From: Acrocarpospora phusangensis | GTDB lineage: Bacteria; Actinomycetota; Actinomycetes; Streptosporangiales; Streptosporangiaceae | Direction of reading: 5' to 3' | Length of the DNA stretch: 64,000 nucleotides | Assembly: GCF_016862995.1 (NCBI RefSeq) | Contig: NZ_BOOA01000028.1 | Span: 1 to 64,000, forward strand | Part shown: piece after piece, positions 1-64,000 of the stretch | Layout: every line of letters starts with the position of its first letter | How positions within the stretch are numbered: position 1 is the first letter of the stretch | Position numbers and translations under genes: made by a program | Notes under the pieces: model-generated | What the model was told of the DNA's origin: nothing | What the model saw: the letters and a program-made list of their open reading frames with translations, nothing else | Databases searched by the model: none

Positions 1-265
1 GAAGGGGGGTAAGGCGCAGCGCCGGGGGTGCCCGGGGTGGGTGAAGGAGGGTAGGGCGCAGCGCCGGCGGCACCCGGGGTGGGTGCGGGGGCATAGGGCG
101 CAGGGCCGGAGGCAGCTGGCGAGGACGCCGGAGCGCTGGGCTGAGGGCCGGAAGGCGCGGGGGCGTAGGGTGCGGGACCCGAGGCAGCTGAGGAAGGCGC
201 CGGAGCGTTGGACTGAGGGGTAGAAGGTGCCGGGCCTGGAGGAGCCGGGGAAGGTGCCGGGCCTG
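1..265 (-). repeat. Repeats encoding the Pro/Ala-rich kinase tail
   Basis: Imperfect direct repeats of about 33-54 bp lie within the kinase frame. Examples are the recurring GGCGCAGCGCCGG and the pair GGTGCCGGGCCTGGAGGAGC near 228 and 252. They encode the units PAPY and PGPAPSP. Unit lengths keep the reading frame. Confidence 0.6.
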
Positions 266-1337
266 GAGGAGCTGGGGACGGGGTCGGCGCTGGGGGAGAC
301 TCCGGGGCTGGGGGTTCGGTTGTGGTGGGAGTGGGGGGTTCGACTGTGGGGGTGGGTGGGAGGGGGAAAGTCGCGGTCCGGGCGAGGATCTGAGTCACGT
401 CGGGCTCGTCGGCGACGTTCGGAGGGGCTTCCCAGGATTCGCTGAGCATCTCGGTGGCGACCAGCGTGCGCTGAGTCCCCGCCGAAACAGAACTCAACGA
501 AGAAGGCGCCGGAATCGCTCCGCCCACTAAAGCGATCAGAAGGTCCTGAGCGGTAGGGCGTTGGAAAGGATCGGGATCGGTCGCCCGGCGGGCCAGCTCG
601 TTCAGGGGAGCCGGAAGCGCACCGAGATCGGGACGCCCACCCAGGACGCGGGCCGCGAGCGTGACCGCGTCCCCCCGCCCGTACGGATGCCGCCCACTCC
701 CCGCATAAGCCACCAGACATCCCCAAGCGAAGATGTCCGTCCACGGACTGATCTCCTCGCCGCGCACCTGCTCAGGCGCCCACCACCCGGGACTCCCCAG
801 CAGCTCACCCGACTGCGTGAACCCATGCGTCGCGTCCAGCGCCCGCGCGATCCCGAAATCGATCACCCGCGGCCCCGACATGGACAGGATCACATTCGCC
901 GGCTTGAGGTCCCGATGCACCAGCCCCGCCACATGGATCGCGGCCAGCGCGGCGGCCACCCCGAGCGCCACTCCGTGCAGCGGCCCGGGATCGAGCGCCC
1001 CGAACTGCGCGATCTGCCGCGACAGCGGTATCCCCGCGATGTACTCGGTCACCATGTACGGCTGCCCGACCTCGGTGTTCCCGTTGTCCAGCACCTGCGC
1101 CGTACAGAACGAGGCCACCCGCCGGGCGTTCTCCACTTCCCCGTGGAAGCGTGCGGCGAAATCCTCGTCCATGGTGAACTGCGCCTTCACCACCTTGACC
1201 GCCACCAGCCGCCCCGTGGGTGCGACGGCGAGATACACGGTGCCCATGCCGCCCTCGCCCAGTCGCCCCAGCAGCCGGTAAGGGCCGATCGCGGCCGGGT
1301 CTTGCGGGGTGAGCGGCTCGGCGCCGGTCGGTTCCAT
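1..1337 (-). CDS. Ser/Thr protein kinase, C-terminus cut off by window edge
   Basis: Cytoplasmic Hanks-type Ser/Thr kinase; the frame is open from the ATG at 1337 to the window edge (445 codons and no stop). Visible motifs are the glycine-rich loop GEGGMGTVY near residue 28, the VAVK lysine near residue 48, the catalytic loop [11 protein letters not shown], and the activation-segment end [10 protein letters not shown]. After roughly residue 290 comes a long tail rich in Pro, Ala, Ser and Gly, built from imperfect repeats such as [10 protein letters not shown] and [13 protein letters not shown] membrane segment or sensor domain could lie beyond the edge. It is a close paralogue of the kinase at 3699-5063 (same [25 protein letters not shown] stretch, with rsmA between them), which points to local duplication. 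Substrates are unknown. Confidence 0.9.
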
Positions 1338-1490
1338 CGCAGGATCTCCTACAGCCTGGAGTTGCGCGCCCACGTTATCCACCGTTGCCTCCCTTCGTAC
1401 ATGGGATGTTCGCCGCAGAGTTCAGCTTGGATGTTCTCAACCGGGGGGCAACAGGTAATTCGGCACGCTCGCATGCACGAGACTGGACGC
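1338..1490. promoter_or_regulatory. Divergent promoter region, kinase / rsmA
   Basis: A 153-bp spacer separates the kinase start (minus strand) and rsmA (plus strand), so promoters for both must lie here. I see no convincing -35/-10 pair or palindrome. This is inferred from gene orientation only. Confidence 0.35.
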
Positions 1491-2339
1491 ATGAGTTTGC
1501 TCGGGCCCGTCGAAGTGCGCTCTCTCGCGGAGAGACTGAACATCCGTCCGACGAAGAAGCTCGGGCAGAACTTCGTGATCGACGGTGGCACGGTCCGCAA
1601 GATCGTCCGGGTGGCGGGGGTCACGCCGGAGGATGTGGTGATCGAGATCGGTCCCGGTCTCGGGTCGCTGACGCTGGCGCTGCTGGGCGAGGTCGCCCAG
1701 GTGGTGGCGGTGGAGATCGATCCGGTGCTGGCGGAGCAGCTGCCGTTGACGGTCGCGGAGATGGCCCCCGAGCACGCCGGCCGACTCTCCGTGGTGCCCG
1801 CGGACGCGCTCAGGATCGGCCCGGAGGACCTGCCCGCCGAGCCGACCGCGCTGGTGGCGAACCTGCCGTACAACGTGTCGGTGCCGGTGGTGCTGCATCT
1901 GCTGCAGATCCTGCCGTCCCTGCGGCGCGGGCTGGTCATGGTTCAGGCCGAGGTCGCCGACCGTCTCGCCGCCGCTCCCGGCTCCAAGATCTACGGCGTG
2001 CCCTCGGTGAAGGCCGCCTGGTATGCGGACGTCCGCCGGGCCGGTCCGGTCGGCCGGAACGTCTTCTGGCCCGCGCCCAACGTGGACTCCGGCCTGGTCT
2101 CCCTGGTCCGCCGTGACCCGCCGCCCACCTCCGCCACGCGCGAGGAGGTCTTCGCCGTCGTGGACGCCGCGTTCGCCCAGCGCCGCAAGACCCTCCGCGC
2201 CGCCCTCGCCTCCTGGGCCGGTACGGCTGCCGCCGCCGAAGAAGCCCTCACCAAAGCAGGCATCAACCCGGCGGAACGCGGCGAACAGCTCGACGTCCAC
2301 GATTTCGCCAGAATCGCGGAGCACCGCCCTACCCGGTGA
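1491..2339 (+). CDS. rsmA: 16S rRNA (adenine(1518)-N(6)/adenine(1519)-N(6))-dimethyltransferase
   Basis: RsmA/KsgA dimethylates two adjacent adenines near the 3' end of 16S rRNA using SAM, a late step in 30S assembly. The 282-aa product shows the family start ([11 protein letters not shown]), the SAM motif [11 protein letters not shown] and the catalytic NLPY motif ([12 protein letters not shown]), then the C-terminal FAQRRKTLR segment. The frame is open far upstream, but homology begins at MSLLGP, so I use ATG 1491; an ATG six codons earlier at 1473 is the alternative. In actinobacteria this gene usually precedes ispE; here an FG-GAP gene and a kinase on the other strand intervene. Its last 11 bases overlap the end of the convergent FG-GAP gene. 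Confidence 0.95.
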
Positions 2340-3702
2340 CGGCCGCCCCGAACTCCAGCGCGTCCCCCTCCGGCGTGAGCAGCCGCGGCCGCTCCCCGAG
2401 CACCGACACCACCGCCACCGCCCCGGTCGCCCCCCGATCCGGTACGCCCACGAGCACGAACCCGTCCCCCGTCCGCGCCAGACTCCACCCGAAATGGTCG
2501 TACGGCCGTCCCTCCGCCAGCCGGATCAGCCGGCTGACCTCGGTCGAGTCGATGGGGATGGCCTGGATCGTCCCGCTCTCCGGCCGTCGCAGCTCGCTCT
2601 GCCCCGGCACCCCGACCAGCAGGGTCGGCCCCATGAACGCCAGGGCGTGCCCGAACATGTCCCCCGCCTCAGGCGTGTCCCCGATGCCCACCGCCCCTTC
2701 GTGCAGGGTCCTGATGAGCCGCGGATCCCCGGACGTCGACTCGAACAGCAACGCCAGCCCCGAATCCCGTACGCCGTCCAGGTCCGCGGCCGGTGCTCCG
2801 ATGGCGAGGTACCCCTTGCCGGCGTAGGTCCCGAACGCCAGTGAATGCCCGAAATGATCGCCGGACCGGGAATCCATCCCGGCCTCCACCGTCGACATGT
2901 CCCAGCCGACACCCCGGTAGGTCCACGGCCTGGTCGCGACGTCGTACACGAGCGTGACCGACCCCGTGTCGATCTGCCCGGCCTCCTCCCGGTCCTCGAA
3001 CGGCGCCCCGATCGCCAGATCCACGGCCGAGGCGTTCCCGCCCAGCCGCGTGTACGCGAGTGACCACCCGAACATGTCCCCGGCCTGCGCGTTCCCCGGC
3101 ACCCCCGGCGAGTTCTGGGTGATCCGCTGCGGCTCCCCGGGCTTGCGCCCGTCGAACCGGAACACGTACGCCGCCCCGGAGTCGGCGACCTCGTCGGCGT
3201 CCTCGTGCGGAGCCCCCACCGCGACCGTCCCCGACGCGATGGCCAGCGACCAGCCGAAGTGCGCGTTGCCCCGGGGCGAGGGCGCCTTCAGCTCCAGCCG
3301 CGGCCCGCCCATCGCCCCACCCCAGTAGACGTAGGCGACCCCCGCGCCCGGCACGGTCCTTCCGTCCACCACCCCGGAGGCGTACGGATTGGAGACCACG
3401 ACGTCCAGGCACCTGTCGCCGTCCAGATGGCCGGCTTTGGCGGTCCAGCCCGCGCCCTGGTCCAGCTGCTTCACCTGGGCGTTCAGCACCGGCCCGACCA
3501 GCACGTAGGAGCGTCCCTCCAGCGCGCTGCCCGACGTGACCGGATCGGTCACGAAGGCGTCGTTGACGCCGTCCCCGGTGAAGTCGGCGGGCGCCTTCGC
3601 GCAGGCGCCGGCCGGCGGCGAACCCGCCCCGAGCAACCCGAGGATCAAGGCCCCCACCAGGGCCGCCGCTCTCTTTCTCACGCGTAAGCCCGCCGCGTTC
3701 AC
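2329..3702 (-). CDS. Secreted FG-GAP / integrin-alpha-like propeller protein
   Basis: Exported protein of about 457 aa. A basic N-terminus and hydrophobic stretch ([14 protein letters not shown]) end near PAGACA, which fits a signal peptide. The mature part has about seven FG-GAP-type repeats: [24 protein letters not shown], then blades beginning HFGWSLA, MFGWSLA, HFGHSLA, MFGHALA and HFGWSLA, most followed by an (A/V)G(A/V)P turn. This predicts a seven-bladed beta-propeller with calcium-type loops, a ligand-binding fold. The GTG start at 3702 overlaps the stop of the upstream kinase in a GTGA, so translation is probably coupled and the two proteins may act together. A longer in-frame start is ruled out because it would lie inside the kinase. 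Ligand unknown. Confidence 0.85.
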
Positions 3703-5063
3703 AGGTGGACCTCCAGCTCGCCGCCGCCGGCCACCAGGGAGCCGGTCAGGGTGGCGGGAGTGCGGTCGTCGGGGAGCGCGTACTCGGCCGTGAGGGTGAG
3801 ACGGTCGCCCGGCGGGAGCCGGTCCGGCGGGGGCGGGGAGGTCGCGGTGTGGCCGAAGCCCTGGTCGTCCACCAGGTGGGGGTAGGCCGACAGCTGGGCG
3901 GTGGCGCCGCCCATGTTGAGCAGGAGCCACGTGATGGCGCAGGAGGCGCCCTCGGCGGCGGGACGGCAGTCCGGCGGTTTGACGATCATGTGGACGTCTT
4001 GGACGACGATGCGGCGGCCGATGTCGTGGAGGCGCTCCGGGGCCGCCGCCTGTGGCGTGCCGCCCTCCCGTAAGCCGAGGTACAGACCCGCGCCGAGGAC
4101 CAGGAGCCCGGCCAGGACGGCGTACGGCCATCTCCGCCGGCGGCGCGGGGTTGGCGGAGGAGGTGGGGGCTGCTGGATGTTCTCCGGCGGGTCCCAGGCC
4201 ATGACCTCCGTACTGGGATCCTCGCGCCCGCCGACCAGGGCCAGCAGGAGCTCCTGGGCGGAGGGCCGGTGGCGGGGCTCCTTGTGCAGGGCGCGCCGGA
4301 CGAGGGTGTCCAGGGGAGCGGGCAGGCCGTCCAGATCGGGTTCCGACTCCAGGACCCGGTGCGCGAGGACCATCGGGTCGCCCTCGCCGAACGGATGCCG
4401 CGCGCTGCCCGCGAAGCCGACCAGGCAGCCCCAGGTGAAGACGTCCACGGCGGGCGTGACCACCCGCCCCTGCAACTGCTCCGGCGCCCACCAGCCAGGA
4501 GACCCGACGACCTCGCCGGTCTCGGTGTGCCCGTGGGTGGCGTCCACCGCGCGGGCGATCCCGAAGTCGATCACCCGGGGCCCGGACATGGACAGGATCA
4601 CGTTGGCCGGCTTGAGATCCCGGTGCACCAGCCCGGCGGCGTGGATGGCCGTCAGCGCGGCCGCCACGCCGAACGCCACCCCGTGCAGGGTGCCCGCCTC
4701 CAGCGCGCCGTACGTGGCGATCTGCCGGTCCAGCGGCGTCCCCGGAATGAACTCCGTGACCATGTACGGCCGGCCGTCCTCGGTCTTCCCCTGCGCCAGC
4801 ACGAGCGCCGTGCAGAACGAGGCCACCCGCTGGGCGTGCTCCACCTCGGTCTGGAAGCGCACGCCGAAGTCCTCGTCCACCGCGTACTGCCGCTTGACGA
4901 CCTTGACCGCGACCAGCCGGTCGCCATGCTCACCGGCGGACCGCCCCAGGTAGACGGTCCCCATCCCGCCCGTGCCGAGCCGTCCGAGCAGCTTGTACGG
5001 CCCGATTTGCGCCGGATCGCTCGAGGAAAGCGGCGCGCTGACCGAGTTGACGTCGATGTGCAC
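3699..5063 (-). CDS. Membrane Ser/Thr protein kinase with extracytoplasmic domain
   Basis: A 454-aa Hanks-type kinase. The kinase domain (about 21-275) has the glycine loop GTGGMGTVY near 30, K54 in [12 protein letters not shown] at 147-154 and DFG at 166-168. A poly-proline and arginine stretch (about 298-311) precedes one membrane helix (about 312-331), leaving about 120 residues outside the cell. That outer part (IVVQDVHMIVKPPDC... and a later single Cys) is beta-rich and looks like a small immunoglobulin or DUF4352-type sensor fold; this assignment is tentative. No PASTA repeats are present, so it is not PknB. It is translationally coupled to the FG-GAP gene downstream and paralogous to the kinase at 1-1337. 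Confidence 0.92.
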   Translation of the reverse strand: MHIDVNSVSAPLSSSDPAQIGPYKLLGRLGTGGMGTVYLGRSAGEHGDRLVAVKVVKRQYAVDEDFGVRFQTEVEHAQRVASFCTALVLAQGKTEDGRPYMVTEFIPGTPLDRQIATYGALEAGTLHGVAFGVAAALTAIHAAGLVHRDLKPANVILSMSGPRVIDFGIARAVDATHGHTETGEVVGSPGWWAPEQLQGRVVTPAVDVFTWGCLVGFAGSARHPFGEGDPMVLAHRVLESEPDLDGLPAPLDTLVRRALHKEPRHRPSAQELLLALVGGREDPSTEVMAWDPPENIQQPPPPPPTPRRRRRWPYAVLAGLLVLGAGLYLGLREGGTPQAAAPERLHDIGRRIVVQDVHMIVKPPDCRPAAEGASCAITWLLLNMGGATAQLSAYPHLVDDQGFGHTATSPPPPDRLPPGDRLTLTAEYALPDDRTPATLTGSLVAGGGELEVHL

Positions 5064-5174
5064 TCCCCGTGAACCGCACGTTGCCGTTACCGTACCGTTC
5101 CGTGTACGGCTTTCGCCCCAATTTATGGTGATCGTTTGCCGGGCGTAGCAGCAGGTCAGTTAGGCTCGGATGCC

Positions 5175-6074
5175 GTGACGTCATCTGTGACCGTACGTGT
5201 GCCGGCCAAGGTCAACCTGCAGCTGTCGGTGGGGCCGCTGCGCGACGACGGCTACCACGACCTGGTGAACGTCTTCCATGCCGTCTCCCTGTTCGACGAG
5301 GTCACCGCGGCCGAGTCGGACCGGCTCTCGATCCGGGTGGTGGGCGACCCGGCCGGTCAGGTCCCGCTGGACGAGAGCAACCTGGCGATCAGGGCCGCCC
5401 GCGCGCTCGCCGCCCGAGCGGGCCGGTCGTACGGGGCGGAGCTGGTGATCCGCAAGTCCATCCCGGTGGCGGGTGGCATGGCCGGCGGCAGCGCGGACGC
5501 GGCGGCCGCCCTGGTGGCCTGCGACCGGCTCTGGGGTCTCGGGCTGTCCCGGGAGGACCTGTCGGACATCGCCGCCGACCTGGGCAGCGACGTGCCGTTC
5601 GCGCTGCTCGGCGGGACCGCCGTGGGCACCGGGCGCGGCGAGATGCTGACCCCGCTCCCGGTCTCCGGGACCTTCCACTGGGTGTTCGCGCTGGCCGACG
5701 CCGGCCTGTCCACGCCCGCCGTCTACCGCGAGTGCGACCGGCTCAGGGAGGCCGCCGGGGAGCGCGCCGGCTGGCCCGCGCTGAGCGAGCCGCTCGCCCA
5801 CGCCCTGCGCGACGGCGACCCCAAGAGCCTCGGCCGGGCCCTGGTCAACGACCTGCAACCGGCCTCGATCATGCTGCGCCGCAGCCTGGCCCGGACCCTG
5901 GACGAGGGCCGCGAGCAGGGCGCGCTCGGCGCGCTGGTCTCCGGCTCCGGGCCGACCTGCGCGTTCCTCGCCGAATCCGCCGAGCACGCCCTGGACCTGT
6001 CGGTGTCCCTGCGCCGGGTCTGCCACCAGGTGGTCAGCGCGTACGGACCGGTCCCCGGAGCCGTGGTGGTCTAG
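5175..6074 (+). CDS. ispE: 4-diphosphocytidyl-2-C-methyl-D-erythritol kinase
   Basis: IspE phosphorylates CDP-methylerythritol with ATP, the fourth step of the non-mevalonate (MEP) isoprenoid pathway. The 299-aa product is of usual length. It has the substrate region VPAKVNLQLSVG at the N-terminus, the GHMP ATP-binding motif PVAGGMAGGSADAAAAL and the C-terminal glycine motif SGSGPTCAF. I choose GTG 5175 because similarity begins at TVRVPAKVN; GTG 5187 is possible, and the longer frame from 5136 has no family similarity. The ABC-F gene follows after 16 bases, probably in one operon. Confidence 0.93.
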   Translation: MTSSVTVRVPAKVNLQLSVGPLRDDGYHDLVNVFHAVSLFDEVTAAESDRLSIRVVGDPAGQVPLDESNLAIRAARALAARAGRSYGAELVIRKSIPVAGGMAGGSADAAAALVACDRLWGLGLSREDLSDIAADLGSDVPFALLGGTAVGTGRGEMLTPLPVSGTFHWVFALADAGLSTPAVYRECDRLREAAGERAGWPALSEPLAHALRDGDPKSLGRALVNDLQPASIMLRRSLARTLDEGREQGALGALVSGSGPTCAFLAESAEHALDLSVSLRRVCHQVVSAYGPVPGAVVV

Positions 6075-6090
6075 ATAGGCTTACCGGGCG

Positions 6091-7881
6091 ATGAATCTGG
6101 TCAATCTTGAATCCGTCTCCCACGCCTACGGTCCCAAACCCCTGCTCTCCGGCGTCTCGCTCGGCGTCGAGGAGGGCGATCGCATCGGCGTCGTCGGCCG
6201 CAACGGCGGCGGCAAGACCACGCTGATCTCGATCATCGCGGGTCGGCTGAAGCCGGACAGCGGCCGGGTCACCCACACCCGCAACCTGCGGGTCGGCGTG
6301 CTGTCCCAGCGGGACGACTTCGCCGCCGACGCCACCGTCCAGGAGCTGGTGCTGAGCGGCAGGGCCGAGCACGAATGGGCCGGCGACGCCTCGATCCGGG
6401 AGATCCTGGCCAACCTGCTCGGCGACATCGAGCTGTCCGCCCGCGCGGGCGCCCTGTCCGGCGGCGAGCGGCGCAGGACCGCGCTGGCCCGGCTGCTGAT
6501 CGGCGACGACGACCTGATCGTGCTCGACGAGCCCACCAACCACCTGGACATCGAGGCCATCGCCTGGCTGGCCGGGCACCTGGCGGCGCGCAAGTCGGCG
6601 CTGATCGTGGTCACCCACGACCGCTGGTTCCTGGACGCGGTCTCCACCAGGACCTGGGAGGTCGTGGACGCCTCGATCGAGCGCTACGACGGCGGCTACG
6701 CGGCCTACGTGCTGGCCAAGGCCGAGCGGGCGCGGATCGCGCAGGCCGCCGAGGACCGCCGCCAGAACCTGATGCGCAAGGAGATCGCCTGGCTGCGGCG
6801 CGGCCCGCCCGCGCGCACCTCCAAGCCCAAGTTCCGCATCAACGCCGCGGAAGCCCTGATCGCCGATGTGCCGCCGCCGCGCGAGACCGTCGAACTGCTC
6901 AAGTTCGCCTCGGCCCGCCTCGGCAGGACCGTCTACGACCTCGAGGACGTCACCCTGCACGCGGGCGGCCCCGGCGCGGGCCCGCTCGTGCTCGACCACT
7001 GCACCTGGCAGTTCGGCCCCGGCGACAGAATCGGCCTCATCGGCGTCAACGGCTCCGGCAAGTCCACCGTCCTCCGCCTGCTCTCCGGTTCGGTACGGCC
7101 CGACTCCGGCCGCCTGGTCGAGGGACGAACCGTCAAACTCGCCCACCTCTCCCAGGAGCTCACCGAACTCGACCCTGCCCGCCGCGTCCTGGAGACGGTC
7201 GAGGAGATCCGCAAGTACATCACCGTCGGCAAGAAGGAGTGGTCGGCCTCGCAGCTGCTGGAGCGGCTCGGGTTCAAGGGCGACGCCCAGTGGAAGGTGA
7301 TCGGCGACCTGTCCGGCGGCGAGCGGCGGCGGCTCCAGCTGCTCCGGCTCATCATGGACGAGCCGAACGTGCTCCTGCTGGACGAGCCCACCAACGACCT
7401 CGACATCGAGACCCTCACCGAGCTGGAGGACCTGCTCGACGGCTGGCCGGGCACCCTGGTGGTGGTCAGCCACGACCGCTACTTCCTGGAGCGCGTCTCG
7501 GACCGTACGGTGGCGCTGCTCGGCGACGGCAGGCTGTCGATGCTGCCCGGGGGCGTGGACGAGTACCTGGAGCGCCGGGCGGCCGGGAACGCGCTGTCGG
7601 CGCGCGCGGCGTCCGCCACGCCGGTCCTGGTGGCCGAAGCGCCGGTCACGGTCGGGCTGTCCGCCAAGGAGCAGCGGGAACTCCAGAAGGAGCTGTCGCG
7701 GCTCGAACGGCAGCTGGACAAGCTCACCGAACGCGAAGGGAAGGTGCACGCCCAGATGGCGGCGGCGGCCAGTGACTTCGAACAGCTCGGCAAGCTCGAC
7801 GCGGAACTGCGCGAGATCGCCGCATTGAAGGAGAGCACCGAGCTCGAATGGATGGACGTGGCCGACCGCCTCGGCGAATGA
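6091..7881 (+). CDS. ABC-F family ATPase (Uup-like)
   Basis: Soluble 596-aa protein with two ABC ATPase domains and no membrane segments, the ABC-F architecture; members bind the ribosomal E site or DNA. The first domain has Walker A GRNGGGKTT, signature LSGGERRR and Walker B LIVLDEPTNHLD; the second has GVNGSGKST, LSGGERRR and LLLDEPTNDLD. The linker (about 205-275) is basic and charged. The C-terminal 70 residues form a coiled coil (KELSRLERQLDKLTEREGK), as in Uup. Location after ispE is the usual actinobacterial arrangement, which favours a housekeeping translation role over antibiotic resistance, though the sequence alone cannot exclude resistance. Confidence 0.9.
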   Translation: MNLVNLESVSHAYGPKPLLSGVSLGVEEGDRIGVVGRNGGGKTTLISIIAGRLKPDSGRVTHTRNLRVGVLSQRDDFAADATVQELVLSGRAEHEWAGDASIREILANLLGDIELSARAGALSGGERRRTALARLLIGDDDLIVLDEPTNHLDIEAIAWLAGHLAARKSALIVVTHDRWFLDAVSTRTWEVVDASIERYDGGYAAYVLAKAERARIAQAAEDRRQNLMRKEIAWLRRGPPARTSKPKFRINAAEALIADVPPPRETVELLKFASARLGRTVYDLEDVTLHAGGPGAGPLVLDHCTWQFGPGDRIGLIGVNGSGKSTVLRLLSGSVRPDSGRLVEGRTVKLAHLSQELTELDPARRVLETVEEIRKYITVGKKEWSASQLLERLGFKGDAQWKVIGDLSGGERRRLQLLRLIMDEPNVLLLDEPTNDLDIETLTELEDLLDGWPGTLVVVSHDRYFLERVSDRTVALLGDGRLSMLPGGVDEYLERRAAGNALSARAASATPVLVAEAPVTVGLSAKEQRELQKELSRLERQLDKLTEREGKVHAQMAAAASDFEQLGKLDAELREIAALKESTELEWMDVADRLGE

Positions 7882-7909
7882 TCGCCTGACCGTCCTACGG
7901 AGCACACAG

Positions 7910-7941
7910 AAAGGGCCCGGCCGAGCGTGGCCGGGCCCTTT
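7910..7941. terminator. Strong bidirectional hairpin terminator
   Basis: A perfect 13-bp inverted repeat (AAAGGGCCCGGCC at 7910-7922, its complement at 7929-7941) with a 6-base loop is followed on the plus strand by GTTTTC. It lies between the convergent ABC-F and peptidase genes and can end both transcripts. Confidence 0.85.
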
Positions 7942-7992
7942 GTTTTCTGTGCTCAGGCGAACCGGGGCACCTCCGGTTCTCCCCGATCGCTA

Positions 7993-9495
7993 CTAGACGA
8001 TCCGGCCCGACCAGAGGTTCTTGGCCGCGCTGTAGACGCCGTAGGTCTCACCGTCGAAGTACGGGGAAACCGAGGTGTCGTAACGGTTGTTCTTGTCGGT
8101 GTCGGAGACACCGATGGTGACACCGTTCAGGTAGCCAAGGCGGCGAGCGCTCTTGTAGTTCAGCAGCCAGGAGGAGCCGATGGAGCCCTCACCCGTGAAG
8201 CTGGACTTGATGCCGATGAGCTCCTCGGCCTTGATGGCCGAAGCGGAAGCCGCGAAGGTCTTGCCGTACGCCCACTTGAGGGTCTTGCCGGAGAAGGCGT
8301 AGTTGCCGTCCGGGTGCGACCCGCTCGGGTAACCGAACACGAAGACCGGCTTGCCGACCTTCTGGTTGTACGCCAGACCCTGGCCGCCGACGTTGTCGCC
8401 GAGACGACCGACGTCCTTGAGACCGATGGACAGCAGCTTGCCGACGACCTTGTAGTCCAGGTCGATGTTCACCCAGAAGGTACGCTTGAAGTAGTCGTAC
8501 CCACGGCCGTCCCTCTTGGAGAAGTACAGCGTCTTCTTGTCGGGGCTGAAGTACCAGGAGCCGTCGGCCTGGTGGCCGGGGGGCGCCCGGAACTCGTCGT
8601 CCGAGATCTCCTTGGTGTCGAACCCGGTGCCGCTGACGGGGTTCTTCCAGGTGTCCTCAGGGTCGATGTACGGGTTGTACTTGTGGAACTCCGTCCAGTC
8701 GGCGGCCAGCTTCTGCGAGCCGGGCGTGCCGACCGGCTTCAGCGTGCGGACCTCCACGACCTCCAGGTTGGAGTACCCGGTGGTCTTGTCGGCCTCGAGC
8801 CTGGCCTTCTCCGCGTCAGCCAGAGCCTTGGTCGGGTAGACCTTGCTCTCGTAGTCCTTGTCGAAGGCGGCGGACGTCGGGATGACGCCGTTGTACACGG
8901 TGACGAACGCGTAGTCGCGGTCGCCGTCCTCGTACACGTCGAAGTCGTAGTGCGTGAAGCCCTGCTTACCGACGTAGATGCCCCAAGGAGTCTTGCCCTG
9001 GTAGTAGCCGGGGACGAAGACCCACTTGTCGAGGGTGGCGGCGTTGCTCTCGGTGTCGTACACGCAGTGACCGGCCGTGGCGACCAGGTTGCGGTAGGCG
9101 GACTGCACCGAGGTGCCGGTGCACCAGTGCGGGTCGCCGTCGGCGCCGATGAAGAACACCTTGCCCGAGGTCTTGGGCAGGTTGACGTTCTTCGACTTGC
9201 TGGAGCTCTTCTTCTCGTCCCCGATCGCGGGGATCACGCCGGGCTTGCTGTCCGCGGCGGGACCACCGGTCGAGATGTGCTTGGCGACGACCTTGGTCTC
9301 CACGTCGTAAGGCGTGGCGCCGATCAGGTTCGCCTTGAACTCGCCGAGCCAGAACTTGGCCACCTGCTGAGCGGCGAGGTTGGTGTTGGCCAGGATGACC
9401 GACGGAACCTCGTCGGCCGCCTGGGCCGGAGCGGAGACCAGAGCGGAGGCCAGCAGCCCCGCGCTGATGCCGCCCACGATGAATGTGCGCTTCAT
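7993..9495 (-). CDS. Secreted trypsin-like (S1/V8-type) serine peptidase, catalytic Ser uncertain
   Basis: Exported protein of about 500 aa. The signal peptide is KRTFIVGGISAGLLASALVS ending APAQAA (about 1-27). The histidine box VATAGHC gives His143 with Cys144, and Cys125 lies upstream (CTGTS), the usual S1 disulfide pair. An acidic candidate lies in GDRDYAFV (about 191-198). The C-terminal region that should carry GxSGGP reads TGEGSIGSSWLL (about 434-445), so the nucleophile position appears to be Ile or is shifted by one. It could be an atypical peptidase or an inactive homologue. ATG 9495 is chosen because it begins the signal peptide. Codon choice is slightly less GC-rich than neighbouring genes. 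Confidence 0.8.
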   Translation of the reverse strand: MKRTFIVGGISAGLLASALVSAPAQAADEVPSVILANTNLAAQQVAKFWLGEFKANLIGATPYDVETKVVAKHISTGGPAADSKPGVIPAIGDEKKSSSKSKNVNLPKTSGKVFFIGADGDPHWCTGTSVQSAYRNLVATAGHCVYDTESNAATLDKWVFVPGYYQGKTPWGIYVGKQGFTHYDFDVYEDGDRDYAFVTVYNGVIPTSAAFDKDYESKVYPTKALADAEKARLEADKTTGYSNLEVVEVRTLKPVGTPGSQKLAADWTEFHKYNPYIDPEDTWKNPVSGTGFDTKEISDDEFRAPPGHQADGSWYFSPDKKTLYFSKRDGRGYDYFKRTFWVNIDLDYKVVGKLLSIGLKDVGRLGDNVGGQGLAYNQKVGKPVFVFGYPSGSHPDGNYAFSGKTLKWAYGKTFAASASAIKAEELIGIKSSFTGEGSIGSSWLLNYKSARRLGYLNGVTIGVSDTDKNNRYDTSVSPYFDGETYGVYSAAKNLWSGRIV

Positions 9496-9822
9496 GGTGT
9501 AACCCCAGGTCTGTCGTGGGACGTCACTTGCGCCCCATGCGTCAGTAAAGGAACAGATAGAAGCTATAAGACGATCTACCGTTGCGAAAGTGAAACCGGC
9601 ATCAGACCGGGGGTGGGGCAGCTCCTGATACATCACGTACCTGAGCGAAAGCTGTGAAAAGAAGGGTCATTTCCCCTGCTGGCAGCGGCTTCCCGAAATG
9701 ATCATGCTGGACCGGTGCAAATGAGGTGTGTGACGTAAATCACATACCCCAAATGAAACCGTTAGGCGCTATCGTCCCGTCTTACTCGGGTTTCGCCTGC
9801 CTCCTGCCGGGCAGTGAGGCCC
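9496..9822. other. Intergenic region upstream of the peptidase
   Basis: This 327-bp region separates two minus-strand genes and has lower GC than its surroundings around 9540-9760. It presumably holds the peptidase promoter and the end of the MarR transcript. I see no gene, tRNA or strong hairpin; the small plus-strand frame here has no coding character. Confidence 0.4.
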
Positions 9823-10335
9823 CTACGCTCCGCTGTCGGAAGCGTCAAAAGGGACAAGTAGCGTGCGCAGCAGGCCCGACAGGGCCTGCTGTTCATGCTT
9901 GCCCAGGGCGGCCAGGAGTTCCTGCTCCCGGCGGAGCAGTCCGGCGAAGGCCGCGTCCACCCGTTCCAGCCCGGCCGGGGTGAGCCGGACCAGTACGCCG
10001 CGGCGGTCCTCCGGGTCCGGATTGCGGGTCACCAGGCCGGCGTCGGCCAGCCGGTCGATGCGGTTCGTCATCGTGCCCGAGGTCACCAGCGTGGCACGCA
10101 GCAGCGCGCCCGGACTCAGCTCGTACGGCTTCCCGGACCGGCGCAGGGCCGTGAGGACGTCGAACTCCCAGGATTCCAGGTCGTGCTCGGCGAAGCTGGC
10201 CCGCCGGGCGCGCTCCAGGTGGCGGCTCAGCCGGGACACCCTGCTCAGCACCTGCAGCGGGCTGACGTCCAGGTCGGGACGCTCCTGCTTCCAAGCGGCA
10301 ACGAGCCGGTCAACTTCATCCTCGGCCTGTCTCAT
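9823..10335 (-). CDS. MarR-family transcriptional regulator
   Basis: Dimeric winged-helix repressor of about 170 aa. Typical MarR features are WEFDVLTALRRSG, the recognition region LVTSGTMTNRIDRL and the wing with DPEDRRGVLVRLT. It is divergent from a trans-aconitate methyltransferase gene and probably controls it and itself through the palindromes at 10353-10405. Two starts are possible: ATG 10371 and ATG 10335. I prefer 10335 because one palindrome (10353-10370) would otherwise be inside the gene, and because TAGACT on the minus strand (10349-10344) sits where a -10 box for a leaderless ATG would be. The ligand is unknown. Confidence 0.88.
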   Translation of the reverse strand: MRQAEDEVDRLVAAWKQERPDLDVSPLQVLSRVSRLSRHLERARRASFAEHDLESWEFDVLTALRRSGKPYELSPGALLRATLVTSGTMTNRIDRLADAGLVTRNPDPEDRRGVLVRLTPAGLERVDAAFAGLLRREQELLAALGKHEQQALSGLLRTLLVPFDASDSGA

Positions 10336-10352
10336 GGACAGCAAGTCTAATC

Positions 10353-10405
10353 TGTCTTGACGTCGAGACATCTATCACGATATCAAGTATCTTGACATCG
10401 AGATA
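10353..10405. promoter_or_regulatory. Two MarR-type palindromic operators
   Basis: Two related imperfect palindromes lie between the divergent genes: TGTCTTGACGTCGAGACA (10353-10370) and TATCTTGACATCGAGATA (10388-10405). Both share the core TCTTGAC-TCGAGA and their centres are 35 bp apart. TTGACG (10357-10362) with TATCAA (10381-10386), 18 bp apart, is a plausible plus-strand promoter that the operators would block. Confidence 0.65.
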
Positions 10406-10419
10406 AATGGAGTCGCGCC

Positions 10420-11172
10420 ATGTGGGAGCCCACCCTGTACGGCCGGTACGCCGACCAGCGTTCCCGTCCCTTCTTCGAGCTCGTGGCCAGGATCGGCGCC
10501 CAGGATCCCCGGACCGTCGTCGACCTGGGCTGCGGCACCGGCGAGCTCACCGTGCAACTGGCCCACCGCTGGCCGGACGCGGATCTGACCGGGGTGGACT
10601 CTTCCCCCGAGATGCTGGCCAAAGCCCCCGCGGGAGCCAGGTTCGAACTGCTGGACGCACGCGCCTGGAAACCCGCGGAACCGGTCGACGTGATCGTCTC
10701 CAACGCGCTCCTGCAGTGGATCCCGGAACACCGCGACCTGCTCACCCGCTGGGTGGCCGAGGACCTGGCCCCCGGCGGCTGGCTGGCCTTCCAGGTGCCC
10801 GGCAACTTCGACTTCCCCAGCCATGTGCTGATCCGCGACCTGTGCCAGAGCGCCGCCTGGCGGGACGACCTGGGCGACCTGGTGAGGCACGCGCCGGTGG
10901 GCGACCCGGTGGAGTACCTGGACCTGCTCGCGAACTGCGCGGTGGACGCCTGGGAGACCACCTACGTGCACCTGCTCCAGGGCGAGGACGCCGTGCTCAC
11001 GTGGGTGCGCGCGACCGCGCTGCGGCCCATGCTGGCCCGGCTCACCCCGGACCGGCAGGCCGAGTTCCTGGCGGACGCCGCCCGGCTGCTCGGCGAGGCC
11101 TACCCACGCCGGGCGTACGGGACGCCGTTCCCGTTCCGGCGCATCTTCGTCGTCGCCAGGAAGGAGTCGTAA
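10420..11172 (+). CDS. tam: Trans-aconitate 2-methyltransferase
   Basis: Class I SAM-dependent methyltransferase, 250 aa. Motif I is VVDLGCGTGELT, the acidic end of beta-2 is TGVDSSPEM, and motif IV is VDVIVSNALLQWI. The body (DLLTRWVAEDLAPGGWLAFQVPGN and PTLYGRY at the N-terminus) matches Tam, which methylates trans-aconitate, a by-product inhibitor of aconitase. Its stop codon touches the ATG of the VOC gene, so the two are co-transcribed. It is divergent from a MarR gene whose operators cover its promoter. Substrate is inferred from family similarity only. Confidence 0.88.
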   Translation: MWEPTLYGRYADQRSRPFFELVARIGAQDPRTVVDLGCGTGELTVQLAHRWPDADLTGVDSSPEMLAKAPAGARFELLDARAWKPAEPVDVIVSNALLQWIPEHRDLLTRWVAEDLAPGGWLAFQVPGNFDFPSHVLIRDLCQSAAWRDDLGDLVRHAPVGDPVEYLDLLANCAVDAWETTYVHLLQGEDAVLTWVRATALRPMLARLTPDRQAEFLADAARLLGEAYPRRAYGTPFPFRRIFVVARKES

Positions 11173-11520
11173 ATGATCGTGGGATTTCATCACGTGCAGC
11201 TGGCCGCGCCCGCCGGGAGCGAGCCGGAACTGCGCGCCTTCTACGTGGGCGTGCTGGGTATGGTGGAGGTGGAGAAGCCTCCTGAGCTGGCCAAACGTGG
11301 CGGCGCCTGGTTCCGGGGCGAGGGCGTGGAACTGCACCTCGGCATCGAGGCGGACTTCCGGCCGGCCCGCAAGGCGCATCCCGCGCTCCTGGTCAGCGAC
11401 CTGGACGAATTGATGGCGCGGTTGCCGGATGCCGTACCGGACGAGTCGTTGCCGGGGTATCGGCGGTGCCACGTGTTCGACCCGGTGGGGAATCGCATCG
11501 AGCTCTTGCAAATTCCTTGA
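11173..11520 (+). CDS. VOC-superfamily (glyoxalase-like) protein
   Basis: A 115-aa single-domain vicinal-oxygen-chelate protein: FHHVQLAAP at the start, LRAFYVGVLGM, and the C-terminal HVFDPVGNRIELL carrying the conserved Glu. Such small proteins work as dimers around a divalent metal, in reactions ranging from isomerisation to antibiotic binding; the substrate cannot be read here. It begins directly after the tam stop (TAA-ATG), which suggests a shared function or at least shared MarR control. Confidence 0.85.
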   Translation: MIVGFHHVQLAAPAGSEPELRAFYVGVLGMVEVEKPPELAKRGGAWFRGEGVELHLGIEADFRPARKAHPALLVSDLDELMARLPDAVPDESLPGYRRCHVFDPVGNRIELLQIP

Positions 11521-11589
11521 GCGATTTGTTCACCTTCAGGTGGCATTATGGCCGCACATACGCGGCCGTCTGTTCACTGCGAGGTGCTA

Positions 11590-13035
11590 GTGGCGATCGA
11601 GATCGAAGACAAGTTCGACGTTCCCGCCGAGTACGAGATCCCGGACCTCAGCGATCTCAAAGGTTGTGCCGCGGCCGTGGGGCCGAGGACCTATTCCCTG
11701 GTAGCCCTCTACTTCGACACGCCTGACCTGCGGCTCGCCGCGCGCGGCATCACGCTGCGCCGCAGGCGCGGCGGCGACGACTCCGGCTGGCACCTCAAAC
11801 TGCCGAAATCCAAGGGCGTACGGCAGGAGATCACCCACCCGCTCACCCGGAGCACCAAGGTCGTGCCCCAGGAGCTGGCCGACCTCGTCACGGTCTACAC
11901 CCGCGGGAAGGAACTCGTCCCGGTCGCCCAGCTCGACACCAGACGCGGCGTCATCCGCCTGATGGACGCGCACGGCGAGCTCCTCGGCGAGGTCGCCGAC
12001 GACCGGGTCAAGGGCACCGTGCTCGGCGAGCCGCCCGTCGTCAGCCGCTGGCGCGAGGTCGAGGCCGAACTGGTCAAGGGTGACGACGCGCTGCTGCGCC
12101 GGGTCGGCAAGAAGCTGCGCAAGGCCGGTGCCGTCCCGGCCGCGACGGCCAGCAAGCTCGGCCGGCTGCTCGGCGACGCCGTCCCCGTCAAGCCGGAGCC
12201 GCCCCAGGCGGGTACGGCCGGCGCGGTCGTCGTGGACTATTTCCGCAGCCAGGTCGAGCACCTCATCGCCCACGACGGGCCGGTGCGCCGCGCCGAGCAC
12301 GACGCCGTGCACCAGGCCAGGGTGGCCTGCCGCCGGATGCGCAGCGCGCTCAAGGCGTTCAAGTCCCTGGTCGAGGACACCCCCGAACTCCAGGAGGAGC
12401 TGCGCTGGCTGGGCGAGGTGCTCGGCGAGGTGCGCGACCTGGAGGTCATCCGGGCCAGATTCGCCGAGCACCTGGACGGCCTGGACGAAAACATGATCGT
12501 CGGCCCGATCCGCGCGCGCCTCGGCAGCGACCTGGAGGCCAAGGAGAACCTCGCGTACGCGCGCGTCCGAGAGGCCATGAGCGGCGAACGCTACTTCGCG
12601 CTGCTGGACGCCCTGGAAGCGCCGCTGCCCCTCACCGGCAAGGCCGCCAAATCCGCTGAGGGCACCCTGGAGAAGATCGCCGGCAAGGAGTGGCTGCGGG
12701 TCGAAGGCCGGTACGCCACCGCCCAGGCCCTGGAGGACCCCGGCGAACGCGAGATCGCCATGCACGACGTGCGCAAAGCCGCCAAACGGGCTCGCTACAC
12801 GGCTGAGGCGCTGGGCCTCACCAAGGAGGCGAAGCGCGCGGAATCCGTCCAGGAAGTGCTGGGCCTGCACCAGGACGGCGTCGTCGCCCAGCAGACCCTC
12901 GAGTCCGAGGCGGAGCAGGCCCGTAAGGTCGGCGAGGACACCTTCACCTACGGCGTCCTCGCCGGCATCGAACACGCCACCGCCGAGCGCGCCCACCGCA
13001 AGTTCCCCTCGGTCTGGGCCAAGGTCACTGCTTAG
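11590..13035 (+). CDS. CYTH and CHAD domain protein
   Basis: Protein of about 481 aa with an N-terminal CYTH (triphosphate tunnel) domain, about 1-200, and a C-terminal CHAD helical domain, about 215-480. The CYTH signature ExExK is seen as EIEDK right after the start. The CHAD part has histidine- and arginine-containing helices (VHQARVACRRMRSALKAF and MHDVRKAAKRARYTAEAL). CYTH domains hydrolyse or bind triphosphates, and CHAD domains bind polyphosphate. Its place just before the mutT1-like and ppk1 genes supports a polyphosphate role. Start is GTG 11590, with GAGG five bases upstream; the frame extends to 11548 but lacks similarity there. Confidence 0.92.
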   Translation: MAIEIEDKFDVPAEYEIPDLSDLKGCAAAVGPRTYSLVALYFDTPDLRLAARGITLRRRRGGDDSGWHLKLPKSKGVRQEITHPLTRSTKVVPQELADLVTVYTRGKELVPVAQLDTRRGVIRLMDAHGELLGEVADDRVKGTVLGEPPVVSRWREVEAELVKGDDALLRRVGKKLRKAGAVPAATASKLGRLLGDAVPVKPEPPQAGTAGAVVVDYFRSQVEHLIAHDGPVRRAEHDAVHQARVACRRMRSALKAFKSLVEDTPELQEELRWLGEVLGEVRDLEVIRARFAEHLDGLDENMIVGPIRARLGSDLEAKENLAYARVREAMSGERYFALLDALEAPLPLTGKAAKSAEGTLEKIAGKEWLRVEGRYATAQALEDPGEREIAMHDVRKAAKRARYTAEALGLTKEAKRAESVQEVLGLHQDGVVAQQTLESEAEQARKVGEDTFTYGVLAGIEHATAERAHRKFPSVWAKVTA

Positions 13036-13094
13036 CCGCGCTCCCAACTTCACCCATTGCCCACGCAGATGTCCGAATGAGGGCTTGCCGGAGC

Positions 13095-13166
13095 TCTCCC
13101 ACCCACCCACCCTCTCTGAGCCGGCGCTCGGCCCGCCGGCAATCGCCGCGCCGTTGGTCGTACGCC
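13095..13166 (+). repeat. Dispersed 72-bp repeat, copy A
   Basis: This copy begins TCTCCCACCCACCCACCC and contains TGAGCCGGCGCTCGGCCCG, then GGCAATCGCCGC. It matches the reverse complement of 16349-16420 at about 85% by eye (nine mismatches and two one-base gaps in my alignment). It starts about 60 bp after the CYTH-CHAD stop, in the sense direction. A 20-bp piece recurs at 32705-32724. Confidence 0.7.
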
Positions 13167-13191
13167 AGCGTCGCCGCGAACCCGGCCAGTG

Positions 13192-14052
13192 TCACGTTCC
13201 GTAACGTTCCACAGAGACAAGTTGGTCGCCGTTGCGGTGGACCACCGCCAGTTCGCCTTTGCGTAGGTGGGTGTCGCCGCAGCGGTGGTCGCAGATGCCG
13301 TCCAGCAGGCCGGGCGCGACCTTGCCGTGCGTGCACACCACCGCGGGTTCGTCCAGTTTGCGGATCAGGCGGAGGGTCTCGCGGGGTTCGTAGTTGTTCT
13401 CCGTGAGCAGTTTCTCCTTGCGGACGGGGAGGTCGTTCTTCGTCGCGTACGGCTTGAGGGTCTGCACGCACCGTTTGCTGGGGGAGCTGACCAGGGCCGT
13501 GGGCGCGTACGCGGTGAGGATGCCGGCCAGGGTCTCCGCCTGGGCGGCGCCGACCTGGTCCAGCGGGCGGCGGTCGTCGTCGCCCTTCCAGTCCTGGCGG
13601 GAACCGGCCTGGGCGTGCCGTACCAGGATCAGCGGGGTGGTGCGGAGGGGGGCGGCGGTGAGGGCGCGGAGCAGGCCCGCGTCCCACTCGTAGGTGAGGC
13701 GGCGGCGGGCGGCGTCCAGGGTGAGCCAGGCGACCTGGTCCACCTCGTCGACGGCTTCGAGGGCGTCCAGGTCGCCGATGCCGACGGCCTGGGCGGCCCA
13801 GTAGTCGACCCGCTTGAGGCCGCCGTCCTTCAGGTAGTGCACGGGGGGAAGCGCGCGGCCGAGGACGACCCGCAGGCCGGTCTCCTCGGCGACCTCGCGG
13901 AGGCACGCGGCGATCACGTGCTCGCCGGGTTTCAGCTTGCCCTTGGGGAAGGACCAGTCGTCGTACCGGGGGCGGTGCACCACCGCGACCTCCGGTTCGC
14001 GCTCGTCACCACGCCAGATCACGGCGCCGGCGGCGCGTACCACATCGGTCAT
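13192..14052 (-). CDS. NUDIX hydrolase fused to histidine phosphatase (MutT1-like)
   Basis: 286-aa two-domain enzyme. The N-terminal NUDIX domain (about 1-140) has [23 protein letters not shown], close to the Nudix box G-x5-E-x7-REUXEEXGU. The C-terminal domain (about 145-286) has the phosphohistidine motif LVRHAQAG and a second His in VVCTHGKV. This matches mycobacterial MutT1, which cleans up 8-oxo-dGTP and diadenosine polyphosphates and lies beside ppk1 as here. ATG 14052 overlaps the ppk1 stop (ATGA), giving translational coupling; the frame extends upstream into ppk1 without similarity. A shared job with ppk1 in nucleotide or polyphosphate balance is inference. Confidence 0.9.
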
Positions 14053-16154
14053 TTGCCGTCTTCCACCGTTCGCCACCGACGCGTGCCGATGAGGTAGTGC
14101 TGAAGGTCGTTTTCGCCTCGGTGTCTTTGCCAGCGTCCGTCCGCGTTGAGCCACCATGAGTCCGTCCCATCGGAGAAGGCCCGATCGAGCAGGTCCGCGA
14201 TGTACGAGCGATGTTGCGTGCCGGTCACCTTGACCAGGGCCTCCACCCGGCGGTCCAGGTTCCGGCGCATCAGATCGGCGCTGCCGATCCAGTACTCCGG
14301 ACGCCTGCCCCCGCCGAACTCGAAGACCCGGGAGTGTTCAAGGAACCGGCCGAGCACGCTTCTGACCCGGATCGTCTCGGACAAACCCGGAACGCCCGGG
14401 CGGAGCGTGCAGATGCCCCGCACCCAGAGGTCGATCGGAACCCCCGCCTGCGAGGCGCGGTAGAGCGCGTCGATGATCGGCTCGTCCACCAGCGAGTTGG
14501 TCTTGATGCGGATCCTGGCCGCCCGGCCGGCCTTCTGGTGGGCGATCTCCCGCTCGATCCGGCCCAGCAGGCCCTGGCGCATCGAGTGCGGCGCGACCAG
14601 CAGGCGGCGGTAGGCCGAGTGGTTGGAGTAGCCGGTGAGGTGGATGAACAGGTCGGTGACGTCCTCGCCCATCAGCGGGTCAGCGGTCAGCAGGCCGAAG
14701 TCCTCGTACATGCGGGCGGTCTTCGGGTTGTAGTTGCCGGTCCCGATGTGGCAGTAGCGGCGCAGCTCGCCGCTCGGCTCCTGCCGTACGACCAGGGCCA
14801 GCTTGCAGTGGGTCTTCAGGCCGAGCACGCCGTAGACCACGTGACAGCCGGCGCGCTCCAGCTTGCGGGCCCAGGAGATGTTGGCGTGCTCGTCGAACCT
14901 GGCCTTGATCTCGACCACGACCACGACCTGCTTGCCCGCCTCCGCCGCGTCGATCAGGGCGTCCACGATCGGGGAGTCGCCGCTGGTCCGGTAGAGCGTC
15001 TGCTTGATCGCCAGCACGTACGGATCGGCCGCGGCCTGCTCGATGAACCGCTGCACACTCGTGGAGAACGAGTCGTACGGGTGGTGCAGCAGGATGTCCC
15101 GCTCCCGCATCAACGCGAAGATGTCATCATCCGCGTGTACGGCCTCCGCCGGCACGAACGGCCGGTAGCTCAGCTCGCCCCGGTTGTTCTGCGCCGGGCC
15201 GATGTCGGCGATCGCGTGCAGGCCGGACAGGTCCAGCGGGCCGGGCAGCCGGTAGATCTCGTGTTCGGCGACGCCCAGCTCCTCCACCAGGAGTTCGAGG
15301 ACCTCGTCGGTGATGGTCTCCTCCACCTCCAGGCGGACCGGCGGCCCGAACCTGCGGCGCAGCAGTTCCCGTTCCAGAGCCTGCATAAGGTTCTCGGTGA
15401 CGTCCTCGTCCACGTCCAGGTCCTCGTTCCTGGTGACGCGGAAGACGTGGTGCTGGACGACCTCCATGCCCTTGAACAGCTGGCCGAGGTGGGCGGCGAT
15501 GACATCTTCCAGCGGGACGAAACGGTCCTGGGACGCGGTCACGAACCGGGGCAGCTGGCTGGGGACCTTCACCCGCGCGAAGACCGTGTTGCCCGTGGCC
15601 GGGTTTCGGACGGTGACCGCGAGATTCAGCGAAAGCCCGGATATGTACGGGAACGGGTGCGCCGGGTCCACCGCCAGCGGCGTCAGCACCGGCCGGATGC
15701 GCTCCCGGAAGAGTTTGCGCATCGCCGTGCGCTCGTCCCGCCCGAGGTCGTCCCACCGGACGATCTCGATGCCCTCGGCCGCCAGATCCGGCCCCACCAG
15801 CTTGTGGAAGCACGCGTCGTGCCGCCGCGCCAGCCCGTCCGCGATCCCCGCGATCCTGGCCAGCTCCTCGCGCGGTTTCAGCCCGCTCTTCGTCCGCAGC
15901 AGCAGGCCGGTGGCCATCCGCCGTTTCAGCCCCGCGACCCGGACCCGGAAGAACTCGTCCAGGTTGCTCGCGAAGATCGCGAGAAACCGGACCCGTTCCA
16001 GCAGCGGCGTCCTGGGGTCCTCGGCCAGCTCAAGGACTCGCTCATTGAACTGCAGCCAGCTCTCCTCCCGGTTCAGAAACCGGTCGGGCGGCAACGGCCG
16101 TTCATCCGGACTTTGATCTTCCTGCTTCGAGACGATAGAGATTTCGGCGGACAT
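14049..16154 (-). CDS. ppk1: RNA degradosome polyphosphate kinase
   Basis: PPK1 reversibly makes inorganic polyphosphate from ATP. The 701-aa product shows the N-terminal [15 protein letters not shown], the helical [14 protein letters not shown], and the two C-terminal PLD-like domains. The autophosphorylated His is in [13 protein letters not shown] and the second conserved His in [32 protein letters not shown] is also typical. Length is normal for the family. The MutT1-like gene follows with a 4-base overlap. Two 11-base direct repeats upstream resemble PHO boxes and suggest phosphate-starvation control. Other polyphosphate-related genes in the window are the CYTH-CHAD gene and ppx at 51024. 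Confidence 0.95.
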
Positions 16155-16171
16155 GTCCTAAATATGCCCGA

Positions 16172-16193
16172 ACTTGTTGAACGGAACGTTAAC
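16172..16193 (-). promoter_or_regulatory. Possible PHO box upstream of ppk1
   Basis: On the minus strand, GTTAACGTTCC (16193-16183) is directly followed by GTTCAACAAGT (16182-16172). These 11-base direct repeats resemble the Streptomyces PhoP unit GTTCACC. They lie 18-39 bases before the ppk1 ATG. No third unit is seen. Confidence 0.4.
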
Positions 16194-16348
16194 TTCCAGG
16201 AGTGTCTCTGGGCGATCGTTCAGTCACATTGGCCGCGCCTCCGGCACGGCGGGCTTGGCCGCCGGGAAGCCTGCGTCTTCCCTCCTCCGCTCTGGTCGCC
16301 GCGCTCCCGGCGCTCCGTCAGTCCAGACACAGGCGCGGCCAAGCCGGG

Positions 16349-16420
16349 GGCATACGAATTACGGGGCGGCGATTGCCGAACGGGCCGAGCGCCAGCTCAA
16401 AAGGGTGGGCGGGTGGGAGA
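16349..16420 (-). repeat. Dispersed 72-bp repeat, copy B
   Basis: Reverse-orientation copy of the element at 13095-13166, starting 17 bases beyond the TetR stop and in the sense direction of that gene, as copy A is for its gene. Conserved core: GGCGCTCGGCCCG and CGGCAATCGCCGC. The rest of the 16155-16437 spacer shows no gene. Confidence 0.7.
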
Positions 16421-16437
16421 AAACGGCAACAATGTGA

Positions 16438-17439
16438 CTATTGGGGTTCGGCATCGGCCAAGCGGGCTTGGAGTTCGGCTTGACGGGCTTCGAGCGCACG
16501 GACACGTTCCTGTTCGCGCAGTTCGCGTTCACGCTGCTTCTCGAGCTCCCGCTGCAGCTTCTCGTGCTCCTTGGCCTCACGCTCCCGCAGCTTCTCCAAC
16601 TCCCGCTGCGCCTTCTCCTGCTCCCTGAGCTCCCGCTCCCGCGCTCGCTCCAACTCCTTCGCCTCACGCTCCCGCTGCTTGTCGAACTCCCGCCGCAGCT
16701 TCTCCTGCTCCCGCTGCTCCCGCTCCCGCTGCTTCTCCAGCTCCTTCCGCTCCTTCTCCGAGATCGGCGCAGGCGCCTCGAACACCCCAGGAGCGAGAAT
16801 CAACCCACGAGAAGCCCCGGTCAGCCGCGGATTCGGATCGAGACTGGTCAACCCGTTCCAGCACAGATTCACCAGATGCGCGGCCACCGCCTCCCGGGAC
16901 GGCTTGCGCACGTCGAGCCACCACTGCCCGGTCAACGCCACCATCCCGACCAGCATCTGCGCGTACATCGGCGCGAGTTTCGGGTCATACCCACGTTCCA
17001 CGAACTCGTCCGCCAGCACATCCTCCACCTGACTCGCGATGTCGCTGATCAGGCTCGCGAAGGTCCCCGTCCCGGAGGCCGCGTGCGAATCCCGCACCAG
17101 GATCCGGAACCCCTCACTGCTCTCCTCGATGTACTGCAACAGCGCCAGCGCCGCCCGCTCCAGCTTCACCAGCGCGTGCGAAGCCGACAACGCCTGCGTG
17201 ACCAGGCTCAGCAGCCGCTGCATCTCCCGGTCGATGACGACGGCGTAGATCCCCTCTTTGCCCCCGAAGTGCTCGTACACCACCGGCTTGGACACCTTCG
17301 CGGTGGCCGCGATCTCCTCGACCGAGGTCCCGTCGAAGCCCTTCTCCGCGAAGAGCGCACGACCGATCTGGATCAACTGCTCGCGCCGCTCGGCGCCGGT
17401 CATGCGTCTACGGGATCTGGGTTCGGTCACGGGTTCCAT
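16438..17439 (-). CDS. TetR-family regulator with long charged C-terminal helix
   Basis: Protein of about 333 aa, roughly 110 residues longer than a standard TetR. The N-terminal DNA-binding domain has RREQLIQIGRALFAEKGFDGTSVEEIA followed by the recognition helix VSKPVVYEHFGGKEGIY; a normal ligand-binding domain follows to about 225. Residues 228-333 are almost entirely Glu, Lys, Arg, Gln and Leu in repeats such as KELEKQRERE, which predicts a long coiled coil or single alpha-helix. ATG 17439 is used; the frame to 17538 lacks similarity and MTGAERREQL is a shorter option. It lies just after a fatty-acid desaturase and probably controls it through the palindromes at 18504-18533. Confidence 0.88.
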   Translation of the reverse strand: MEPVTEPRSRRRMTGAERREQLIQIGRALFAEKGFDGTSVEEIAATAKVSKPVVYEHFGGKEGIYAVVIDREMQRLLSLVTQALSASHALVKLERAALALLQYIEESSEGFRILVRDSHAASGTGTFASLISDIASQVEDVLADEFVERGYDPKLAPMYAQMLVGMVALTGQWWLDVRKPSREAVAAHLVNLCWNGLTSLDPNPRLTGASRGLILAPGVFEAPAPISEKERKELEKQREREQREQEKLRREFDKQREREAKELERARERELREQEKAQRELEKLREREAKEHEKLQRELEKQRERELREQERVRALEARQAELQARLADAEPQ

Positions 17440-17482
17440 AATGGCGCTCCCCGTGGATTCCGGCCCAGCGGGGGACGGAAGA

Positions 17483-17517
17483 CGTACGGCTACCACGATC
17501 TCCGCGGTAGCCGTACG
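17483..17517 (-). terminator. GC-rich hairpin between desaturase and TetR genes
   Basis: A perfect 12-bp inverted repeat, CGTACGGCTACC (17483-17494) and GGTAGCCGTACG (17506-17517), with an 11-base loop lies just after the desaturase stop. There is no U-run, as is common for actinobacterial hairpins. It may separate or attenuate the TetR gene downstream. Confidence 0.6.
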
Positions 17518-17530
17518 AGAGTTGCCTGGG

Positions 17531-18472
17531 TCAGCCAAGGCGTTTCGCCGCCAGTCGTTCGGGGGTGGGCCAGCGCACGTCGTACACCCAGCCGAGTTTC
17601 TCGAAGACGCGGATGGTGCCGGCGCTGAGGTCGATCTGGCCCTTCAACGCGCCGTGCCGCGCGCAGGTGGGGTCAGAGTGGTGCAGATTGTGCCAGGACT
17701 CGCCGAAGGACGGGATGGCCAGCCACCAGACGTTGCGCGACTTGTCGCGGACTTCGAACGCCTCGTCGCCGAACACGTGGCAGATCGAGTTGATCGACCA
17801 GGTGACGTGGTGGAGCAGGCCGATCCGGATCACGGTGCCCCAGAAGAACGCGGTCGCCGCGCCCTGCCAGGACCAGGTGATCAGGCCGCCGAGGACGGCG
17901 GGGAGGACCAGGGAGGTGATCGCCAGAGTGGGGAAGAACTTGTGGAGCTTGATGACGTCGGGGTCTTTGACCAGGTCCGGGGCGTATTTCGCCCGGTTGG
18001 TGCGGTGTGTCTCGAAGAGCCAGCCCATGTGAGCCCAGAGCAGGCCCTTGGTGATCGCCCAGAAGCCGGTCCCGAACCGCCATGGCGAGTGCGGGTCGCC
18101 CTCCTTGTCGGAGAACTTGTGGTGCTTGCGATGGGTCGCGACCCAGTCGAGCACGGACATCTCCAGGGAGAGGCTCCCCGCGATGCCCAGCGCGATCTTC
18201 ATGGGCCGCTTCGCCTTGAACGAGCCGTGGGTGAAGAACCGGTGCAGACCGACCGTCACACCCAGTCCGGAGACGACGTAGAAGACGAAGCCGATGGCGA
18301 CGTCGACCCAGCTGAGCAGGCCCCAGCTCCAGGCCATCGGGACGGCGACGGCGAGCGCCACCAGGGGCGCGCCGACGACGAAACCAAAGGTGATGAGCTC
18401 GGGTAGGGTCTTCGGCTCGGGGTCGATGTCCGGTTTCGGCTGCGGAGCGGCTCGCTCCGTGGCAACGGTCAT
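17531..18472 (-). CDS. Membrane acyl-CoA / fatty-acid desaturase (delta-9 type)
   Basis: 313-aa integral membrane di-iron desaturase that introduces a cis double bond into long-chain acyl groups. The three histidine boxes are HRFFTH (77-82), HRKHH (114-118) and HNLHH (261-265). Four hydrophobic segments fit the family topology, and WGLLSW and WSINSICHVFG are typical of acyl-CoA desaturases. It heads a minus-strand group with the TetR gene after it. Its upstream region carries two overlapping palindromes that fit a TetR operator, so control by membrane-lipid demand is likely; the effector is not visible. Confidence 0.92.
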   Translation of the reverse strand: MTVATERAAPQPKPDIDPEPKTLPELITFGFVVGAPLVALAVAVPMAWSWGLLSWVDVAIGFVFYVVSGLGVTVGLHRFFTHGSFKAKRPMKIALGIAGSLSLEMSVLDWVATHRKHHKFSDKEGDPHSPWRFGTGFWAITKGLLWAHMGWLFETHRTNRAKYAPDLVKDPDVIKLHKFFPTLAITSLVLPAVLGGLITWSWQGAATAFFWGTVIRIGLLHHVTWSINSICHVFGDEAFEVRDKSRNVWWLAIPSFGESWHNLHHSDPTCARHGALKGQIDLSAGTIRVFEKLGWVYDVRWPTPERLAAKRLG

Positions 18473-18503
18473 GGGCTACCTCGCGGTCGTGGGAGAGACT
18501 GGC

Positions 18504-18533
18504 TACGCCACCGTAACTTACGCCATCGTAAGT
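18504..18533. promoter_or_regulatory. Tandem palindromic operator upstream of the desaturase
   Basis: ACTTACG-CCAT-CGTAAGT (18516-18533) is a perfect 7-bp inverted repeat. Just before it TACG-CCAC-CGTA (18504-18515) has the same core with 4-bp arms, and the centres are 15 bp apart. Position 32-61 bases before the desaturase ATG fits TetR repression, most likely by the adjacent regulator. Confidence 0.65.
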
Positions 18534-18727
18534 AAGGAAGCCCTAAGTTGTGACTGTATGGAACATGACCGTTGAACGACCATCTCGTGGCATTCCCCCG
18601 ACTTGCCACCAAACCCGCTTCGTGCTACCGCGCCCGGCGCGGACACGGGCGGCGATATGTCCACGCGTCTCGATGGCGCTCCCGGTAAGGTGGGGGCTGA
18701 TCGAACCCGGTGGAAAGGTTCGAGCTA

Positions 18728-18800
18728 TCCGGCGTTGGGTAATTGGCAGCCCGCCAACCTTTGGAGTTGGTTTGTCCTGGTTCGAGTCCAGGCGCCGGAA
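18728..18800 (+). tRNA. tRNA-Gln (UUG)
   Basis: Complete cloverleaf of 73 bases. The acceptor TCCGGCG pairs with CGCCGGA, discriminator is A18800. The anticodon arm is CCAAC-CTTTGGA-GTTGG with anticodon TTG at 18761-18763, and the T arm is CCTGG-TTCGAGT-CCAGG. CCA is not encoded. It lies in the spacer between the desaturase and glmU; the rest of that spacer (18534-18727 and 18801-18950) shows no gene. Confidence 0.95.
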
Positions 18801-18950
18801 CGCGGTGGAGGGTGGCGTGCTGGCGGTGATCGGTACCCGGCCAGGTAAGCTCACGTTGTCGAGTGGGTGACCGTGCGGTGCCTTGGCGGTAGCCGTACAG
18901 CATCCTGATCTAGACCCGTCTCACCAGCGGATCCGAGGGAGCTCCCACAA

Positions 18951-20399
18951 GTGAGTGCGCCGCGCCCGGCCGCCGTCATCGTCCTCGCCGCCGGCGAGGG
19001 CACGCGGATGAAGTCGAAGACCCCGAAAGTTCTGCACGAGCTGTGCGGCCGTTCCCTGGTCGGCCACATGCTCGTGGTCGCCCGGGGCCTCAGCCCCGAG
19101 AAGCTGATCGTCGTCATCGGCCACGCGCGCGAACAGGTGGAGGCCCATCTGGCCCGGACCTCGCCCGACGCGCTCCAGGTCGTCCAGGAGCAGCAGAACG
19201 GCACCGGCCACGCCGTCCGCACGGTCCTGGAGACGGTCGGCACCATTGAAGGAACGGTCCTGGTGACGTACGGCGACACGCCGCTGCTGCGCACCGAGAC
19301 CCTCGCCGCCCTGCTGGCCCGCCACGCCGAGGACGCCAACGCCGTCACCGTGCTCACCGCGAACGTCCCCGACCCGACCGGCTACGGAAGGATCATCCGG
19401 GACAACACCGGAGCGGTCCTGGAGATCGTCGAGGAGAAGGACGCCACGCCCGGGCAGCGCGCGATCACCGAGATGAACTCGGGGGTGTACGCGTTCGACG
19501 GCCTGCTCCTGGCCGACGCCGTGAAGCGCGTCTCCACCGCCAACGCCCAGGGCGAGGAATACCTCACCGACGTGCTGGCCATCCTGCGCGAGGACGGCCA
19601 CCGCGTCGGCGCCCACGTCGCGGCCGACTACATCGAGGTCGAGGGCGTCAACAACAAGGTCCAGCTGGCCTTCGCCCGCCGGGTGCTGAACGAGCGCATC
19701 CTCCACGGGCACATGCTGAACGGCGTCACCGTGATCGATCCGGCCAGCACCTGGATCGATGCCGAGGTCACCCTGGAGGCCGACGCGGTGATCCACCCCG
19801 GCACCCAGCTCCACGGCGCGACCCGGATCGGGTCCGGCGCCGAGGTCGGCCCCGCCACCACGCTCACCGACACGATCGTGGGCGAGGAGGCGGTCGTCCG
19901 CAACGCGGTCTGCTTCAGCTCCGAGATCGGCGCGCGCGCCTCCGTGGGCCCGTTCGCGTACCTGCGGCCGGGCACCCGGCTCGGTGCGAAGGGCAAGATC
20001 GGGACGTACGTGGAGACCAAGAACGCCACCATCGGCGAGGGTTCCAAGATCCCGCACCTCAGCTACGTGGGCGACGCCACCATCGGCACCGGCACCAACA
20101 TCGGCGCCGCCTGCGTCTTCGTGAACTACGACGGAGTCACGAAGAGCCACACCACGGTGGGCGACCACGTCCGGGTGGGCAGCGACAACATGCTGATCGC
20201 CCCCTTGGACATCGGCGACGGCGCGTACACGGCGGCGGGCTCGGTGCTCGTCACCGACGTGCCGCCGGGGGCGATGGCGGTGGCACGCAGCCGCCAGCGC
20301 AACGTCGAAGGCTGGGTGTTCCGCCGCCGTGCGGGCACCGCGGCGGCGGAGGCGGCGCAGCGGGCGCTCGACGAGGGGCAGGCCCAGCGTGGGCAGTAA
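18951..20399 (+). CDS. glmU: Bifunctional GlmU: N-acetylglucosamine-1-P uridyltransferase / glucosamine-1-P acetyltransferase
   Basis: GlmU makes UDP-GlcNAc for peptidoglycan in two steps. The 482-aa product has the N-terminal nucleotidyltransferase signature LAAGEGTRMKSKTPKVL and QNGTGHAV. The C-terminal left-handed beta-helix, made of hexapeptides (IGSGAEVGPATTL, IGEGSKIPHLSYVGDATIG), carries the acetyltransferase motif NIGAACVFVNYDG. The start is GTG 18951, preceded by GAGGGA. prs follows 67 bases downstream, the standard actinobacterial order. Confidence 0.96.
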   Translation: MSAPRPAAVIVLAAGEGTRMKSKTPKVLHELCGRSLVGHMLVVARGLSPEKLIVVIGHAREQVEAHLARTSPDALQVVQEQQNGTGHAVRTVLETVGTIEGTVLVTYGDTPLLRTETLAALLARHAEDANAVTVLTANVPDPTGYGRIIRDNTGAVLEIVEEKDATPGQRAITEMNSGVYAFDGLLLADAVKRVSTANAQGEEYLTDVLAILREDGHRVGAHVAADYIEVEGVNNKVQLAFARRVLNERILHGHMLNGVTVIDPASTWIDAEVTLEADAVIHPGTQLHGATRIGSGAEVGPATTLTDTIVGEEAVVRNAVCFSSEIGARASVGPFAYLRPGTRLGAKGKIGTYVETKNATIGEGSKIPHLSYVGDATIGTGTNIGAACVFVNYDGVTKSHTTVGDHVRVGSDNMLIAPLDIGDGAYTAAGSVLVTDVPPGAMAVARSRQRNVEGWVFRRRAGTAAAEAAQRALDEGQAQRGQ

Positions 20400-20466
20400 C
20401 GGATCGGATCAAGGCGCGGTCAGCCGCGTATCACCGGATTATCCCGGGCCAGGAGGAGCAAGTCGC

Positions 20467-21444
20467 ATGAGTGGGATTCAGACGATGGGTCAGAAGAACC
20501 TGATGTTCTTCTCCGGCCGGGCATATCCGGAGCTGGCCGAGGAAGTCGCCCGGAACCTGGGGGTGGAGATCACCCCCACCGCCCTGCGGGACTTCGCGAA
20601 CGGTGAGATCTACGTCCGCTACCTGGAGTCCGTACGGGGCTGCGACGCCTTCATCATCCAGAGCCACACCGCCCCCATCAACAAGTGGATCATGGAACAG
20701 CTCATCATGGTGGACGCCCTGAAGCGCGCCTCCGCCAAACGGGTGACCGTGATCATGCCGTTCTTCGGGTACGCCCGGCAGGACAAGAAGGGCCGGGGCC
20801 GCGAGCCCATCACCGCCCGCCTCATGGCCGACCTGTTCAAGCAGGCCGGCGCCGACCGCCTGATGTCCATCGACCTGCACACCTCGCAGATCCAGGGCTT
20901 CTTCGACGGCCCGGTGGACCACCTGTTCGCGATGCCGATCCTCATCGACTACCTGCGCGACAAGATCGACCCCGCCACCACCACGATCGTCTCGCCCGAC
21001 ACCGGCCGGGTTCGGCTGGCCGAGCGCTGGTCCGACTCGCTGCACACCCCGGTCGCCTTCATCCACAAGCGGCGCGACCTGGACGTGGCCAACCAGGTGA
21101 AGGTCAACGAGGTGGTCGGCAAGGTCCGCGGCCGCACCTGCGTGCTGATCGACGACATGATCGACACCGGCGGCTCGATCTGCAAGGCCGCCGACGCACT
21201 CTACGAGCACGGCGCCACCAACGTGGTGGTGGCCGCCACCCACGCCGTCTTCAGCGAGCCCGCCGTGGACCGGCTGAAGAACTCCCGCATCTCCGAGGTC
21301 GTGGTCACCAACACGCTGCCGATCCCGGAGGAGAAGAGGTTCGACAAGCTCACCGTGCTGTCGATCGCGCCGCTGATCGCCCGCGCCATCACCGAGGTCT
21401 TCACCGACGGCTCGGTGACGAGCTTGTTCGAAGGGGATTCCTGA
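20467..21444 (+). CDS. prs: Ribose-phosphate pyrophosphokinase
   Basis: Prs makes PRPP from ribose 5-phosphate and ATP, the precursor of nucleotides, His and Trp. The 325-aa cytoplasmic enzyme shows FANGEIYVR, the catalytic region GYARQDKKGRGREPITARL, the metal-binding DLHTSQIQGFF and the PRPP loop VLIDDMIDTGGS. ATG 20467 has a full AGGAGG (20451-20456) upstream; a longer frame starting inside glmU is excluded. glmU precedes it and rplY follows. Confidence 0.96.
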   Translation: MSGIQTMGQKNLMFFSGRAYPELAEEVARNLGVEITPTALRDFANGEIYVRYLESVRGCDAFIIQSHTAPINKWIMEQLIMVDALKRASAKRVTVIMPFFGYARQDKKGRGREPITARLMADLFKQAGADRLMSIDLHTSQIQGFFDGPVDHLFAMPILIDYLRDKIDPATTTIVSPDTGRVRLAERWSDSLHTPVAFIHKRRDLDVANQVKVNEVVGKVRGRTCVLIDDMIDTGGSICKAADALYEHGATNVVVAATHAVFSEPAVDRLKNSRISEVVVTNTLPIPEEKRFDKLTVLSIAPLIARAITEVFTDGSVTSLFEGDS

Positions 21445-21540
21445 GCCGATAGACTGCTCAGGTTGCGCTCGTAACGCCTTCCGCTAGGGCGGGTGAGGGG
21501 GAGCGCGTCATCCAGCCGACTCATCCCTAGGAGATGTGCC

Positions 21541-22161
21541 GTGTCCGAAGTCAAGATCACCAGCGAAGTCCGCGACCAGTTCGGCAAGGGCGCCGCCCGC
21601 GCCATCCGCCGCGCCAACCGCGTCCCCGCCGTCCTGTACGGTCACGGCACCGAGCCCCGCCACCTGAGCCTGCCGGGCCACGAGCTCCTGCTCGCGCTCC
21701 GCACCCCGAACGTGCTGATCAAGCTGGAGGGCGCGGTCACCGAGCTGGCCCTGCCCAAGGGCGTGCAGCGCGACCCGATCAAGGGCTTCCTGGAGCACGT
21801 GGACCTGCTCCTGGTCAAGCGCGGCGAGAAGGTCGTCGTCGAGATCCCGGTCACCGTGACCGGCGACGTCATCAGCGGCGCGCTGCTCGACCAGCAGATG
21901 ATCCAGGTGCAGGTGGAGGCCGAGGCCACCCACATCCCGAGCGGCGTCGAGATCGACGTCGAGGGCAAGGAGGTCGGTTTCTCGCTGCACGCCGCCGACC
22001 TGCCGCTGCCGTCCGGCACCTCCCTGGTGAGCGACCCCGAGGCGCTGGTCCTGCACGTCGTCGCCGCCCCGGTGGCCGACCTGCCCGAGGAGCCGGTCGC
22101 CGAGGCCGCCGCCCCGGCCGAGGCCGCCGAGGAGGCTCCCGCCGAGGCCGCCGCCGAATAA
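21541..22161 (+). CDS. rplY: 50S ribosomal protein L25/general stress protein Ctc
   Basis: L25 of the long (TL5/CTC) type binds 5S rRNA. The 206-aa product has an N-terminal L25 domain ([28 protein letters not shown]) and the C-terminal CTC beta domain (about 95-180), followed by an acidic Ala/Glu tail ([22 protein letters not shown]) usual in actinobacteria. GTG 21541 has AGGAG upstream. A hairpin terminator follows immediately. Confidence 0.95.
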
Positions 22162-22174
22162 CGGTCTTCAGCGC

Positions 22175-22206
22175 AAGCCCCACCCGGCCTCGCCAGGTGG
22201 GGCTTT
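22175..22206 (+). terminator. Rho-independent terminator after rplY
   Basis: AAGCCCCACC (22175-22184) pairs with GGTGGGGCTT (22196-22205) over a 10-bp stem with an 11-base loop, followed by TTCGTG. It sits 13 bases after the rplY stop and before pth. Confidence 0.8.
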
Positions 22207-22255
22207 CGTGTGTACGGCGTTAGAGTTCGAGATCCAGGGTGAGCGGGGAGACGTG

Positions 22256-22846
22256 GTGGATCGCTGGCTAGTGGTCGGATTGGGCAATCCCGGCGCGGAG
22301 TACGCGGCCAACCGGCACAACGCGGGCTTCATGGTGGCCGACGAACTGGCGGCCAGGGCCGGCGGCCGGTTCAAGGCGCACCGGGCGCGGGCCGAGGTCA
22401 TGGAGGGCCGCCTGGCCGGGGAATCCGTGGTCCTCGCCAAGCCGCTGTCGTTCATGAACCTGTCCGGCGGGCCGGTGAAGGCGCTGGCCGACTTCTACAA
22501 GACGACGAACCTCATCGTGGTCCACGACGAGCTGGACGTGCCGTACGGCGCGCTGCGCACGAAGCTGGGCGGCGGAGACAACGGTCACAACGGCCTGAAG
22601 TCCATCACCAAGTCGATGAACACGAAGGACTATCTGCGCCTGCGGTTCGGCATCGGACGTCCTCCCGGCCGCATGGACACGGCCGTCTACGTGCTGAAGG
22701 ACTTCGCCACGGCCGAGCGTAAGGATCTGCCTTTCCTGGTGGACCGGGCGGCCGACATGGTGGAGTCGCTGATCCAGGCCGGGCTGGAGCCCACCCAGAA
22801 CAAGTTCCACGCGGCGGACCTGAACCTGTCGGGCCCGCCGCGCTGA
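22256..22846 (+). CDS. pth: Peptidyl-tRNA hydrolase
   Basis: Pth cleaves peptidyl-tRNAs released from stalled ribosomes. The 196-aa product has [19 protein letters not shown] with the catalytic His and conserved Asn, [10 protein letters not shown], the catalytic Asp in [11 protein letters not shown], and [11 protein letters not shown] 22256 is favoured because GGGGAG ends five bases before it; GTG 22253 is equally in frame but too close. It completes the glmU-prs-rplY-pth series, though a terminator separates it from rplY. Confidence 0.94.
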
Positions 22847-22848
22847 CC

Positions 22849-23421
22849 CTACTTCCGCCAGTCCATCAGGTTCTGGAAGAGCTCCGCCTGCTCGATGGCG
22901 TCGTCGAGGGCGTGGTGGGAGTGCGGGCGCGTGGACCGGAGCTCCTGCGGCATCTGGCGTTTGGTGGCCCAGCCGATGGGGACTCCGGCCCTGGCGGCGT
23001 ACAGGGTCTTGATGTCGATGCAGCGGGAATGCCCGAAAGGCGAGGAGCCCACGAAGTTCATGAAATACCAGTACATCCACATCCAGTCGTACGAGAGCGG
23101 ATAAGCCGCCAGCACGGGGGTGGATTTGCCGCACGTCTCGATGAGCCACGTGGCGGCGGCCTTCATGGCCTCCTGGGGGTCGCGGCCCTCGCGGACGAGC
23201 AGGTCGCGGTCCAGGCCGCAGACGGCCATGGCTTCTGGCACGAAATCATCGCTGATCGGCCGTAATTCCGCATAAAACGTGCTCGCGGTCGGGTCGCAGC
23301 GCTCGAACTCGCGGCCCCGCATGCGCCCGGCCACGGCCATCCCAAAACTCACCATCGAATACGGCCCCGGAATGGGACCGTCCGCCTCGATATCGACGGA
23401 AATGTAGGTTTCGGCTTTCAC
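22849..23421 (-). CDS. DEDDh-type 3'-5' exonuclease family protein
   Basis: 190-aa protein with the RNase T/DnaQ-like layout. The first acidic motif is SVDIEADGPIPGPYSMVSFG, a central aspartate lies in the SYDWMWMYWYF region, and the final motif HHALDDAIEQ supplies the catalytic His and Asp. It should cut nucleic acid 3' ends with two metal ions. DNA or RNA specificity cannot be told; the aromatic-rich MWMYWYF stretch is distinctive. It stands convergent to pth (2-bp gap) and divergent from the sugar transferase. Confidence 0.82.
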   Translation of the reverse strand: MKAETYISVDIEADGPIPGPYSMVSFGMAVAGRMRGREFERCDPTASTFYAELRPISDDFVPEAMAVCGLDRDLLVREGRDPQEAMKAAATWLIETCGKSTPVLAAYPLSYDWMWMYWYFMNFVGSSPFGHSRCIDIKTLYAARAGVPIGWATKRQMPQELRSTRPHSHHALDDAIEQAELFQNLMDWRK

Positions 23422-23501
23422 GGAATTCTCCCCAAGGGCAGCGCTAGCATGTCCAGCGGTCGATTAACGGTGGGTATGCGTACGGTTACACGGAGGCATG
23501 C

Positions 23502-24950
23502 GTGGGGGACGGCGAGGTGGGGGCGGTCGTCGTCGTTCGCCCGCGGGGAGTCGTACGGCGGGGCACCGCGTCGCCCGGATGGACGGTGCGGTATCGGGTG
23601 AGCGCGGCCGTGTCCGACATCATCTGTGCCTTTCTTGCCGGGGCCGCGGCGGTGCTGCTGCGGTTCGGGGAGGTCACTCCCTATGTGGAGCCTTACGTTC
23701 TGCTGAGTGGAACGCTCCCATTGTTATGGGTGATCGTCATGGGGCTCAACCGCGTATACGAGCCCAGACTGATCGGCGTCGGCTCCGAGGAGTTCCGCCG
23801 CATCGCCCAGTCCGGCATCGCGGTGATCGCCGCCGTCGCCATCGCCGCCTACGTCACCAAGACCGACGTGGCCCGCGGCTACGTGGTGCTGGCCCTCCCG
23901 CTCATGACCATCCTCACCCTCCTCGGCCGGTACGGCCTGCGCCGCGGCCTGCACCGCAGGAGATCCCGGGGCGGCTGCATGCGCAGGGTCGTCGCCGTCG
24001 GCCACCCGGAGGCGGTCGCCGACCTGGTCCGGCTGTTCCGCCGTGAGCGCTACCACGGCATGGACATCGTCGCCGCCTGCCTGCCCAAGGAGGGTCCCGA
24101 CGTCGGGGTTCCCGTGCTGGGCGACTTCTCCGACGTGCCCCTGGTGGTGAACAGCATCAACGCCGACACGGTCGCCGTGCTCGCCTGCCCGGAGTTCGAC
24201 GGGGTCGCGCTGCGGCGGCTGGCGTGGCTGCTGGAGCGAAGCCGTACGGACCTGGTGGTGGCGCCCGCGCTGATGGAGGTGGCCGGGCCGCGCACCACCA
24301 TCCGCCCGGTGGCCGGCCTGCCGCTGCTGCACGTGGAGCACCCGGAACTGGCCGGCGTCCGGCGGCTCATCAAGAACGGCTTCGACCGGCTGGTGGCGGG
24401 CCTGATCCTCGTGCTGCTGTCGCCGCTGCTGGCCGGCCTCGCCGTCGCGGTGAAGGCGACCAGTTCGGGCCCCGCGCTGTTCCGCCAGACCCGGATCGGC
24501 CGGGACGGCAAGGAGTTCACCATCCTCAAGTTCCGCACCATGGCGCAGGACGCCGAGCACCGGAAGATCCAGCTCGTCAGCGACGCCGACGGCGTGCTCT
24601 TCAAGATCCGGCGGGACCCCCGGATCACCCCGCTCGGCGCGCGCCTGCGGCGCTACTCGCTGGACGAGCTCCCGCAACTGATCAACGTGGTCAAGGGCCA
24701 CATGTCCCTGGTCGGCCCCCGCCCGCCCCTGCCCGAGGAGGTGGCCCGCTACGGCGACGACGTACGCCGCCGCCTGCTGGTCCGCCCCGGCATGACCGGT
24801 CTCTGGCAGGTGAACGGCAGATCCGACCTCTCCTGGGAGGAATCGGTACGGTTGGACCTGCGTTATGTCGAGAACTGGTCCCTGATGTTGGATCTTCAAA
24901 TCCTCTGGAAGACGTGGTCGGCCGTGGCACGCGGAGCAGGAGCGTACTGA
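23502..24950 (+). CDS. Polyprenyl-phosphate sugar-1-phosphate transferase (WbaP-like)
   Basis: Membrane enzyme of 482 aa that transfers a sugar phosphate from a nucleotide sugar to a polyprenyl phosphate, starting glycan assembly on the inner membrane face. The N-terminal half has four or five hydrophobic helices and a CoA-binding-like fold. The C-terminal catalytic domain has one helix (LVAGLILVLLSPLLAGLAVA), then FRQTRIGRDGKEFTILKFRTM, YSLDELPQLINVVKGHMSLVGPRP and the RPGMTGLWQVNGRS end, all typical of bacterial sugar transferases. GTG 23502 has GGAGG just upstream. It opens a plus-strand run into cysQ-cysD-cysN and is the likely first enzyme of the glycan locus. Confidence 0.92.
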   Translation: MGDGEVGAVVVVRPRGVVRRGTASPGWTVRYRVSAAVSDIICAFLAGAAAVLLRFGEVTPYVEPYVLLSGTLPLLWVIVMGLNRVYEPRLIGVGSEEFRRIAQSGIAVIAAVAIAAYVTKTDVARGYVVLALPLMTILTLLGRYGLRRGLHRRRSRGGCMRRVVAVGHPEAVADLVRLFRRERYHGMDIVAACLPKEGPDVGVPVLGDFSDVPLVVNSINADTVAVLACPEFDGVALRRLAWLLERSRTDLVVAPALMEVAGPRTTIRPVAGLPLLHVEHPELAGVRRLIKNGFDRLVAGLILVLLSPLLAGLAVAVKATSSGPALFRQTRIGRDGKEFTILKFRTMAQDAEHRKIQLVSDADGVLFKIRRDPRITPLGARLRRYSLDELPQLINVVKGHMSLVGPRPPLPEEVARYGDDVRRRLLVRPGMTGLWQVNGRSDLSWEESVRLDLRYVENWSLMLDLQILWKTWSAVARGAGAY

Positions 24951-24952
24951 GC

Positions 24953-25717
24953 ATGAAGACGATTCGCGACGACCACGCCCTCGCCGAAGATCTGGCGACC
25001 GAGGCGGGCGAGAGACTTTTACGGCTCCGCGCGCGGTACGGCTTCGACGACCCCAAGGCGCTCAAGGACGCCGGCGATCGCGAGTCCCACCGTTTCCTCA
25101 CCGAATCCCTGGAACGCCTGCGCCCGAGCGACAGTGTGCTGTCGGAGGAGGGCGACCGGCTGGACCCGGCCCGGTTGAAGGCGAGCCGCGTGTGGATCGT
25201 CGACCCGCTGGACGGCACCCGTGAGTTCGGCGAGGCCGGGCGGGCGGACTGGGCGGTGCACGTTGCCCTCTGGGAGGACGGCAGGCTCGCGGCGGGCGCG
25301 GTGGCGTTGCCCGCGCAGGGGCGTACCCTCGGGACGGGTAAGCCGCCGGTGTTGCCGCGCCACGAGGGGACCCGGTTCCGGATCGCGGTGAGCCGTACCA
25401 GACCGCCGGAGTTCGTGCAGAAGCTCGCCTACCTGGTCGGCGCCGACCTGGTGCCGATCGGCAGCGCGGGCGCGAAGATCTCCGCGGTGCTCACGGGCGA
25501 CGTCGAGGCGTACGTGCACGCCGGCGGGCAGTATGAGTGGGATTCGGCGGCTCCGGCCGCGGTCGCGCTCGCCGCGGGAGCGCACGCGAGCCGCATCGAC
25601 GGCACGCCGTTGACCTACAACCAAGCCGACCCGTCACTGCCGGATATCCTGGTCTCCCTACCGGATCTAGCGCCAACGTTGCTCGCTGGGATCCGTGACC
25701 TGCGTCGGCCGGTGTAA
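24953..25717 (+). CDS. cysQ: 3'(2'),5'-bisphosphate nucleotidase (CysQ, inositol-monophosphatase fold)
   Basis: 254-aa enzyme of the FIG superfamily. The metal site shows as SEEGDRLD and then WIVDPLDGTREFGE (motif DPLDGT), with the later W-D element seen as EWDSAAPAAVA. CysQ removes PAP, the product left by sulfotransferases, by hydrolysing it to AMP. The start ATG lies 2 bases after the sugar transferase stop and cysD follows after 26 bases, so it sits with PAPS synthesis genes; this context favours PAP phosphatase over inositol phosphatase. Confidence 0.9.
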   Translation: MKTIRDDHALAEDLATEAGERLLRLRARYGFDDPKALKDAGDRESHRFLTESLERLRPSDSVLSEEGDRLDPARLKASRVWIVDPLDGTREFGEAGRADWAVHVALWEDGRLAAGAVALPAQGRTLGTGKPPVLPRHEGTRFRIAVSRTRPPEFVQKLAYLVGADLVPIGSAGAKISAVLTGDVEAYVHAGGQYEWDSAAPAAVALAAGAHASRIDGTPLTYNQADPSLPDILVSLPDLAPTLLAGIRDLRRPV

Positions 25718-25743
25718 TCACCCCCAGATCAGAGGAAGCCCCA

Positions 25744-26658
25744 ATGCTTCAGCGCGACTACACGACGTCGCAGCTCGACGTCCTCGAAGCCGAGGCGATC
25801 CACATCATGCGTGAGGTCGCGGCCGAGTTCGAGCGTCCCTGCCTGCTCTTCTCCGGCGGCAAGGACTCGATCGTGATGCTGCGCATCGCCGAGAAGGCGT
25901 TCTGGCCGGCGCCGATCCCGTTCCCGCTCATGCACGTGGACACCGGCCACAACTTCAGCGAGGTCATCGACTTCCGGGACCGGCGGGTGGCCGAACTCGG
26001 CGCCCGGCTCGTGGTGGCCTCGGTGCAGGACTCCATCGACGCCGGCCGCGTGGTCGAGGAGACCGGCCGGCGGGCGTCGCGGAACCGGCTGCAGACCACC
26101 ACGCTCCTGGACGCGATCGAGGAGCAGGAGTTCGACGCGGTCTTCGGCGGCGCGCGCCGCGACGAGGAGAAGGCGCGGGCCAAGGAGCGCGTGTTCTCCT
26201 TCCGCGACGACTTCGGCCAGTGGGACCCGAAGAACCAGCGGCCCGAGCTCTGGAACCTGTACAACGCGAAGATCCGCAAGGGCGAGCACATCCGCGTCTT
26301 CCCGCTGTCCAACTGGACCGAGCTCGACATCTGGGACTACATCCGGCGGGAGGGCATCGAGATCCCGTCGATCTACTTCGCCCACACCCGCCGCGTCTTC
26401 GAGCGCGACGGCATGCTGCTGCCCGAGTCCGACGTGCTGGAGCGCGGCGACGACGAGCCGCTGTTCGAGGCGATGGTGCGCTACCGCACGGTCGGCGACA
26501 TCACCTGCACGGGCGCCGTCCCGTCCACCGCGAGCACGGTGAGCGAGATCATCGACGAGATCGCGGCGACCAGGATCACCGAGCGCGGCGCCACCCGGGC
26601 CGACGACCGGGCCTCCGAGGCGGCCATGGAAGACCGCAAGAAGGAAGGGTACTTCTGA
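25744..26658 (+). CDS. cysD: Sulfate adenylyltransferase subunit 2
   Basis: Catalytic subunit of the heterodimeric ATP sulfurylase, making APS from sulfate and ATP. The 304-aa product has the PP-loop LLFSGGKDSIVML, HVDTGHNF, GGARRDEEKARAKERVFSFRD and NWTELDIWDYI, all typical of CysD. Its stop shares a base with the cysN start (TGATG). No cysH, cysI or sirA is seen in the window, so the APS made here need not go to cysteine. Confidence 0.96.
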   Translation: MLQRDYTTSQLDVLEAEAIHIMREVAAEFERPCLLFSGGKDSIVMLRIAEKAFWPAPIPFPLMHVDTGHNFSEVIDFRDRRVAELGARLVVASVQDSIDAGRVVEETGRRASRNRLQTTTLLDAIEEQEFDAVFGGARRDEEKARAKERVFSFRDDFGQWDPKNQRPELWNLYNAKIRKGEHIRVFPLSNWTELDIWDYIRREGIEIPSIYFAHTRRVFERDGMLLPESDVLERGDDEPLFEAMVRYRTVGDITCTGAVPSTASTVSEIIDEIAATRITERGATRADDRASEAAMEDRKKEGYF

Positions 26659-27902
26659 TGGACATCCTCCGGTTCGCCACCGCGGGCTCCGTGGACGACG
26701 GCAAGTCGACGCTCATCGGCCGCCTGCTCTTCGACTCCAAGGCCATCTTCGAGGACCAGCTGGAGGCCGTCGAGCGCACCAGCCGGGACCGGGGCACCGA
26801 GTACACCGACCTCTCGCTGCTCACCGACGGCCTGCGCGCCGAACGCGAGCAGGGCATCACCATCGACGTGGCCTACCGCTACTTCGCCACGCCCAAGCGC
26901 AAGTTCATCATCGCCGACACCCCCGGGCACATCCAGTACACCCGGAACATGGTCACCGGCGCCTCCACGGCCGACCTGGCCATCATCCTGATCGACGCGC
27001 GCAAGGGCGTGCTCGAACAGTCGCGACGGCACGCGTTCCTGACCACGCTGCTGCGGGTGCCGCACCTGGTGCTCGCGGTCAACAAGATGGACCTGGTCGA
27101 CTACTCCGAGGAGCGGTTCGAGGAGATCCGCGAGGAGTTCACCTCGTTCGCGTCCAAGCTCAACGCCAGCGACCTGACCTTCATCCCCATCTCCGCGCTC
27201 CACGGCGACAACGTCGTCTCCCGCTCCGAGAACATGCCGTGGTACGAGGGCACCTCGCTCCTGCACCACCTGGAGCACGTGCACATCGCCTCCGACCGCA
27301 ACCTGGTCGACGTGCGCTTCCCCGTGCAGTACGTCATCCGCCCCCACAAGACCGAGTTCCACGACTACCGGGGCTACGCCGGGCAGGTCGCGGGCGGCGT
27401 GCTCAAGCCGGGCGACGAGGTCGTGCACCTGCCGTCCGGGCTGTCCACCAGGATCGCCTCCATCGACACCTTCGACGGCCCGGTGGACGAGGCGTTCCCG
27501 CCGATGTCGGTGACCCTGCGCCTCGAGGACGACATCGACATCTCCCGCGGTGACATGATCTGCCGGCCGAACAACCAGCCGGCCGCCAGCCAGGAGATCG
27601 ACGCGATGATCTGCTGGATGGCCGACGGCGTGAAGCTGCGCCCCCGGGCCAAGCTGACCATCAAGCACACCACCCGGACCGCGCGCGCCCTGGTCAAGGA
27701 TCTGCACTACCGGCTGGACGTGAACACGCTGCACCGCGACGAGACGGCCGCGGAACTGGCGCTCAACGAGATCGGCCGGGTCTCGCTGCGCATCACCCAG
27801 CCGCTGTTCGTGGACGAGTACGCCAGGAACCGGCTGACCGGCGGCTTCATCCTGATCGACGAGGCCACCAACGGCACCGTCGGAGCCGGGATGATCCTCT
27901 GA
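26658..27902 (+). CDS. cysN: Sulfate adenylyltransferase subunit 1 (GTPase)
   Basis: GTPase subunit that drives APS formation with CysD. The 414-aa product shows G1 GSVDDGKST, G2 region REQGITIDVAYRYF, G3 DTPGHIQYTRNM and G4 NKMD, then EF-Tu-like beta-barrel domains. It ends near residue 414 and has no fused APS kinase, unlike the CysNC of many actinobacteria; that activity is at 39544-40761. ATG 26658 overlaps the cysD stop by one base, so the longer frame from 26220 is a shadow of cysD. Confidence 0.96.
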   Translation: MDILRFATAGSVDDGKSTLIGRLLFDSKAIFEDQLEAVERTSRDRGTEYTDLSLLTDGLRAEREQGITIDVAYRYFATPKRKFIIADTPGHIQYTRNMVTGASTADLAIILIDARKGVLEQSRRHAFLTTLLRVPHLVLAVNKMDLVDYSEERFEEIREEFTSFASKLNASDLTFIPISALHGDNVVSRSENMPWYEGTSLLHHLEHVHIASDRNLVDVRFPVQYVIRPHKTEFHDYRGYAGQVAGGVLKPGDEVVHLPSGLSTRIASIDTFDGPVDEAFPPMSVTLRLEDDIDISRGDMICRPNNQPAASQEIDAMICWMADGVKLRPRAKLTIKHTTRTARALVKDLHYRLDVNTLHRDETAAELALNEIGRVSLRITQPLFVDEYARNRLTGGFILIDEATNGTVGAGMIL

Positions 27903-27987
27903 CTCTGGGTAGATCATTTAACGTTCCGTGAACATGTAGTTACTCTCCGCGCTAGCGTCGGCACGTTCCGCATCCACTTCGGGGGTC

Positions 27988-28905
27988 GTGCTCGTGTCAG
28001 ACGCTCAGCCGGTGATCTTCGTAGGAGGCCTCGGGCGCAGCGGCACCACGCTGCTGGAGCGCCTCCTCGGAGAGCTTCCCGGGGTCGCGCCGCTCGGTGA
28101 GGTCGTGCACCTGTGGCGGCGCGGCGTGCAGGCCGACGAACCGTGCGGCTGCCGCCAGCCGTTCGCGCAGTGCCCGTTCTGGCACAAGGTGGGCGAGCGC
28201 GCCTTCGGCGGCTGGCGGCCCGCCAAGGCGGAGCGGCTCCAGGAGCTGCGCGTCAAGGTGGACCGCACCCGGCGCGTCCCGGTGTTCGCGCTCGGCCTCA
28301 TCAGCCGCGAGGCCCAGCTGACCGAGTATGTCGCGTCGTACCACCGGATCTACGCCGCCGCCGCCGAGATCGTGAACGGGCGGGTGGTGGTGGACTCCAG
28401 CAAACACGCCTCGCTCGCGTACTGCCTGTCGGCGATCATGGATCTGCAGGTCGTGCACGTGGTGCGCGACCCGCGGGCCGTGGCCGCGTCCTGGCGCAAG
28501 CGGGTGGCCCGCCCGGAGGACGGCGCCCCCATGGCGCGCTGGACGCCCGTCAGGACCGCCCTGCACTGGCTGGTCCAGAACCTCGCCTTCGAGATGCTCC
28601 GGGTCAAGGGCGTGCCCGTGCTGCGGGTGCACTACGAGGACCTGGTCGAGGAGCCGACGCGGACGCTGCGCCGCCTCGCCGACCGTCTCGACCTGGCGTA
28701 CGGGGAAGGCGACCTCGACTTCATCACCGGCCACGAGGCCCGGCTCGGCGTCGCCCACACCGTCTCCGGCAACCCGATGCGCTTCGCCGTCGGCCGGATC
28801 AGGTTCCGCGAGAACCACGCCCACCTGCCCCTCCCGCACCGCTGGGCGGTCACCCTGATCACCCTCCCCTTCCTCCTCCGGTACGGCTACCGCCTCACCT
28901 ACTAG
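27988..28905 (+). CDS. Sulfotransferase family protein 1
   Basis: PAPS-dependent sulfotransferase of about 305 aa. The 5'-phosphosulfate loop is GGLGRSGTTLLERLL at the N-terminus; the 3'-phosphate site is VVHVVRDPRAVAASWRK; VVVDSSKHA lies between. A three-Cys stretch (CGCRQPFAQCPFW, about 50-62) is unusual and may bind metal or form disulfides. The acceptor is unknown. GTG 27988 and GTG 27994 are both possible. It follows cysN after an 85-bp spacer and precedes two glycosyltransferases, so a carbohydrate acceptor is most likely. Confidence 0.88.
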   Translation: MLVSDAQPVIFVGGLGRSGTTLLERLLGELPGVAPLGEVVHLWRRGVQADEPCGCRQPFAQCPFWHKVGERAFGGWRPAKAERLQELRVKVDRTRRVPVFALGLISREAQLTEYVASYHRIYAAAAEIVNGRVVVDSSKHASLAYCLSAIMDLQVVHVVRDPRAVAASWRKRVARPEDGAPMARWTPVRTALHWLVQNLAFEMLRVKGVPVLRVHYEDLVEEPTRTLRRLADRLDLAYGEGDLDFITGHEARLGVAHTVSGNPMRFAVGRIRFRENHAHLPLPHRWAVTLITLPFLLRYGYRLTY

Positions 28906-28937
28906 TCCTCGCCCATGAGTTTCGCAAGGAGAGTTCG

Positions 28938-29840
28938 ATGAACCCGTCCGTCGGCGTTGTCATCCCCACGCGCGGCGACCGGCCGGGCCCGCTGCGCGCC
29001 GCGCTCGAAGGCGTGCTCGGCCAGGACTACCCGCGGCCCGCCCAGGTCGTGGTCGCGGTGGACGGCGGCGACCCGATCGACGTCGCCGAACAGATCGCCG
29101 ACGCCGTCGCCGCCACCCGCGGCCGGGTCCGGGTGCTGCCCAACCGGCTCACCCCCGGCCTGCCCGGCGCGCGCAACACCGGCATCGCCGCCCTCGGCAC
29201 CGACCTGATCGCCTTCTGCGACGACGACGACGTCTGGCTGCCCGGCAAGCTCACCGCCCAGGTCGCCCGCCTCGGCGCCGCCGACTTCGCCTCCTGCGCC
29301 ATCGAGGTCGAGTACGGCTCCCGCCGCGTCCCCCGTACGGCGGGGCGCTCCGAGGTGACCGTGGCCGACCTGGTCAGGTCGCGGATGATGATGGTGCACT
29401 CCTCCACGTTCCTGTTCCGGCGCGGCGCGCTGTGGGTGGACGAGAGCGCCCCCGGCGGCCAGAACGAGGACTGGGACCTGGCCCTGCGCGCCGCCCGCCG
29501 CCAGCCCATCGTGTTCGTGGACGAGCCCCTGGTCCGGGTCCGCTGGGGGGCTTCGCAGTACGTCACCCGGTGGGCGGACCGGATCGCCGGGCTGGAGTGG
29601 ATGCTGGCCAGGCATCCCGAGCTGGCCGCCGATCCGCGCGGTTCCGCCCGCGTCTACGGGCAGCTGGCGTTCCACCACGCGGCGCTTGGGCATCGCCGGG
29701 AGGCCGGACGGTGGGCGCTGCGCGCCTTCGCGGCCCGGCGTGGCGAGCCGCGCGCGCCGATCGCGCTGGCCGTGGCCATCGGGCTGGTGTCCGCGCACGC
29801 GGTGCTGGCCGCGCTGCACACCCGTGGACACGGCATCTGA
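28938..29840 (+). CDS. Glycosyltransferase family 2
   Basis: 300-aa GT-A fold glycosyltransferase. It begins VGVVIPTRGDRPGPLRAALEG, has the nucleotide-sugar Asp in VVVAVDGGDP, PGLPGARNTGIA, and the DxD region FCDDDDVWLPGK. An acidic catalytic motif GGQNEDWDLALRA follows. ATG 28938 has AAGGAGAG upstream. The stop overlaps the next gene's ATG by one base. It should add a sugar to the lipid-linked chain; donor and linkage are not deducible. Confidence 0.9.
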   Translation: MNPSVGVVIPTRGDRPGPLRAALEGVLGQDYPRPAQVVVAVDGGDPIDVAEQIADAVAATRGRVRVLPNRLTPGLPGARNTGIAALGTDLIAFCDDDDVWLPGKLTAQVARLGAADFASCAIEVEYGSRRVPRTAGRSEVTVADLVRSRMMMVHSSTFLFRRGALWVDESAPGGQNEDWDLALRAARRQPIVFVDEPLVRVRWGASQYVTRWADRIAGLEWMLARHPELAADPRGSARVYGQLAFHHAALGHRREAGRWALRAFAARRGEPRAPIALAVAIGLVSAHAVLAALHTRGHGI

Positions 29841-30667
29841 TGGGGAAGAAGGCGTCCCTGCTCGCCGTACCCCCGCAACGGCTCGCGCCGGAACCGCGCG
29901 CACGGCGGCGACGGCGGGTGTCCGTAGCCGGGATCGAAGTGGACCGGCTGACCGAGATCCAGGTCGTCGACCGGGTCGTCGGGGCCGTGCGGCGCGGGCG
30001 CGGCGGGCATGTGATCACCCCGAACGTGGACATCTGCCGGGCGTGCTCGCGGGACGACGACCTGCGGGCCCTGGTGTTGAAAGCCGATCTCGCGGTGGCC
30101 GACGGCATGCCGCTGGTGTGGGCCGCCCGCATGCTCGGACGGCCGGTGCCGGCGCGGATCACCGGAGCCGACCTGATCTGGTCCCTGTCGGAGGCGGCCG
30201 CGTTCTACCGGATCCCCGTCTACCTGCTCGGCGGCCCGCCGGGCGTCGCCGACCGCGCCGCCATCGCCCTCTGCGACCGCTACCCCGGCCTGATCGTCGC
30301 CGGCGTGGACGCGCCCCCGACCGGCTTCGAGACCGACCCCGAGCGGTTCGACCAGGTCCGCCGCGCCCTCCTCGACGCCGCCCCCCGGCTCGTCTTCGTC
30401 GGCCTCGGCTTCCCCAAACAGGACCTCCTGATCGAACGCCTCCGCGCCGACCTCCCCGAAACCTGGTTCATCGGCTGCGGCTCCGCCATCGCCTTCGCCG
30501 CCGGCTCCGTACGGCGTGCGCCCCACTGGATGCGCGACCACGGCCTCGAATGGCTCTACCGCCTCACCACCGAACCCAGCCGCCTGGCCCGCCGCTACCT
30601 GATCGACGACCTCCCCTTCGCCCTCCGCCTGCTCCTGGTGTGTTTCGTACGACGCCTGTTCACCTGA
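29840..30667 (+). CDS. WecG/TagA/CpsF-family glycosyltransferase
   Basis: 275-aa GT26-type enzyme. Diagnostic stretches are HVITPNVDICRAC, DLAVADGMPLVWAARMLG, RITGADLIW, YLLGGPPGVA, RLVFVGLGFPKQDLLI and IGCGSAIAFAAG, then HWMRDHGLEWLYRL with the C-terminal basic appendage that docks to the membrane. Family members add the second sugar (ManNAc-type) to a prenyl-linked first sugar, which fits the priming transferase at 23502. Translationally coupled to the GT2 gene (TGATG). Confidence 0.9.
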   Translation: MGKKASLLAVPPQRLAPEPRARRRRRVSVAGIEVDRLTEIQVVDRVVGAVRRGRGGHVITPNVDICRACSRDDDLRALVLKADLAVADGMPLVWAARMLGRPVPARITGADLIWSLSEAAAFYRIPVYLLGGPPGVADRAAIALCDRYPGLIVAGVDAPPTGFETDPERFDQVRRALLDAAPRLVFVGLGFPKQDLLIERLRADLPETWFIGCGSAIAFAAGSVRRAPHWMRDHGLEWLYRLTTEPSRLARRYLIDDLPFALRLLLVCFVRRLFT

Positions 30668-30865
30668 GTCAGGGACGAGCGAGGAAGGCTCGGACGTCGG
30701 CGGCCAGGGAGGTCAGTTGCTGCCCGGCTTCGATCCAGGTGGTCGATGAACTGCCTGTTGGTGAACCGGAGGACGGGGTCTGGGTCTCGGGAGCAGCGGA
30801 CGGTCACCTCGGGGTGTTCGTGATCTTCGTCGCCCACGTGAGCAGGATAGTTCGAGACCGGGCGT
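30668..30865 (-). pseudogene. Possible decayed small gene (DUF397-like fragment)
   Basis: In this spacer the minus strand encodes VTVRCSRDPDPVLRFTNRQF, which resembles the end of DUF397 proteins. A one-base shift then gives TWIEAGQQLTSLAADVRAFL before a stop. No start or RBS is evident, so I read it as a remnant between the two convergent halves of the glycan locus. It may equally be non-coding. Confidence 0.2.
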
Positions 30866-31738
30866 TCAGCCGACGAGGGTGGTGACTCTGGAGGCGTCTT
30901 CGGGGGAGAGGCGGGTTCGGGTGGCGGCGGTGGCGCTGTCGGTGCGGCGGAACGCCGTACGGGAGAGGCCGGACCAGGTGAAGGGGCGGTCGGTGGCGGG
31001 GCCGGTGCAGGCGTGGCGGATGAGGTGGGCGGAGCGGTCCGTCCAGGTGAGGCCGGACCAGGAGTAGAGGTCGCGGAAGCCGTAGAGGGGGTCGGCGGCG
31101 AGGGATTCGTAGCTGACGACGCGGATGTTCGGGTGGGTGAGGGCGTCGGTGAAGTCGCGGGCCGCGCGCCAGAGGGCGGCGGCTTTGGCGAGGCGGTCGG
31201 TGGAGCCGACGTGTTCGCGCAGCGTGAGCAGGTGGGGGTGGTCGCGGACGAGCAGGGGTTGTTCGAGGAGTTCGTGGAAGTAGACCGTCCAGCCGAGGTA
31301 CTGCCAGCTGCCGACGAACGGGACCGGGTTCCGGGTCAGGATGATGACGCGGCAGTTCAGGCGGGTGGCGAACCAGGCTGCGGAGAACAGGGCGAAGGGG
31401 TCGTCCAGGAGGGCGCGGCGGCCGAGGAGGCAGCCGAGGGTGAACGCGGTGCCGTGTTTGAGCAGCCGGGCCAGGGAGCCGGGGCGGTGGTTGCGGCGGA
31501 GTTCGGCCAGGAAGCGGTAGCGCAGGGCGGTCGTGTCGGTGAACGCGGGGAGCCAGTCGGGCTCGTTGTCTTCGCAGATGTACTGGAAACGGGCGGGGGG
31601 TGGGGCGTTGAGGACGCCGGGGTAGCGGCGTTCGGGGTTGAGGGGCTCGTTGACGTAGACGAGTTCGCCGGAATGGCAGAGCATGCGGCCGGTCCAGCTG
31701 GTGCCGCTGCGGGGGAGGCCGGTGACGAGGATGGTCAT
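30866..31738 (-). CDS. Sulfotransferase family protein 2
   Basis: 290-aa sulfotransferase. The PAPS 5'-phosphosulfate loop is ILVTGLPRSGTSWTGRML and the 3'-phosphate site is VIILTRNPVPFVGSWQYLGW. It has little similarity to the other two sulfotransferases here beyond these motifs, so it probably has a different acceptor. Its ATG overlaps the stop of the flippase gene (ATGA), placing it last in the minus-strand operon that starts at 38313. Confidence 0.85.
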   Translation of the reverse strand: MTILVTGLPRSGTSWTGRMLCHSGELVYVNEPLNPERRYPGVLNAPPPARFQYICEDNEPDWLPAFTDTTALRYRFLAELRRNHRPGSLARLLKHGTAFTLGCLLGRRALLDDPFALFSAAWFATRLNCRVIILTRNPVPFVGSWQYLGWTVYFHELLEQPLLVRDHPHLLTLREHVGSTDRLAKAAALWRAARDFTDALTHPNIRVVSYESLAADPLYGFRDLYSWSGLTWTDRSAHLIRHACTGPATDRPFTWSGLSRTAFRRTDSATAATRTRLSPEDASRVTTLVG

Positions 31739-33354
31739 ATCGCGATCCTGGGGCGGAAGGTGTGCACTTGGATCAGGGGAAGGATGTTCTTCACCAGGAC
31801 GCCGGCGGACCAGCCGAGGGCCGCGCCGAGGGCGCCGAGGGCCGGGACCAGGAGCAGGTCCAGGGCGATGGTGACGGTGACGGCGACGATGACGTTGACG
31901 AGGCTCGCGGTGGTACGGCCGGAGGCGATGAGGAGCACGTCGACCATGCCGCAGGCGGTGGCGATCATCATCGTGGCGGAGAGGATCAGGGCGATGTCCA
32001 CAGCCTGGGGATAACTCGGGCCGAAGAGGGCGAGCAGCCAGGGGGCGAAGACGGCGTAGCCGATCCAGATCGGCCAGGTGAGGGCGACGAGGGTTCTCGT
32101 GGTCTGGCGGTAGAGGCGTTTCGCTTCCGCGTGGTTGTTGGTGGTGATGGCTTGGATCAGGCGGGGTTGGGTGGCTTGGGCGAGGCCCTGGTTGGCCAGT
32201 TGGCCGAGGATTTTGAAGCGGGTGGCGGCGGTGTACATGGCGGCTTCGGCGGGGCCCGCCAGGAACGCGACCACGACGATGTCCAGTCGTTGGAACACGG
32301 CTTGAATCGCGGCGGCCACGGACCGGGGGCCGGTGTATCGCCAGAACTCACCCCATCCCGTCCTTCCAAACGAATCCCTCGAAACTCTCAGCCCCGCGAG
32401 CACCAGAACAGGCAACGACGGCAACGCCCACGCAAGTAGCAGAACCGGCACCGACGCGTCGGCCAACAACGCACCCCCCACCAACACAAGCTGGCCAACC
32501 GGCTGCACCAACCCCGCCAAAATCAACGTTCCCCGCATATTCCCCCGCCCTCTGGTGGCCGCCACCAACACATCCGCCACCACCACAACCGGCAGAACCA
32601 CCCCCAGAACCCGACTCTCCACTGACCCCCAAACCAACCCCCCACCCACCAACACCGAAAGCACCAAAACCGGCCCAACAGCCACCCAAACCAACCGTGG
32701 CTGCTCTCCCACCCACCCACCCTTCGATTGCCCCCGGGGCTCCGCCCCGCCCCCCAACCCCAGCCCCCCGGGCTCCGCCCGGCCCACGACCCGCCGCCCT
32801 TCGGGCTCCGCCTGACCCTCCCACTCACGCCTTGCGAGTTCCGCCTGACCCTCCCACTCACGCCTTGCGAGTTCCGCCTGGCGCACGAGGCGCTTCTCGT
32901 CGTGCACCCAGGGCTGCGCGTCGCTGGTCTGGTTGAGGGTCTGGAGCCCTTCTTCACCACTCCCGAGTGCCGAGAGCTTCACCCAATCGCTACTGCGGGG
33001 TGTCTTCCCCCCGTTCACTTCCTCGCGTTTCAGGGACGTTGCTTCTGCTCCCTCGGGCGTGGCTGTCCGTGAGGAGCCCTGTTGGAGGGCTCGGACCGGG
33101 TCGGCCGTCGGATGAGGGTGGGGCTCTGTTTCGGGTTGGCGGGCGCGGAAGTAGATGAGGCCGTTGCCGGTGTCTAGGCGGAGGATGCCGGTGAGCATCA
33201 GGGCCAGGGCGGTGGTGGTGAAGAAGGTGCCGGCTGTGGTGGGGGGGAGGGAGCGGGTGATGAGGAGGACCAGGAGGAATTGGGAGAGGGCGGTGGTGGT
33301 GGCGGTGGTTAGGCCGGATAGGGAGCCGGGGGGGAGTTTGGGGAGTTTGGGCAT
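31735..33354 (-). CDS. Wzx-type polysaccharide flippase with repeat-rich insertion
   Basis: 539-aa MATE/PST-family membrane protein predicted to flip lipid-linked glycan across the membrane. Two helices at the N-terminus (ALSQFLLVLLITRSL and FFTTTALALMLTGIL) are followed by about 145 hydrophilic residues (about 73-218) that break the usual fold, then the remaining roughly ten helices (from LVWVAVGPVLVLSVLVGGGL). The insert contains tandem LARREWEGQAE units, and family members of about 400-430 aa lack it. The reading frame is intact on both sides, and coupling to the downstream sulfotransferase (ATGA) argues that the gene is expressed. The insert would lie in the loop between helices 2 and 3. 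Confidence 0.85.
   Translation of the reverse strand: MPKLPKLPPGSLSGLTTATTTALSQFLLVLLITRSLPPTTAGTFFTTTALALMLTGILRLDTGNGLIYFRARQPETEPHPHPTADPVRALQQGSSRTATPEGAEATSLKREEVNGGKTPRSSDWVKLSALGSGEEGLQTLNQTSDAQPWVHDEKRLVRQAELARREWEGQAELARREWEGQAEPEGRRVVGRAEPGGLGLGGGAEPRGQSKGGWVGEQPRLVWVAVGPVLVLSVLVGGGLVWGSVESRVLGVVLPVVVVADVLVAATRGRGNMRGTLILAGLVQPVGQLVLVGGALLADASVPVLLLAWALPSLPVLVLAGLRVSRDSFGRTGWGEFWRYTGPRSVAAAIQAVFQRLDIVVVAFLAGPAEAAMYTAATRFKILGQLANQGLAQATQPRLIQAITTNNHAEAKRLYRQTTRTLVALTWPIWIGYAVFAPWLLALFGPSYPQAVDIALILSATMMIATACGMVDVLLIASGRTTASLVNVIVAVTVTIALDLLLVPALGALGAALGWSAGVLVKNILPLIQVHTFRPRIAI
32705..32782. repeat. Fragment of the dispersed repeat plus GGGGCTCCGCCCC palindromes
   Basis: TCTCCCACCCACCCACCCTT (32705-32724) matches the start of the dispersed 72-bp repeat. 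The palindromes GGGGCTCCGCCCC (32736-32748) and CCGGGCTCCGCCCGG (32768-32782) follow. All lie inside the flippase gene at one end of its insertion. Confidence 0.6.
32807..32872 (-). repeat. 33-bp tandem repeat, two copies, in flippase gene
   Basis: Two identical 33-bp units (32807-32839 and 32840-32872) begin TCCGCCTGACCCTCCCACTC and encode LARREWEGQAE on the minus strand. A partial third unit follows. The unit is a multiple of three, so copy-number change keeps the frame. Confidence 0.85.
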
Positions 33355-33357
33355 GGG

Positions 33358-34209
33358 TTAGCGGCGCCAGGAGGGGGTGGTGCCTAGCCAGGGCTGGAGG
33401 AGGACGTCCCAGGGGAGGAAGTGTTCGGAGAGGCGGTGGCGGAGGTGCGGGGGCATTTCGGGGCGGGGGCGGGGGTTGTGGCGGTCGAAGATGGGGTCGG
33501 TGAGGCGGGGGAGGCCGAGGAATTCGAGGATGCGGTCGTAGGTGGGTTCGGGGTCGGTGAAGAAGGTGCCGCTGTCGAGGACGAGGACGCGGTCGCGGCC
33601 GACCAGGAGGTCCAGGGGGGCCAGTTGTTCGGCGTAGCGGCCGCGGGAGACGTAGGCGTGGTGGCGGTGGGCGTGGCTTACGTATGAGGGGTCTTGTTTG
33701 AGGTTTTCGGCGGCGCCGGCGAGGCGTTCTTCCTCCAGGTCGAGGGCTCGCTCGAAGGAGGTCTCTGTTTCGAAGCCCCGGGCCAGTTCGTGGGCGAAGG
33801 CGGAGTAGGCGCGTTCGACCGGGTCGCGGACGAGGACGATCAGTTTTACGCCGGGGAGGTCCCAGGCGATCCGAGAAACCGCCAACGGGTGGAACAAGTA
33901 ATAGGGGGACGACTCGAAGGCCAAGGGGCGGTGGCCGTAGCGGTATTCGAGGCGGGCGGCGGTGGCGCGTAGCGGAAAATGGGCTCGATACCAGGACAGG
34001 CCTCGGTCGTAGGCCATGTCGAAGAAATGCACACCCTTGCGGAGCACGGGTTTCAGCATCAGAGGATGTTGCGACAGGGCGCGGTACAGCGATGTGGTGC
34101 CGCAGCGCTGGGCGCCGACGATCAGGAACGACGGGAGCATGCGGCCGCTCCCGGTCAGCCTCCCCGCGGTGATCGAAACCGCGTGAGCAGTGGTCTTCAG
34201 GGCGCTCAC
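33358..34209 (-). CDS. Sulfotransferase family protein 3
   Basis: 283-aa heparan/N-deacetylase-type sulfotransferase. The PAPS loop is FLIVGAQRCGTTSLYRAL, followed by KGVHFFD; the 3'-phosphate motif is KLIVLVRDPVERAYSAFAHE. This is the class that usually sulfates carbohydrates, which fits the neighbourhood. GTG 34209 overlaps the stop of the upstream APH-like gene (GTGA), and the flippase begins 3 bases after its stop. Confidence 0.9.
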   Translation of the reverse strand: MSALKTTAHAVSITAGRLTGSGRMLPSFLIVGAQRCGTTSLYRALSQHPLMLKPVLRKGVHFFDMAYDRGLSWYRAHFPLRATAARLEYRYGHRPLAFESSPYYLFHPLAVSRIAWDLPGVKLIVLVRDPVERAYSAFAHELARGFETETSFERALDLEEERLAGAAENLKQDPSYVSHAHRHHAYVSRGRYAEQLAPLDLLVGRDRVLVLDSGTFFTDPEPTYDRILEFLGLPRLTDPIFDRHNPRPRPEMPPHLRHRLSEHFLPWDVLLQPWLGTTPSWRR

Positions 34210-35576
34210 GGCAACACCTCCAGATGATCGAGAACGGGATTGAGCCAGTCAGAGGCGGGACCGAGCGGTTCGTGGTCGTCTCGGCGATGGCGGTCGGCCA
34301 GCGTCATCAGGTAGTGCGCGGCGGTCAGCCGAGCCTCCGCGAACGACAACCCGAACGGCTCCAGAATCCGCCCGGCCCTGCTGACACACGCCTGCGCCGC
34401 CTGACCGGGCCGCATCCGCCGCAACGCCCCATGAAAGAAGTGATGCAACGCGTCGAACCCGATCGGCACCCCAACCTCGAACCGCTCCCAGTCCCACACC
34501 AGCAACTCGCCGTCCCCACCCGCACAGACATTCCACGGCGAGAAATCCCCATGCCACGCCCCCGCCGGATCCAGTCCCGCGATTTCACTCACCGCCGCCG
34601 CCAGCAACTCCGCCCCAACCTTCCTCCGCCCACCCAGACCCCCCGGCGCCCAAGCCCCACCCCCGAACGGCAACCGCGCCCACCGCCCACCAGAGGGCCG
34701 AGCGAAAGAGGCGAAACCTGCCCCCTGCCCGAAGCCATGGGTGCCCGCCGACGAGGTCGGCCCGCCTGACCGTGTGGGGTTGATCCCGTGCGGGAGTCCG
34801 TGGGTGTTGGGCGACGAGGTCGGCCCGCTTGGGTATGCGGAGCTGGGTTCCTGCCCGAAGTCATGGGTGCTCGCCGACGAGGTCGGCCCGCTTGACCGTG
34901 TGGAGTTGGCTCCGTGCGGGAGCCCGTGGATGTCTGGGGACAAGGTTGGCCCGCTTGAGTATGCGGAGCTTGGTTCCTGTACGAAGCCGTGGGCGATCGG
35001 CGATTGGCCGGAGGGCGGCGCGATGGGGGATGCGAAGCCGGTCTCGCGTGGGACGTCGTCGATTGGCGTGGGAGACGGCGGATCGCTCCTGCGGTGGGTG
35101 CCGTTGGTTGGTAAGGGGGAGAGGAGGAGGACGTCTAAGTCTCGCCAGGTGCCGAAATGTAGGACGGTGGGTGGGGTTACGACCTTGAGGGGGCGGTCGT
35201 GGAGCATGCGGAGGGTGGCTGCTTCGTGGTGGACGAGGGCGCTTGTTCGGGGGTTGTCGCCGATTTTGACGAAGCCGAGGAGTCCGTCCGATCCGTACGC
35301 CTCCAGGATTGGTTTGCGGTTGGCTCGCCGGGCCGGGCGGACGTGGAGCACGGTGTGGATGGGTTGGCCGAGTATGTCGCTCAGGTACGTTTCGATCGTG
35401 TCGGGGCCGTCTCCGACCAGTACTCGACCACCGACGTGCCAGCGCGCACGAGGCACCAGCCGCCGGGGCACGAGCCGATGCGGGAGCAGGGTGCGGGCCG
35501 AGGTCCGGGACGACGGCGGGAACAGCATGGGGATCACCTCGTCGAGATAGCGCAGGCGGAGGTCGGCGTCGCTCAT
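34206..35576 (-). CDS. APH/ChoK-like phosphotransferase with minisatellite insertion
   Basis: 456-aa aminoglycoside-phosphotransferase-fold protein. N-lobe Lys is in GFVKIGDN (about 101-108), the catalytic loop is WHGDFSPWNV (341-350), and the metal motif is VWDWERF. Between the lobes, residues of about 180-300 are a Pro/Ser/Gly/His-rich insertion made of about 21-residue repeats (SGPTSSxxTHGFGQ and SGPTSSPNTHGLPHG alternate). Such kinases phosphorylate small molecules or sugars; in a glycan operon a sugar kinase is plausible but unproved. ATG 35576 overlaps the ligase stop (ATGA), preferred over an ATG five codons upstream. Confidence 0.75.
   Translation of the reverse strand: MSDADLRLRYLDEVIPMLFPPSSRTSARTLLPHRLVPRRLVPRARWHVGGRVLVGDGPDTIETYLSDILGQPIHTVLHVRPARRANRKPILEAYGSDGLLGFVKIGDNPRTSALVHHEAATLRMLHDRPLKVVTPPTVLHFGTWRDLDVLLLSPLPTNGTHRRSDPPSPTPIDDVPRETGFASPIAPPSGQSPIAHGFVQEPSSAYSSGPTLSPDIHGLPHGANSTRSSGPTSSASTHDFGQEPSSAYPSGPTSSPNTHGLPHGINPTRSGGPTSSAGTHGFGQGAGFASFARPSGGRWARLPFGGGAWAPGGLGGRRKVGAELLAAAVSEIAGLDPAGAWHGDFSPWNVCAGGDGELLVWDWERFEVGVPIGFDALHHFFHGALRRMRPGQAAQACVSRAGRILEPFGLSFAEARLTAAHYLMTLADRHRRDDHEPLGPASDWLNPVLDHLEVLP
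34741..34992 (-). repeat. 63-bp minisatellite, four copies
   Basis: GACGAGGTCGGCCCGC recurs at 34750, 34813 and 34876, and as GACAAGGTTGGCCCGC at 34939, exactly 63 bp apart. Alternate units are more alike, giving a 126-bp higher period (CTGCCCGAAG at 34725 and 34851, CTGTACGAAG at 34977). All units are translated in the APH-like gene. Confidence 0.85.
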
Positions 35577-37168
35577 GTGGCGTTCCGCCACAGCAGCGCG
35601 AACGAGATCAGGTAGAGGCTCAGCGCGGTGACCATGCCGTCGTAGATGAACATGTAGAACAGCGCCAGCACCATCACCAGCACTCCCGCCTGCCCGATCG
35701 GGGAGCGATCAGTCCAGTACCGCCGTACGGCTCCCGCGAAGAAGCCGGCGTAGAGGCACGCCCCGACGAAGCCCTGGGAGATCATCAGCAGCCAGAGCTG
35801 GCCGTCGCTGCCGAGGGGCGGGTGGCCGCAGGTGTCGCACCAGTCGCTCTTGCCGGTGGTGATCGTACGGTGGCTGCCGAACGCGTTGCGGGTGCTGCCG
35901 TACCCGATGATCGGGGAGGTGGCGGCGGTCTGGACGGTGGCGGAGACGGTGAAGGCGCGGATGTCGTTGCTGTGGGGGCTGTCCAGGCGCTGGGCGACCA
36001 TCGGAGCCAGCGGGGAGAGGACGAAGGCGGTGGCGGTGGCGGCGATGGCCGTACCGATGGAGAGGAGGCGGTGGGAGCGGACGGCCAGGTAGGCGAGGGA
36101 GAAGCCGAGGCCGATCCAGAGGCCGCGGTTGAGGGAGTAGACGATCGGGATGGCGGCGAGGGCGAGGACGACGGCGGTGAGAACTCTGCGGAGCGGGCCG
36201 CCGTAGCCCCACCAGCCGACGAGGAACCAGATGATCAGGACCGAGGCGTTGCTGCCCCAGGCGTTGGCCCATTCGAAGGGGGCCTCCGGGCGGGGGGAGG
36301 CGTGGCCGAGCACGTGCTGCATCTGGGCGGCGGTGGGGTGGATCAGGTTGGTGACGAAGGAGTTGCCGGAGATCCAGCGGGGGAGCACCAGCTCGACCGG
36401 GGACGTGAACGCGAAGTGCGGCATCAGCACGCCGAGCAGCCCGCCCGCGACCGTGGTGAGAAAAAGCGCGCCGAGCATGCGCACGAGCGCGAGCTGCGGC
36501 AGTTCCTCGCGGGTGAGGTTGCCCAAGTAGAGCACGACGACCAGCAGCGACAGATAGATGGCCAGCCGCATCACGTAGCCGGTCACCCGCCCGGCCGTGA
36601 GGTCCCCATAGGTGCCCTCAGGGGTCTCCGTCAGAGCGAAAGCACTGATCAGGTACCCCGCGATCAGCAACGCCCAAAGCCCGAACCCCTTGGGCACCTT
36701 GATCGGCCGCCGCCGGCACAGAATGACCAACATCGGAACGGCCACCACAATGACCGACAGGCCCCCGAAGCCGAGCGCCCACCACACGGGATATCCAACG
36801 AGCAACGCCCAAATCGGCCAGACAGCACCCCAGCTCACCCTCAGGCGGCTCATCAGCAGAGGACTCATGCGGCGGGGGCCCATCAAGTGAGGACCAACCG
36901 CGAAGAGACTCGCCGGCAGGCGGCAAGTCGCGAGGGAAGCCACCGGGAGAGGGCTCGCCGGCAGGCGGCCAAGTGCGAGGGAAATCACCGGTGGGCTCAC
37001 GGGCAGGCTACTGCGGTGTCCGATAACGTTCACCGGCTTGGAGTCGTGCGATCGCCGAGGCTGGCGAGGCGCTTCGACCCGGCGAAGGTTTGTGGTCACG
37101 GCACTGGCCGCGAGGGGAGCCGCCGGTAGAGGGCTCTCCGGTTGGCGGTCCGACGGGTGAGGGGTCAT
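35573..37168 (-). CDS. O-antigen ligase / polymerase family membrane protein
   Basis: 531-aa polytopic protein with about 11-12 membrane helices after residue 110 and a large extracytoplasmic loop. That loop contains YGSTRNAFGSHRTITTGKSDWCDTCGHPPLGSDGQ, with the conserved glycine/histidine region of the Wzy_C family and a CxxC pair. The role would be to polymerise or ligate the exported glycan. The first 105 residues are a low-complexity extension with 15-residue repeats (RLPASPLPVASLATC). ATG 37168 overlaps the Wzz stop (ATGA), which supports translation of this extension; MSPLLMSRLRV near residue 101 would be the conventional start. Confidence 0.85.
   Translation of the reverse strand: MTPHPSDRQPESPLPAAPLAASAVTTNLRRVEAPRQPRRSHDSKPVNVIGHRSSLPVSPPVISLALGRLPASPLPVASLATCRLPASLFAVGPHLMGPRRMSPLLMSRLRVSWGAVWPIWALLVGYPVWWALGFGGLSVIVVAVPMLVILCRRRPIKVPKGFGLWALLIAGYLISAFALTETPEGTYGDLTAGRVTGYVMRLAIYLSLLVVVLYLGNLTREELPQLALVRMLGALFLTTVAGGLLGVLMPHFAFTSPVELVLPRWISGNSFVTNLIHPTAAQMQHVLGHASPRPEAPFEWANAWGSNASVLIIWFLVGWWGYGGPLRRVLTAVVLALAAIPIVYSLNRGLWIGLGFSLAYLAVRSHRLLSIGTAIAATATAFVLSPLAPMVAQRLDSPHSNDIRAFTVSATVQTAATSPIIGYGSTRNAFGSHRTITTGKSDWCDTCGHPPLGSDGQLWLLMISQGFVGACLYAGFFAGAVRRYWTDRSPIGQAGVLVMVLALFYMFIYDGMVTALSLYLISFALLWRNAT
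36905..37010 (-). repeat. 45-bp tandem repeat in the ligase gene N-terminus
   Basis: TCGCCGGCAGGCGG begins at 36910 and again at 36955, followed each time by a GCGAGGGAA-type block. A weaker third unit starts near 36997, and another related block lies at 37109-37147. The 45-bp unit encodes 15 residues. Confidence 0.7.
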
Positions 37169-38313
37169 CGGGTGGGCTCCGTTGCGACCACTACGGGGGG
37201 TACGGAGAGCACGCCGAGGACGGTGGTGCCGCGTGCGGTGAGGGAGCGGGTGGCGTGGGCGACCTCTTGGGCGCGGGTGCGGCGGAGGCCGACCAGGAGT
37301 ACGGCGGACGGGGCACGGCCGTTGGTGACCAGGTCGAGGGTGGGGAACTCGGCGGCGATCAACGGGGCGGCGGTCGTGCCGACGGGTTCCAGGAGGACCG
37401 GGCCTTCGGGGAACAGGTCGGAGAGGGTTTCCGCCAGGGTGCCGATGTCCTTGGCCGGAAGCTCGGCCAGGAGGGGCAGCGCGGTCAGGCGTTCGATGTC
37501 GGCGGGGACGCGTAGCCGGGTGTCCAGGCGGTCGCGGGTGAAAGCCGACACGGCTCCCGTCAGGACGCCTAGAAAGAGACCACTGCCGAGATAGAGCGGA
37601 GGGCTGGGAGTGCTTGCGCGCAGCGGCGGGCGGGCTGGGCTGATCACTGTGCCGGGGGTGATCGCGGTGGTTTTGAGGGTGTCGTATTTCAGGGTGAGGC
37701 TGTAGGACTGCCGGCTGAGCACCGCCTGCTGGTGCGCGGTGACGGCGCGCTCCGCCGAGCCACGGGCGAGTGGCGCCAGCGTGACCGCCACCCGGCTCAG
37801 CGACACGTTGACCTGCCGGAGCTTCACCAGCAGCGCCCGCATCTGCGCGAGCAAAGTCTGTTGCGCGGCCTCCGCCCGATGCCGCAGGTACGCGTCCGCG
37901 AACGCCTGAGCCCCCGCCGCCGCCACCACCGAATCGGGCGCCGCAAACGAAATCCTGAGAATTCCGGAATTCGGCGGAACATCAACCCGAACCCGATACC
38001 GCAACGCTTCCGGATCTGTATTTTTCAGGATTTCGGCCGCCTTCGCGGCAACCACGGATGATTGGGCGATCTGCGCTTCGGTATCCAAATTGAGTGGTTC
38101 ACGCTGGCGCTGGGTGACCTGATTGACCTGTTCCTGCACCCCGGTCGGCAACACCTGCACTTCCGCCGTCGCCGTGTACGCCCGAGGCGTGCCCACCAGC
38201 GCCCCCACCCCACCCGCCACCCCCGCCAGCAGGCACACCACCACCAGCCACCGGCGGCGCCGCAGCACGGAACCGTACTCGGCGAGATCCCGGCTGTGCG
38301 GGGGCAGGCTCAT
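37165..38313 (-). CDS. Wzz-like chain-length determinant / polysaccharide co-polymerase
   Basis: 382-aa protein with the co-polymerase layout: short cytoplasmic start, helix 1 (WLVVVCLLAGVAGGVGALVG, about 22-41), an extracytoplasmic stretch with TATAEVQVLPTG and coiled-coil character, and helix 2 near residues 240-260 (LYLGSGLFLGVLTGAVSAF). A degenerate cytoplasmic C-terminal part lacks Walker motifs and tyrosine clusters, so it is not an active BY-kinase. It is the first gene of the minus-strand glycan operon; its stop overlaps the ligase start. Confidence 0.82.
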   Translation of the reverse strand: MSLPPHSRDLAEYGSVLRRRRWLVVVCLLAGVAGGVGALVGTPRAYTATAEVQVLPTGVQEQVNQVTQRQREPLNLDTEAQIAQSSVVAAKAAEILKNTDPEALRYRVRVDVPPNSGILRISFAAPDSVVAAAGAQAFADAYLRHRAEAAQQTLLAQMRALLVKLRQVNVSLSRVAVTLAPLARGSAERAVTAHQQAVLSRQSYSLTLKYDTLKTTAITPGTVISPARPPLRASTPSPPLYLGSGLFLGVLTGAVSAFTRDRLDTRLRVPADIERLTALPLLAELPAKDIGTLAETLSDLFPEGPVLLEPVGTTAAPLIAAEFPTLDLVTNGRAPSAVLLVGLRRTRAQEVAHATRSLTARGTTVLGVLSVPPVVVATEPTR

Positions 38314-38507
38314 GGGGGACCTCGTCGTGGCGTGGGAACGGCGAAACAGAGTATGAACTATAGGCTCCCTTGAGCTTTACCCCAGCCAATTTTGAAGTTT
38401 TTCCACAGGCGAATCACGGGACAATAACAGACGTTCTTTGGACATGTCCGCCATGGGATATGAGAAAGCGCCGCACCCGTGAGCGGCGGTGATGGAATGG
38501 TGAACCC
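38314..38507. promoter_or_regulatory. Divergent promoter region of the glycan operon and GH gene
   Basis: A relatively AT-rich 194-bp spacer. On the minus strand TATAGT lies about 45-50 bases before the Wzz ATG and is a good -10 candidate. No clear -35 or operator is visible. The plus-strand GH gene must also start here. Confidence 0.4.
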
Positions 38508-39542
38508 ATGTTCATCGTCAAACGGGGGATCGTCGCGCTGGCTCTGGTCACCGGCTGCGCCCCCGCCTCCGGCACCGGCGCCGGCCCGGCCGCCCGTCCG
38601 GACGGCCTCCTCCGCCAGGAGACCACCTGCGTGGTCACCGACAAGCTCATCCCCACCTGCGGCGCCTGGTGGGGGATCGCGCCGGACGTCTTCACCGGCA
38701 CCCCGCCCGCCCGCGCGGTCCAGCGCGCCGAACAGCGCATGGGCCGCCCGGCCGACATCGTGCACGTCTACCACCGGGGGGAGGAGCTGTTCCCCACCGA
38801 CCAGGAGCGCCAGCTGGCCACCGGCCCGCGGATGCTGCTGATCAACTGGAAGCCGTCCCGGACCAGGACCTGGGCGCAGATCGCGCGCGGCGCGCTGGAC
38901 GAGCGCATCGACGCCCTGGCCGCGCACATCACCCGGACCTTTCCGGGGCGCTTCTTCCTGACCATCCACCACGAACCGGAAAACGACGTGCACTCCAAGC
39001 CGGGGATGTCCGCCCAGGACTACGCGGCCATGTACCGGCATGTCGTGAACCGCCTGCGCAAGCAGGGCGTACGGAACGCGGTGACCGTCATGACGTACAT
39101 GGGCGCGCCCAACTGGGCCACCAAGCCGTGGTTCGACCGGCTCTACCCCGGTGACGACGTGGTCGACTGGATCGGCCTGGATCCGTACGCGGACAACCGG
39201 GTCAGTGACTTTTCCACGCTGGTGGACAAGACGAGGCCGGATCACCCTCGCTGGCCGGGCTTCTACCGCTGGACGCAGTCACGCTTCCCCGGCAAGCCGA
39301 TCATGGTGTCGGAGTGGGGGGCGTTCGAGCGCAAGACCGCTCCCCGGTTCAAGACCGACTTCTACGCCTCGGTGCGCGCCCAGATCCGCGACTACCCGCA
39401 GATCAAGGCGCTCGTCTACTTCGACTCGGCGTTCGCGCCCCGGGGGGACACCCGCTTCGACACGACGCCGGAGTCGGCGGCGGCTTTCACCCAGCTCGCC
39501 CGCGAAGCGCATTTCGCGGCGACGAAGGTCCCCGTGCAGTGA
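38508..39542 (+). CDS. Secreted GH26-like glycoside hydrolase (putative lipoprotein)
   Basis: 344-aa exported protein. The start VKRGIVALALVTGC fits a lipobox (LVTGC), so it may be lipid-anchored. The catalytic pair expected for GH26 (clan GH-A) is seen as FLTIHHEPEND (acid/base Glu) and MVSEWGAFE (nucleophile Glu), with WIGLDPYADN between. GH26 enzymes cut beta-mannans or related glucans. Divergent from the glycan operon, it may trim or release the polymer made there. ATG 38508 is the only start giving the signal sequence. Confidence 0.85.
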   Translation: MFIVKRGIVALALVTGCAPASGTGAGPAARPDGLLRQETTCVVTDKLIPTCGAWWGIAPDVFTGTPPARAVQRAEQRMGRPADIVHVYHRGEELFPTDQERQLATGPRMLLINWKPSRTRTWAQIARGALDERIDALAAHITRTFPGRFFLTIHHEPENDVHSKPGMSAQDYAAMYRHVVNRLRKQGVRNAVTVMTYMGAPNWATKPWFDRLYPGDDVVDWIGLDPYADNRVSDFSTLVDKTRPDHPRWPGFYRWTQSRFPGKPIMVSEWGAFERKTAPRFKTDFYASVRAQIRDYPQIKALVYFDSAFAPRGDTRFDTTPESAAAFTQLAREAHFAATKVPVQ

Positions 39543-39543
39543 G

Positions 39544-40761
39544 TTAGCGGATCCAGCCGCCCGAGATGAGCCGGTTGAGCACCGTGGACACCGCGCGCTC
39601 AACCGGCATGTCGGTCGTGTCCAGTTCGAGGTCGGCGTCGTCAGGCTCCTCGTACGGCGCCGACACCCCCGTGAACTCCGGGATCAGCCCCGCCCTGGCC
39701 TTGGCGTACAGGCCCTTGCGGTCGCGGCGTTCGCACTCCTCCAGAGGCGTCGAGACGTGCACCAGCACGAAGTCGGCGCCCACGGCCTCCACCATCTCGC
39801 GCACCTCGTCGCGGGTGTCCGCGTGCGGGGCGATCGGCGCGCAGATGGCCAGCCCGCCGTGCCGGGCCACCTCGGCGGCGACGAACCCGATGCGGCGGAT
39901 GTTCAGGTCGCGGTCCTCGCGGGAGAACGTCAGGCCCTTGGACAGCAGCCGCCGCACCACGTCGCCGTCCAGGTAGGTGACCGTGCGCCCGCCGCGCTCC
40001 AGCAGGGCGTCCCGCAGGCCGCGCGCGACGGTCGACTTGCCGGAGCCGGACAGTCCGGTGAAGAACACCACGAGCCCGCGCCGGTGCGGCGGCCCGGGGA
40101 TGCTGACCGGGGCGGGCCCGGCGTAGTGCTCGGTGGCGCCGTAGTTCGCGGCCACGTGCTCGCGCAGCTCCAGGTCGATGGCCGGGTCCTCGCGCGGCGC
40201 CAGCGGCACGGCCACCACGGTCGAACCGGGCAGCTCCGCGGACGCCTTCAGCGCGGCACGGACCACGGCCGGCCCCGCCTCGCCGTACACGAGGGGGAGC
40301 AGCAGCACGGCGGCGTCGAGCTCCTCGGCGGTGGCCGCGATGTCCTCGACGGCGGAGGAGTCCAGCGGCCCGCGCATGGTGACGGCCAGCACGTCGTCGG
40401 GCAGCTCCTTGCGCACCTCCGCCGGGGTACGGCGCAGCCGCGCGAACGGCCCGTACACCGGCGACCCGAGCGCCTCCAGACGCCCGGCGACGTGATGCCC
40501 GTTCCGCTCAGTGATCTCCAGAACGGCCAGCGCTGCGCCCTCCGGATCGGTCAGCCTGATGTGGCCGCCGAGGTCCTCGGGGAGCGCCAGCGTGATCGCG
40601 TCCGGCCACGGCGTGCCGTCGGCGAGCTGCCCGTGCTCGGTCACGCTCGCGACGTCCGCCGCCCCCAGGAAGCCGGTCAGCGGCGCGTACGCACCCGACA
40701 ACAGGAGTTCCAGGTCGGCCAGCTCCCGGGGGTCGGGAGTCCACTCGGTCGCTTCGGTCAT
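39544..40761 (-). CDS. cysC: Adenylylsulfate kinase with N-terminal degenerate ATP-sulfurylase-like domain
   Basis: 405-aa two-part enzyme. The C-terminal APS kinase (about 228-405) has the P-loop FFTGLSGSGKSTVARGL, DGDVVRRLLSKGLTFSREDR, and the FTGVSAPYEEP loop, and makes PAPS from APS. Residues 1-225 resemble the PUA-like and catalytic parts of single-chain ATP sulfurylase (LLLSGAYAPLTGFLG), but the catalytic QxRNPxHxxH motif is missing (only VTMRGPLDSS), so this part is probably structural or regulatory. It supplies the missing step between CysDN and the three sulfotransferases. It ends one base from the convergent GH gene. Confidence 0.9.
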   Translation of the reverse strand: MTEATEWTPDPRELADLELLLSGAYAPLTGFLGAADVASVTEHGQLADGTPWPDAITLALPEDLGGHIRLTDPEGAALAVLEITERNGHHVAGRLEALGSPVYGPFARLRRTPAEVRKELPDDVLAVTMRGPLDSSAVEDIAATAEELDAAVLLLPLVYGEAGPAVVRAALKASAELPGSTVVAVPLAPREDPAIDLELREHVAANYGATEHYAGPAPVSIPGPPHRRGLVVFFTGLSGSGKSTVARGLRDALLERGGRTVTYLDGDVVRRLLSKGLTFSREDRDLNIRRIGFVAAEVARHGGLAICAPIAPHADTRDEVREMVEAVGADFVLVHVSTPLEECERRDRKGLYAKARAGLIPEFTGVSAPYEEPDDADLELDTTDMPVERAVSTVLNRLISGGWIR

Positions 40762-40844
40762 CAGTCGGTTTTCCGATCTCAGGCATAGCGGGCGTCGCCT
40801 CAGGGCGTCTTAGAGGCTGACATTAGCTCTACGAGGAGGTGGTC

Positions 40845-41357
40845 GTGGACGCCGCGGACGAACGAGCATTCCGCGATTTCGTGGCCGCGCGGTCGCCCGC
40901 CCTGATGGGCCTGGCCTACCTGCTCACCGGAGGCGACCAGCACGCCGCCGAGGATCTGGTGCAGACCTCCCTCGCCAAGGCGGTGACCCGCTGGCGCGGG
41001 ATCGAGGACCCGGAGGCGTACGTCAAGCGAACCATGTACCACCAGCAGATCAGCACCTGGCGGCTGGCCTGGCGGCGGCACGAGACGAGCGTGGCCGAGC
41101 CGCCGGACACGGCCGCGGCCGACGGGACCGGCGCGGTGGACCTGCGGCTGGCGCTCCGGCAGGCGCTGGCCCGGCTGACCCCCAGGCAGCGCACGGTGCT
41201 GGTGCTGCGCTACTTCGAGGACCTGCCGGAGGACGAGATCGCGCGGATCCTGGGCTGTTCCGTGGGCACCGTCCGGAGCACCGCGCACCGCTCGCTGGCC
41301 CGGCTCCGCGCCCTGGCCACCGAGCTCACGCCCGCATACGAGGAGCTGACCCGATGA
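40845..41357 (+). CDS. SigE-family RNA polymerase sigma factor
   Basis: 170-aa group 4 (ECF-type) sigma factor with only regions 2 and 4. Region 2 has LMGLAYLLTGGDQHAAEDLVQTSLAKAVTRW; region 4 has LTPRQRTVLVLRYFEDLPEDEIARILGCSVGTVRSTAHR. GTG 40845 is preferred because GAGGAGG (40833-40839) lies five bases before it; GTG 40839 overlaps that site. It is coupled to the next gene (ATGA), whose product is probably its membrane partner. Confidence 0.9.
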   Translation: MDAADERAFRDFVAARSPALMGLAYLLTGGDQHAAEDLVQTSLAKAVTRWRGIEDPEAYVKRTMYHQQISTWRLAWRRHETSVAEPPDTAAADGTGAVDLRLALRQALARLTPRQRTVLVLRYFEDLPEDEIARILGCSVGTVRSTAHRSLARLRALATELTPAYEELTR

Positions 41358-42595
41358 ACGAGGAGACCCTGCTCAGGGAGACGCTCCGGCACTGGTCGGA
41401 GCAAACCCGGGTGCCCGCTGACCTGGCCGACCGGGTGCTGGACTCGCGCCGCCGCCGTCGGCTGCCCGCGCTGGCCGTGACCGCCGTCACCGTGGCCGCC
41501 GTCCTGGTGGCCGGGATGTTCGTGCTGCCCGGCGCGTTCCGCGAGCGTCCCGCGCCCGCCGCCGACGCCACGGTCACGGCGACCGTGAGCCCGCCTCCTC
41601 CCGATGTCCAGACGGACACCGAGAACGACCCGCCGCGGACCCTCATCGCCGCCGGGCAGGTGGCCGTCTCCGCGTACTCCACCCTGAGCTGGGTGCCGAC
41701 CGGCCGGGGTACCGAGACGGTCCGCTGGCACTGGTCGCTCTACAACCCGGTCTCCGGCCAGTACGAGCCGACCGACTGGTCCTGGGTGGACGTCGCGCCG
41801 GGACTGCGCTTCGCGGCGGTCATCGAGGGCGACCTGCCCGCCAGGCGGGTCGGCGTGTTCGACATGAACACCCGGCAGGTGGTGCGCTGGATCGGCGTGG
41901 AGCAGGGCGCCGGGGCCGCGTACTGGTCCCCGGACGGCACCCGCATCCTGATCACCACCTACTCCGGCCCACCCGACGAGTTGCGCTGGCTGAACGAGGA
42001 ACGCACCATGTCCCGAGGCGCGTCGGCCAGCAGGACGGGATTCGCCATCGCCGACGCCAGCACCGGTCAGGTCGCCTTCCGGTCGTTCAAGGGGGGCGGC
42101 CGCCGCCCTGGCTTCCCGCCGAACGCGGACAATGCGGACAATGCGGACGGTCCCAGCGGGCGGCGGGACTTCCGCTGGAGCGAGGACGGCACGCTGATCT
42201 GGGAGCCGCAGGTCCTCGCGCCGGCCCAGGCCTTCTACGACCTGGAGGGCAACTCCCGGCCCGCGCCGCCGGACCGGATGGAGGGCAGCCAACTGGCGGG
42301 CGTCTCGCCCAACCGGAGACTCATCGCCGACCGCGGCCGCCCGCCCGGCCCGGAGACCACCGTCAAGGACCTGACCACCGGCGAGATCGTCGGCACTCAG
42401 AAGATGCTCCAGCTGATCGCCTGGGCTGACGACGGCCATCTCATCGCGCTCGGTTGCGCGGGCGCCTGCGAGAACGAGTTCAGCTCCGCGCTCATGCTGG
42501 TGAGCGTGGACGGCCGGAAGGTTGTCCAGCTGTCCTCCTACCGGAGCAACACCAACGATCCGGACGTCTGGGATCCGCTTCTCACGATCAGATGA
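41354..42595 (+). CDS. Membrane-anchored beta-propeller protein, sigma-factor partner
   Basis: 413-aa protein. A short cytoplasmic helix-rich N-terminus (about 1-38) precedes one membrane helix (LPALAVTAVTVAAVLVAGMF, about 38-57). The rest is outside and shows TolB/WD40-like blades (AAYWSPDGTRILITTYSG, RDFRWSEDGTLIWEP). The layout and the 4-base overlap with the sigma gene fit a sensor or anti-sigma partner, although no zinc anti-sigma motif is present. A 9-bp repeat (GCGGACAAT twice, then GCGGACGGT) encodes ADNADNAD near 42124-42150. It overlaps the convergent methyltransferase end by 8 bp. Confidence 0.75.
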   Translation: MNEETLLRETLRHWSEQTRVPADLADRVLDSRRRRRLPALAVTAVTVAAVLVAGMFVLPGAFRERPAPAADATVTATVSPPPPDVQTDTENDPPRTLIAAGQVAVSAYSTLSWVPTGRGTETVRWHWSLYNPVSGQYEPTDWSWVDVAPGLRFAAVIEGDLPARRVGVFDMNTRQVVRWIGVEQGAGAAYWSPDGTRILITTYSGPPDELRWLNEERTMSRGASASRTGFAIADASTGQVAFRSFKGGGRRPGFPPNADNADNADGPSGRRDFRWSEDGTLIWEPQVLAPAQAFYDLEGNSRPAPPDRMEGSQLAGVSPNRRLIADRGRPPGPETTVKDLTTGEIVGTQKMLQLIAWADDGHLIALGCAGACENEFSSALMLVSVDGRKVVQLSSYRSNTNDPDVWDPLLTIR

Positions 42596-43307
42596 GGCGG
42601 GCGAAGTGGTGCTGGGGTTTCCGTACGACCAGGGCGACCTCGTCGTGGTCGGTGGCCAGGCGCCCGCCCGAGAGTCGGCCGACCGCGCGGCAGAGCAGGG
42701 CCACGAGCCCGCCGCGCGGCCCCAGCCGGGCCGTGCCGCTGGTCAGCGTGTGCTCCTCGGCGATCATCAGGCCGCGCATCAGGCAGTAGGACTGGATGCC
42801 CTCCCGCGAGGACACCGGCTCGTAGACCGCGGGCAGCGGCCCGACGGCCCCCGCCGGCGCCAGCCAGCGCCACAGCCGGTTCCGGAAGGGGGCTTTCCGG
42901 TCGAGGAACCCGTAGGCGGATTTCCGGTCCCGCATGCGGATCAACAGGAGCCCGCCGGGGCGCAGGCCGTTGACGATCCGGTCCAGCACCAGCTCCGCGT
43001 GGGGGATGCGTTCGAGCAGGAACTCCACGCAGACCACGTCGTAGGAGCGGGGGGCCAGCGCGGCCGAGCGCAGGTCGCCCAGCGACCAGACGTTCAGGTC
43101 GGTCCTGGCCGCGGTGGCGGCCCGCAGGTCCGGGCGGTCCTCGTCCACGCCGGTCACCCGGGCCTCGATCCGGTCCAGGTCCAGCGGGGTGCCGCGGCCG
43201 CAGCCGGCGACCAGGATGTCGAGGCGGCGGCCGAGCTGCTCGTTCCACTGCTCGCGGATTCGCTGGCTGAAGACGCCACCCGCAGCGGTCATTCGCACGT
43301 CAGACAT
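42588..43307 (-). CDS. Class I SAM-dependent methyltransferase
   Basis: Protein of about 239 aa. Motif I is DILVAGCGRGTPLDL, the acidic residue is in TGVDEDRPDL, and motif IV is YDVVCVEFLLERIPH; GLRPGGLLLIRM is the post-motif strand. The substrate is unknown. ATG 43307 (MSDVRMTAAGG) is preferred over TTG 43325. It is convergent with the propeller gene and divergent from mfd, and has no obvious pathway partner nearby. Confidence 0.8.
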   Translation of the reverse strand: MSDVRMTAAGGVFSQRIREQWNEQLGRRLDILVAGCGRGTPLDLDRIEARVTGVDEDRPDLRAATAARTDLNVWSLGDLRSAALAPRSYDVVCVEFLLERIPHAELVLDRIVNGLRPGGLLLIRMRDRKSAYGFLDRKAPFRNRLWRWLAPAGAVGPLPAVYEPVSSREGIQSYCLMRGLMIAEEHTLTSGTARLGPRGGLVALLCRAVGRLSGGRLATDHDEVALVVRKPQHHFARLI

Positions 43308-43495
43308 GTCACGAAGGGTAGTCAATCGACTACATGATCGTCACGGATTCGCTCCCGACTCGCCCGCGACGTCCTCTCCCGGGGAAGTAGCCTTGGAGGC
43401 ATACCCCCGGTCCCAAACAGGTTCCGGGATGTTCGTGCTGCCCTCGAACGGGTTCCGGCGGCGCGGCGGTGCACTCTAATGGGGGCCTACAGGCG

Positions 43496-47029
<3,534 letters not shown>

Positions 47030-47095
47030 GGTAGGACCTGGAGCCGCCGTTGGTAAGGTGGCTTCGCCCAGCTCTGGTTGCCGGAGGATTCAATC

Positions 47096-47719
47096 GTGAA
47101 AGCACAGCGTGTTCTGCTGGCCATGGTGGTCGCCGCCGCGACCCTGACCGCGTGCGGCCCGCTCCAGGTCGGAGCCGCCGCCACCGTCGGCGACCAGCGC
47201 ATCACCAGCGAACAGCTGGACAGCGGGGTGCGGGACTTCCAGGCCGCGATGACCGCCGCCAAGATCCCCGCCGACCAGGTTCAGCTGCCCGGATCCGTGC
47301 CGCAGGCGGTCCTGCTGCAGCTGGCCAACATCAACCAGTTCACCCAGGTCGCGGTGAACAACGGGGTGATCATCAGCGAGGGCGACATTGATACGTTCAT
47401 CGCGCAGCAGGGCGGGAAGGCCGCGGTGGACCAGGCCCTGCTCGGCCGCGGGGTGCCCCCGTCGCTGGTGCGGGACTGGCTGCGCGCCTCCATCGGCGCC
47501 CAGCAGATGATCACCAAGCTGGGCGGCGGCAGCGACGAGGCCGCCACCGCGGCGGGGCAGCAGAAGCTCGCCGTCGAGGCCGAGAAGATCCCGGTCAAGT
47601 TCAACCCCCGCTACGGCACCTTCGACCCGACCCAGGGCTGGATCGCGAGCACCCGCTTCGGCACGGGCGCCCCGGCCGTGCCCGTGCCGGCGCCGGGCGA
47701 GGTTCCGCCCCCGAGCTAA
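47096..47719 (+). CDS. SurA N-terminal-domain-like lipoprotein
   Basis: 207-aa predicted lipoprotein: KAQRVLLAMVVAAATLTAC gives lipobox LTAC with Cys near residue 20. The mature part (ATVGDQRITSEQLDSGVRDF, then helical repeats) resembles the SurA/PrsA chaperone N-domain, but no peptidyl-prolyl isomerase domain follows. It may assist folding of exported proteins. GTG 47096 is preceded by GGAGG (47083-47087). Between mfd and mazG, its usual actinobacterial position. Confidence 0.82.
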   Translation: MKAQRVLLAMVVAAATLTACGPLQVGAAATVGDQRITSEQLDSGVRDFQAAMTAAKIPADQVQLPGSVPQAVLLQLANINQFTQVAVNNGVIISEGDIDTFIAQQGGKAAVDQALLGRGVPPSLVRDWLRASIGAQQMITKLGGGSDEAATAAGQQKLAVEAEKIPVKFNPRYGTFDPTQGWIASTRFGTGAPAVPVPAPGEVPPPS

Positions 47720-47750
47720 CCGGCCGCCCCCGCCCCCGTAGGGTGAGGGT

Positions 47751-48701
47751 ATGCCGCTGATCATTGTGACGACGTCGCCGCGTGTCGCGCCCGGCCTGCT
47801 CACCGAGCGGGCCTGGGCGGTGCTCAGGAACGAGCGGGTGCTGACCGGGTCGGCCGACCACCCGGTGCTGCCCTACCTGGAGGGCGTCTCCGCCGAAGTC
47901 CGGACGGACCCGGCGGGAGTGGCGGCGGAGAGTCGCGACGGCGTCGTGGTGTGGCTGGCCGCGCAGGACGGGGACGAGGCCTTCCTCCGCGCGGTCGGGC
48001 ACGCGGCGTTGGCGATGCCGGAACCGCCGGAGATCGAACTCGTCCCGGGTTCGTACGATCTGCCGGGCGCGCGCGTCCTGGACATGGTCACCGTGATGGA
48101 CCGGCTGCGCCGGGAGTGCCCGTGGGACGGCAAGCAGACGCACGAGTCGCTGGTGCCGTACCTGCTGGAGGAAGCCTACGAGGTGCTGGAGACGATCGAG
48201 GCGGGCGACTACCCGGCGCTCCGGGAGGAGCTGGGGGACCTGCTGTTCCAGGTCGTCTTCCACGCCCGCGTCGCCCAGGAGCGCGAGGACGGCTTCGACA
48301 TCGACGACGTGGCCGGCGCGATCGTGGACAAACTGGTCCGGCGGCATCCGCACGTGTTCGCGGGCCTGGAGGTGGCCGACGCCGACGAGGTCAACGCCAA
48401 CTGGGAAGCGATCAAGAGGGCGGAGCGGGCCGCGAAGGGCGATTCCTCCCCGCTGGACGGCGTGCCGATGGGCCAGCCCGCGCTCTCCCTGGCCGCGCAG
48501 CTGCTCCGGCGCGGCGGCGACCAGGCCGATTTCACGCCGGAGGGGTCCGAGCTGGGGCTGCGGCTGTTCGCCCTCGTACGGGAGGCCCGCGCGGCCGGGC
48601 TCGATCCCGAGGCGGAGCTGCGGCAGGTGGCGCGCGCGTACAAGGCCCATGTCGAATCGGGTGTCTCGACAGGTGGACGGAATGCCAGGACCGGCGAGTA
48701 G
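47751..48701 (+). CDS. mazG: Nucleoside triphosphate pyrophosphohydrolase MazG
   Basis: MazG converts (d)NTPs to monophosphates and pyrophosphate, cleaning abnormal nucleotides. The 316-aa protein has an actinobacterial N-terminal part (about 1-105, resembling a degenerate tetrapyrrole methylase-like domain). Its MazG domain shows VMDRLRRECPWDGKQTHESL, LLEEAYEVLETIE (EExxE) and EELGDLLFQVVFHARVA (ExxD). Located between the SurA-like gene and eno as in related genomes. Confidence 0.93.
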   Translation: MPLIIVTTSPRVAPGLLTERAWAVLRNERVLTGSADHPVLPYLEGVSAEVRTDPAGVAAESRDGVVVWLAAQDGDEAFLRAVGHAALAMPEPPEIELVPGSYDLPGARVLDMVTVMDRLRRECPWDGKQTHESLVPYLLEEAYEVLETIEAGDYPALREELGDLLFQVVFHARVAQEREDGFDIDDVAGAIVDKLVRRHPHVFAGLEVADADEVNANWEAIKRAERAAKGDSSPLDGVPMGQPALSLAAQLLRRGGDQADFTPEGSELGLRLFALVREARAAGLDPEAELRQVARAYKAHVESGVSTGGRNARTGE

Positions 48702-50030
<1,329 letters not shown>

Positions 50031-50037
50031 GTTTTGC

Positions 50038-50074
50038 GTACGGCTTGCGCCTGTTGATCCGGCGCAAGCCGTAC
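50038..50074 (+). terminator. Long perfect hairpin after eno
   Basis: GTACGGCTTGCGCC (50038-50051) and GGCGCAAGCCGTAC (50061-50074) form a perfect 14-bp stem with a 9-base loop, 8 bases after the eno stop. CTTTT follows 16 bases later; no direct U-run. Confidence 0.75.
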
Positions 50075-50096
50075 CGAACCGGCTTTTGGGGGTCTG

Positions 50097-50504
50097 ATGG
50101 CTAAGCGTCCGCAGCTGACCGGCCGGGCGGCGATCCTCGCGGTCGTCGTCTGCGCGATCGCGATGAGCCTGGCCTATCCGGTGCGCGAGTTCATCGCGCA
50201 GCGGCGCCAGATCGCCCAGCTGGAGCAGCAGCAGGCCAAAGCACTCGGCGACCTGAGGAAACTGGAAGAGCAGCGTAAGCGCCTGGAGGACCCGGACTAC
50301 ATCAAGCGCCAGGCGAAGGAGAAGCTGCACTTCTGCGAGCCGGGCGCCAAGTGCTACGGCGTCCTGAACGAGGCCGGGAAGTCGCAGGCGAAGGCCGGCA
50401 AGCAGGCGGAGGGCAAGGCGCCCTGGTATCTGACGCTCTGGGAGTCGGTCGAGGCGGCCGACAAGGGCGAAGGCACGAAGATCACGGCAACGGGGGAGAA
50501 GTGA
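50097..50504 (+). CDS. Septum formation initiator (FtsB/DivIC family)
   Basis: 135-aa bitopic cell-division protein: short basic N-terminus, membrane helix (AAILAVVVCAIAMSLAYPV, about 11-29), then a coiled coil (QIAQLEQQQAKALGDLRKLEEQRKRLED), ending with the family motif DPDYIKRQAKEKLHFCEPG. It works with FtsL/FtsQ at the septum. The stop overlaps the DUF501 start (GTGA). Confidence 0.9.
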   Translation: MAKRPQLTGRAAILAVVVCAIAMSLAYPVREFIAQRRQIAQLEQQQAKALGDLRKLEEQRKRLEDPDYIKRQAKEKLHFCEPGAKCYGVLNEAGKSQAKAGKQAEGKAPWYLTLWESVEAADKGEGTKITATGEK

Positions 50505-50998
50505 CTGATCCGGCCGATCTGGCGGCGGTGGAGCGGCAGCTGGGCCGCCCGCCCCGGGGCGTGCGCTCGGTGGCGCACCGCTGCCCGTGCGGGCTGCCGG
50601 ATGTGGTGGAGACCGCGCCCCGGCTGCCGGACGGCTCGCCGTTCCCGACGTTGTTCTACCTGACGTGCCCGAAGGCGGCCTCCGCCATCGGGACGCTGGA
50701 GGCGTCGGGGCTGATGCGCGAGATGACCGCGCGCCTGGCCGACGATCCCGAGCTGGCCGCCCGGTACCGGCGGGCGCACGAGGACTACGTGGCCCGGCGG
50801 GACAAGGCGGCGGCCGAGGACGGGCTGGAGCCGCTGCCGCGGGACATGCAGACGGCCGGGGGCATGCCCGACCGGGTGAAGTGCCTGCACGCGCTGGTCG
50901 GCCACGAGCTGGCCGTGCCGGGGAGCAACCCGTTCGGGCGCGAGGCGCTGGACCTGCTGCCCGACTGGTGGGCCGACGGGCCGTGCTGCGCCGAGTGA
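50501..50998 (+). CDS. DUF501 domain protein
   Basis: 165-aa actinobacterial protein of unknown function. It has a Cys-containing N-terminal motif (VAHRCPCGLPDVVETAP), FPTLFYLTCPKA in the middle, and KCLHALVGHELAVPGSNPFG with a CCAE end. The conserved Cys and His residues suggest metal binding. GTG 50501 overlaps the DivIC-type gene; ppx follows 25 bases later. The constant linkage divIC-DUF501-ppx implies a shared role but none is established here. Confidence 0.88.
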   Translation: MTDPADLAAVERQLGRPPRGVRSVAHRCPCGLPDVVETAPRLPDGSPFPTLFYLTCPKAASAIGTLEASGLMREMTARLADDPELAARYRRAHEDYVARRDKAAAEDGLEPLPRDMQTAGGMPDRVKCLHALVGHELAVPGSNPFGREALDLLPDWWADGPCCAE

Positions 50999-51023
50999 CA
51001 CCCCCTTCCGACCGGAGGACCAG

Positions 51024-51998
51024 ATGAGTCGTGTGGCCGCCATCGACTGCGGGACGAACTCGGTTCGCCTGCTGATCACGGACATCGAGGACGGCGTGCA
51101 GACCGACCTGGAGCGGCGGATGGAGATCGTCCGCCTGGGCCAGGGCGTGGACCGCACCGGGATTCTGGCACCTGAGGCGCTGGAGCGGACCTTCGCCGCG
51201 ATGCGCGGCTACCGCCAGCTGATCCGGCGGCACGCGGCGCCGCACCACGCCTATCCGGTGGGGCTGGTCAACTCCGGGGCCGCGCCGGGCGGGCTGGCCT
51301 GCGCGGATCTCATGCCGGTCCGGGTGGTGGCCACCTCGGCCACCCGCGACGCCGCCAACCGGGACGACTTCGTCGCGGGCGTACGGGAGATCTTCGGGGT
51401 GGAGTCGGAGGTCGTCACCGGGCACGAGGAGGCCGAACTGTCCTTCTCGGGGGCCACGCGGTCGGTCTCCGCCATGGAGTCGCCGTATCTGGTGGTGGAC
51501 ATCGGCGGCGGTTCGACCGAGTTCGTGCTGGGGGACACGTCCGTGGACGCGGCGCTCTCGGTGGACATCGGGTGCGTACGGCTCACCGAACGCCACACCG
51601 GCCCCGACGGGCTGGACGTGGCGGGGGTCGTCGCCGACGTGGAGGCCGCCCTGGACCGGGTGGAGCAGGTCGTCCCGATCCGTACGGCCAGGACGCTGAT
51701 CGGGCTGGCCGGTTCGGTCGCCACGGTCGCCGGGATCGCCCTCGACCTGCCCGAGTACGACTCGGAGAAGCTCCACCACTCCCGCATCCCCGCCGCGCGG
51801 GTCCACGAGATCGCAGCCATGCTGCCCGAGATGACCTCCGCCGAGCGCGCCGCGATCCCCGTCATGCACCCGGGCCGCGTGGACGTCATCAGCTCCGGGG
51901 CGATCATCCTGGACCGGGTGGTGCGCCGCTACGGCTTCGCCGAGGTCGTCGTGAGCGAGCACGACATCCTCGACGGGATCGCCTGGTCGATCGGATAA
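51024..51998 (+). CDS. ppx: Exopolyphosphatase (Ppx/GppA family)
   Basis: 324-aa actin-fold phosphatase that removes terminal phosphate from polyphosphate or pppGpp. Phosphate-1 motif is AAIDCGTNSVRLLITD; LGQGVDRTGILAPEALERT and the second phosphate motif VVDIGGGSTEFVLG follow, then GLAGSVATVAGIAL. It is about 300 aa shorter than E. coli Ppx and lacks the C-terminal domains, as usual for actinobacterial Ppx1/2. It complements ppk1 at 14049 for polyphosphate turnover. Confidence 0.9.
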   Translation: MSRVAAIDCGTNSVRLLITDIEDGVQTDLERRMEIVRLGQGVDRTGILAPEALERTFAAMRGYRQLIRRHAAPHHAYPVGLVNSGAAPGGLACADLMPVRVVATSATRDAANRDDFVAGVREIFGVESEVVTGHEEAELSFSGATRSVSAMESPYLVVDIGGGSTEFVLGDTSVDAALSVDIGCVRLTERHTGPDGLDVAGVVADVEAALDRVEQVVPIRTARTLIGLAGSVATVAGIALDLPEYDSEKLHHSRIPAARVHEIAAMLPEMTSAERAAIPVMHPGRVDVISSGAIILDRVVRRYGFAEVVVSEHDILDGIAWSIG

Positions 51999-52029
51999 AT
52001 CACCGCGCAGACCGGGATTCCTCGCCGAC

Positions 52030-52067
52030 TTGCCGCTAGTGCGCATTGCACAGTACCGTGCAGTGCG
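52030..52067 (+). promoter_or_regulatory. Leaderless promoter with overlapping palindromic operator
   Basis: TTGCCG (52030-52035) and TACCGT (52054-52059) are 18 bp apart, and the GTG start at 52067 is where transcription should begin. An inverted repeat with 10-bp arms (CGCATTGCAC at 52042-52051, GTGCAGTGCG at 52058-52067, one mismatch, 6-bp spacer) covers the -10 box. This fits PadR autorepression. Confidence 0.6.
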
Positions 52068-52393
52068 TGGATAGCAGTCAGCTTCTCAAGGGAGTGCTCG
52101 ACGTCGCCGTGCTCGCCGTGCTCCACGAGCGCGACAGTTACGGCTACGACGTGGTCAGGCGATTGCGCGAGGCCGGTCTGGAGGACGTGGGCGACGCCTC
52201 CGTCTACGGCACCCTCCGGCGGCTCTTCCGGGCGGGCTCTCTCACCTCGTACGTGGTGGCCTCGGACGAAGGGCCGCATCGCAAGTACTACGGGCTCAAC
52301 AGCGTGGGGCGGGCCCAGCTGGCCGCCTCCGCGACCACCTGGACGGCATTCGCCGCGACCATGAACGACCTGCTCAAGGAGGTGCACGCGTGA
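52067..52393 (+). CDS. PadR-family transcriptional regulator
   Basis: 108-aa winged-helix regulator: LLKGVLDVAVLAVLHERDSYGYDVVRRL at the start, DASVYGTLRRLFRAGSLTSYV for recognition, and RKYYGLNSVGRAQL in the wing. GTG 52067 gives the conserved start and sits at the predicted transcription start; the upstream TTG at 52046 lies in the operator. The stop overlaps the HAAS membrane gene (GTGA), the common PadR/HAAS pairing, where the regulator may be held by the membrane protein. Confidence 0.9.
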   Translation: MDSSQLLKGVLDVAVLAVLHERDSYGYDVVRRLREAGLEDVGDASVYGTLRRLFRAGSLTSYVVASDEGPHRKYYGLNSVGRAQLAASATTWTAFAATMNDLLKEVHA

Positions 52394-53445
52394 TGGATGC
52401 CAACGAGTACGCGCAGGCCGTACGGGACGCGCTCGCCGATCTGCCGGCGGCGGACCTGGAGGAGCTCGTCGAGGACCTGGACGACCACCTGGCCGAGGTG
52501 GCGGCGGAGTCGGACGTCCCGCTGGAGGAGCGGCTGGGGCCGCCGGAGGCGTACGCCGCGGAGCTGCGGGCCGCCTACGGGGGCAGGCCCGAACAGGAGG
52601 CCGCGACGGCCCGGCCGGGGCTGCGGGCCCGGGTGGGGTCCTGGGTGTCCGGGACGGCGGCTCGGGCGCACGCGCGGGCGTCGCGGTTCGTGCCGTACCG
52701 GCAGGCGGCGGGGTTCATGCCGGAGTTACGCCCGGCCTGGTGGGTCCTGCGGGGGTACGCGCTCGGGCTGCTGCTGGTGTCGATCTCGACGACGAGCACG
52801 CAGTTCGTGCCGGAGAGCATCGGCGCGTGGCTGTTCACGCTGGCGGCCGTCTGGGTGTCGGTGTGGGTCGGGCGGCGGGGTGGCGAGGGCCGCTGGCGGC
52901 GCACACTGCTGGTCGCGGCGAACGTGGTGGCCGGGGTCGCGGTGCTGGTGGGCATGGTGGCCGTGGCCGAGTGGAACGGCCGGGGGCCGGCCGAGTCGCG
53001 GGTGCAGATGGTCGAGGTCGGCCTGGCGGGCAGCGGGGTCTACAACATCTATCCGTACGCGAAGGACGGGACTCCGCTGCGGAATGTGCGCCTCTACGAC
53101 CAGGACGGCAGACCGATCACCCTGAATCCGGAGATGAACGGATATTTCATAGATCGTCAGTGCATGCAGGAGCCGGCGCCCGCCAACGAGTACCCGCTGC
53201 CGCTGACGTCCTTCACGGACGCGTACGCGGGGCCGCCGTTCCCGGCACCCACCTCGACGGTCTGCCCGGTGCCGGCACCAGGGCCCACGGCCGTGCCCAC
53301 CGGCGCGCCCATCGTCCCCAGGGCGGTTCCCACCGGGCTCGACATGCCCGTACCCGCGACGCCGGAACCTACGGTGACCCCGACCCCGGCCCCAGCCCCG
53401 TCTCCTTCGCCGTCTCCTTCGCCGTCTCCTTCGCCGTCTCGTTGA
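52390..53445 (+). CDS. HAAS-domain membrane protein with Pro/Ser tail
   Basis: 351-aa protein. The N-terminal HAAS/DUF1700-like helical domain (YAQAVRDALADLPAADLEELVEDLDDHLAEVAAE) is followed by three membrane helices (around 120-200) and an extracytoplasmic region. The end is a Pro/Thr/Ser-rich stretch finishing in seven or so SP repeats encoded by a 12-bp microsatellite. Its last 77 bases overlap the convergent P450 gene. GTG 52390 overlaps the PadR stop; ATG 52393 is the alternative start. Function is presumably signalling together with PadR. Confidence 0.82.
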   Translation: MMDANEYAQAVRDALADLPAADLEELVEDLDDHLAEVAAESDVPLEERLGPPEAYAAELRAAYGGRPEQEAATARPGLRARVGSWVSGTAARAHARASRFVPYRQAAGFMPELRPAWWVLRGYALGLLLVSISTTSTQFVPESIGAWLFTLAAVWVSVWVGRRGGEGRWRRTLLVAANVVAGVAVLVGMVAVAEWNGRGPAESRVQMVEVGLAGSGVYNIYPYAKDGTPLRNVRLYDQDGRPITLNPEMNGYFIDRQCMQEPAPANEYPLPLTSFTDAYAGPPFPAPTSTVCPVPAPGPTAVPTGAPIVPRAVPTGLDMPVPATPEPTVTPTPAPAPSPSPSPSPSPSPSR

Positions 53446-54625
53446 GGCGGACCGGCAGGGTGAACAGGCCCCGCATGATCGCGCTCGGCCACCAGGTGAG
53501 CTCCTCCGGCGGGGTGGCCAGCGTGAGATCGGGGAAACGGCGGAGCAGGCTTCCGATCGCGGCCTCGCCTTCGATCTTGGCCAGGGCCGCGCCGATGCAG
53601 TAGTGCGGGCCGCGTCCGAACGCCAGATGCGGTTCGCCGATCCGGCCCGGCGTGAACGCGTCCGGGTCGGGGAAGACCGCCGGGTCCCGGTTGGCGGCCA
53701 GCAGGGCGACCAGGATCGGTTCGCCGGGAAGCATCTCCTGGCCGCCGATCGTCACGGGCTCGGTGGGGAAACGCCAGGTCGCGTTCCGTACGGGGCCGTC
53801 GTAGCGGAGCATCTCGTCGATGACGTCCGGCAGCGACTCCGGATCGGCCCGTACGGCGGCCAACTGCTCCGGATGGCGCAGCAGGGCCAGCATGCCGTTG
53901 CCGATCAGGGCCACCGTGGTCTCGTGGCCTGCGATCAGCAGCAGGAACGCGGTCGAGGTCAGCTCGTCGGGGGTGATGTCCGGGCGCCGTACCAGCTCGG
54001 TCAGCAGGTCGTCGCCGGGATGGGTGCGCTTGCTCGCGACCAGGTCGGCCAGGAACAGCTCCAGCGCGTCGGTGGCCTTGCCGATCTCCTCCACCTCCGA
54101 CGCGGCGGCCGAGTCGATCACCGAGGCGTGGCGGTGGAACGTGGCCCGGTCCGCCTCCGGCACCCCCAGCAGATCGCAGATGATCGCGATCGGCAGCGGG
54201 TACGCCAGGTCGGCGATCAGATCGACCTCGTCCTTCCCCGCCATCGCGGCCAGCAGCCCGTCGGTCAGCTCCTGGGCGCGCTCCCGCAGCCCCGCGATGC
54301 GCCGCGGCGTGAACGCGGCGCTGACCAGCCGCCGCAGCCGGGGATGGTCGGGCTGATCGGCGTTGATCATGTGCCGGGCCAGTGACGGCCGGTGGTCGAG
54401 CGGCAGCCCCAGGCTCGCGGCCCGCCACTCGGGCGACCCTCGCTCCGGATCCTTCGCCAGCGACGGATGCGTCAGCGCGGTCACCGCGTCCTCGTAACGG
54501 GTGACCAGCCAGGCCTCGCAGCCCGGCAGCGGGATCCGGGTCACCGGCGCGTTGCGCCGGAGCCAGTCATAGGCGGGGTACGGATCGGCGTCGAACGCGG
54601 GGCCGTACATCGGGGGGATAGACAC
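53369..54625 (-). CDS. Cytochrome P450
   Basis: Soluble bacterial class I P450, 418 aa. I-helix oxygen motif LLIAGHETT, ExxR in [12 protein letters not shown] preceded by the K-helix, and heme loop [15 protein letters not shown] with the axial Cys. It needs ferredoxin and reductase, not encoded nearby. The C-terminus carries the repeats [15 protein letters not shown], encoded by the reverse strand of the microsatellite at 53401-53436. GTG 54625 has AGGA seven bases upstream. No biosynthetic cluster surrounds it; the substrate is unknown. Confidence 0.92.
53401..53436. repeat. 12-bp microsatellite translated on both strands
   Basis: Three perfect TCTCCTTCGCCG units. On the plus strand they encode SPSP in the HAAS protein; on the minus strand they encode the KETA-type repeats of the P450 tail. 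A change of one unit adds or removes four residues in both proteins. Confidence 0.9.
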
Positions 54626-54682
54626 GCCGCATTCCTACCCAACTCCACGCTGACCGGATCACGCGGCTGGCACGCTGGGGTC

Positions 54683-55459
54683 ATGAGTTGCGTACCTCCG
54701 GGGACCGGTTGGCCCGATGATCCCGCCTCCGCGGATACGCCGGTCGCGCATGATCCGGCGGAGGTGGTGGAACTGGCGCGCGGGAGCCGTACCCTGGCGG
54801 AGCTGGTGGCGCGGGAGTCGGTCTGCCGGGCCTGTCCGCGGCTGGTGGAGTGGCGGGAGGAGGTCGCGGAGGTCAAGCGGCGGTCGTTCGCCGAGGAGAC
54901 GTACTGGGGGCGGCCGGTCCCGGGGTGGGGGGACGACGATCCCCGGGTGCTGATCGTCGGGCTGGCTCCGGCGGCGCACGGGGGGAACCGCACCGGGCGG
55001 ATCTTCACGGGGGATCGGAGCGGGGACTGGCTGTTCCGGGCGTTGCACCGGGTCGGGCTGGCCGCGCAGGAGACGAGCACGCACGCCGGGGACGGCCAGC
55101 GGCTGATCGGCGCCCGCGTGATCGCGACGGTCCGGTGCGCGCCGCCCGCCAACAAGCCCACGCCCGTGGAGCGGGACACCTGCGCGCCCTGGCTGGAGCG
55201 GGAGCTGGGGTTCACCCGGCCGAAAGTGATCGTGGCGCTGGGCGGGTTCGCGTGGCAGGCGATCTGGCCCGCGCTGCGGGCGGCGGGGTATCCGGTGCCG
55301 AGCCCGCGCCCGGCGTTCGGGCACGGCGTCGAGGTGCCCCTCGGGGACACGGTCCTGCTCGGCTGCTACCACCCGAGCCAGCAGAACACCTTCACCGGCC
55401 GGGTCACGGCCGAGATGCTGGAGACGATCTTCGCCAGGGCGCTCGAACTGAGCTCATGA
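54683..55459 (+). CDS. udgB: Type-5 uracil-DNA glycosylase (UdgB)
   Basis: 258-aa family 5 uracil-DNA glycosylase that excises uracil and some deaminated bases. The Fe-S cluster cysteines include [13 protein letters not shown]; the active motif A is [20 protein letters not shown] (Ala-Pro-Ala in place of the Asp of other families, typical of family 5); motif B is [16 protein letters not shown] 54683 gives the family start; the upstream frame is antisense to the P450. It overlaps the convergent histidine kinase end by 6 bp. Confidence 0.9.
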
Positions 55460-56659
55460 CAGGCGCAGGGTGGCGATCGCGCCGCCGTCGGGGGCGTTGC
55501 GGAAGGTCAGGTCCGCGCCGATCACCCGGGCTTGTCCGGTGGCGATGGTCAGACCCAGGCCGTGCCCGTGGCCGCGTTCAGCCGCGTTGGTGCGGAACCT
55601 TTGCGGACCATTTGTGAGCAGGAATTCGGGGAATCCGGGCCCGTGGTCGCGCACGGCGATCGTGGTGCCGGTCACGGTGATCTCGACCGGCGGGCGGCCG
55701 TGGCGGTGGGCGTTGACGACCAGGTTGGCGATGATCCGGTCCAGCCGGCGCGGATCGGTACGGACGACCGGAGCGCCGGTCACCGTGAGATCCGCCTGAA
55801 GTCCCGTCCGGCGTACGGAATCCTCGACCACCTGGTCCAACGGCACCGCGGCGGTTTCGGCGCGCTCCGCGCCCGCGTCCAGGCGGGAGATCTCCAGGAG
55901 GTTCTCCACGAGGGTTCGCAGCACCCGCACTCGGTCCCGTACCAGGTCGGACGCCTCGCCCTCCGGCAGTAGTTCGGCGGCGGTGACCAGGCCGGTCAGC
56001 GGCGTACGCAGCTCGTGGGCGACGTCGGCGGTGAAACGCTGCTCGCTGACCAGCCGCTGTTGCAGGGCGCCCGCCATCGAGTCGACGGCCACCGAGATCT
56101 CGGTGATCTCGTCACCCGGCCGGCCTCGGGGGAGGATGCGGGCGTCCAGGTCGCCGGCCGCGATGCGCCGCGCCGTCCCGGCCACCCGCCGCAGCCTCCG
56201 GTTGGGCAGTTCGGCGGCCAGCGCGGCCAGCGGCACGATCACGGCGAGGACGGCCAGCGAGGCCTTGACGATGCTGCGGTCCAGCGCCGACAGGCTGCGC
56301 ACCTCGGAACCCATGTCGACCTGGACGGCGAAGACCCCGTCGTTCAGCGGCTGGGCCGCCCACATCCACGGGATCTCCGGGCGGCGTTTGTCGTAGTAGG
56401 TGCTGGCCTGTCCCGTGAGGCGTACCTGCGCGAGAAGCTGGTGCGGGATCACCCCCGGATCCTGTTCCGCCGTCGTCTCGCCGGTGAGGCGGTAACGATC
56501 CACCTCGGTCCACAGAGCGGTCAGGGCCCGGCCCTCGCCGTCGCTGATCGAACGCTGGTAGGTGCTCCGATGGACCAGCAACCCGACGGCCAGGGTCACC
56601 GCGCAGGCGGCGAGGGCCACCAGGACGGCGATCTGCCAGCGCAGCGAACGCCAGTTCAT
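55454..56659 (-). CDS. Sensor histidine kinase
   Basis: 401-aa membrane kinase. Helix 1 ([22 protein letters not shown], about 8-29), an extracytoplasmic sensor of about 100 residues, helix 2 near 132-150, a HAMP domain, then HisKA with the phosphorylated His in [15 protein letters not shown]. The HATPase_c domain has N box [11 protein letters not shown]1 VRDHGPGFP and G2 [11 protein letters not shown]. Second gene of the two-component operon, starting 1 base after the regulator stop. The signal is unknown; the layout resembles CseC-type envelope sensors. Confidence 0.92.
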
Positions 56660-56660
56660 G

Positions 56661-57338
56661 TCAGCGCTTCAACTTGTAGCCGAAGCCGCGGACCGTCTCG
56701 ATGCGATCGGGTCCGATCTTCTTGCGCAGGCGCTGCACGCAGAGGTCGACCACACGGCTGTCGCCGTCCCAGCCGTAGTCCCAGACGTCGCGCAGCAGCG
56801 CCTGGCGGTCCAGCACGATGCCCGGCTGGGCGGCGAACTCCAGGAGCAGCCGCAGTTCGGTGGGGGTCAGCGCGATCAGGTCATCCGCTCGGCGTACCTC
56901 CAGGGCTTGGGGGTCGATGGACAGGTCACCGAAGATCAGCGCGCTGGGCTGAGGCGTCGGCGTGAAGGAGGCACGGCGCAGGAGGGAGCGCATTCTGGCC
57001 ACGAGGATGGCGGTGTCGACCGGTTTGACGATGTAGTCGTCGGCGCCGGCCTCCAGACCGGAGACGACGTCCAGCGCGTCCCCCCGGGCGGACATCATCA
57101 GGATCGGCACCTGGCTGAACTCCCTGATCCTGCGGCACAGGCCGATGCCGTCGAGGAGGGGCAGCATCACGTCCAGCAGGAGCAGGCCGGGCGGGCGGGA
57201 TCGGAAGAGCTCCAGGCCGGTGAGGCCGTCCGCGGCGGTGGAGATCGTGTAGCCGTAGCGCTCCAGCGCCATGGCGAGCGCCCTGCGGATCACCTCGTCG
57301 TCCTCGACGAGCAGCACCGACGCGTGGTTATCCGACAT
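56661..57338 (-). CDS. OmpR/PhoB-family response regulator
   Basis: 225-aa regulator. The receiver has acidic pocket VEDDE, phosphorylated Asp in LLLLDVMLP, conserved Thr/Ser position MMSARG and Lys in DYIVKPVD. The C-terminal winged helix includes LTPTELRLLLEFAAQPG and VVDLCVQRLRKKIG, ending TVRGFGYKLKR. It is the first gene of the operon with the histidine kinase. CseB-like by overall pattern, but target genes are not evident. Confidence 0.93.
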   Translation of the reverse strand: MSDNHASVLLVEDDEVIRRALAMALERYGYTISTAADGLTGLELFRSRPPGLLLLDVMLPLLDGIGLCRRIREFSQVPILMMSARGDALDVVSGLEAGADDYIVKPVDTAILVARMRSLLRRASFTPTPQPSALIFGDLSIDPQALEVRRADDLIALTPTELRLLLEFAAQPGIVLDRQALLRDVWDYGWDGDSRVVDLCVQRLRKKIGPDRIETVRGFGYKLKR

Positions 57339-57525
57339 TCATCCTCAAACGGTGTATTTGGTCCACTGGCGAAGATATCCGGACTCCTCTGGTGGGCGGT
57401 CGCTGATACAGGGCTGATACAGGACCGAGCGGGCGTGGATACACGGTCACCGCGGAACGGACATCCGCGCGGCGCAGGGTGGCGGGGCGCGCCGACGTGG
57501 CGTGCCGAACCCTGGAGGTGCTGCC

Positions 57526-58584
57526 GTGAGTCCAGCCCGGCTTCCCTGGGCCGACACCGCCAAAGGCGGGTGCATCCTGCTCGTCGTGCTCTGGCATGTG
57601 GTCGTGAAGCACTATTTGCTGATCGACTGGCCGTCGCCGGTTCCCGGGGTCTGGGGAACGCTGACCGAGCAGCTGGTGCCTCTGCGCATGCCGCTGTTCT
57701 TCACCATCTCCGGCATGTTCGCGGCCGGTGCGGTGGGGCGTCCCTGGCGGGTGCTGACCCGCTCGAAAATCGCGAAATTCTTCTATCTGTACGCACTGTG
57801 GTTGCTGATCCACACGGCTCTGCTGGCGCTGGTTCCCGGGTTCGACACGGCTCGGGCGGATGATCTCGGGGAGCTCCTGGCGCAGCTGACGGTCACGCCG
57901 AGCAATCTCTGGTATCTGCAGGCGCTCGCCCTGTACTTCGCCGTCGCGAAGGCGGTCCGGCGGGTGCCGGTGGGGCTGGTCCTGGGGGTGGCCTTCGTGT
58001 TGTCGGCGATCGCGTCCGCGGGGTTGCTGGAGGTGCCGGGTAACCGGGGCGGTGTGTACCAGAATCTGTTCTTCTTCCTGGCCGGGCTGTACTTCCGGCC
58101 GTGGATCGAGCGGATGGCGGCGAGCGCGACCTGGGCGCGGCTGGGTGTCGTCGGTGCCGGGTACGCCGGGGTTCTCGCGGTGACGGCGGTCACGGGCGCG
58201 CGGGATCTGTTCGGGGTGTGGCCGGCGGTCTGCGTCGTCGCGACGGCTCTGGGGGTGACGGCAGCCGCGCTGATCAGCCGATGGGGTGCCGTGGGAGGTG
58301 CGCTGGCGAGGCTCGGGCGGGCCACGTTGCCGGTCTACATCATGCACATGCCGTTGCTGGCGTTGTCGCATCTGGCGTTGGTCGGGCCGCTCTCGGCCGA
58401 CCTGGACGGCAGGCTGCGGGTGGTGCTCGCCGTCGCGGAACCGGTGGTGCTGAGCGCCCTTCTGGTGTGGGTCTGCCTGAGGTCGCACCGAGCGCTGCCG
58501 GCGGCCGGGGGAGGGTGGCTGTTCGATCTGCCCGCGTGGAGATCGGCCAGGCGGGCCCGGACGGGCGTGCCGGACCGCTTGTGA
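57526..58584 (+). CDS. Acyltransferase-3 family membrane protein
   Basis: 352-aa protein with about ten membrane helices. The start RLPWADTAKGGCILLVVLWHVV carries the conserved His of the family; MPLFFTISGMFAAG and LFFFLAGLYFRPW are typical of OafA/WecH-type O-acyltransferases that acylate sugars or lipids. GTG 57526 has TGGAGG eight bases upstream. It could modify envelope glycans, but is 17 kb from the glycan locus. Its stop codon lies in the distal Rex-like site. Confidence 0.85.
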   Translation: MSPARLPWADTAKGGCILLVVLWHVVVKHYLLIDWPSPVPGVWGTLTEQLVPLRMPLFFTISGMFAAGAVGRPWRVLTRSKIAKFFYLYALWLLIHTALLALVPGFDTARADDLGELLAQLTVTPSNLWYLQALALYFAVAKAVRRVPVGLVLGVAFVLSAIASAGLLEVPGNRGGVYQNLFFFLAGLYFRPWIERMAASATWARLGVVGAGYAGVLAVTAVTGARDLFGVWPAVCVVATALGVTAAALISRWGAVGGALARLGRATLPVYIMHMPLLALSHLALVGPLSADLDGRLRVVLAVAEPVVLSALLVWVCLRSHRALPAAGGGWLFDLPAWRSARRARTGVPDRL

Positions 58585-58596
58585 ATCGTTTCACGA
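58579..58596. promoter_or_regulatory. Distal Rex-type operator
   Basis: TTGTGAA-TCGT-TTCACGA matches the Rex consensus TTGTGAA-N4-TTCACAA with one mismatch. It overlaps the stop codon of the acyltransferase gene, about 150 bp before the proximal site. Confidence 0.6.
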
Positions 58597-58700
58597 GTGT
58601 GAAGTCCGTCACGCCACGAAAAATCAGTCGATCTTCGCCCAAGAAACCGCAGGCTGGCGTGCTGCTTCCGGAAATGTCGCCTATGTTGCGAGGAGGGCGA

Positions 58701-58749
58701 TTGGTGTGGATCGCCGGGATGACATAAGCTTGTGAATGCTTTCACAAGC
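58701..58749 (+). promoter_or_regulatory. ndh promoter with perfect Rex operator
   Basis: TTGGTG (58701-58706) and TAAGCT (58725-58730), 18 bp apart, form a plausible promoter. The inverted repeat 58728-58749 has 9-bp perfect arms with 4-bp spacer and contains the exact Rex consensus TTGTGAA-N4-TTCACAA, overlapping the -10 box and start point. The redox repressor Rex (NADH-sensing) would block transcription when NADH is low. Confidence 0.8.
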
Positions 58750-58764
58750 AAGCGAAGGGCACCT

Positions 58765-60093
58765 GTGGTGAACCTCAAGTCGAAGCACATCCTCATCGTC
58801 GGCGGCGGATATGTCGGCATGTACACCGCCCTGCGCCTCCAGCGCACGCTCCGCCGCGAACTCCGTTCCGGCCAGGTCCGCATCACCGTCATCAACCCGC
58901 AGTCGTACATGACCTACCAGCCGTTCCTGCCGGAGGCCGCGGCCGGCAACATCTCCCCGCGTCACGTGGTCGTCCCGCTGCGCCGGGTGCTGCCGAAGGC
59001 CCGCATCCTCAACGGCCGGGTCTCCAAGGTGCACCACGGCCACAAGTCGGTCACCTTCGAACCGCTGGTGGGCAGCCCCCGCGAGATCGAGTACGACATC
59101 CTCGTGATGGCCGCGGGCTCGGTCTCCCGTACGCTCCCGATCCCCGGCCTGGCCGACGCCGCCATCGGCTTCAAGACCATCGCCGAGTCGATCACCCTGC
59201 GCAACCGCGTCCTGGGCCTGCTCGACCGCGCCGAGTCCAGCGACGACCCCGAGGTGCGGCGCCGCGCGCTCACCTTCGTGGTGGTCGGCGGCGGTTACGC
59301 CGGCATCGAGGCGCTCGCCGAGCTGGAGGACATGACCGAGGACTCGATCAAGTACTACCCGACGATCAAGCGTGAGGACCTGCGCTGGGTGCTGATCGAG
59401 GCCAGCGGCCGCATCCTGCCCGAGGTCGGGCCCGAGATGGGCGAGTGGACGGTGGAGGAACTCCGCCGGCGCGGCATCGAACTGAAGATGAACACCTTCC
59501 TGGAGTCCTGCGTCGGTGGCCTGGTCAAGACCTCCGACGGCGACGAGTTCGAGTCCGCCACCATCGTCTGGACGGCCGGCGTCAAGCCGTCCCAGATCGT
59601 CAACTCCGGCGACCTGCCGCTGGACGAGCGCGGCCGCATCAAGACCACCACCCGCCTGACCATCACGGGCGTCAAGGACGCCTTCGCCGCGGGCGACGTG
59701 GCCGGCGTCCCCGACGTCACCAAGGCCGGCGAATACTGCGCCCCCAACGCCCAGCACGCCGTACGGCAGGCCAAGGTCCTGGCCGACAACATCACCGCCC
59801 ACCTCCACGGCCGTCCCCTGCGGGACTACCGCCACCGGTACGCGGGCTCGGTCGCCGGTCTCGGTCTCTACCAGGGCGTCGCCAACGTTTACGGGGTAAA
59901 GCTTCGCGGTTTCCCTGCGTGGTTCATGCACCGCACGTACCATCTGTCCAGGGTGCCGACGACGAACCGCAAGGTCCGCGTGGTCGCCGACTGGACACTG
60001 TCGCTGTTCTTCAAGCGGGAGACCATCTCCCTGGGTTCCATCGAGAACCCGCGCCAGGAGTTCAAGGCCGCGGCCGCCGGCCAGAAGCGCTGA
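58765..60093 (+). CDS. ndh: Type II NADH dehydrogenase / NAD(P)/FAD-dependent oxidoreductase
   Basis: Single-subunit, non-proton-pumping NADH:quinone oxidoreductase of about 442 aa, peripheral to the membrane. FAD-binding site ILIVGGGYVGMYTALRLQR, NAD-binding site FVVVGGGYAGIEALAELED, and the C-terminal FAD motif AFAAGDVAGVPD; AQHAVRQAKVLADNI and a hydrophobic/basic C-terminal region follow. The upstream Rex operators strongly support an NADH-oxidising role. GTG 58765 or 58768 are suitable starts, after AAGG at 58755-58758; the frame from 58732 would begin inside the operator. Confidence 0.9.
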   Translation: MVNLKSKHILIVGGGYVGMYTALRLQRTLRRELRSGQVRITVINPQSYMTYQPFLPEAAAGNISPRHVVVPLRRVLPKARILNGRVSKVHHGHKSVTFEPLVGSPREIEYDILVMAAGSVSRTLPIPGLADAAIGFKTIAESITLRNRVLGLLDRAESSDDPEVRRRALTFVVVGGGYAGIEALAELEDMTEDSIKYYPTIKREDLRWVLIEASGRILPEVGPEMGEWTVEELRRRGIELKMNTFLESCVGGLVKTSDGDEFESATIVWTAGVKPSQIVNSGDLPLDERGRIKTTTRLTITGVKDAFAAGDVAGVPDVTKAGEYCAPNAQHAVRQAKVLADNITAHLHGRPLRDYRHRYAGSVAGLGLYQGVANVYGVKLRGFPAWFMHRTYHLSRVPTTNRKVRVVADWTLSLFFKRETISLGSIENPRQEFKAAAAGQKR

Positions 60094-60690
60094 CCCGGCA
60101 CCCTCAGGGCACGACCGACGGATCCCCCTCCTCGGGCGTCGTGCATGGATTCCGCATGCACGCACGCGAGGGGAAACAGCCATGGGTCACCACGAATCAC
60201 CCACACCCCCCACCCTGCGACACCCGGCCTCCGCCGGGGCGAGGCGCCCAAGCGCCGTCCCCAGCCACCTGGGGAACAACCAACGAGTTTCCCGGGGGGC
60301 GGCTGCTCCGCGGCGCGCCAGTTTTCGATACGTTTTGACCGTGCATCGCCCTGGCCGACCTGAGATCGCCCCGTGAACCTGTCCCCCGCCCCTCAGCCCC
60401 CCGCTCCCTCGCCCGGCACCCCCCATCGAGCGAGCCCCCGTCCGCATGCCCACCCCTTCCCAGCGGCCACCCTGCCCCAGGGGCTTTCATCCCTTTCATG
60501 GCGGTTACGCACAGTTCACGAAGACTAGTGAGAAATCACCTCACGCCGACCCCTTCCCATGCCCCTCCAAGACGGCATATTTCTCGACAGGGCAGCCGAT
60601 TCGCGTGCCCGAGATGCTGTCTAGAGGGAGTACTTGCGGCGTAAAGTCTCACCAGTTACAGATGTGCGCTCCGTGACGTATGATCGCGGC
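60094..60690. other. 597-bp region without recognisable gene
   Basis: Several short frames exist on both strands but none has coding character or similarity that I recognise. A weak 7-bp inverted repeat (GCACGAC 60109-60115, GTCGTGC 60138-60144) may end the ndh transcript. From about 60490 the GC content falls visibly. The tRNA promoter must lie near its right end. Confidence 0.4.
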
Positions 60691-60763
60691 GCCCCCGTAG
60701 CCCAATGGCAGAGGCAAGCCCCTTAAAAGGGCTGTGTTGCGGGTTCGACTCCCGCCGGGGGCA
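60691..60763 (+). tRNA. Class I tRNA with UAA anticodon (Leu-type?)
   Basis: Clean 73-base cloverleaf. The acceptor GCCCCCG pairs with CGGGGGC, discriminator is A60763; T arm GCGGG-TTCGACT-CCCGC; anticodon arm AGCCC-CTTAAAA-GGGCT, anticodon TAA at 60724-60726. The variable region is only 5 bases (GTGTT), whereas bacterial tRNA-Leu has a long variable arm. The D loop GGCAGAGGCA resembles Leu tRNAs. CCA is not encoded. It would read UUA codons, which are rare in such genomes. Confidence 0.8.
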
Positions 60764-60785
60764 CTCTCCGTGACCACCCAAAAAC

Positions 60786-60819
60786 AGCCTGTGACCTGGC
60801 ATTGTTCCGGTCACAGGCT
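60786..60819. terminator. Hairpin terminator after the tRNA
   Basis: AGCCTGTGACC (60786-60796) and GGTCACAGGCT (60809-60819), perfect 11-bp stem, 12-base loop. On the minus strand it is followed by GTTTTT, a good U-run; on the plus strand by TCTTG. Confidence 0.8.
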
Positions 60820-60879
60820 TCTTGCTGTCGCATCCGGTTGTGTACGGCGAAGAGCGCCGTTCTGCGGCTGCGAGGCACT

Positions 60880-60959
60880 TCGCGTAGAGCTTGTCGACGA
60901 CTGGCAGTCTGCGATCCCTGAAAGGGCTGTGCGTGCGGGTTCGACTGCCTTGGGCGCTG
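60880..60959 (+). pseudogene. Decayed tandem copy of the UAA tRNA gene
   Basis: The 3' half is clearly related to the tRNA above: AAAGGGCTGTG and TGCGGGTTCGACT are kept. The acceptor stem is destroyed and the anticodon arm reads CCCTGAAAGGG, so no functional tRNA can form. The following 65 bases, including the terminator, are also duplicated. The unit is about 190 bp. Confidence 0.65.
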
Positions 60960-60975
60960 TCCGTGACCACATAAA

Positions 60976-61010
60976 CAGCCTGTGACCCGGTGTTTCCTGG
61001 TCACAGGCTG
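60976..61010. terminator. Second copy of the tRNA terminator hairpin
   Basis: CAGCCTGTGACC (60976-60987) and GGTCACAGGCTG (60999-61010), perfect 12-bp stem, 11-base loop. It is a duplicate of 60786-60819 with a changed loop; the stem has stayed complementary while the adjoining tRNA copy decayed. Confidence 0.7.
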
Positions 61011-61090
61011 CTCGGTCTCATCCGGTTGGGTGCGGTGCCAGGCGACCCTCTACGGCCGGACGGGCCCGATAGGGGCCGAGTTCGCGGTGG

Positions 61091-61420
61091 CTAGCACTTG
61101 GCCTTGCCCGCTTCGTACCCGGCGTCGTAGCCGTGGACGTAGGCCGCATCCTCAATCGTGGGGGCCATCATGCTCACGCCGGGTTTACACGAGGCTTTCC
61201 CTGCCGCGTATCCTTCGTTGAAGCCGCTCGCGCACGTCTTCTTGTTTTTGCCCTTGAAGTTCTTCTTGCACGTGGGCGGTACCCTCTTCGAGGTTTTCGT
61301 GAAGTGATTTTCGCCGGTGCTCGCGGAGGTCGGAGCGGCCGAGGCTGATGCGATGTCGATCGTCCCGAACGCTAGGGCGGCGATCAGGGGACTAGCGAAG
61401 AGTAGACGTTTTCCGCGCAA
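61091..61420 (-). CDS. Small secreted Cys-containing protein with AGK-x-C repeats
   Basis: 109-aa predicted exported protein. Signal peptide RGKRLLFASPLIAALAFG ending near ASASAAP. The mature part is basic (TCKKNFKGKNKKTC) and has two related units, CASGFNEGYAAGKASC and VHGYDAGYEAGKAKC, with five Cys in all. The start is taken as TTG 61420 because GGAAGGAG lies eight bases upstream and the signal peptide begins there; the frame runs to 61540. Codons such as AAA, GAA, AAT and CTA are far commoner than in neighbouring genes, suggesting recent acquisition. I do not recognise the family; the GYxAGKxxC pattern hints at a small cell-wall or Ca-binding protein. Confidence 0.7.
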   Translation of the reverse strand: MRGKRLLFASPLIAALAFGTIDIASASAAPTSASTGENHFTKTSKRVPPTCKKNFKGKNKKTCASGFNEGYAAGKASCKPGVSMMAPTIEDAAYVHGYDAGYEAGKAKC

Positions 61421-61717
61421 CTGCGTCTCCTTCCGGCGCCGTTTCGGCCAAGCTGATCCAGCCGAGGACACAGCGCCTGGGAATGGCTCGAAAGAGCCGA
61501 TCTCATGAAGGCAAGGTAAGCGGCTGAGGTCGCTACTCACTCCTTTCTGGTCTTTCGTTCTCTCCTATCGTGCGAGTCGATTTCTGCGCCTGTCTAGACA
61601 CATGACCTCGATCTAGTCCCGATTTTCACTGTTGGCTGCGAATTTTCGACTCCATGGCTGAACACAAGGGGGCCATTCGCGTTTAGCCGGGCAGATCTTC
61701 GCGGTGCGTCGGGTGGG
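61421..61717. other. Low-GC intergenic stretch
   Basis: About 297 bp of clearly lower GC content (especially 61530-61680) upstream of the small secreted gene. No further gene, hairpin or repeat is evident. The base composition differs from the SoxR gene next to it. Confidence 0.4.
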
Positions 61718-62179
61718 TCACTCGTTTGGCGTCGTCAGCCGCCGGGCGCCCGGACCCTCGCGGCCGAGCCGGTCGGCGGGGTTCGTGTACGGGCACGCCG
61801 TCAGCGAGAGGCAGCCGCAGCCGATGCAGTTCGCGAGGTTGTCGCGCAGCGCGGTGAGCCGTTCGATGCGCGCCGAGAGGTCCTCCCGCCACTCACGTGC
61901 GAGTCGGGCCCAGTCGCGTTTGGTGGGCGGGGTGTCCCTGGGCAGCTGGTCGAGCGCGTCCTTGATCTGTTTGAGCGAGATTCCCAGGGTCTGTGACGCG
62001 CGGATGAACGCCACGAGGCGCAGGGTGTCGCGGCGGTACTCGCGTCGTCCGCCCGCGGTGCGCCGGCTGCGGATGAGTCCGAGGCTCTCGTAGTAGTGCA
62101 GGGTCGACACGGCCACGCCTGCCCGTTCGGCGACCTGACCGGGTTTGAGCCAGACGGCTTCCGGGCTCAACGCGTCCAC
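61718..62179 (-). CDS. soxR: Redox-sensitive transcriptional activator SoxR
   Basis: MerR-family [2Fe-2S] regulator of about 153 aa. The DNA-binding part is LKPGQVAERAGVAVSTLHYYESLGLI with RRTAGGRREYRRD. The cluster-binding motif is CIGCGCLSLTAC near the C-terminus. It responds to redox-cycling compounds. GTG 62179 is preferred: it has AGGTGA upstream, while GTG 62206 falls inside the operator palindrome. It is divergent from an NTF2-like gene and probably activates it. Confidence 0.9.
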   Translation of the reverse strand: MDALSPEAVWLKPGQVAERAGVAVSTLHYYESLGLIRSRRTAGGRREYRRDTLRLVAFIRASQTLGISLKQIKDALDQLPRDTPPTKRDWARLAREWREDLSARIERLTALRDNLANCIGCGCLSLTACPYTNPADRLGREGPGARRLTTPNE

Positions 62180-62190
62180 ACCATCACCTG

Positions 62191-62221
62191 TTGACGTCAA
62201 GTGCACTTGATGAAGTTGACT
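62191..62221 (+). promoter_or_regulatory. SoxR-type promoter with 19-bp spacer
   Basis: TTGACG (62191-62196) and TTGACT (62216-62221) are separated by exactly 19 bp, the stretched spacing of MerR-family promoters. The spacer holds a perfect 14-bp palindrome TCAAGTGCACTTGA (62197-62210), close to the SoxR box. The ATG at 62228 lies at the expected start point, so the mRNA may be leaderless. Confidence 0.65.
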
Positions 62222-62227
62222 CTAGCC

Positions 62228-63073
62228 ATGCACACCATCGCACCTGAAGGGGCGTCGTCTCACGACGTCGAGCGGCTCGTCGAACTCGTCGCCGTGATCG
62301 AGCGCACGCAACGGGAGGAGGACGTCGAAGGCTTCCTCGCGCTCTTCGACGCGGACGCGGTCTGGGTCACGGGCGGCGGTCGCCGCCTCGTCGGTCTGGA
62401 CACCATCGCCGCGTTCACCCGATCGGTGCTCCCCGGGGCGATGGCCGACGCGAGCGTACGGTACGACGTCGAGCACATCCGGTTCGTCACCCCCGAGGTC
62501 GCGCTGACGGCCGTACGGCAGGAGTACCTCGACGCCGAGGGGAAGCCCCTCACCCCGCGATCGCTTGGCCTGCCGAGTTATCTGTGGCAGCGCGGCGCCG
62601 AGGGCGACTGGTCCATCGTCGCGGGGCAGAACACGGGGGTGCCCGCGGAGGCGACATCCTTCGGCCCCGAGGACGCCGCGGCCCTGCGCTCGATCGTCCG
62701 TGACGTACAGGACGGATTCAATGCCAACGACGCCGAACTCATGACCGCGCATTTCGCCTCGGACGCGATCGTGGTGAACGCCCTCGGCACGGTGCTCCGT
62801 GGCCGCGACGCGATCGTCGAGGCGAGCCGTGCCGGGCTGGCCTCGGGATTCCTCCGTGACTCAACCGCGTACTACCGGCTCGCCGACGTCTCGCCTCTCA
62901 CGGACGACGTGGTCACCGCGACGAAGGACGCGTGGTCGGACGAAACGGCGGCCCGTGCGGGAGAGAGGCCGGAGATGACGGCGCTGTACGTGTTCGAACG
63001 CCGTGACGGCCGCTGGCTCATCGCGCGCCGGTCGAGCACGCTCCTGGCCGGCGGCCGGGGGGACCAGCCCTGA
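62228..63073 (+). CDS. Tandem NTF2-like (SgcJ/EcaC family) protein
   Basis: Protein of about 281 aa with two copies of the SnoaL/NTF2-like fold. The first (about 12-130) begins VELVAVIERTQREEDVEGFLALFDADAVWV. The second (about 145-275) begins IVRDVQDGFNANDAELMTAHFASDAIVVN. Both share the GR(D/R)xI...A pattern. Such domains bind small hydrophobic ligands or act as isomerases and dehydratases. ATG 62228 is preferred over the in-frame ATG 62210, which overlaps the operator. As a likely SoxR target it may handle a redox-active compound. Confidence 0.85.
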   Translation: MHTIAPEGASSHDVERLVELVAVIERTQREEDVEGFLALFDADAVWVTGGGRRLVGLDTIAAFTRSVLPGAMADASVRYDVEHIRFVTPEVALTAVRQEYLDAEGKPLTPRSLGLPSYLWQRGAEGDWSIVAGQNTGVPAEATSFGPEDAAALRSIVRDVQDGFNANDAELMTAHFASDAIVVNALGTVLRGRDAIVEASRAGLASGFLRDSTAYYRLADVSPLTDDVVTATKDAWSDETAARAGERPEMTALYVFERRDGRWLIARRSSTLLAGGRGDQP

Positions 63074-63303
63074 TCGACGGTCTGGAAGGGGGCGCGCGCC
63101 AGGCTTTCGGCCGGGGGCTAGGGGTGCGGCGAGCTTGATGGAGCGGCCGGTGAGCAGTGGATATGAGAAATTCGCGGGCGCGGGAACTACGGCGGGGGTT
63201 GGCTCGTTGGGTCGGATGGTGTAGTGGCTGCTCTTGCGGGAGTCCCACGCACAAGGGAGCATGGCCTAAGCGCTGATCATGTAGTCCGCATCGTGGAGGA
63301 ATG

Positions 63304-64000
63304 GTGGAGAGCAGGAACCCGATATTCAGTCGGCGGGGAAGCGTCGGCCAGCAGGGCTGGTCGGGGGCCGCGCCGAGCCCGCAGCAGTTGAACGAGATGT
63401 ACAACGCGCCGTCCTACGCGCCGCCGACGACCACGCGCACCATGACGATGGACGACGTCGTCATGAAGGGCTTCATCGTTCTGGCGGTGATCCTCGCCTC
63501 CGCCGGCACCGCGTGGTACCTGGGCTGGGGGATCGGGATCGGCATCGGGGCCGCGCTGGTGGCGCTGGTGCTCGGTCTGATCGTGTCGTTCACCCAGCGG
63601 CCGAACCCGGCGCTGGTGCTGGGCTACGCGCTCTTCGAGGGTGTCTTCCTCGGCGTGATCAGCAGCTACTTCAACGCGCGCTTCCCCGGGATCGTGCTGC
63701 AGGCCGTGCTCGGCACGATGATGGCCTTCCTGGGCACCCTCGCGGTGTACTCGCTGAAGATCTTCCGTCCGACGCCGAAGTTCACCAAGTTCGTCATCGG
63801 CGCGGCGTTCGCGGCGCTCGGTCTCATCCTGGTCAACTTCATCGCGAGCTTCTTCGTGGACGGCGGGCTCGGCCTGCGTTCCGGCGGCCCGCTGGCGATC
63901 GCCTTCAGCGTGGGCATGATCCTGCTCGGCTGCTTCTTCCTGCTGCTCGACTTCGACCAGATCAACGAGGGCGTGCGGGCCGGGGTGCCGGAGAAGTTCT
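63304..64000 (+). CDS. Bax inhibitor-1/YccA family membrane protein, 3' end outside window
   Basis: The first about 232 codons are present. A polar N-terminus (RNPIFSRRGSV, then SPQQLNEMYNAPSYAPP) precedes MTMDDVVMKGFIVLAVILA and about six membrane helices. FVIGAAFAALGLILVNF and LLDFDQINEGV with the conserved Asp residues are typical of the actinobacterial group. Family members are calcium leak channels or stress-related membrane proteins; no specific role is known here. GTG 63304 has GGAGG four bases upstream; ATG 63301 is too close to it. The 230-bp spacer before it shows no gene. Confidence 0.9.
   Translation, partial: MESRNPIFSRRGSVGQQGWSGAAPSPQQLNEMYNAPSYAPPTTTRTMTMDDVVMKGFIVLAVILASAGTAWYLGWGIGIGIGAALVALVLGLIVSFTQRPNPALVLGYALFEGVFLGVISSYFNARFPGIVLQAVLGTMMAFLGTLAVYSLKIFRPTPKFTKFVIGAAFAALGLILVNFIASFFVDGGLGLRSGGPLAIAFSVGMILLGCFFLLLDFDQINEGVRAGVPEKF

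Follow-up and report, generated by a model that had tools for sequence, protein, structure and literature searches.

A wps-1-like locus predicted to make a sulfated surface glycan lies with the only sulfate-activating genes found in Acrocarpospora phusangensis

The window examined here, a stretch of 64,000 nucleotides from an Acrocarpospora phusangensis contig, contains between positions 23502 and 40761 a tightly packed group of 15 genes arranged in facing operons (Table 1). One operon joins cysQ, cysD and cysN to the genes for the priming transferase, sulfotransferase ST1 and the glycosyltransferases; the GH26 and cysC genes converge on one another and are outside the two facing operons. Six overlaps of 1–19 nucleotides are evident from the coordinates (one nucleotide at cysD/cysN and GT2/wecG, four at ST2/wzx, ST3/kinase and wzy/wzz, and 19 at kinase/wzy), in agreement with the stop/start overlaps reported in an original prediction made from this sequence. 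The genes named in that prediction are all recovered with Pfam and NCBIfam on the strands assigned to them, although the kinase-like gene between ST3 and wzy had been left unnamed. The start of GT2 was set by aligning relatives, the open frame itself beginning at 28902, and the GC3 of the locus frames is 0.80–0.97. A promoter scan returned no sites, and there are no Rfam matches at 20–44 kb.

Table 1. Genes at the A. phusangensis locus, with window coordinates and the matches on which each name is based
Gene product	Coordinates	Strand	Matches
Priming polyprenyl-phosphate hexose-1-phosphate transferase	23502..24950	+	PF02397 Bac_transf 8e-67; TIGR03025 above cut-off
CysQ-like PAP phosphatase	24953..25717	+	PF00459 Inositol_P 3e-30; TIGR01331 match below cut-off
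CysD, ATP sulfurylase small subunit	25744..26658	+	PAPS_reduct domain 2e-44; NCBIfam above curated cut-off
CysN, ATP sulfurylase large subunit	26658..27902	+	GTP_EFTU 1e-44; TIGR02034 above cut-off
Sulfotransferase ST1	27988..28905	+	PF13469 Sulfotransfer_3 4e-19
Glycosyltransferase family 2 (GT2)	28938..29840	+	PF00535 1e-17
WecG/TagA/CpsF glycosyltransferase	29840..30667	+	PF03808 7e-55
Sulfotransferase ST2	30866..31738	-	PF13469 3e-9
Wzx-type flippase, low-complexity insert	31735..33354	-	PF01554 and PF13440 (MatE/Polysacc_synt, 4e-7); repeats
Sulfotransferase ST3, relative of heparan sulfate sulfotransferases	33358..34209	-	PF13469 2e-13
Kinase-like protein, fructosamine-kinase/APH fold, repeat-rich insert	34206..35591	-	Fold search with orthologue model
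Wzy-type polymerase/ligase-family protein	35573..37168	-	Wzy_C in 9/12 aligned family members
Wzz-type chain-length protein	37165..38313	-	PF02706 9e-8
GH26-like hydrolase	38508..39542	+	PF02156 4e-5; GH26 structures down to 1.5e-10; lipoprotein signal by eye
APS kinase (CysC) with N-terminal PUA_2 domain	39544..40761	-	Pfam APS kinase 3e-56

Two of the glycan proteins are recognized mainly through their relatives. For the Wzy-type protein itself Pfam gives no match, the Wzy_C matches among its aligned relatives reach 1e-8 at best, and its predicted structure is poor (pLDDT 54) and unfit for a fold search. The kinase-like protein also has no Pfam match itself and its relatives give weak ones; a fold search with an orthologue model ranks a fructosamine-kinase-like protein first, at TM-scores below 0.5. 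Assignment as a WbdD-like chain-terminating kinase, suggested by a weak sequence match (E 0.003), was rejected in favor of this fold and is kept as an idea.

The 9.11 Mb genome contains 14 matches to Sulfotransfer_3, 11 of them beyond this locus, and by simple arithmetic about 0.03 would be expected by chance in 17 kb, where three are observed. Alignment of ST3 with its relatives (eight rows) shows an invariant R..GT loop and a later invariant R...S, and in the joint alignment of ST1 and ST2 (nine rows) R-S-G and R...S are likewise invariant. We take the R..GT or R-S-G loop to be the 5'-phosphosulfate loop and R...S to be the 3'-phosphate motif of PAPS binding, and the predicted signature of a PAPS-dependent sulfotransferase, comprising both motifs, is thus present in the alignments of all three proteins. 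The profile of ST3 matches heparan sulfate N- and 3-O-sulfotransferases (PDB 3bd9, 1t8t and 1nst, 2e-12 to 8e-18), enzymes named for heparan sulfate, which ST3 resembles in sequence profile; the top structure match is 3rnl (3e-24), whose chain is named just 'Sulfotransferase'. Two kinesin-light-chain-like repeat chains (about 1e-8) are also among the ST3 matches and look spurious.

The association of these genes was followed across genomes, using raw counts of genomes or loci that ignore kinship; scoring took the best five candidates per genome at the class level, and the best 14 Wzy and best 20 ST3 candidates within the family, and absences may be overcounted. The gene order check that the original prediction had proposed across Streptosporangiaceae finds ST1, GT2, WecG and ST2 in all 24 named loci, Wzx in 23, and ST3, the kinase and Wzy in 20 each; the loci lacking the last three (L033–L035 and L046) are short and stop in or near wzx. 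Members of the Wzy family number at least 88 among the matches listed, in at least 82 of 120 family genomes, and are present in at least 47 of the 68 sampled genera of Streptosporangiaceae (E <= 1e-15), with ST3 no more than 10 kb from Wzy in 86 of the 88 family matches listed (median 2.2 kb). The Wzy family extends to at least ten further families (E <= 1e-70), where ST3 is present in 15/15 and the kinase in 14/15 of the stretches around strong Wzy matches (a set that excludes G160, G177, G191, G308 and G393), and where the gene order around the core is altered. Weak out-of-family Wzy matches have ST3 nearby in one of five instances and were not counted as members. The predicted Wzx/Wzy glycan locus with linked sulfotransferases is therefore upheld within the family (86/88) and beyond it (15/15), and a conserved locus for a putatively sulfated Wzx/Wzy glycan is well supported.

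The same linkage bears on the alternative that the sulfotransferases modify a glycolipid or some other small acceptor and that the adjoining polymer is unsulfated. Sulfotransfer_3 is a broad family, as the large share of matches lying elsewhere in the genome attests, but ST3 is encoded within the Wzx-Wzy operon and accompanies Wzy both in the family and outside it, and the solved relatives of ST3 include polysaccharide sulfotransferases; we consider a small acceptor unlikely.

A closely similar locus has been described in Actinoplanes missouriensis, where wps-1 (AMIS_7280-7380, with AMIS_7390) is required for normal sporangia, according to those parts of the report available to us (PMC13390465, June 2026). 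Its authors predict a sulfated EPS as the product, with verification still to come. Sporangia are damaged by deletion of the GT2, WecG, Wzx, heparan-type sulfotransferase (WpsH, so designated by the authors), kinase, Wzy or Wzz genes, and also by deletion of a neighbouring gene of the Sat/APS-kinase family, a result that the authors found unexpected and for which the plates included rich medium; deletion of wpsB, the other sulfotransferase gene, left sporangia normal by SEM with approximately tenfold fewer spores released, and WpsD is dispensable and WpsF is not (PMC13390465). Comparing described gene content and order rather than protein sequence, both loci have GT2, WecG/TagA, GH26, Wzx, Wzy and Wzz, together with a heparan-type sulfotransferase, a kinase-like protein, a further sulfotransferase and a neighbouring Sat/APS-kinase-family gene, and the run Wzx-sulfotransferase-kinase-Wzy-Wzz is in identical order. 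The A. phusangensis locus adds the priming transferase, a third sulfotransferase and cysQ-cysD-cysN, and is without the DUF4262 (WpsD) and methyltransferase (WpsF) genes, for neither of which is there a Pfam match among the 15 genes. Because these two are missing, the A. phusangensis locus is, to judge by gene content, a variant of wps-1 with the same working parts and not a strict member. In the available text of PMC13390465, cysD, PAPS and genus names beginning 'Streptosporang' are all absent.

The sulfate-activating genes probably have a wider role than their position might suggest. CysD is the sole copy found in the 219-contig draft genome, in which the PF01747 sulfurylase catalytic domain has no match, so that cysDN is the sole ATP sulfurylase found; the APS kinase is likewise the only one found in the draft, and the closest solved structure to the CysQ-like protein bears the name PAP phosphatase (3e-71). 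The N-terminal PUA_2 domain of the APS kinase resembles that of ATP-sulfurylase fusions, and we considered whether a second ATP sulfurylase is hidden there. This was rejected, since the PF01747 catalytic domain is missing and the Q[TV]RN motif, presumably that of the ATP sulfurylase catalytic domain, is found neither in the window protein nor in any of 27 extracted homologues (some truncated); the P-loop is kept in all of the APS kinase sequences compared.

As the original prediction noted, there is no reductase gene nearby, and its suggestion of a separate assimilatory locus is borne out by a sirA-cysH pair on another contig (C46) of the same genome. This CysH scores 234.6 bits against TIGR02055 APS_reductase (cut-off 235.3) and 170 bits against TIGR02057 PAPS_reductase (cut-off 254), and is above the cut-offs of two general models named phosphoadenylyl-sulfate reductase; it contains two cysteine pairs, which we take to be typical of APS reductases. 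It likely reduces APS directly, in which case assimilation would need neither APS kinase nor CysQ. As the sole ATP sulfurylase found, cysDN must also supply the distant sirA-cysH, and the 11 other sulfotransferase matches suggest further consumers of PAPS; the locus must, on these assignments, be a shared branch point for APS and not a closed cycle.

The original prediction had instead proposed a self-contained locus with the whole PAPS cycle dedicated to the glycan, which would have assimilation drawing APS from another source. In its favor, cysQDN is in one operon with the genes for the primer, ST1 and glycosyltransferases; of the 82 family genomes with Wzy, 70 have cysQDN no more than 32 kb from it; and additional cysD copies next to sulfotransferases are seen within the family, G016 having two divergent copies 1–4 kb from sulfotransferase matches. 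However, the genome has a single CysD and no PF01747 enzyme, there is one CysD match in 105 of the 116 family genomes with cysH, and cysQDN persists where glycan core genes are not seen: all 20 Wzy-less relatives examined (hand-picked out of 38) have cysQ-cysD-cysN at the pth site, and 9 of the 38 retain it where no core genes for the glycan are visible, which means that the presence of cysDN does not signal the glycan. The prediction had itself named reductases relying on a sole cysDN copy as evidence against dedication, and for ATP sulfurylase this is what we find. The distance between cysDN and cysH was also considered as a mark of dedication and rejected; cysH is not within 40 kb of cysD in any of the 116 family genomes having both genes, but the two are also apart outside the family, where cysH is matched in 15 of 20 genomes and lies within 40 kb of cysD only as second copies in G215. 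A dedicated PAPS cycle is thus rejected on copy number and synteny, and we regard it as very improbable.

That envelope genes gathered by happenstance at a sulfate-activation site, the neighbourhood reflecting shared ancestry without function, is very improbable, for although the constancy of cysQDN at the pth site in the Wzy-less genomes suggests that its position is partly inherited, the Wzy-ST3-kinase set holds together in other families, where cysD is close to Wzy in just 4 of 20 genomes, and a shared mutant phenotype is reported, in the text available, for the A. missouriensis counterparts of ST3 and Wzy (PMC13390465).

We favor, with a probability of roughly 0.73, a wps-1-type locus for a sulfated and perhaps phosphorylated surface or extracellular Wzx/Wzy heteroglycan, with CysDN shared with sirA-cysH; it rests on observed gene content, copy numbers and conserved linkage, from which we infer activities, the order of steps and the sulfation of the polymer. 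The primer would load a hexose-1-phosphate onto undecaprenyl phosphate, GT2 and WecG would extend the lipid-linked unit with sugars, and ST1, ST2 and ST3 would use PAPS to sulfate it on the cytoplasmic side, where the kinase-like protein may also phosphorylate the unit. Wzx would then flip the unit, Wzy polymerise it and Wzz determine the length, with the GH26 protein trimming or remodelling the glycan outside. CysDN would provide APS both to CysC, for conversion to PAPS, and to the distant sirA-cysH, and CysQ would clear PAP.

Apart from the cyanobacteria and some marine capsules, there is little documentation of sulfated glycans in bacteria, and the statement in the original prediction that sulfated polysaccharides are rarely reported from this group is a fair one. 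Our search of the literature available to us found no paper on sulfotransferases in Streptosporangiaceae, and none joining sulfotransferase, Wzx and Wzy in actinobacteria, yet given wps-1 the idea of a sulfated glycan in actinomycetes is no longer new (PMC13390465). The xss cluster for synechan in Synechocystis PCC 6803 is likewise a Wzx/Wzy system with two sulfotransferases, and sulfate was measured in its product; it differs in lying on a cyanobacterial plasmid and in having eight glycosyltransferase genes, and the word PAPS is absent from the text available (PMC8205485). From what is available of the two reports, Vibrio sp. KMM 8419 (PMC11641403) and Cobetia marina KMM 1449 (PMC11766843) have PAPS genes and sulfotransferases in a polysaccharide cluster, as here, with cysQ also present in that of Cobetia, but these are ABC-transporter capsules of Gram-negative marine bacteria, and the Vibrio cysCDN genes are second copies, whereas those of A. 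phusangensis are the only ones found. The sporangium-matrix hydrolases described in an mBio paper are GH5 enzymes, and 'sulfat' and 'GH26' are absent from its available text (PMC12691653).

If assimilation in A. missouriensis reduces APS directly, its APS kinase would feed the sulfotransferases only, which could explain the sporangium defect of the Sat/APS-kinase-family mutant. It is possible, and we suggest it tentatively, that a glycosaminoglycan-like surface polymer, both sulfated and phosphorylated and with uses beyond sporangia, is made across the actinobacterial class by an ancient system whose core consists of Wzx, a heparan-type sulfotransferase, the kinase, Wzy and Wzz. In Streptosporangiaceae this system would have settled around the cell's only sulfate-activating genes, so that one APS pool would serve both cysteine synthesis and glycan sulfation, perhaps under joint regulation. 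If the favored reading is true, a sulfated surface polymer would be common among soil actinomycetes, and glycan sulfotransferases that are sequence relatives of the heparan sulfate enzymes would be obtainable from every such genome.

Open frames and third-position GC define 15 genes in the locus, and Pfam and NCBIfam scans of these bear out the two facing operons of the original prediction and the genes that it named; a kinase-like gene was missing from its list. The plus-strand operon contains a priming sugar transferase (primer), cysQ, cysD, cysN, the sulfotransferase gene ST1, GT2 and wecG, and the minus-strand operon contains, in reading order, wzz, wzy, the kinase-like gene, ST3, wzx and ST2; the two converge across 198 bases separating wecG from ST2. 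Beyond both lies a further converging pair, GH26 (plus) and the APS kinase gene (minus).

Coordinates of the locus and of other features (G000, source genome; G016, a relative; C, contig)
Feature	Position	Remark
Glycan locus	23502-40761	window
Rv2179c-like exoribonuclease gene	22849-23421	window; between pth and the locus
Tandem repeats, wzx	32730-32880	window; 33-bp units
Tandem repeats, kinase-like gene	34724-34993	window; 63/126-bp units
ECF sigma factor gene and gene overlapping its end	40839-42595	window; back to back with the APS kinase gene
Sulfotransferase pair	G000:C63:27051-28711	L023
Sulfotransferase pair	G000:C1:176452-184643	L024
dndC stretch	G000:C33:1-10000	L022
Extra cysD	G016:C5:458034	
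Extra cysD	G016:C11:18918	

Among solved sequences, CysQ is nearest to a chain named PAP phosphatase (3e-71); CysQ itself falls short of the threshold for the NCBIfam CysQ model. ST3 has matches among the heparan sulfate N- and 3-O-sulfotransferases. At its N-terminus the APS kinase bears a PUA_2 domain, and Pfam finds no sulfurylase catalytic domain (PF01747) in it; what we take to be the sulfurylase motif is absent from it and from all 27 extracted homologues, some of them truncated, and the kinase P-loop is present in every one. The window polymerase has no Pfam match of its own, and 9 of 12 aligned members of its family match Wzy_C. For the kinase-like protein, a structure model of the Acrocarpospora catenulata orthologue (L036; pLDDT 81.6) has a putative fructosamine-3-kinase as its top fold match (2.7e-6, TM-score 0.48); the next matches are protein kinases for the most part and include aminoglycoside phosphotransferases. 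The residues of what is presumably the usual kinase pattern are invariant across 14 aligned sequences. The repeats in wzx and the kinase-like gene encode long low-complexity inserts in two adjoining proteins, at sites where relatives have gaps or other inserts; the available stretches of three Acrocarpospora loci end inside wzx. The ECF sigma factor, a possible regulator of the locus, and its overlapping neighbour are both present in 7 Herbidospora loci. The exoribonuclease gene, which scores slightly below the Pfam cut-off, is retained in 12 of 24 named loci.

These 24 loci came from a search of genome contigs with WecG and represent Acrocarpospora (the closest by WecG, 85-88%), Herbidospora, Planomonospora, Sphaerisporangium, Streptosporangium, Nonomuraea and Spongiactinospora. 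ST1, GT2, WecG and ST2 occur in all 24, Wzx in 23, ST3, the kinase and Wzy in 20, Wzz, GH26 and cysN in 19, primer, cysQ and cysD in 17 and APS kinase in 14, counting genes within the available stretches, of which L033-L035 and L046 are short, ending in or near wzx, and L048 stops at wzy. Several kilobases separate cysN from ST1 in some loci. To our knowledge Herbidospora and Nonomuraea form no true sporangia, so the polymer would not be solely a sporangium product.

Among 120 Streptosporangiaceae genomes, each counted alike regardless of kinship, CysD is present in 119, CysH in 116, Wzy in 82 and ST3 in 85, with Wzy and ST3 together in 81. The predicted linkage of sulfotransferase and glycan genes is kept in the family: ST3 lies within 10 kb of 86 of 88 Wzy matches (median 2.2 kb), and was not found on the same contig for the other two. 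The cysD-Wzy distance is 6-32 kb in 70 of the 82 genomes, and the two are on separate contigs in 12. In six genomes (G004, G015, G044, G062, G070 and G095) there is another Wzy, remote from cysD, that has an ST3 relative no more than 10 kb from it, and G011 has six ST3-family copies in two runs (C136, C118).

Wzy also matches at 1e-30 or better in 57 of 296 genomes of the class, 23 of them in the family and 34 outside it, and at 1e-70 or better in 20 out-of-family genomes of 10 families. ST3 accompanies it in all 15 of these strong matches examined (the kinase in 14) and in one of five weaker ones; gene order flanking this core varies from family to family. In 4 of the 20 genomes so examined, two of which are among the five weaker matches, cysD is no more than 20 kb from Wzy, and the tie between glycan genes and cysDN is therefore mainly a Streptosporangiaceae feature.

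The closest known system is wps-1 of Actinoplanes missouriensis (AMIS_7280-7380), whose gene list, in the portions of the source available, matches nearly part for part. There, sporangia are squashed when wpsA, C, G, H, I, J or K is deleted, loss of wpsE or wpsF brings partial or different defects, wpsB deletion leaves sporangia normal in appearance with reduced spore release, and wpsD is dispensable (PMC13390465). Deletion of AMIS_7390, a neighbouring Sat/APS-kinase-family gene, caused severe defects, "unexpected" to the authors, who link them to sulfur amino acids and describe sulfate in the polymer as unverified (PMC13390465). We infer that APS kinase is needed for PAPS and that lost sulfation accounts for the defects of this mutant. 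In marine capsules, as far as those accounts extend, the PAPS genes lie inside the capsule cluster (PMC11641403, PMC11766843); synechan of Synechocystis is a further system compared, from part of its description (PMC8205485). As far as the literature searched shows, the first genetic characterisation of this kind of locus dates from 2026; the present locus is a variant. Gene identity, copy number and conserved co-location are established at the sequence level, and comparative evidence and the genetics of a similar cluster, rather than chemistry, give good support to a sulfated glycan as the likely product. The sulfotransferases would act on this glycan in the cytoplasm, the kinase would phosphorylate a sugar and GH26 may trim the polymer.

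The sulfated-glycan part of the original prediction is thus well supported, but a self-contained locus with a dedicated PAPS cycle is not, because a single CysD and no PF01747 enzyme were found in the source genome, and cysQDN is kept in genomes where no glycan core genes are seen. This 9.11 Mb draft (219 contigs, rated 100% complete) has four PF01507 matches: the locus CysD, CysH (C46), DndC (C33) and a weak protein (C67) in surroundings resembling a mobile element. A separate, presumably assimilatory locus, whose existence the original prediction had left to be checked, is present on C46, off the locus contig, where CysH, probably an APS reductase, adjoins two genes that stay below the NCBIfam cut-offs, one of the sulfite/nitrite-reductase family and one resembling sirohydrochlorin chelatase. 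DndC (5e-208) is part of a set for DNA phosphorothioation; third-position GC is low in this stretch, and a transposase-like gene, recognised by eye, is close by. One APS kinase was found, and three of 14 Sulfotransfer_3 matches are at the locus; by eye, the C63 sulfotransferase pair is close to a large glycosyltransferase-like protein. Across the family, CysD has a single match in 105 of 116 genomes and more than one in 11; no genome of the 116 has CysH and cysD 40 kb or less apart, and in the 16 where they share a contig the distance is nearly 1 Mb or more.

We chose 20 of the 38 family genomes lacking Wzy and examined the surroundings of cysD, over at most 19.5 kb. Every one of the 20 has pth, cysQ, cysD and cysN; some also show mfd (13 genomes), an APS kinase homologue (10), the kinase (9), primer (7), GT2 (4), ST1 (3) and ST3 (3). 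None of ST1-3, the kinase, Wzx, Wzz or GH26 was seen in nine of these stretches, and in five of the nine (L061, L062, L065, L073 and L076) the whole pth-mfd interval is visible, since mfd is in view; other stretches among the 20 contain remnants or divergent versions. Sulfotransfer_3 occurs in all 12 of these genomes scanned (1 to 12 matches each), and none is close to the pth-site cysD save a weak G018 match about 15 kb away. The two extra, divergent cysD copies of G016 (49-51% identity to the window cysD) each lie 1-4 kb from sulfotransferase matches, two in all, and dedicated copies may therefore exist elsewhere in the family. With cysQDN in all 20 genomes and the glycan genes patchy, cysQDN is a set for sulfate activation that stays anchored at the site, and what varies there is the glycan genes; judged by copy number in the source genome, CysDN would supply two branches.
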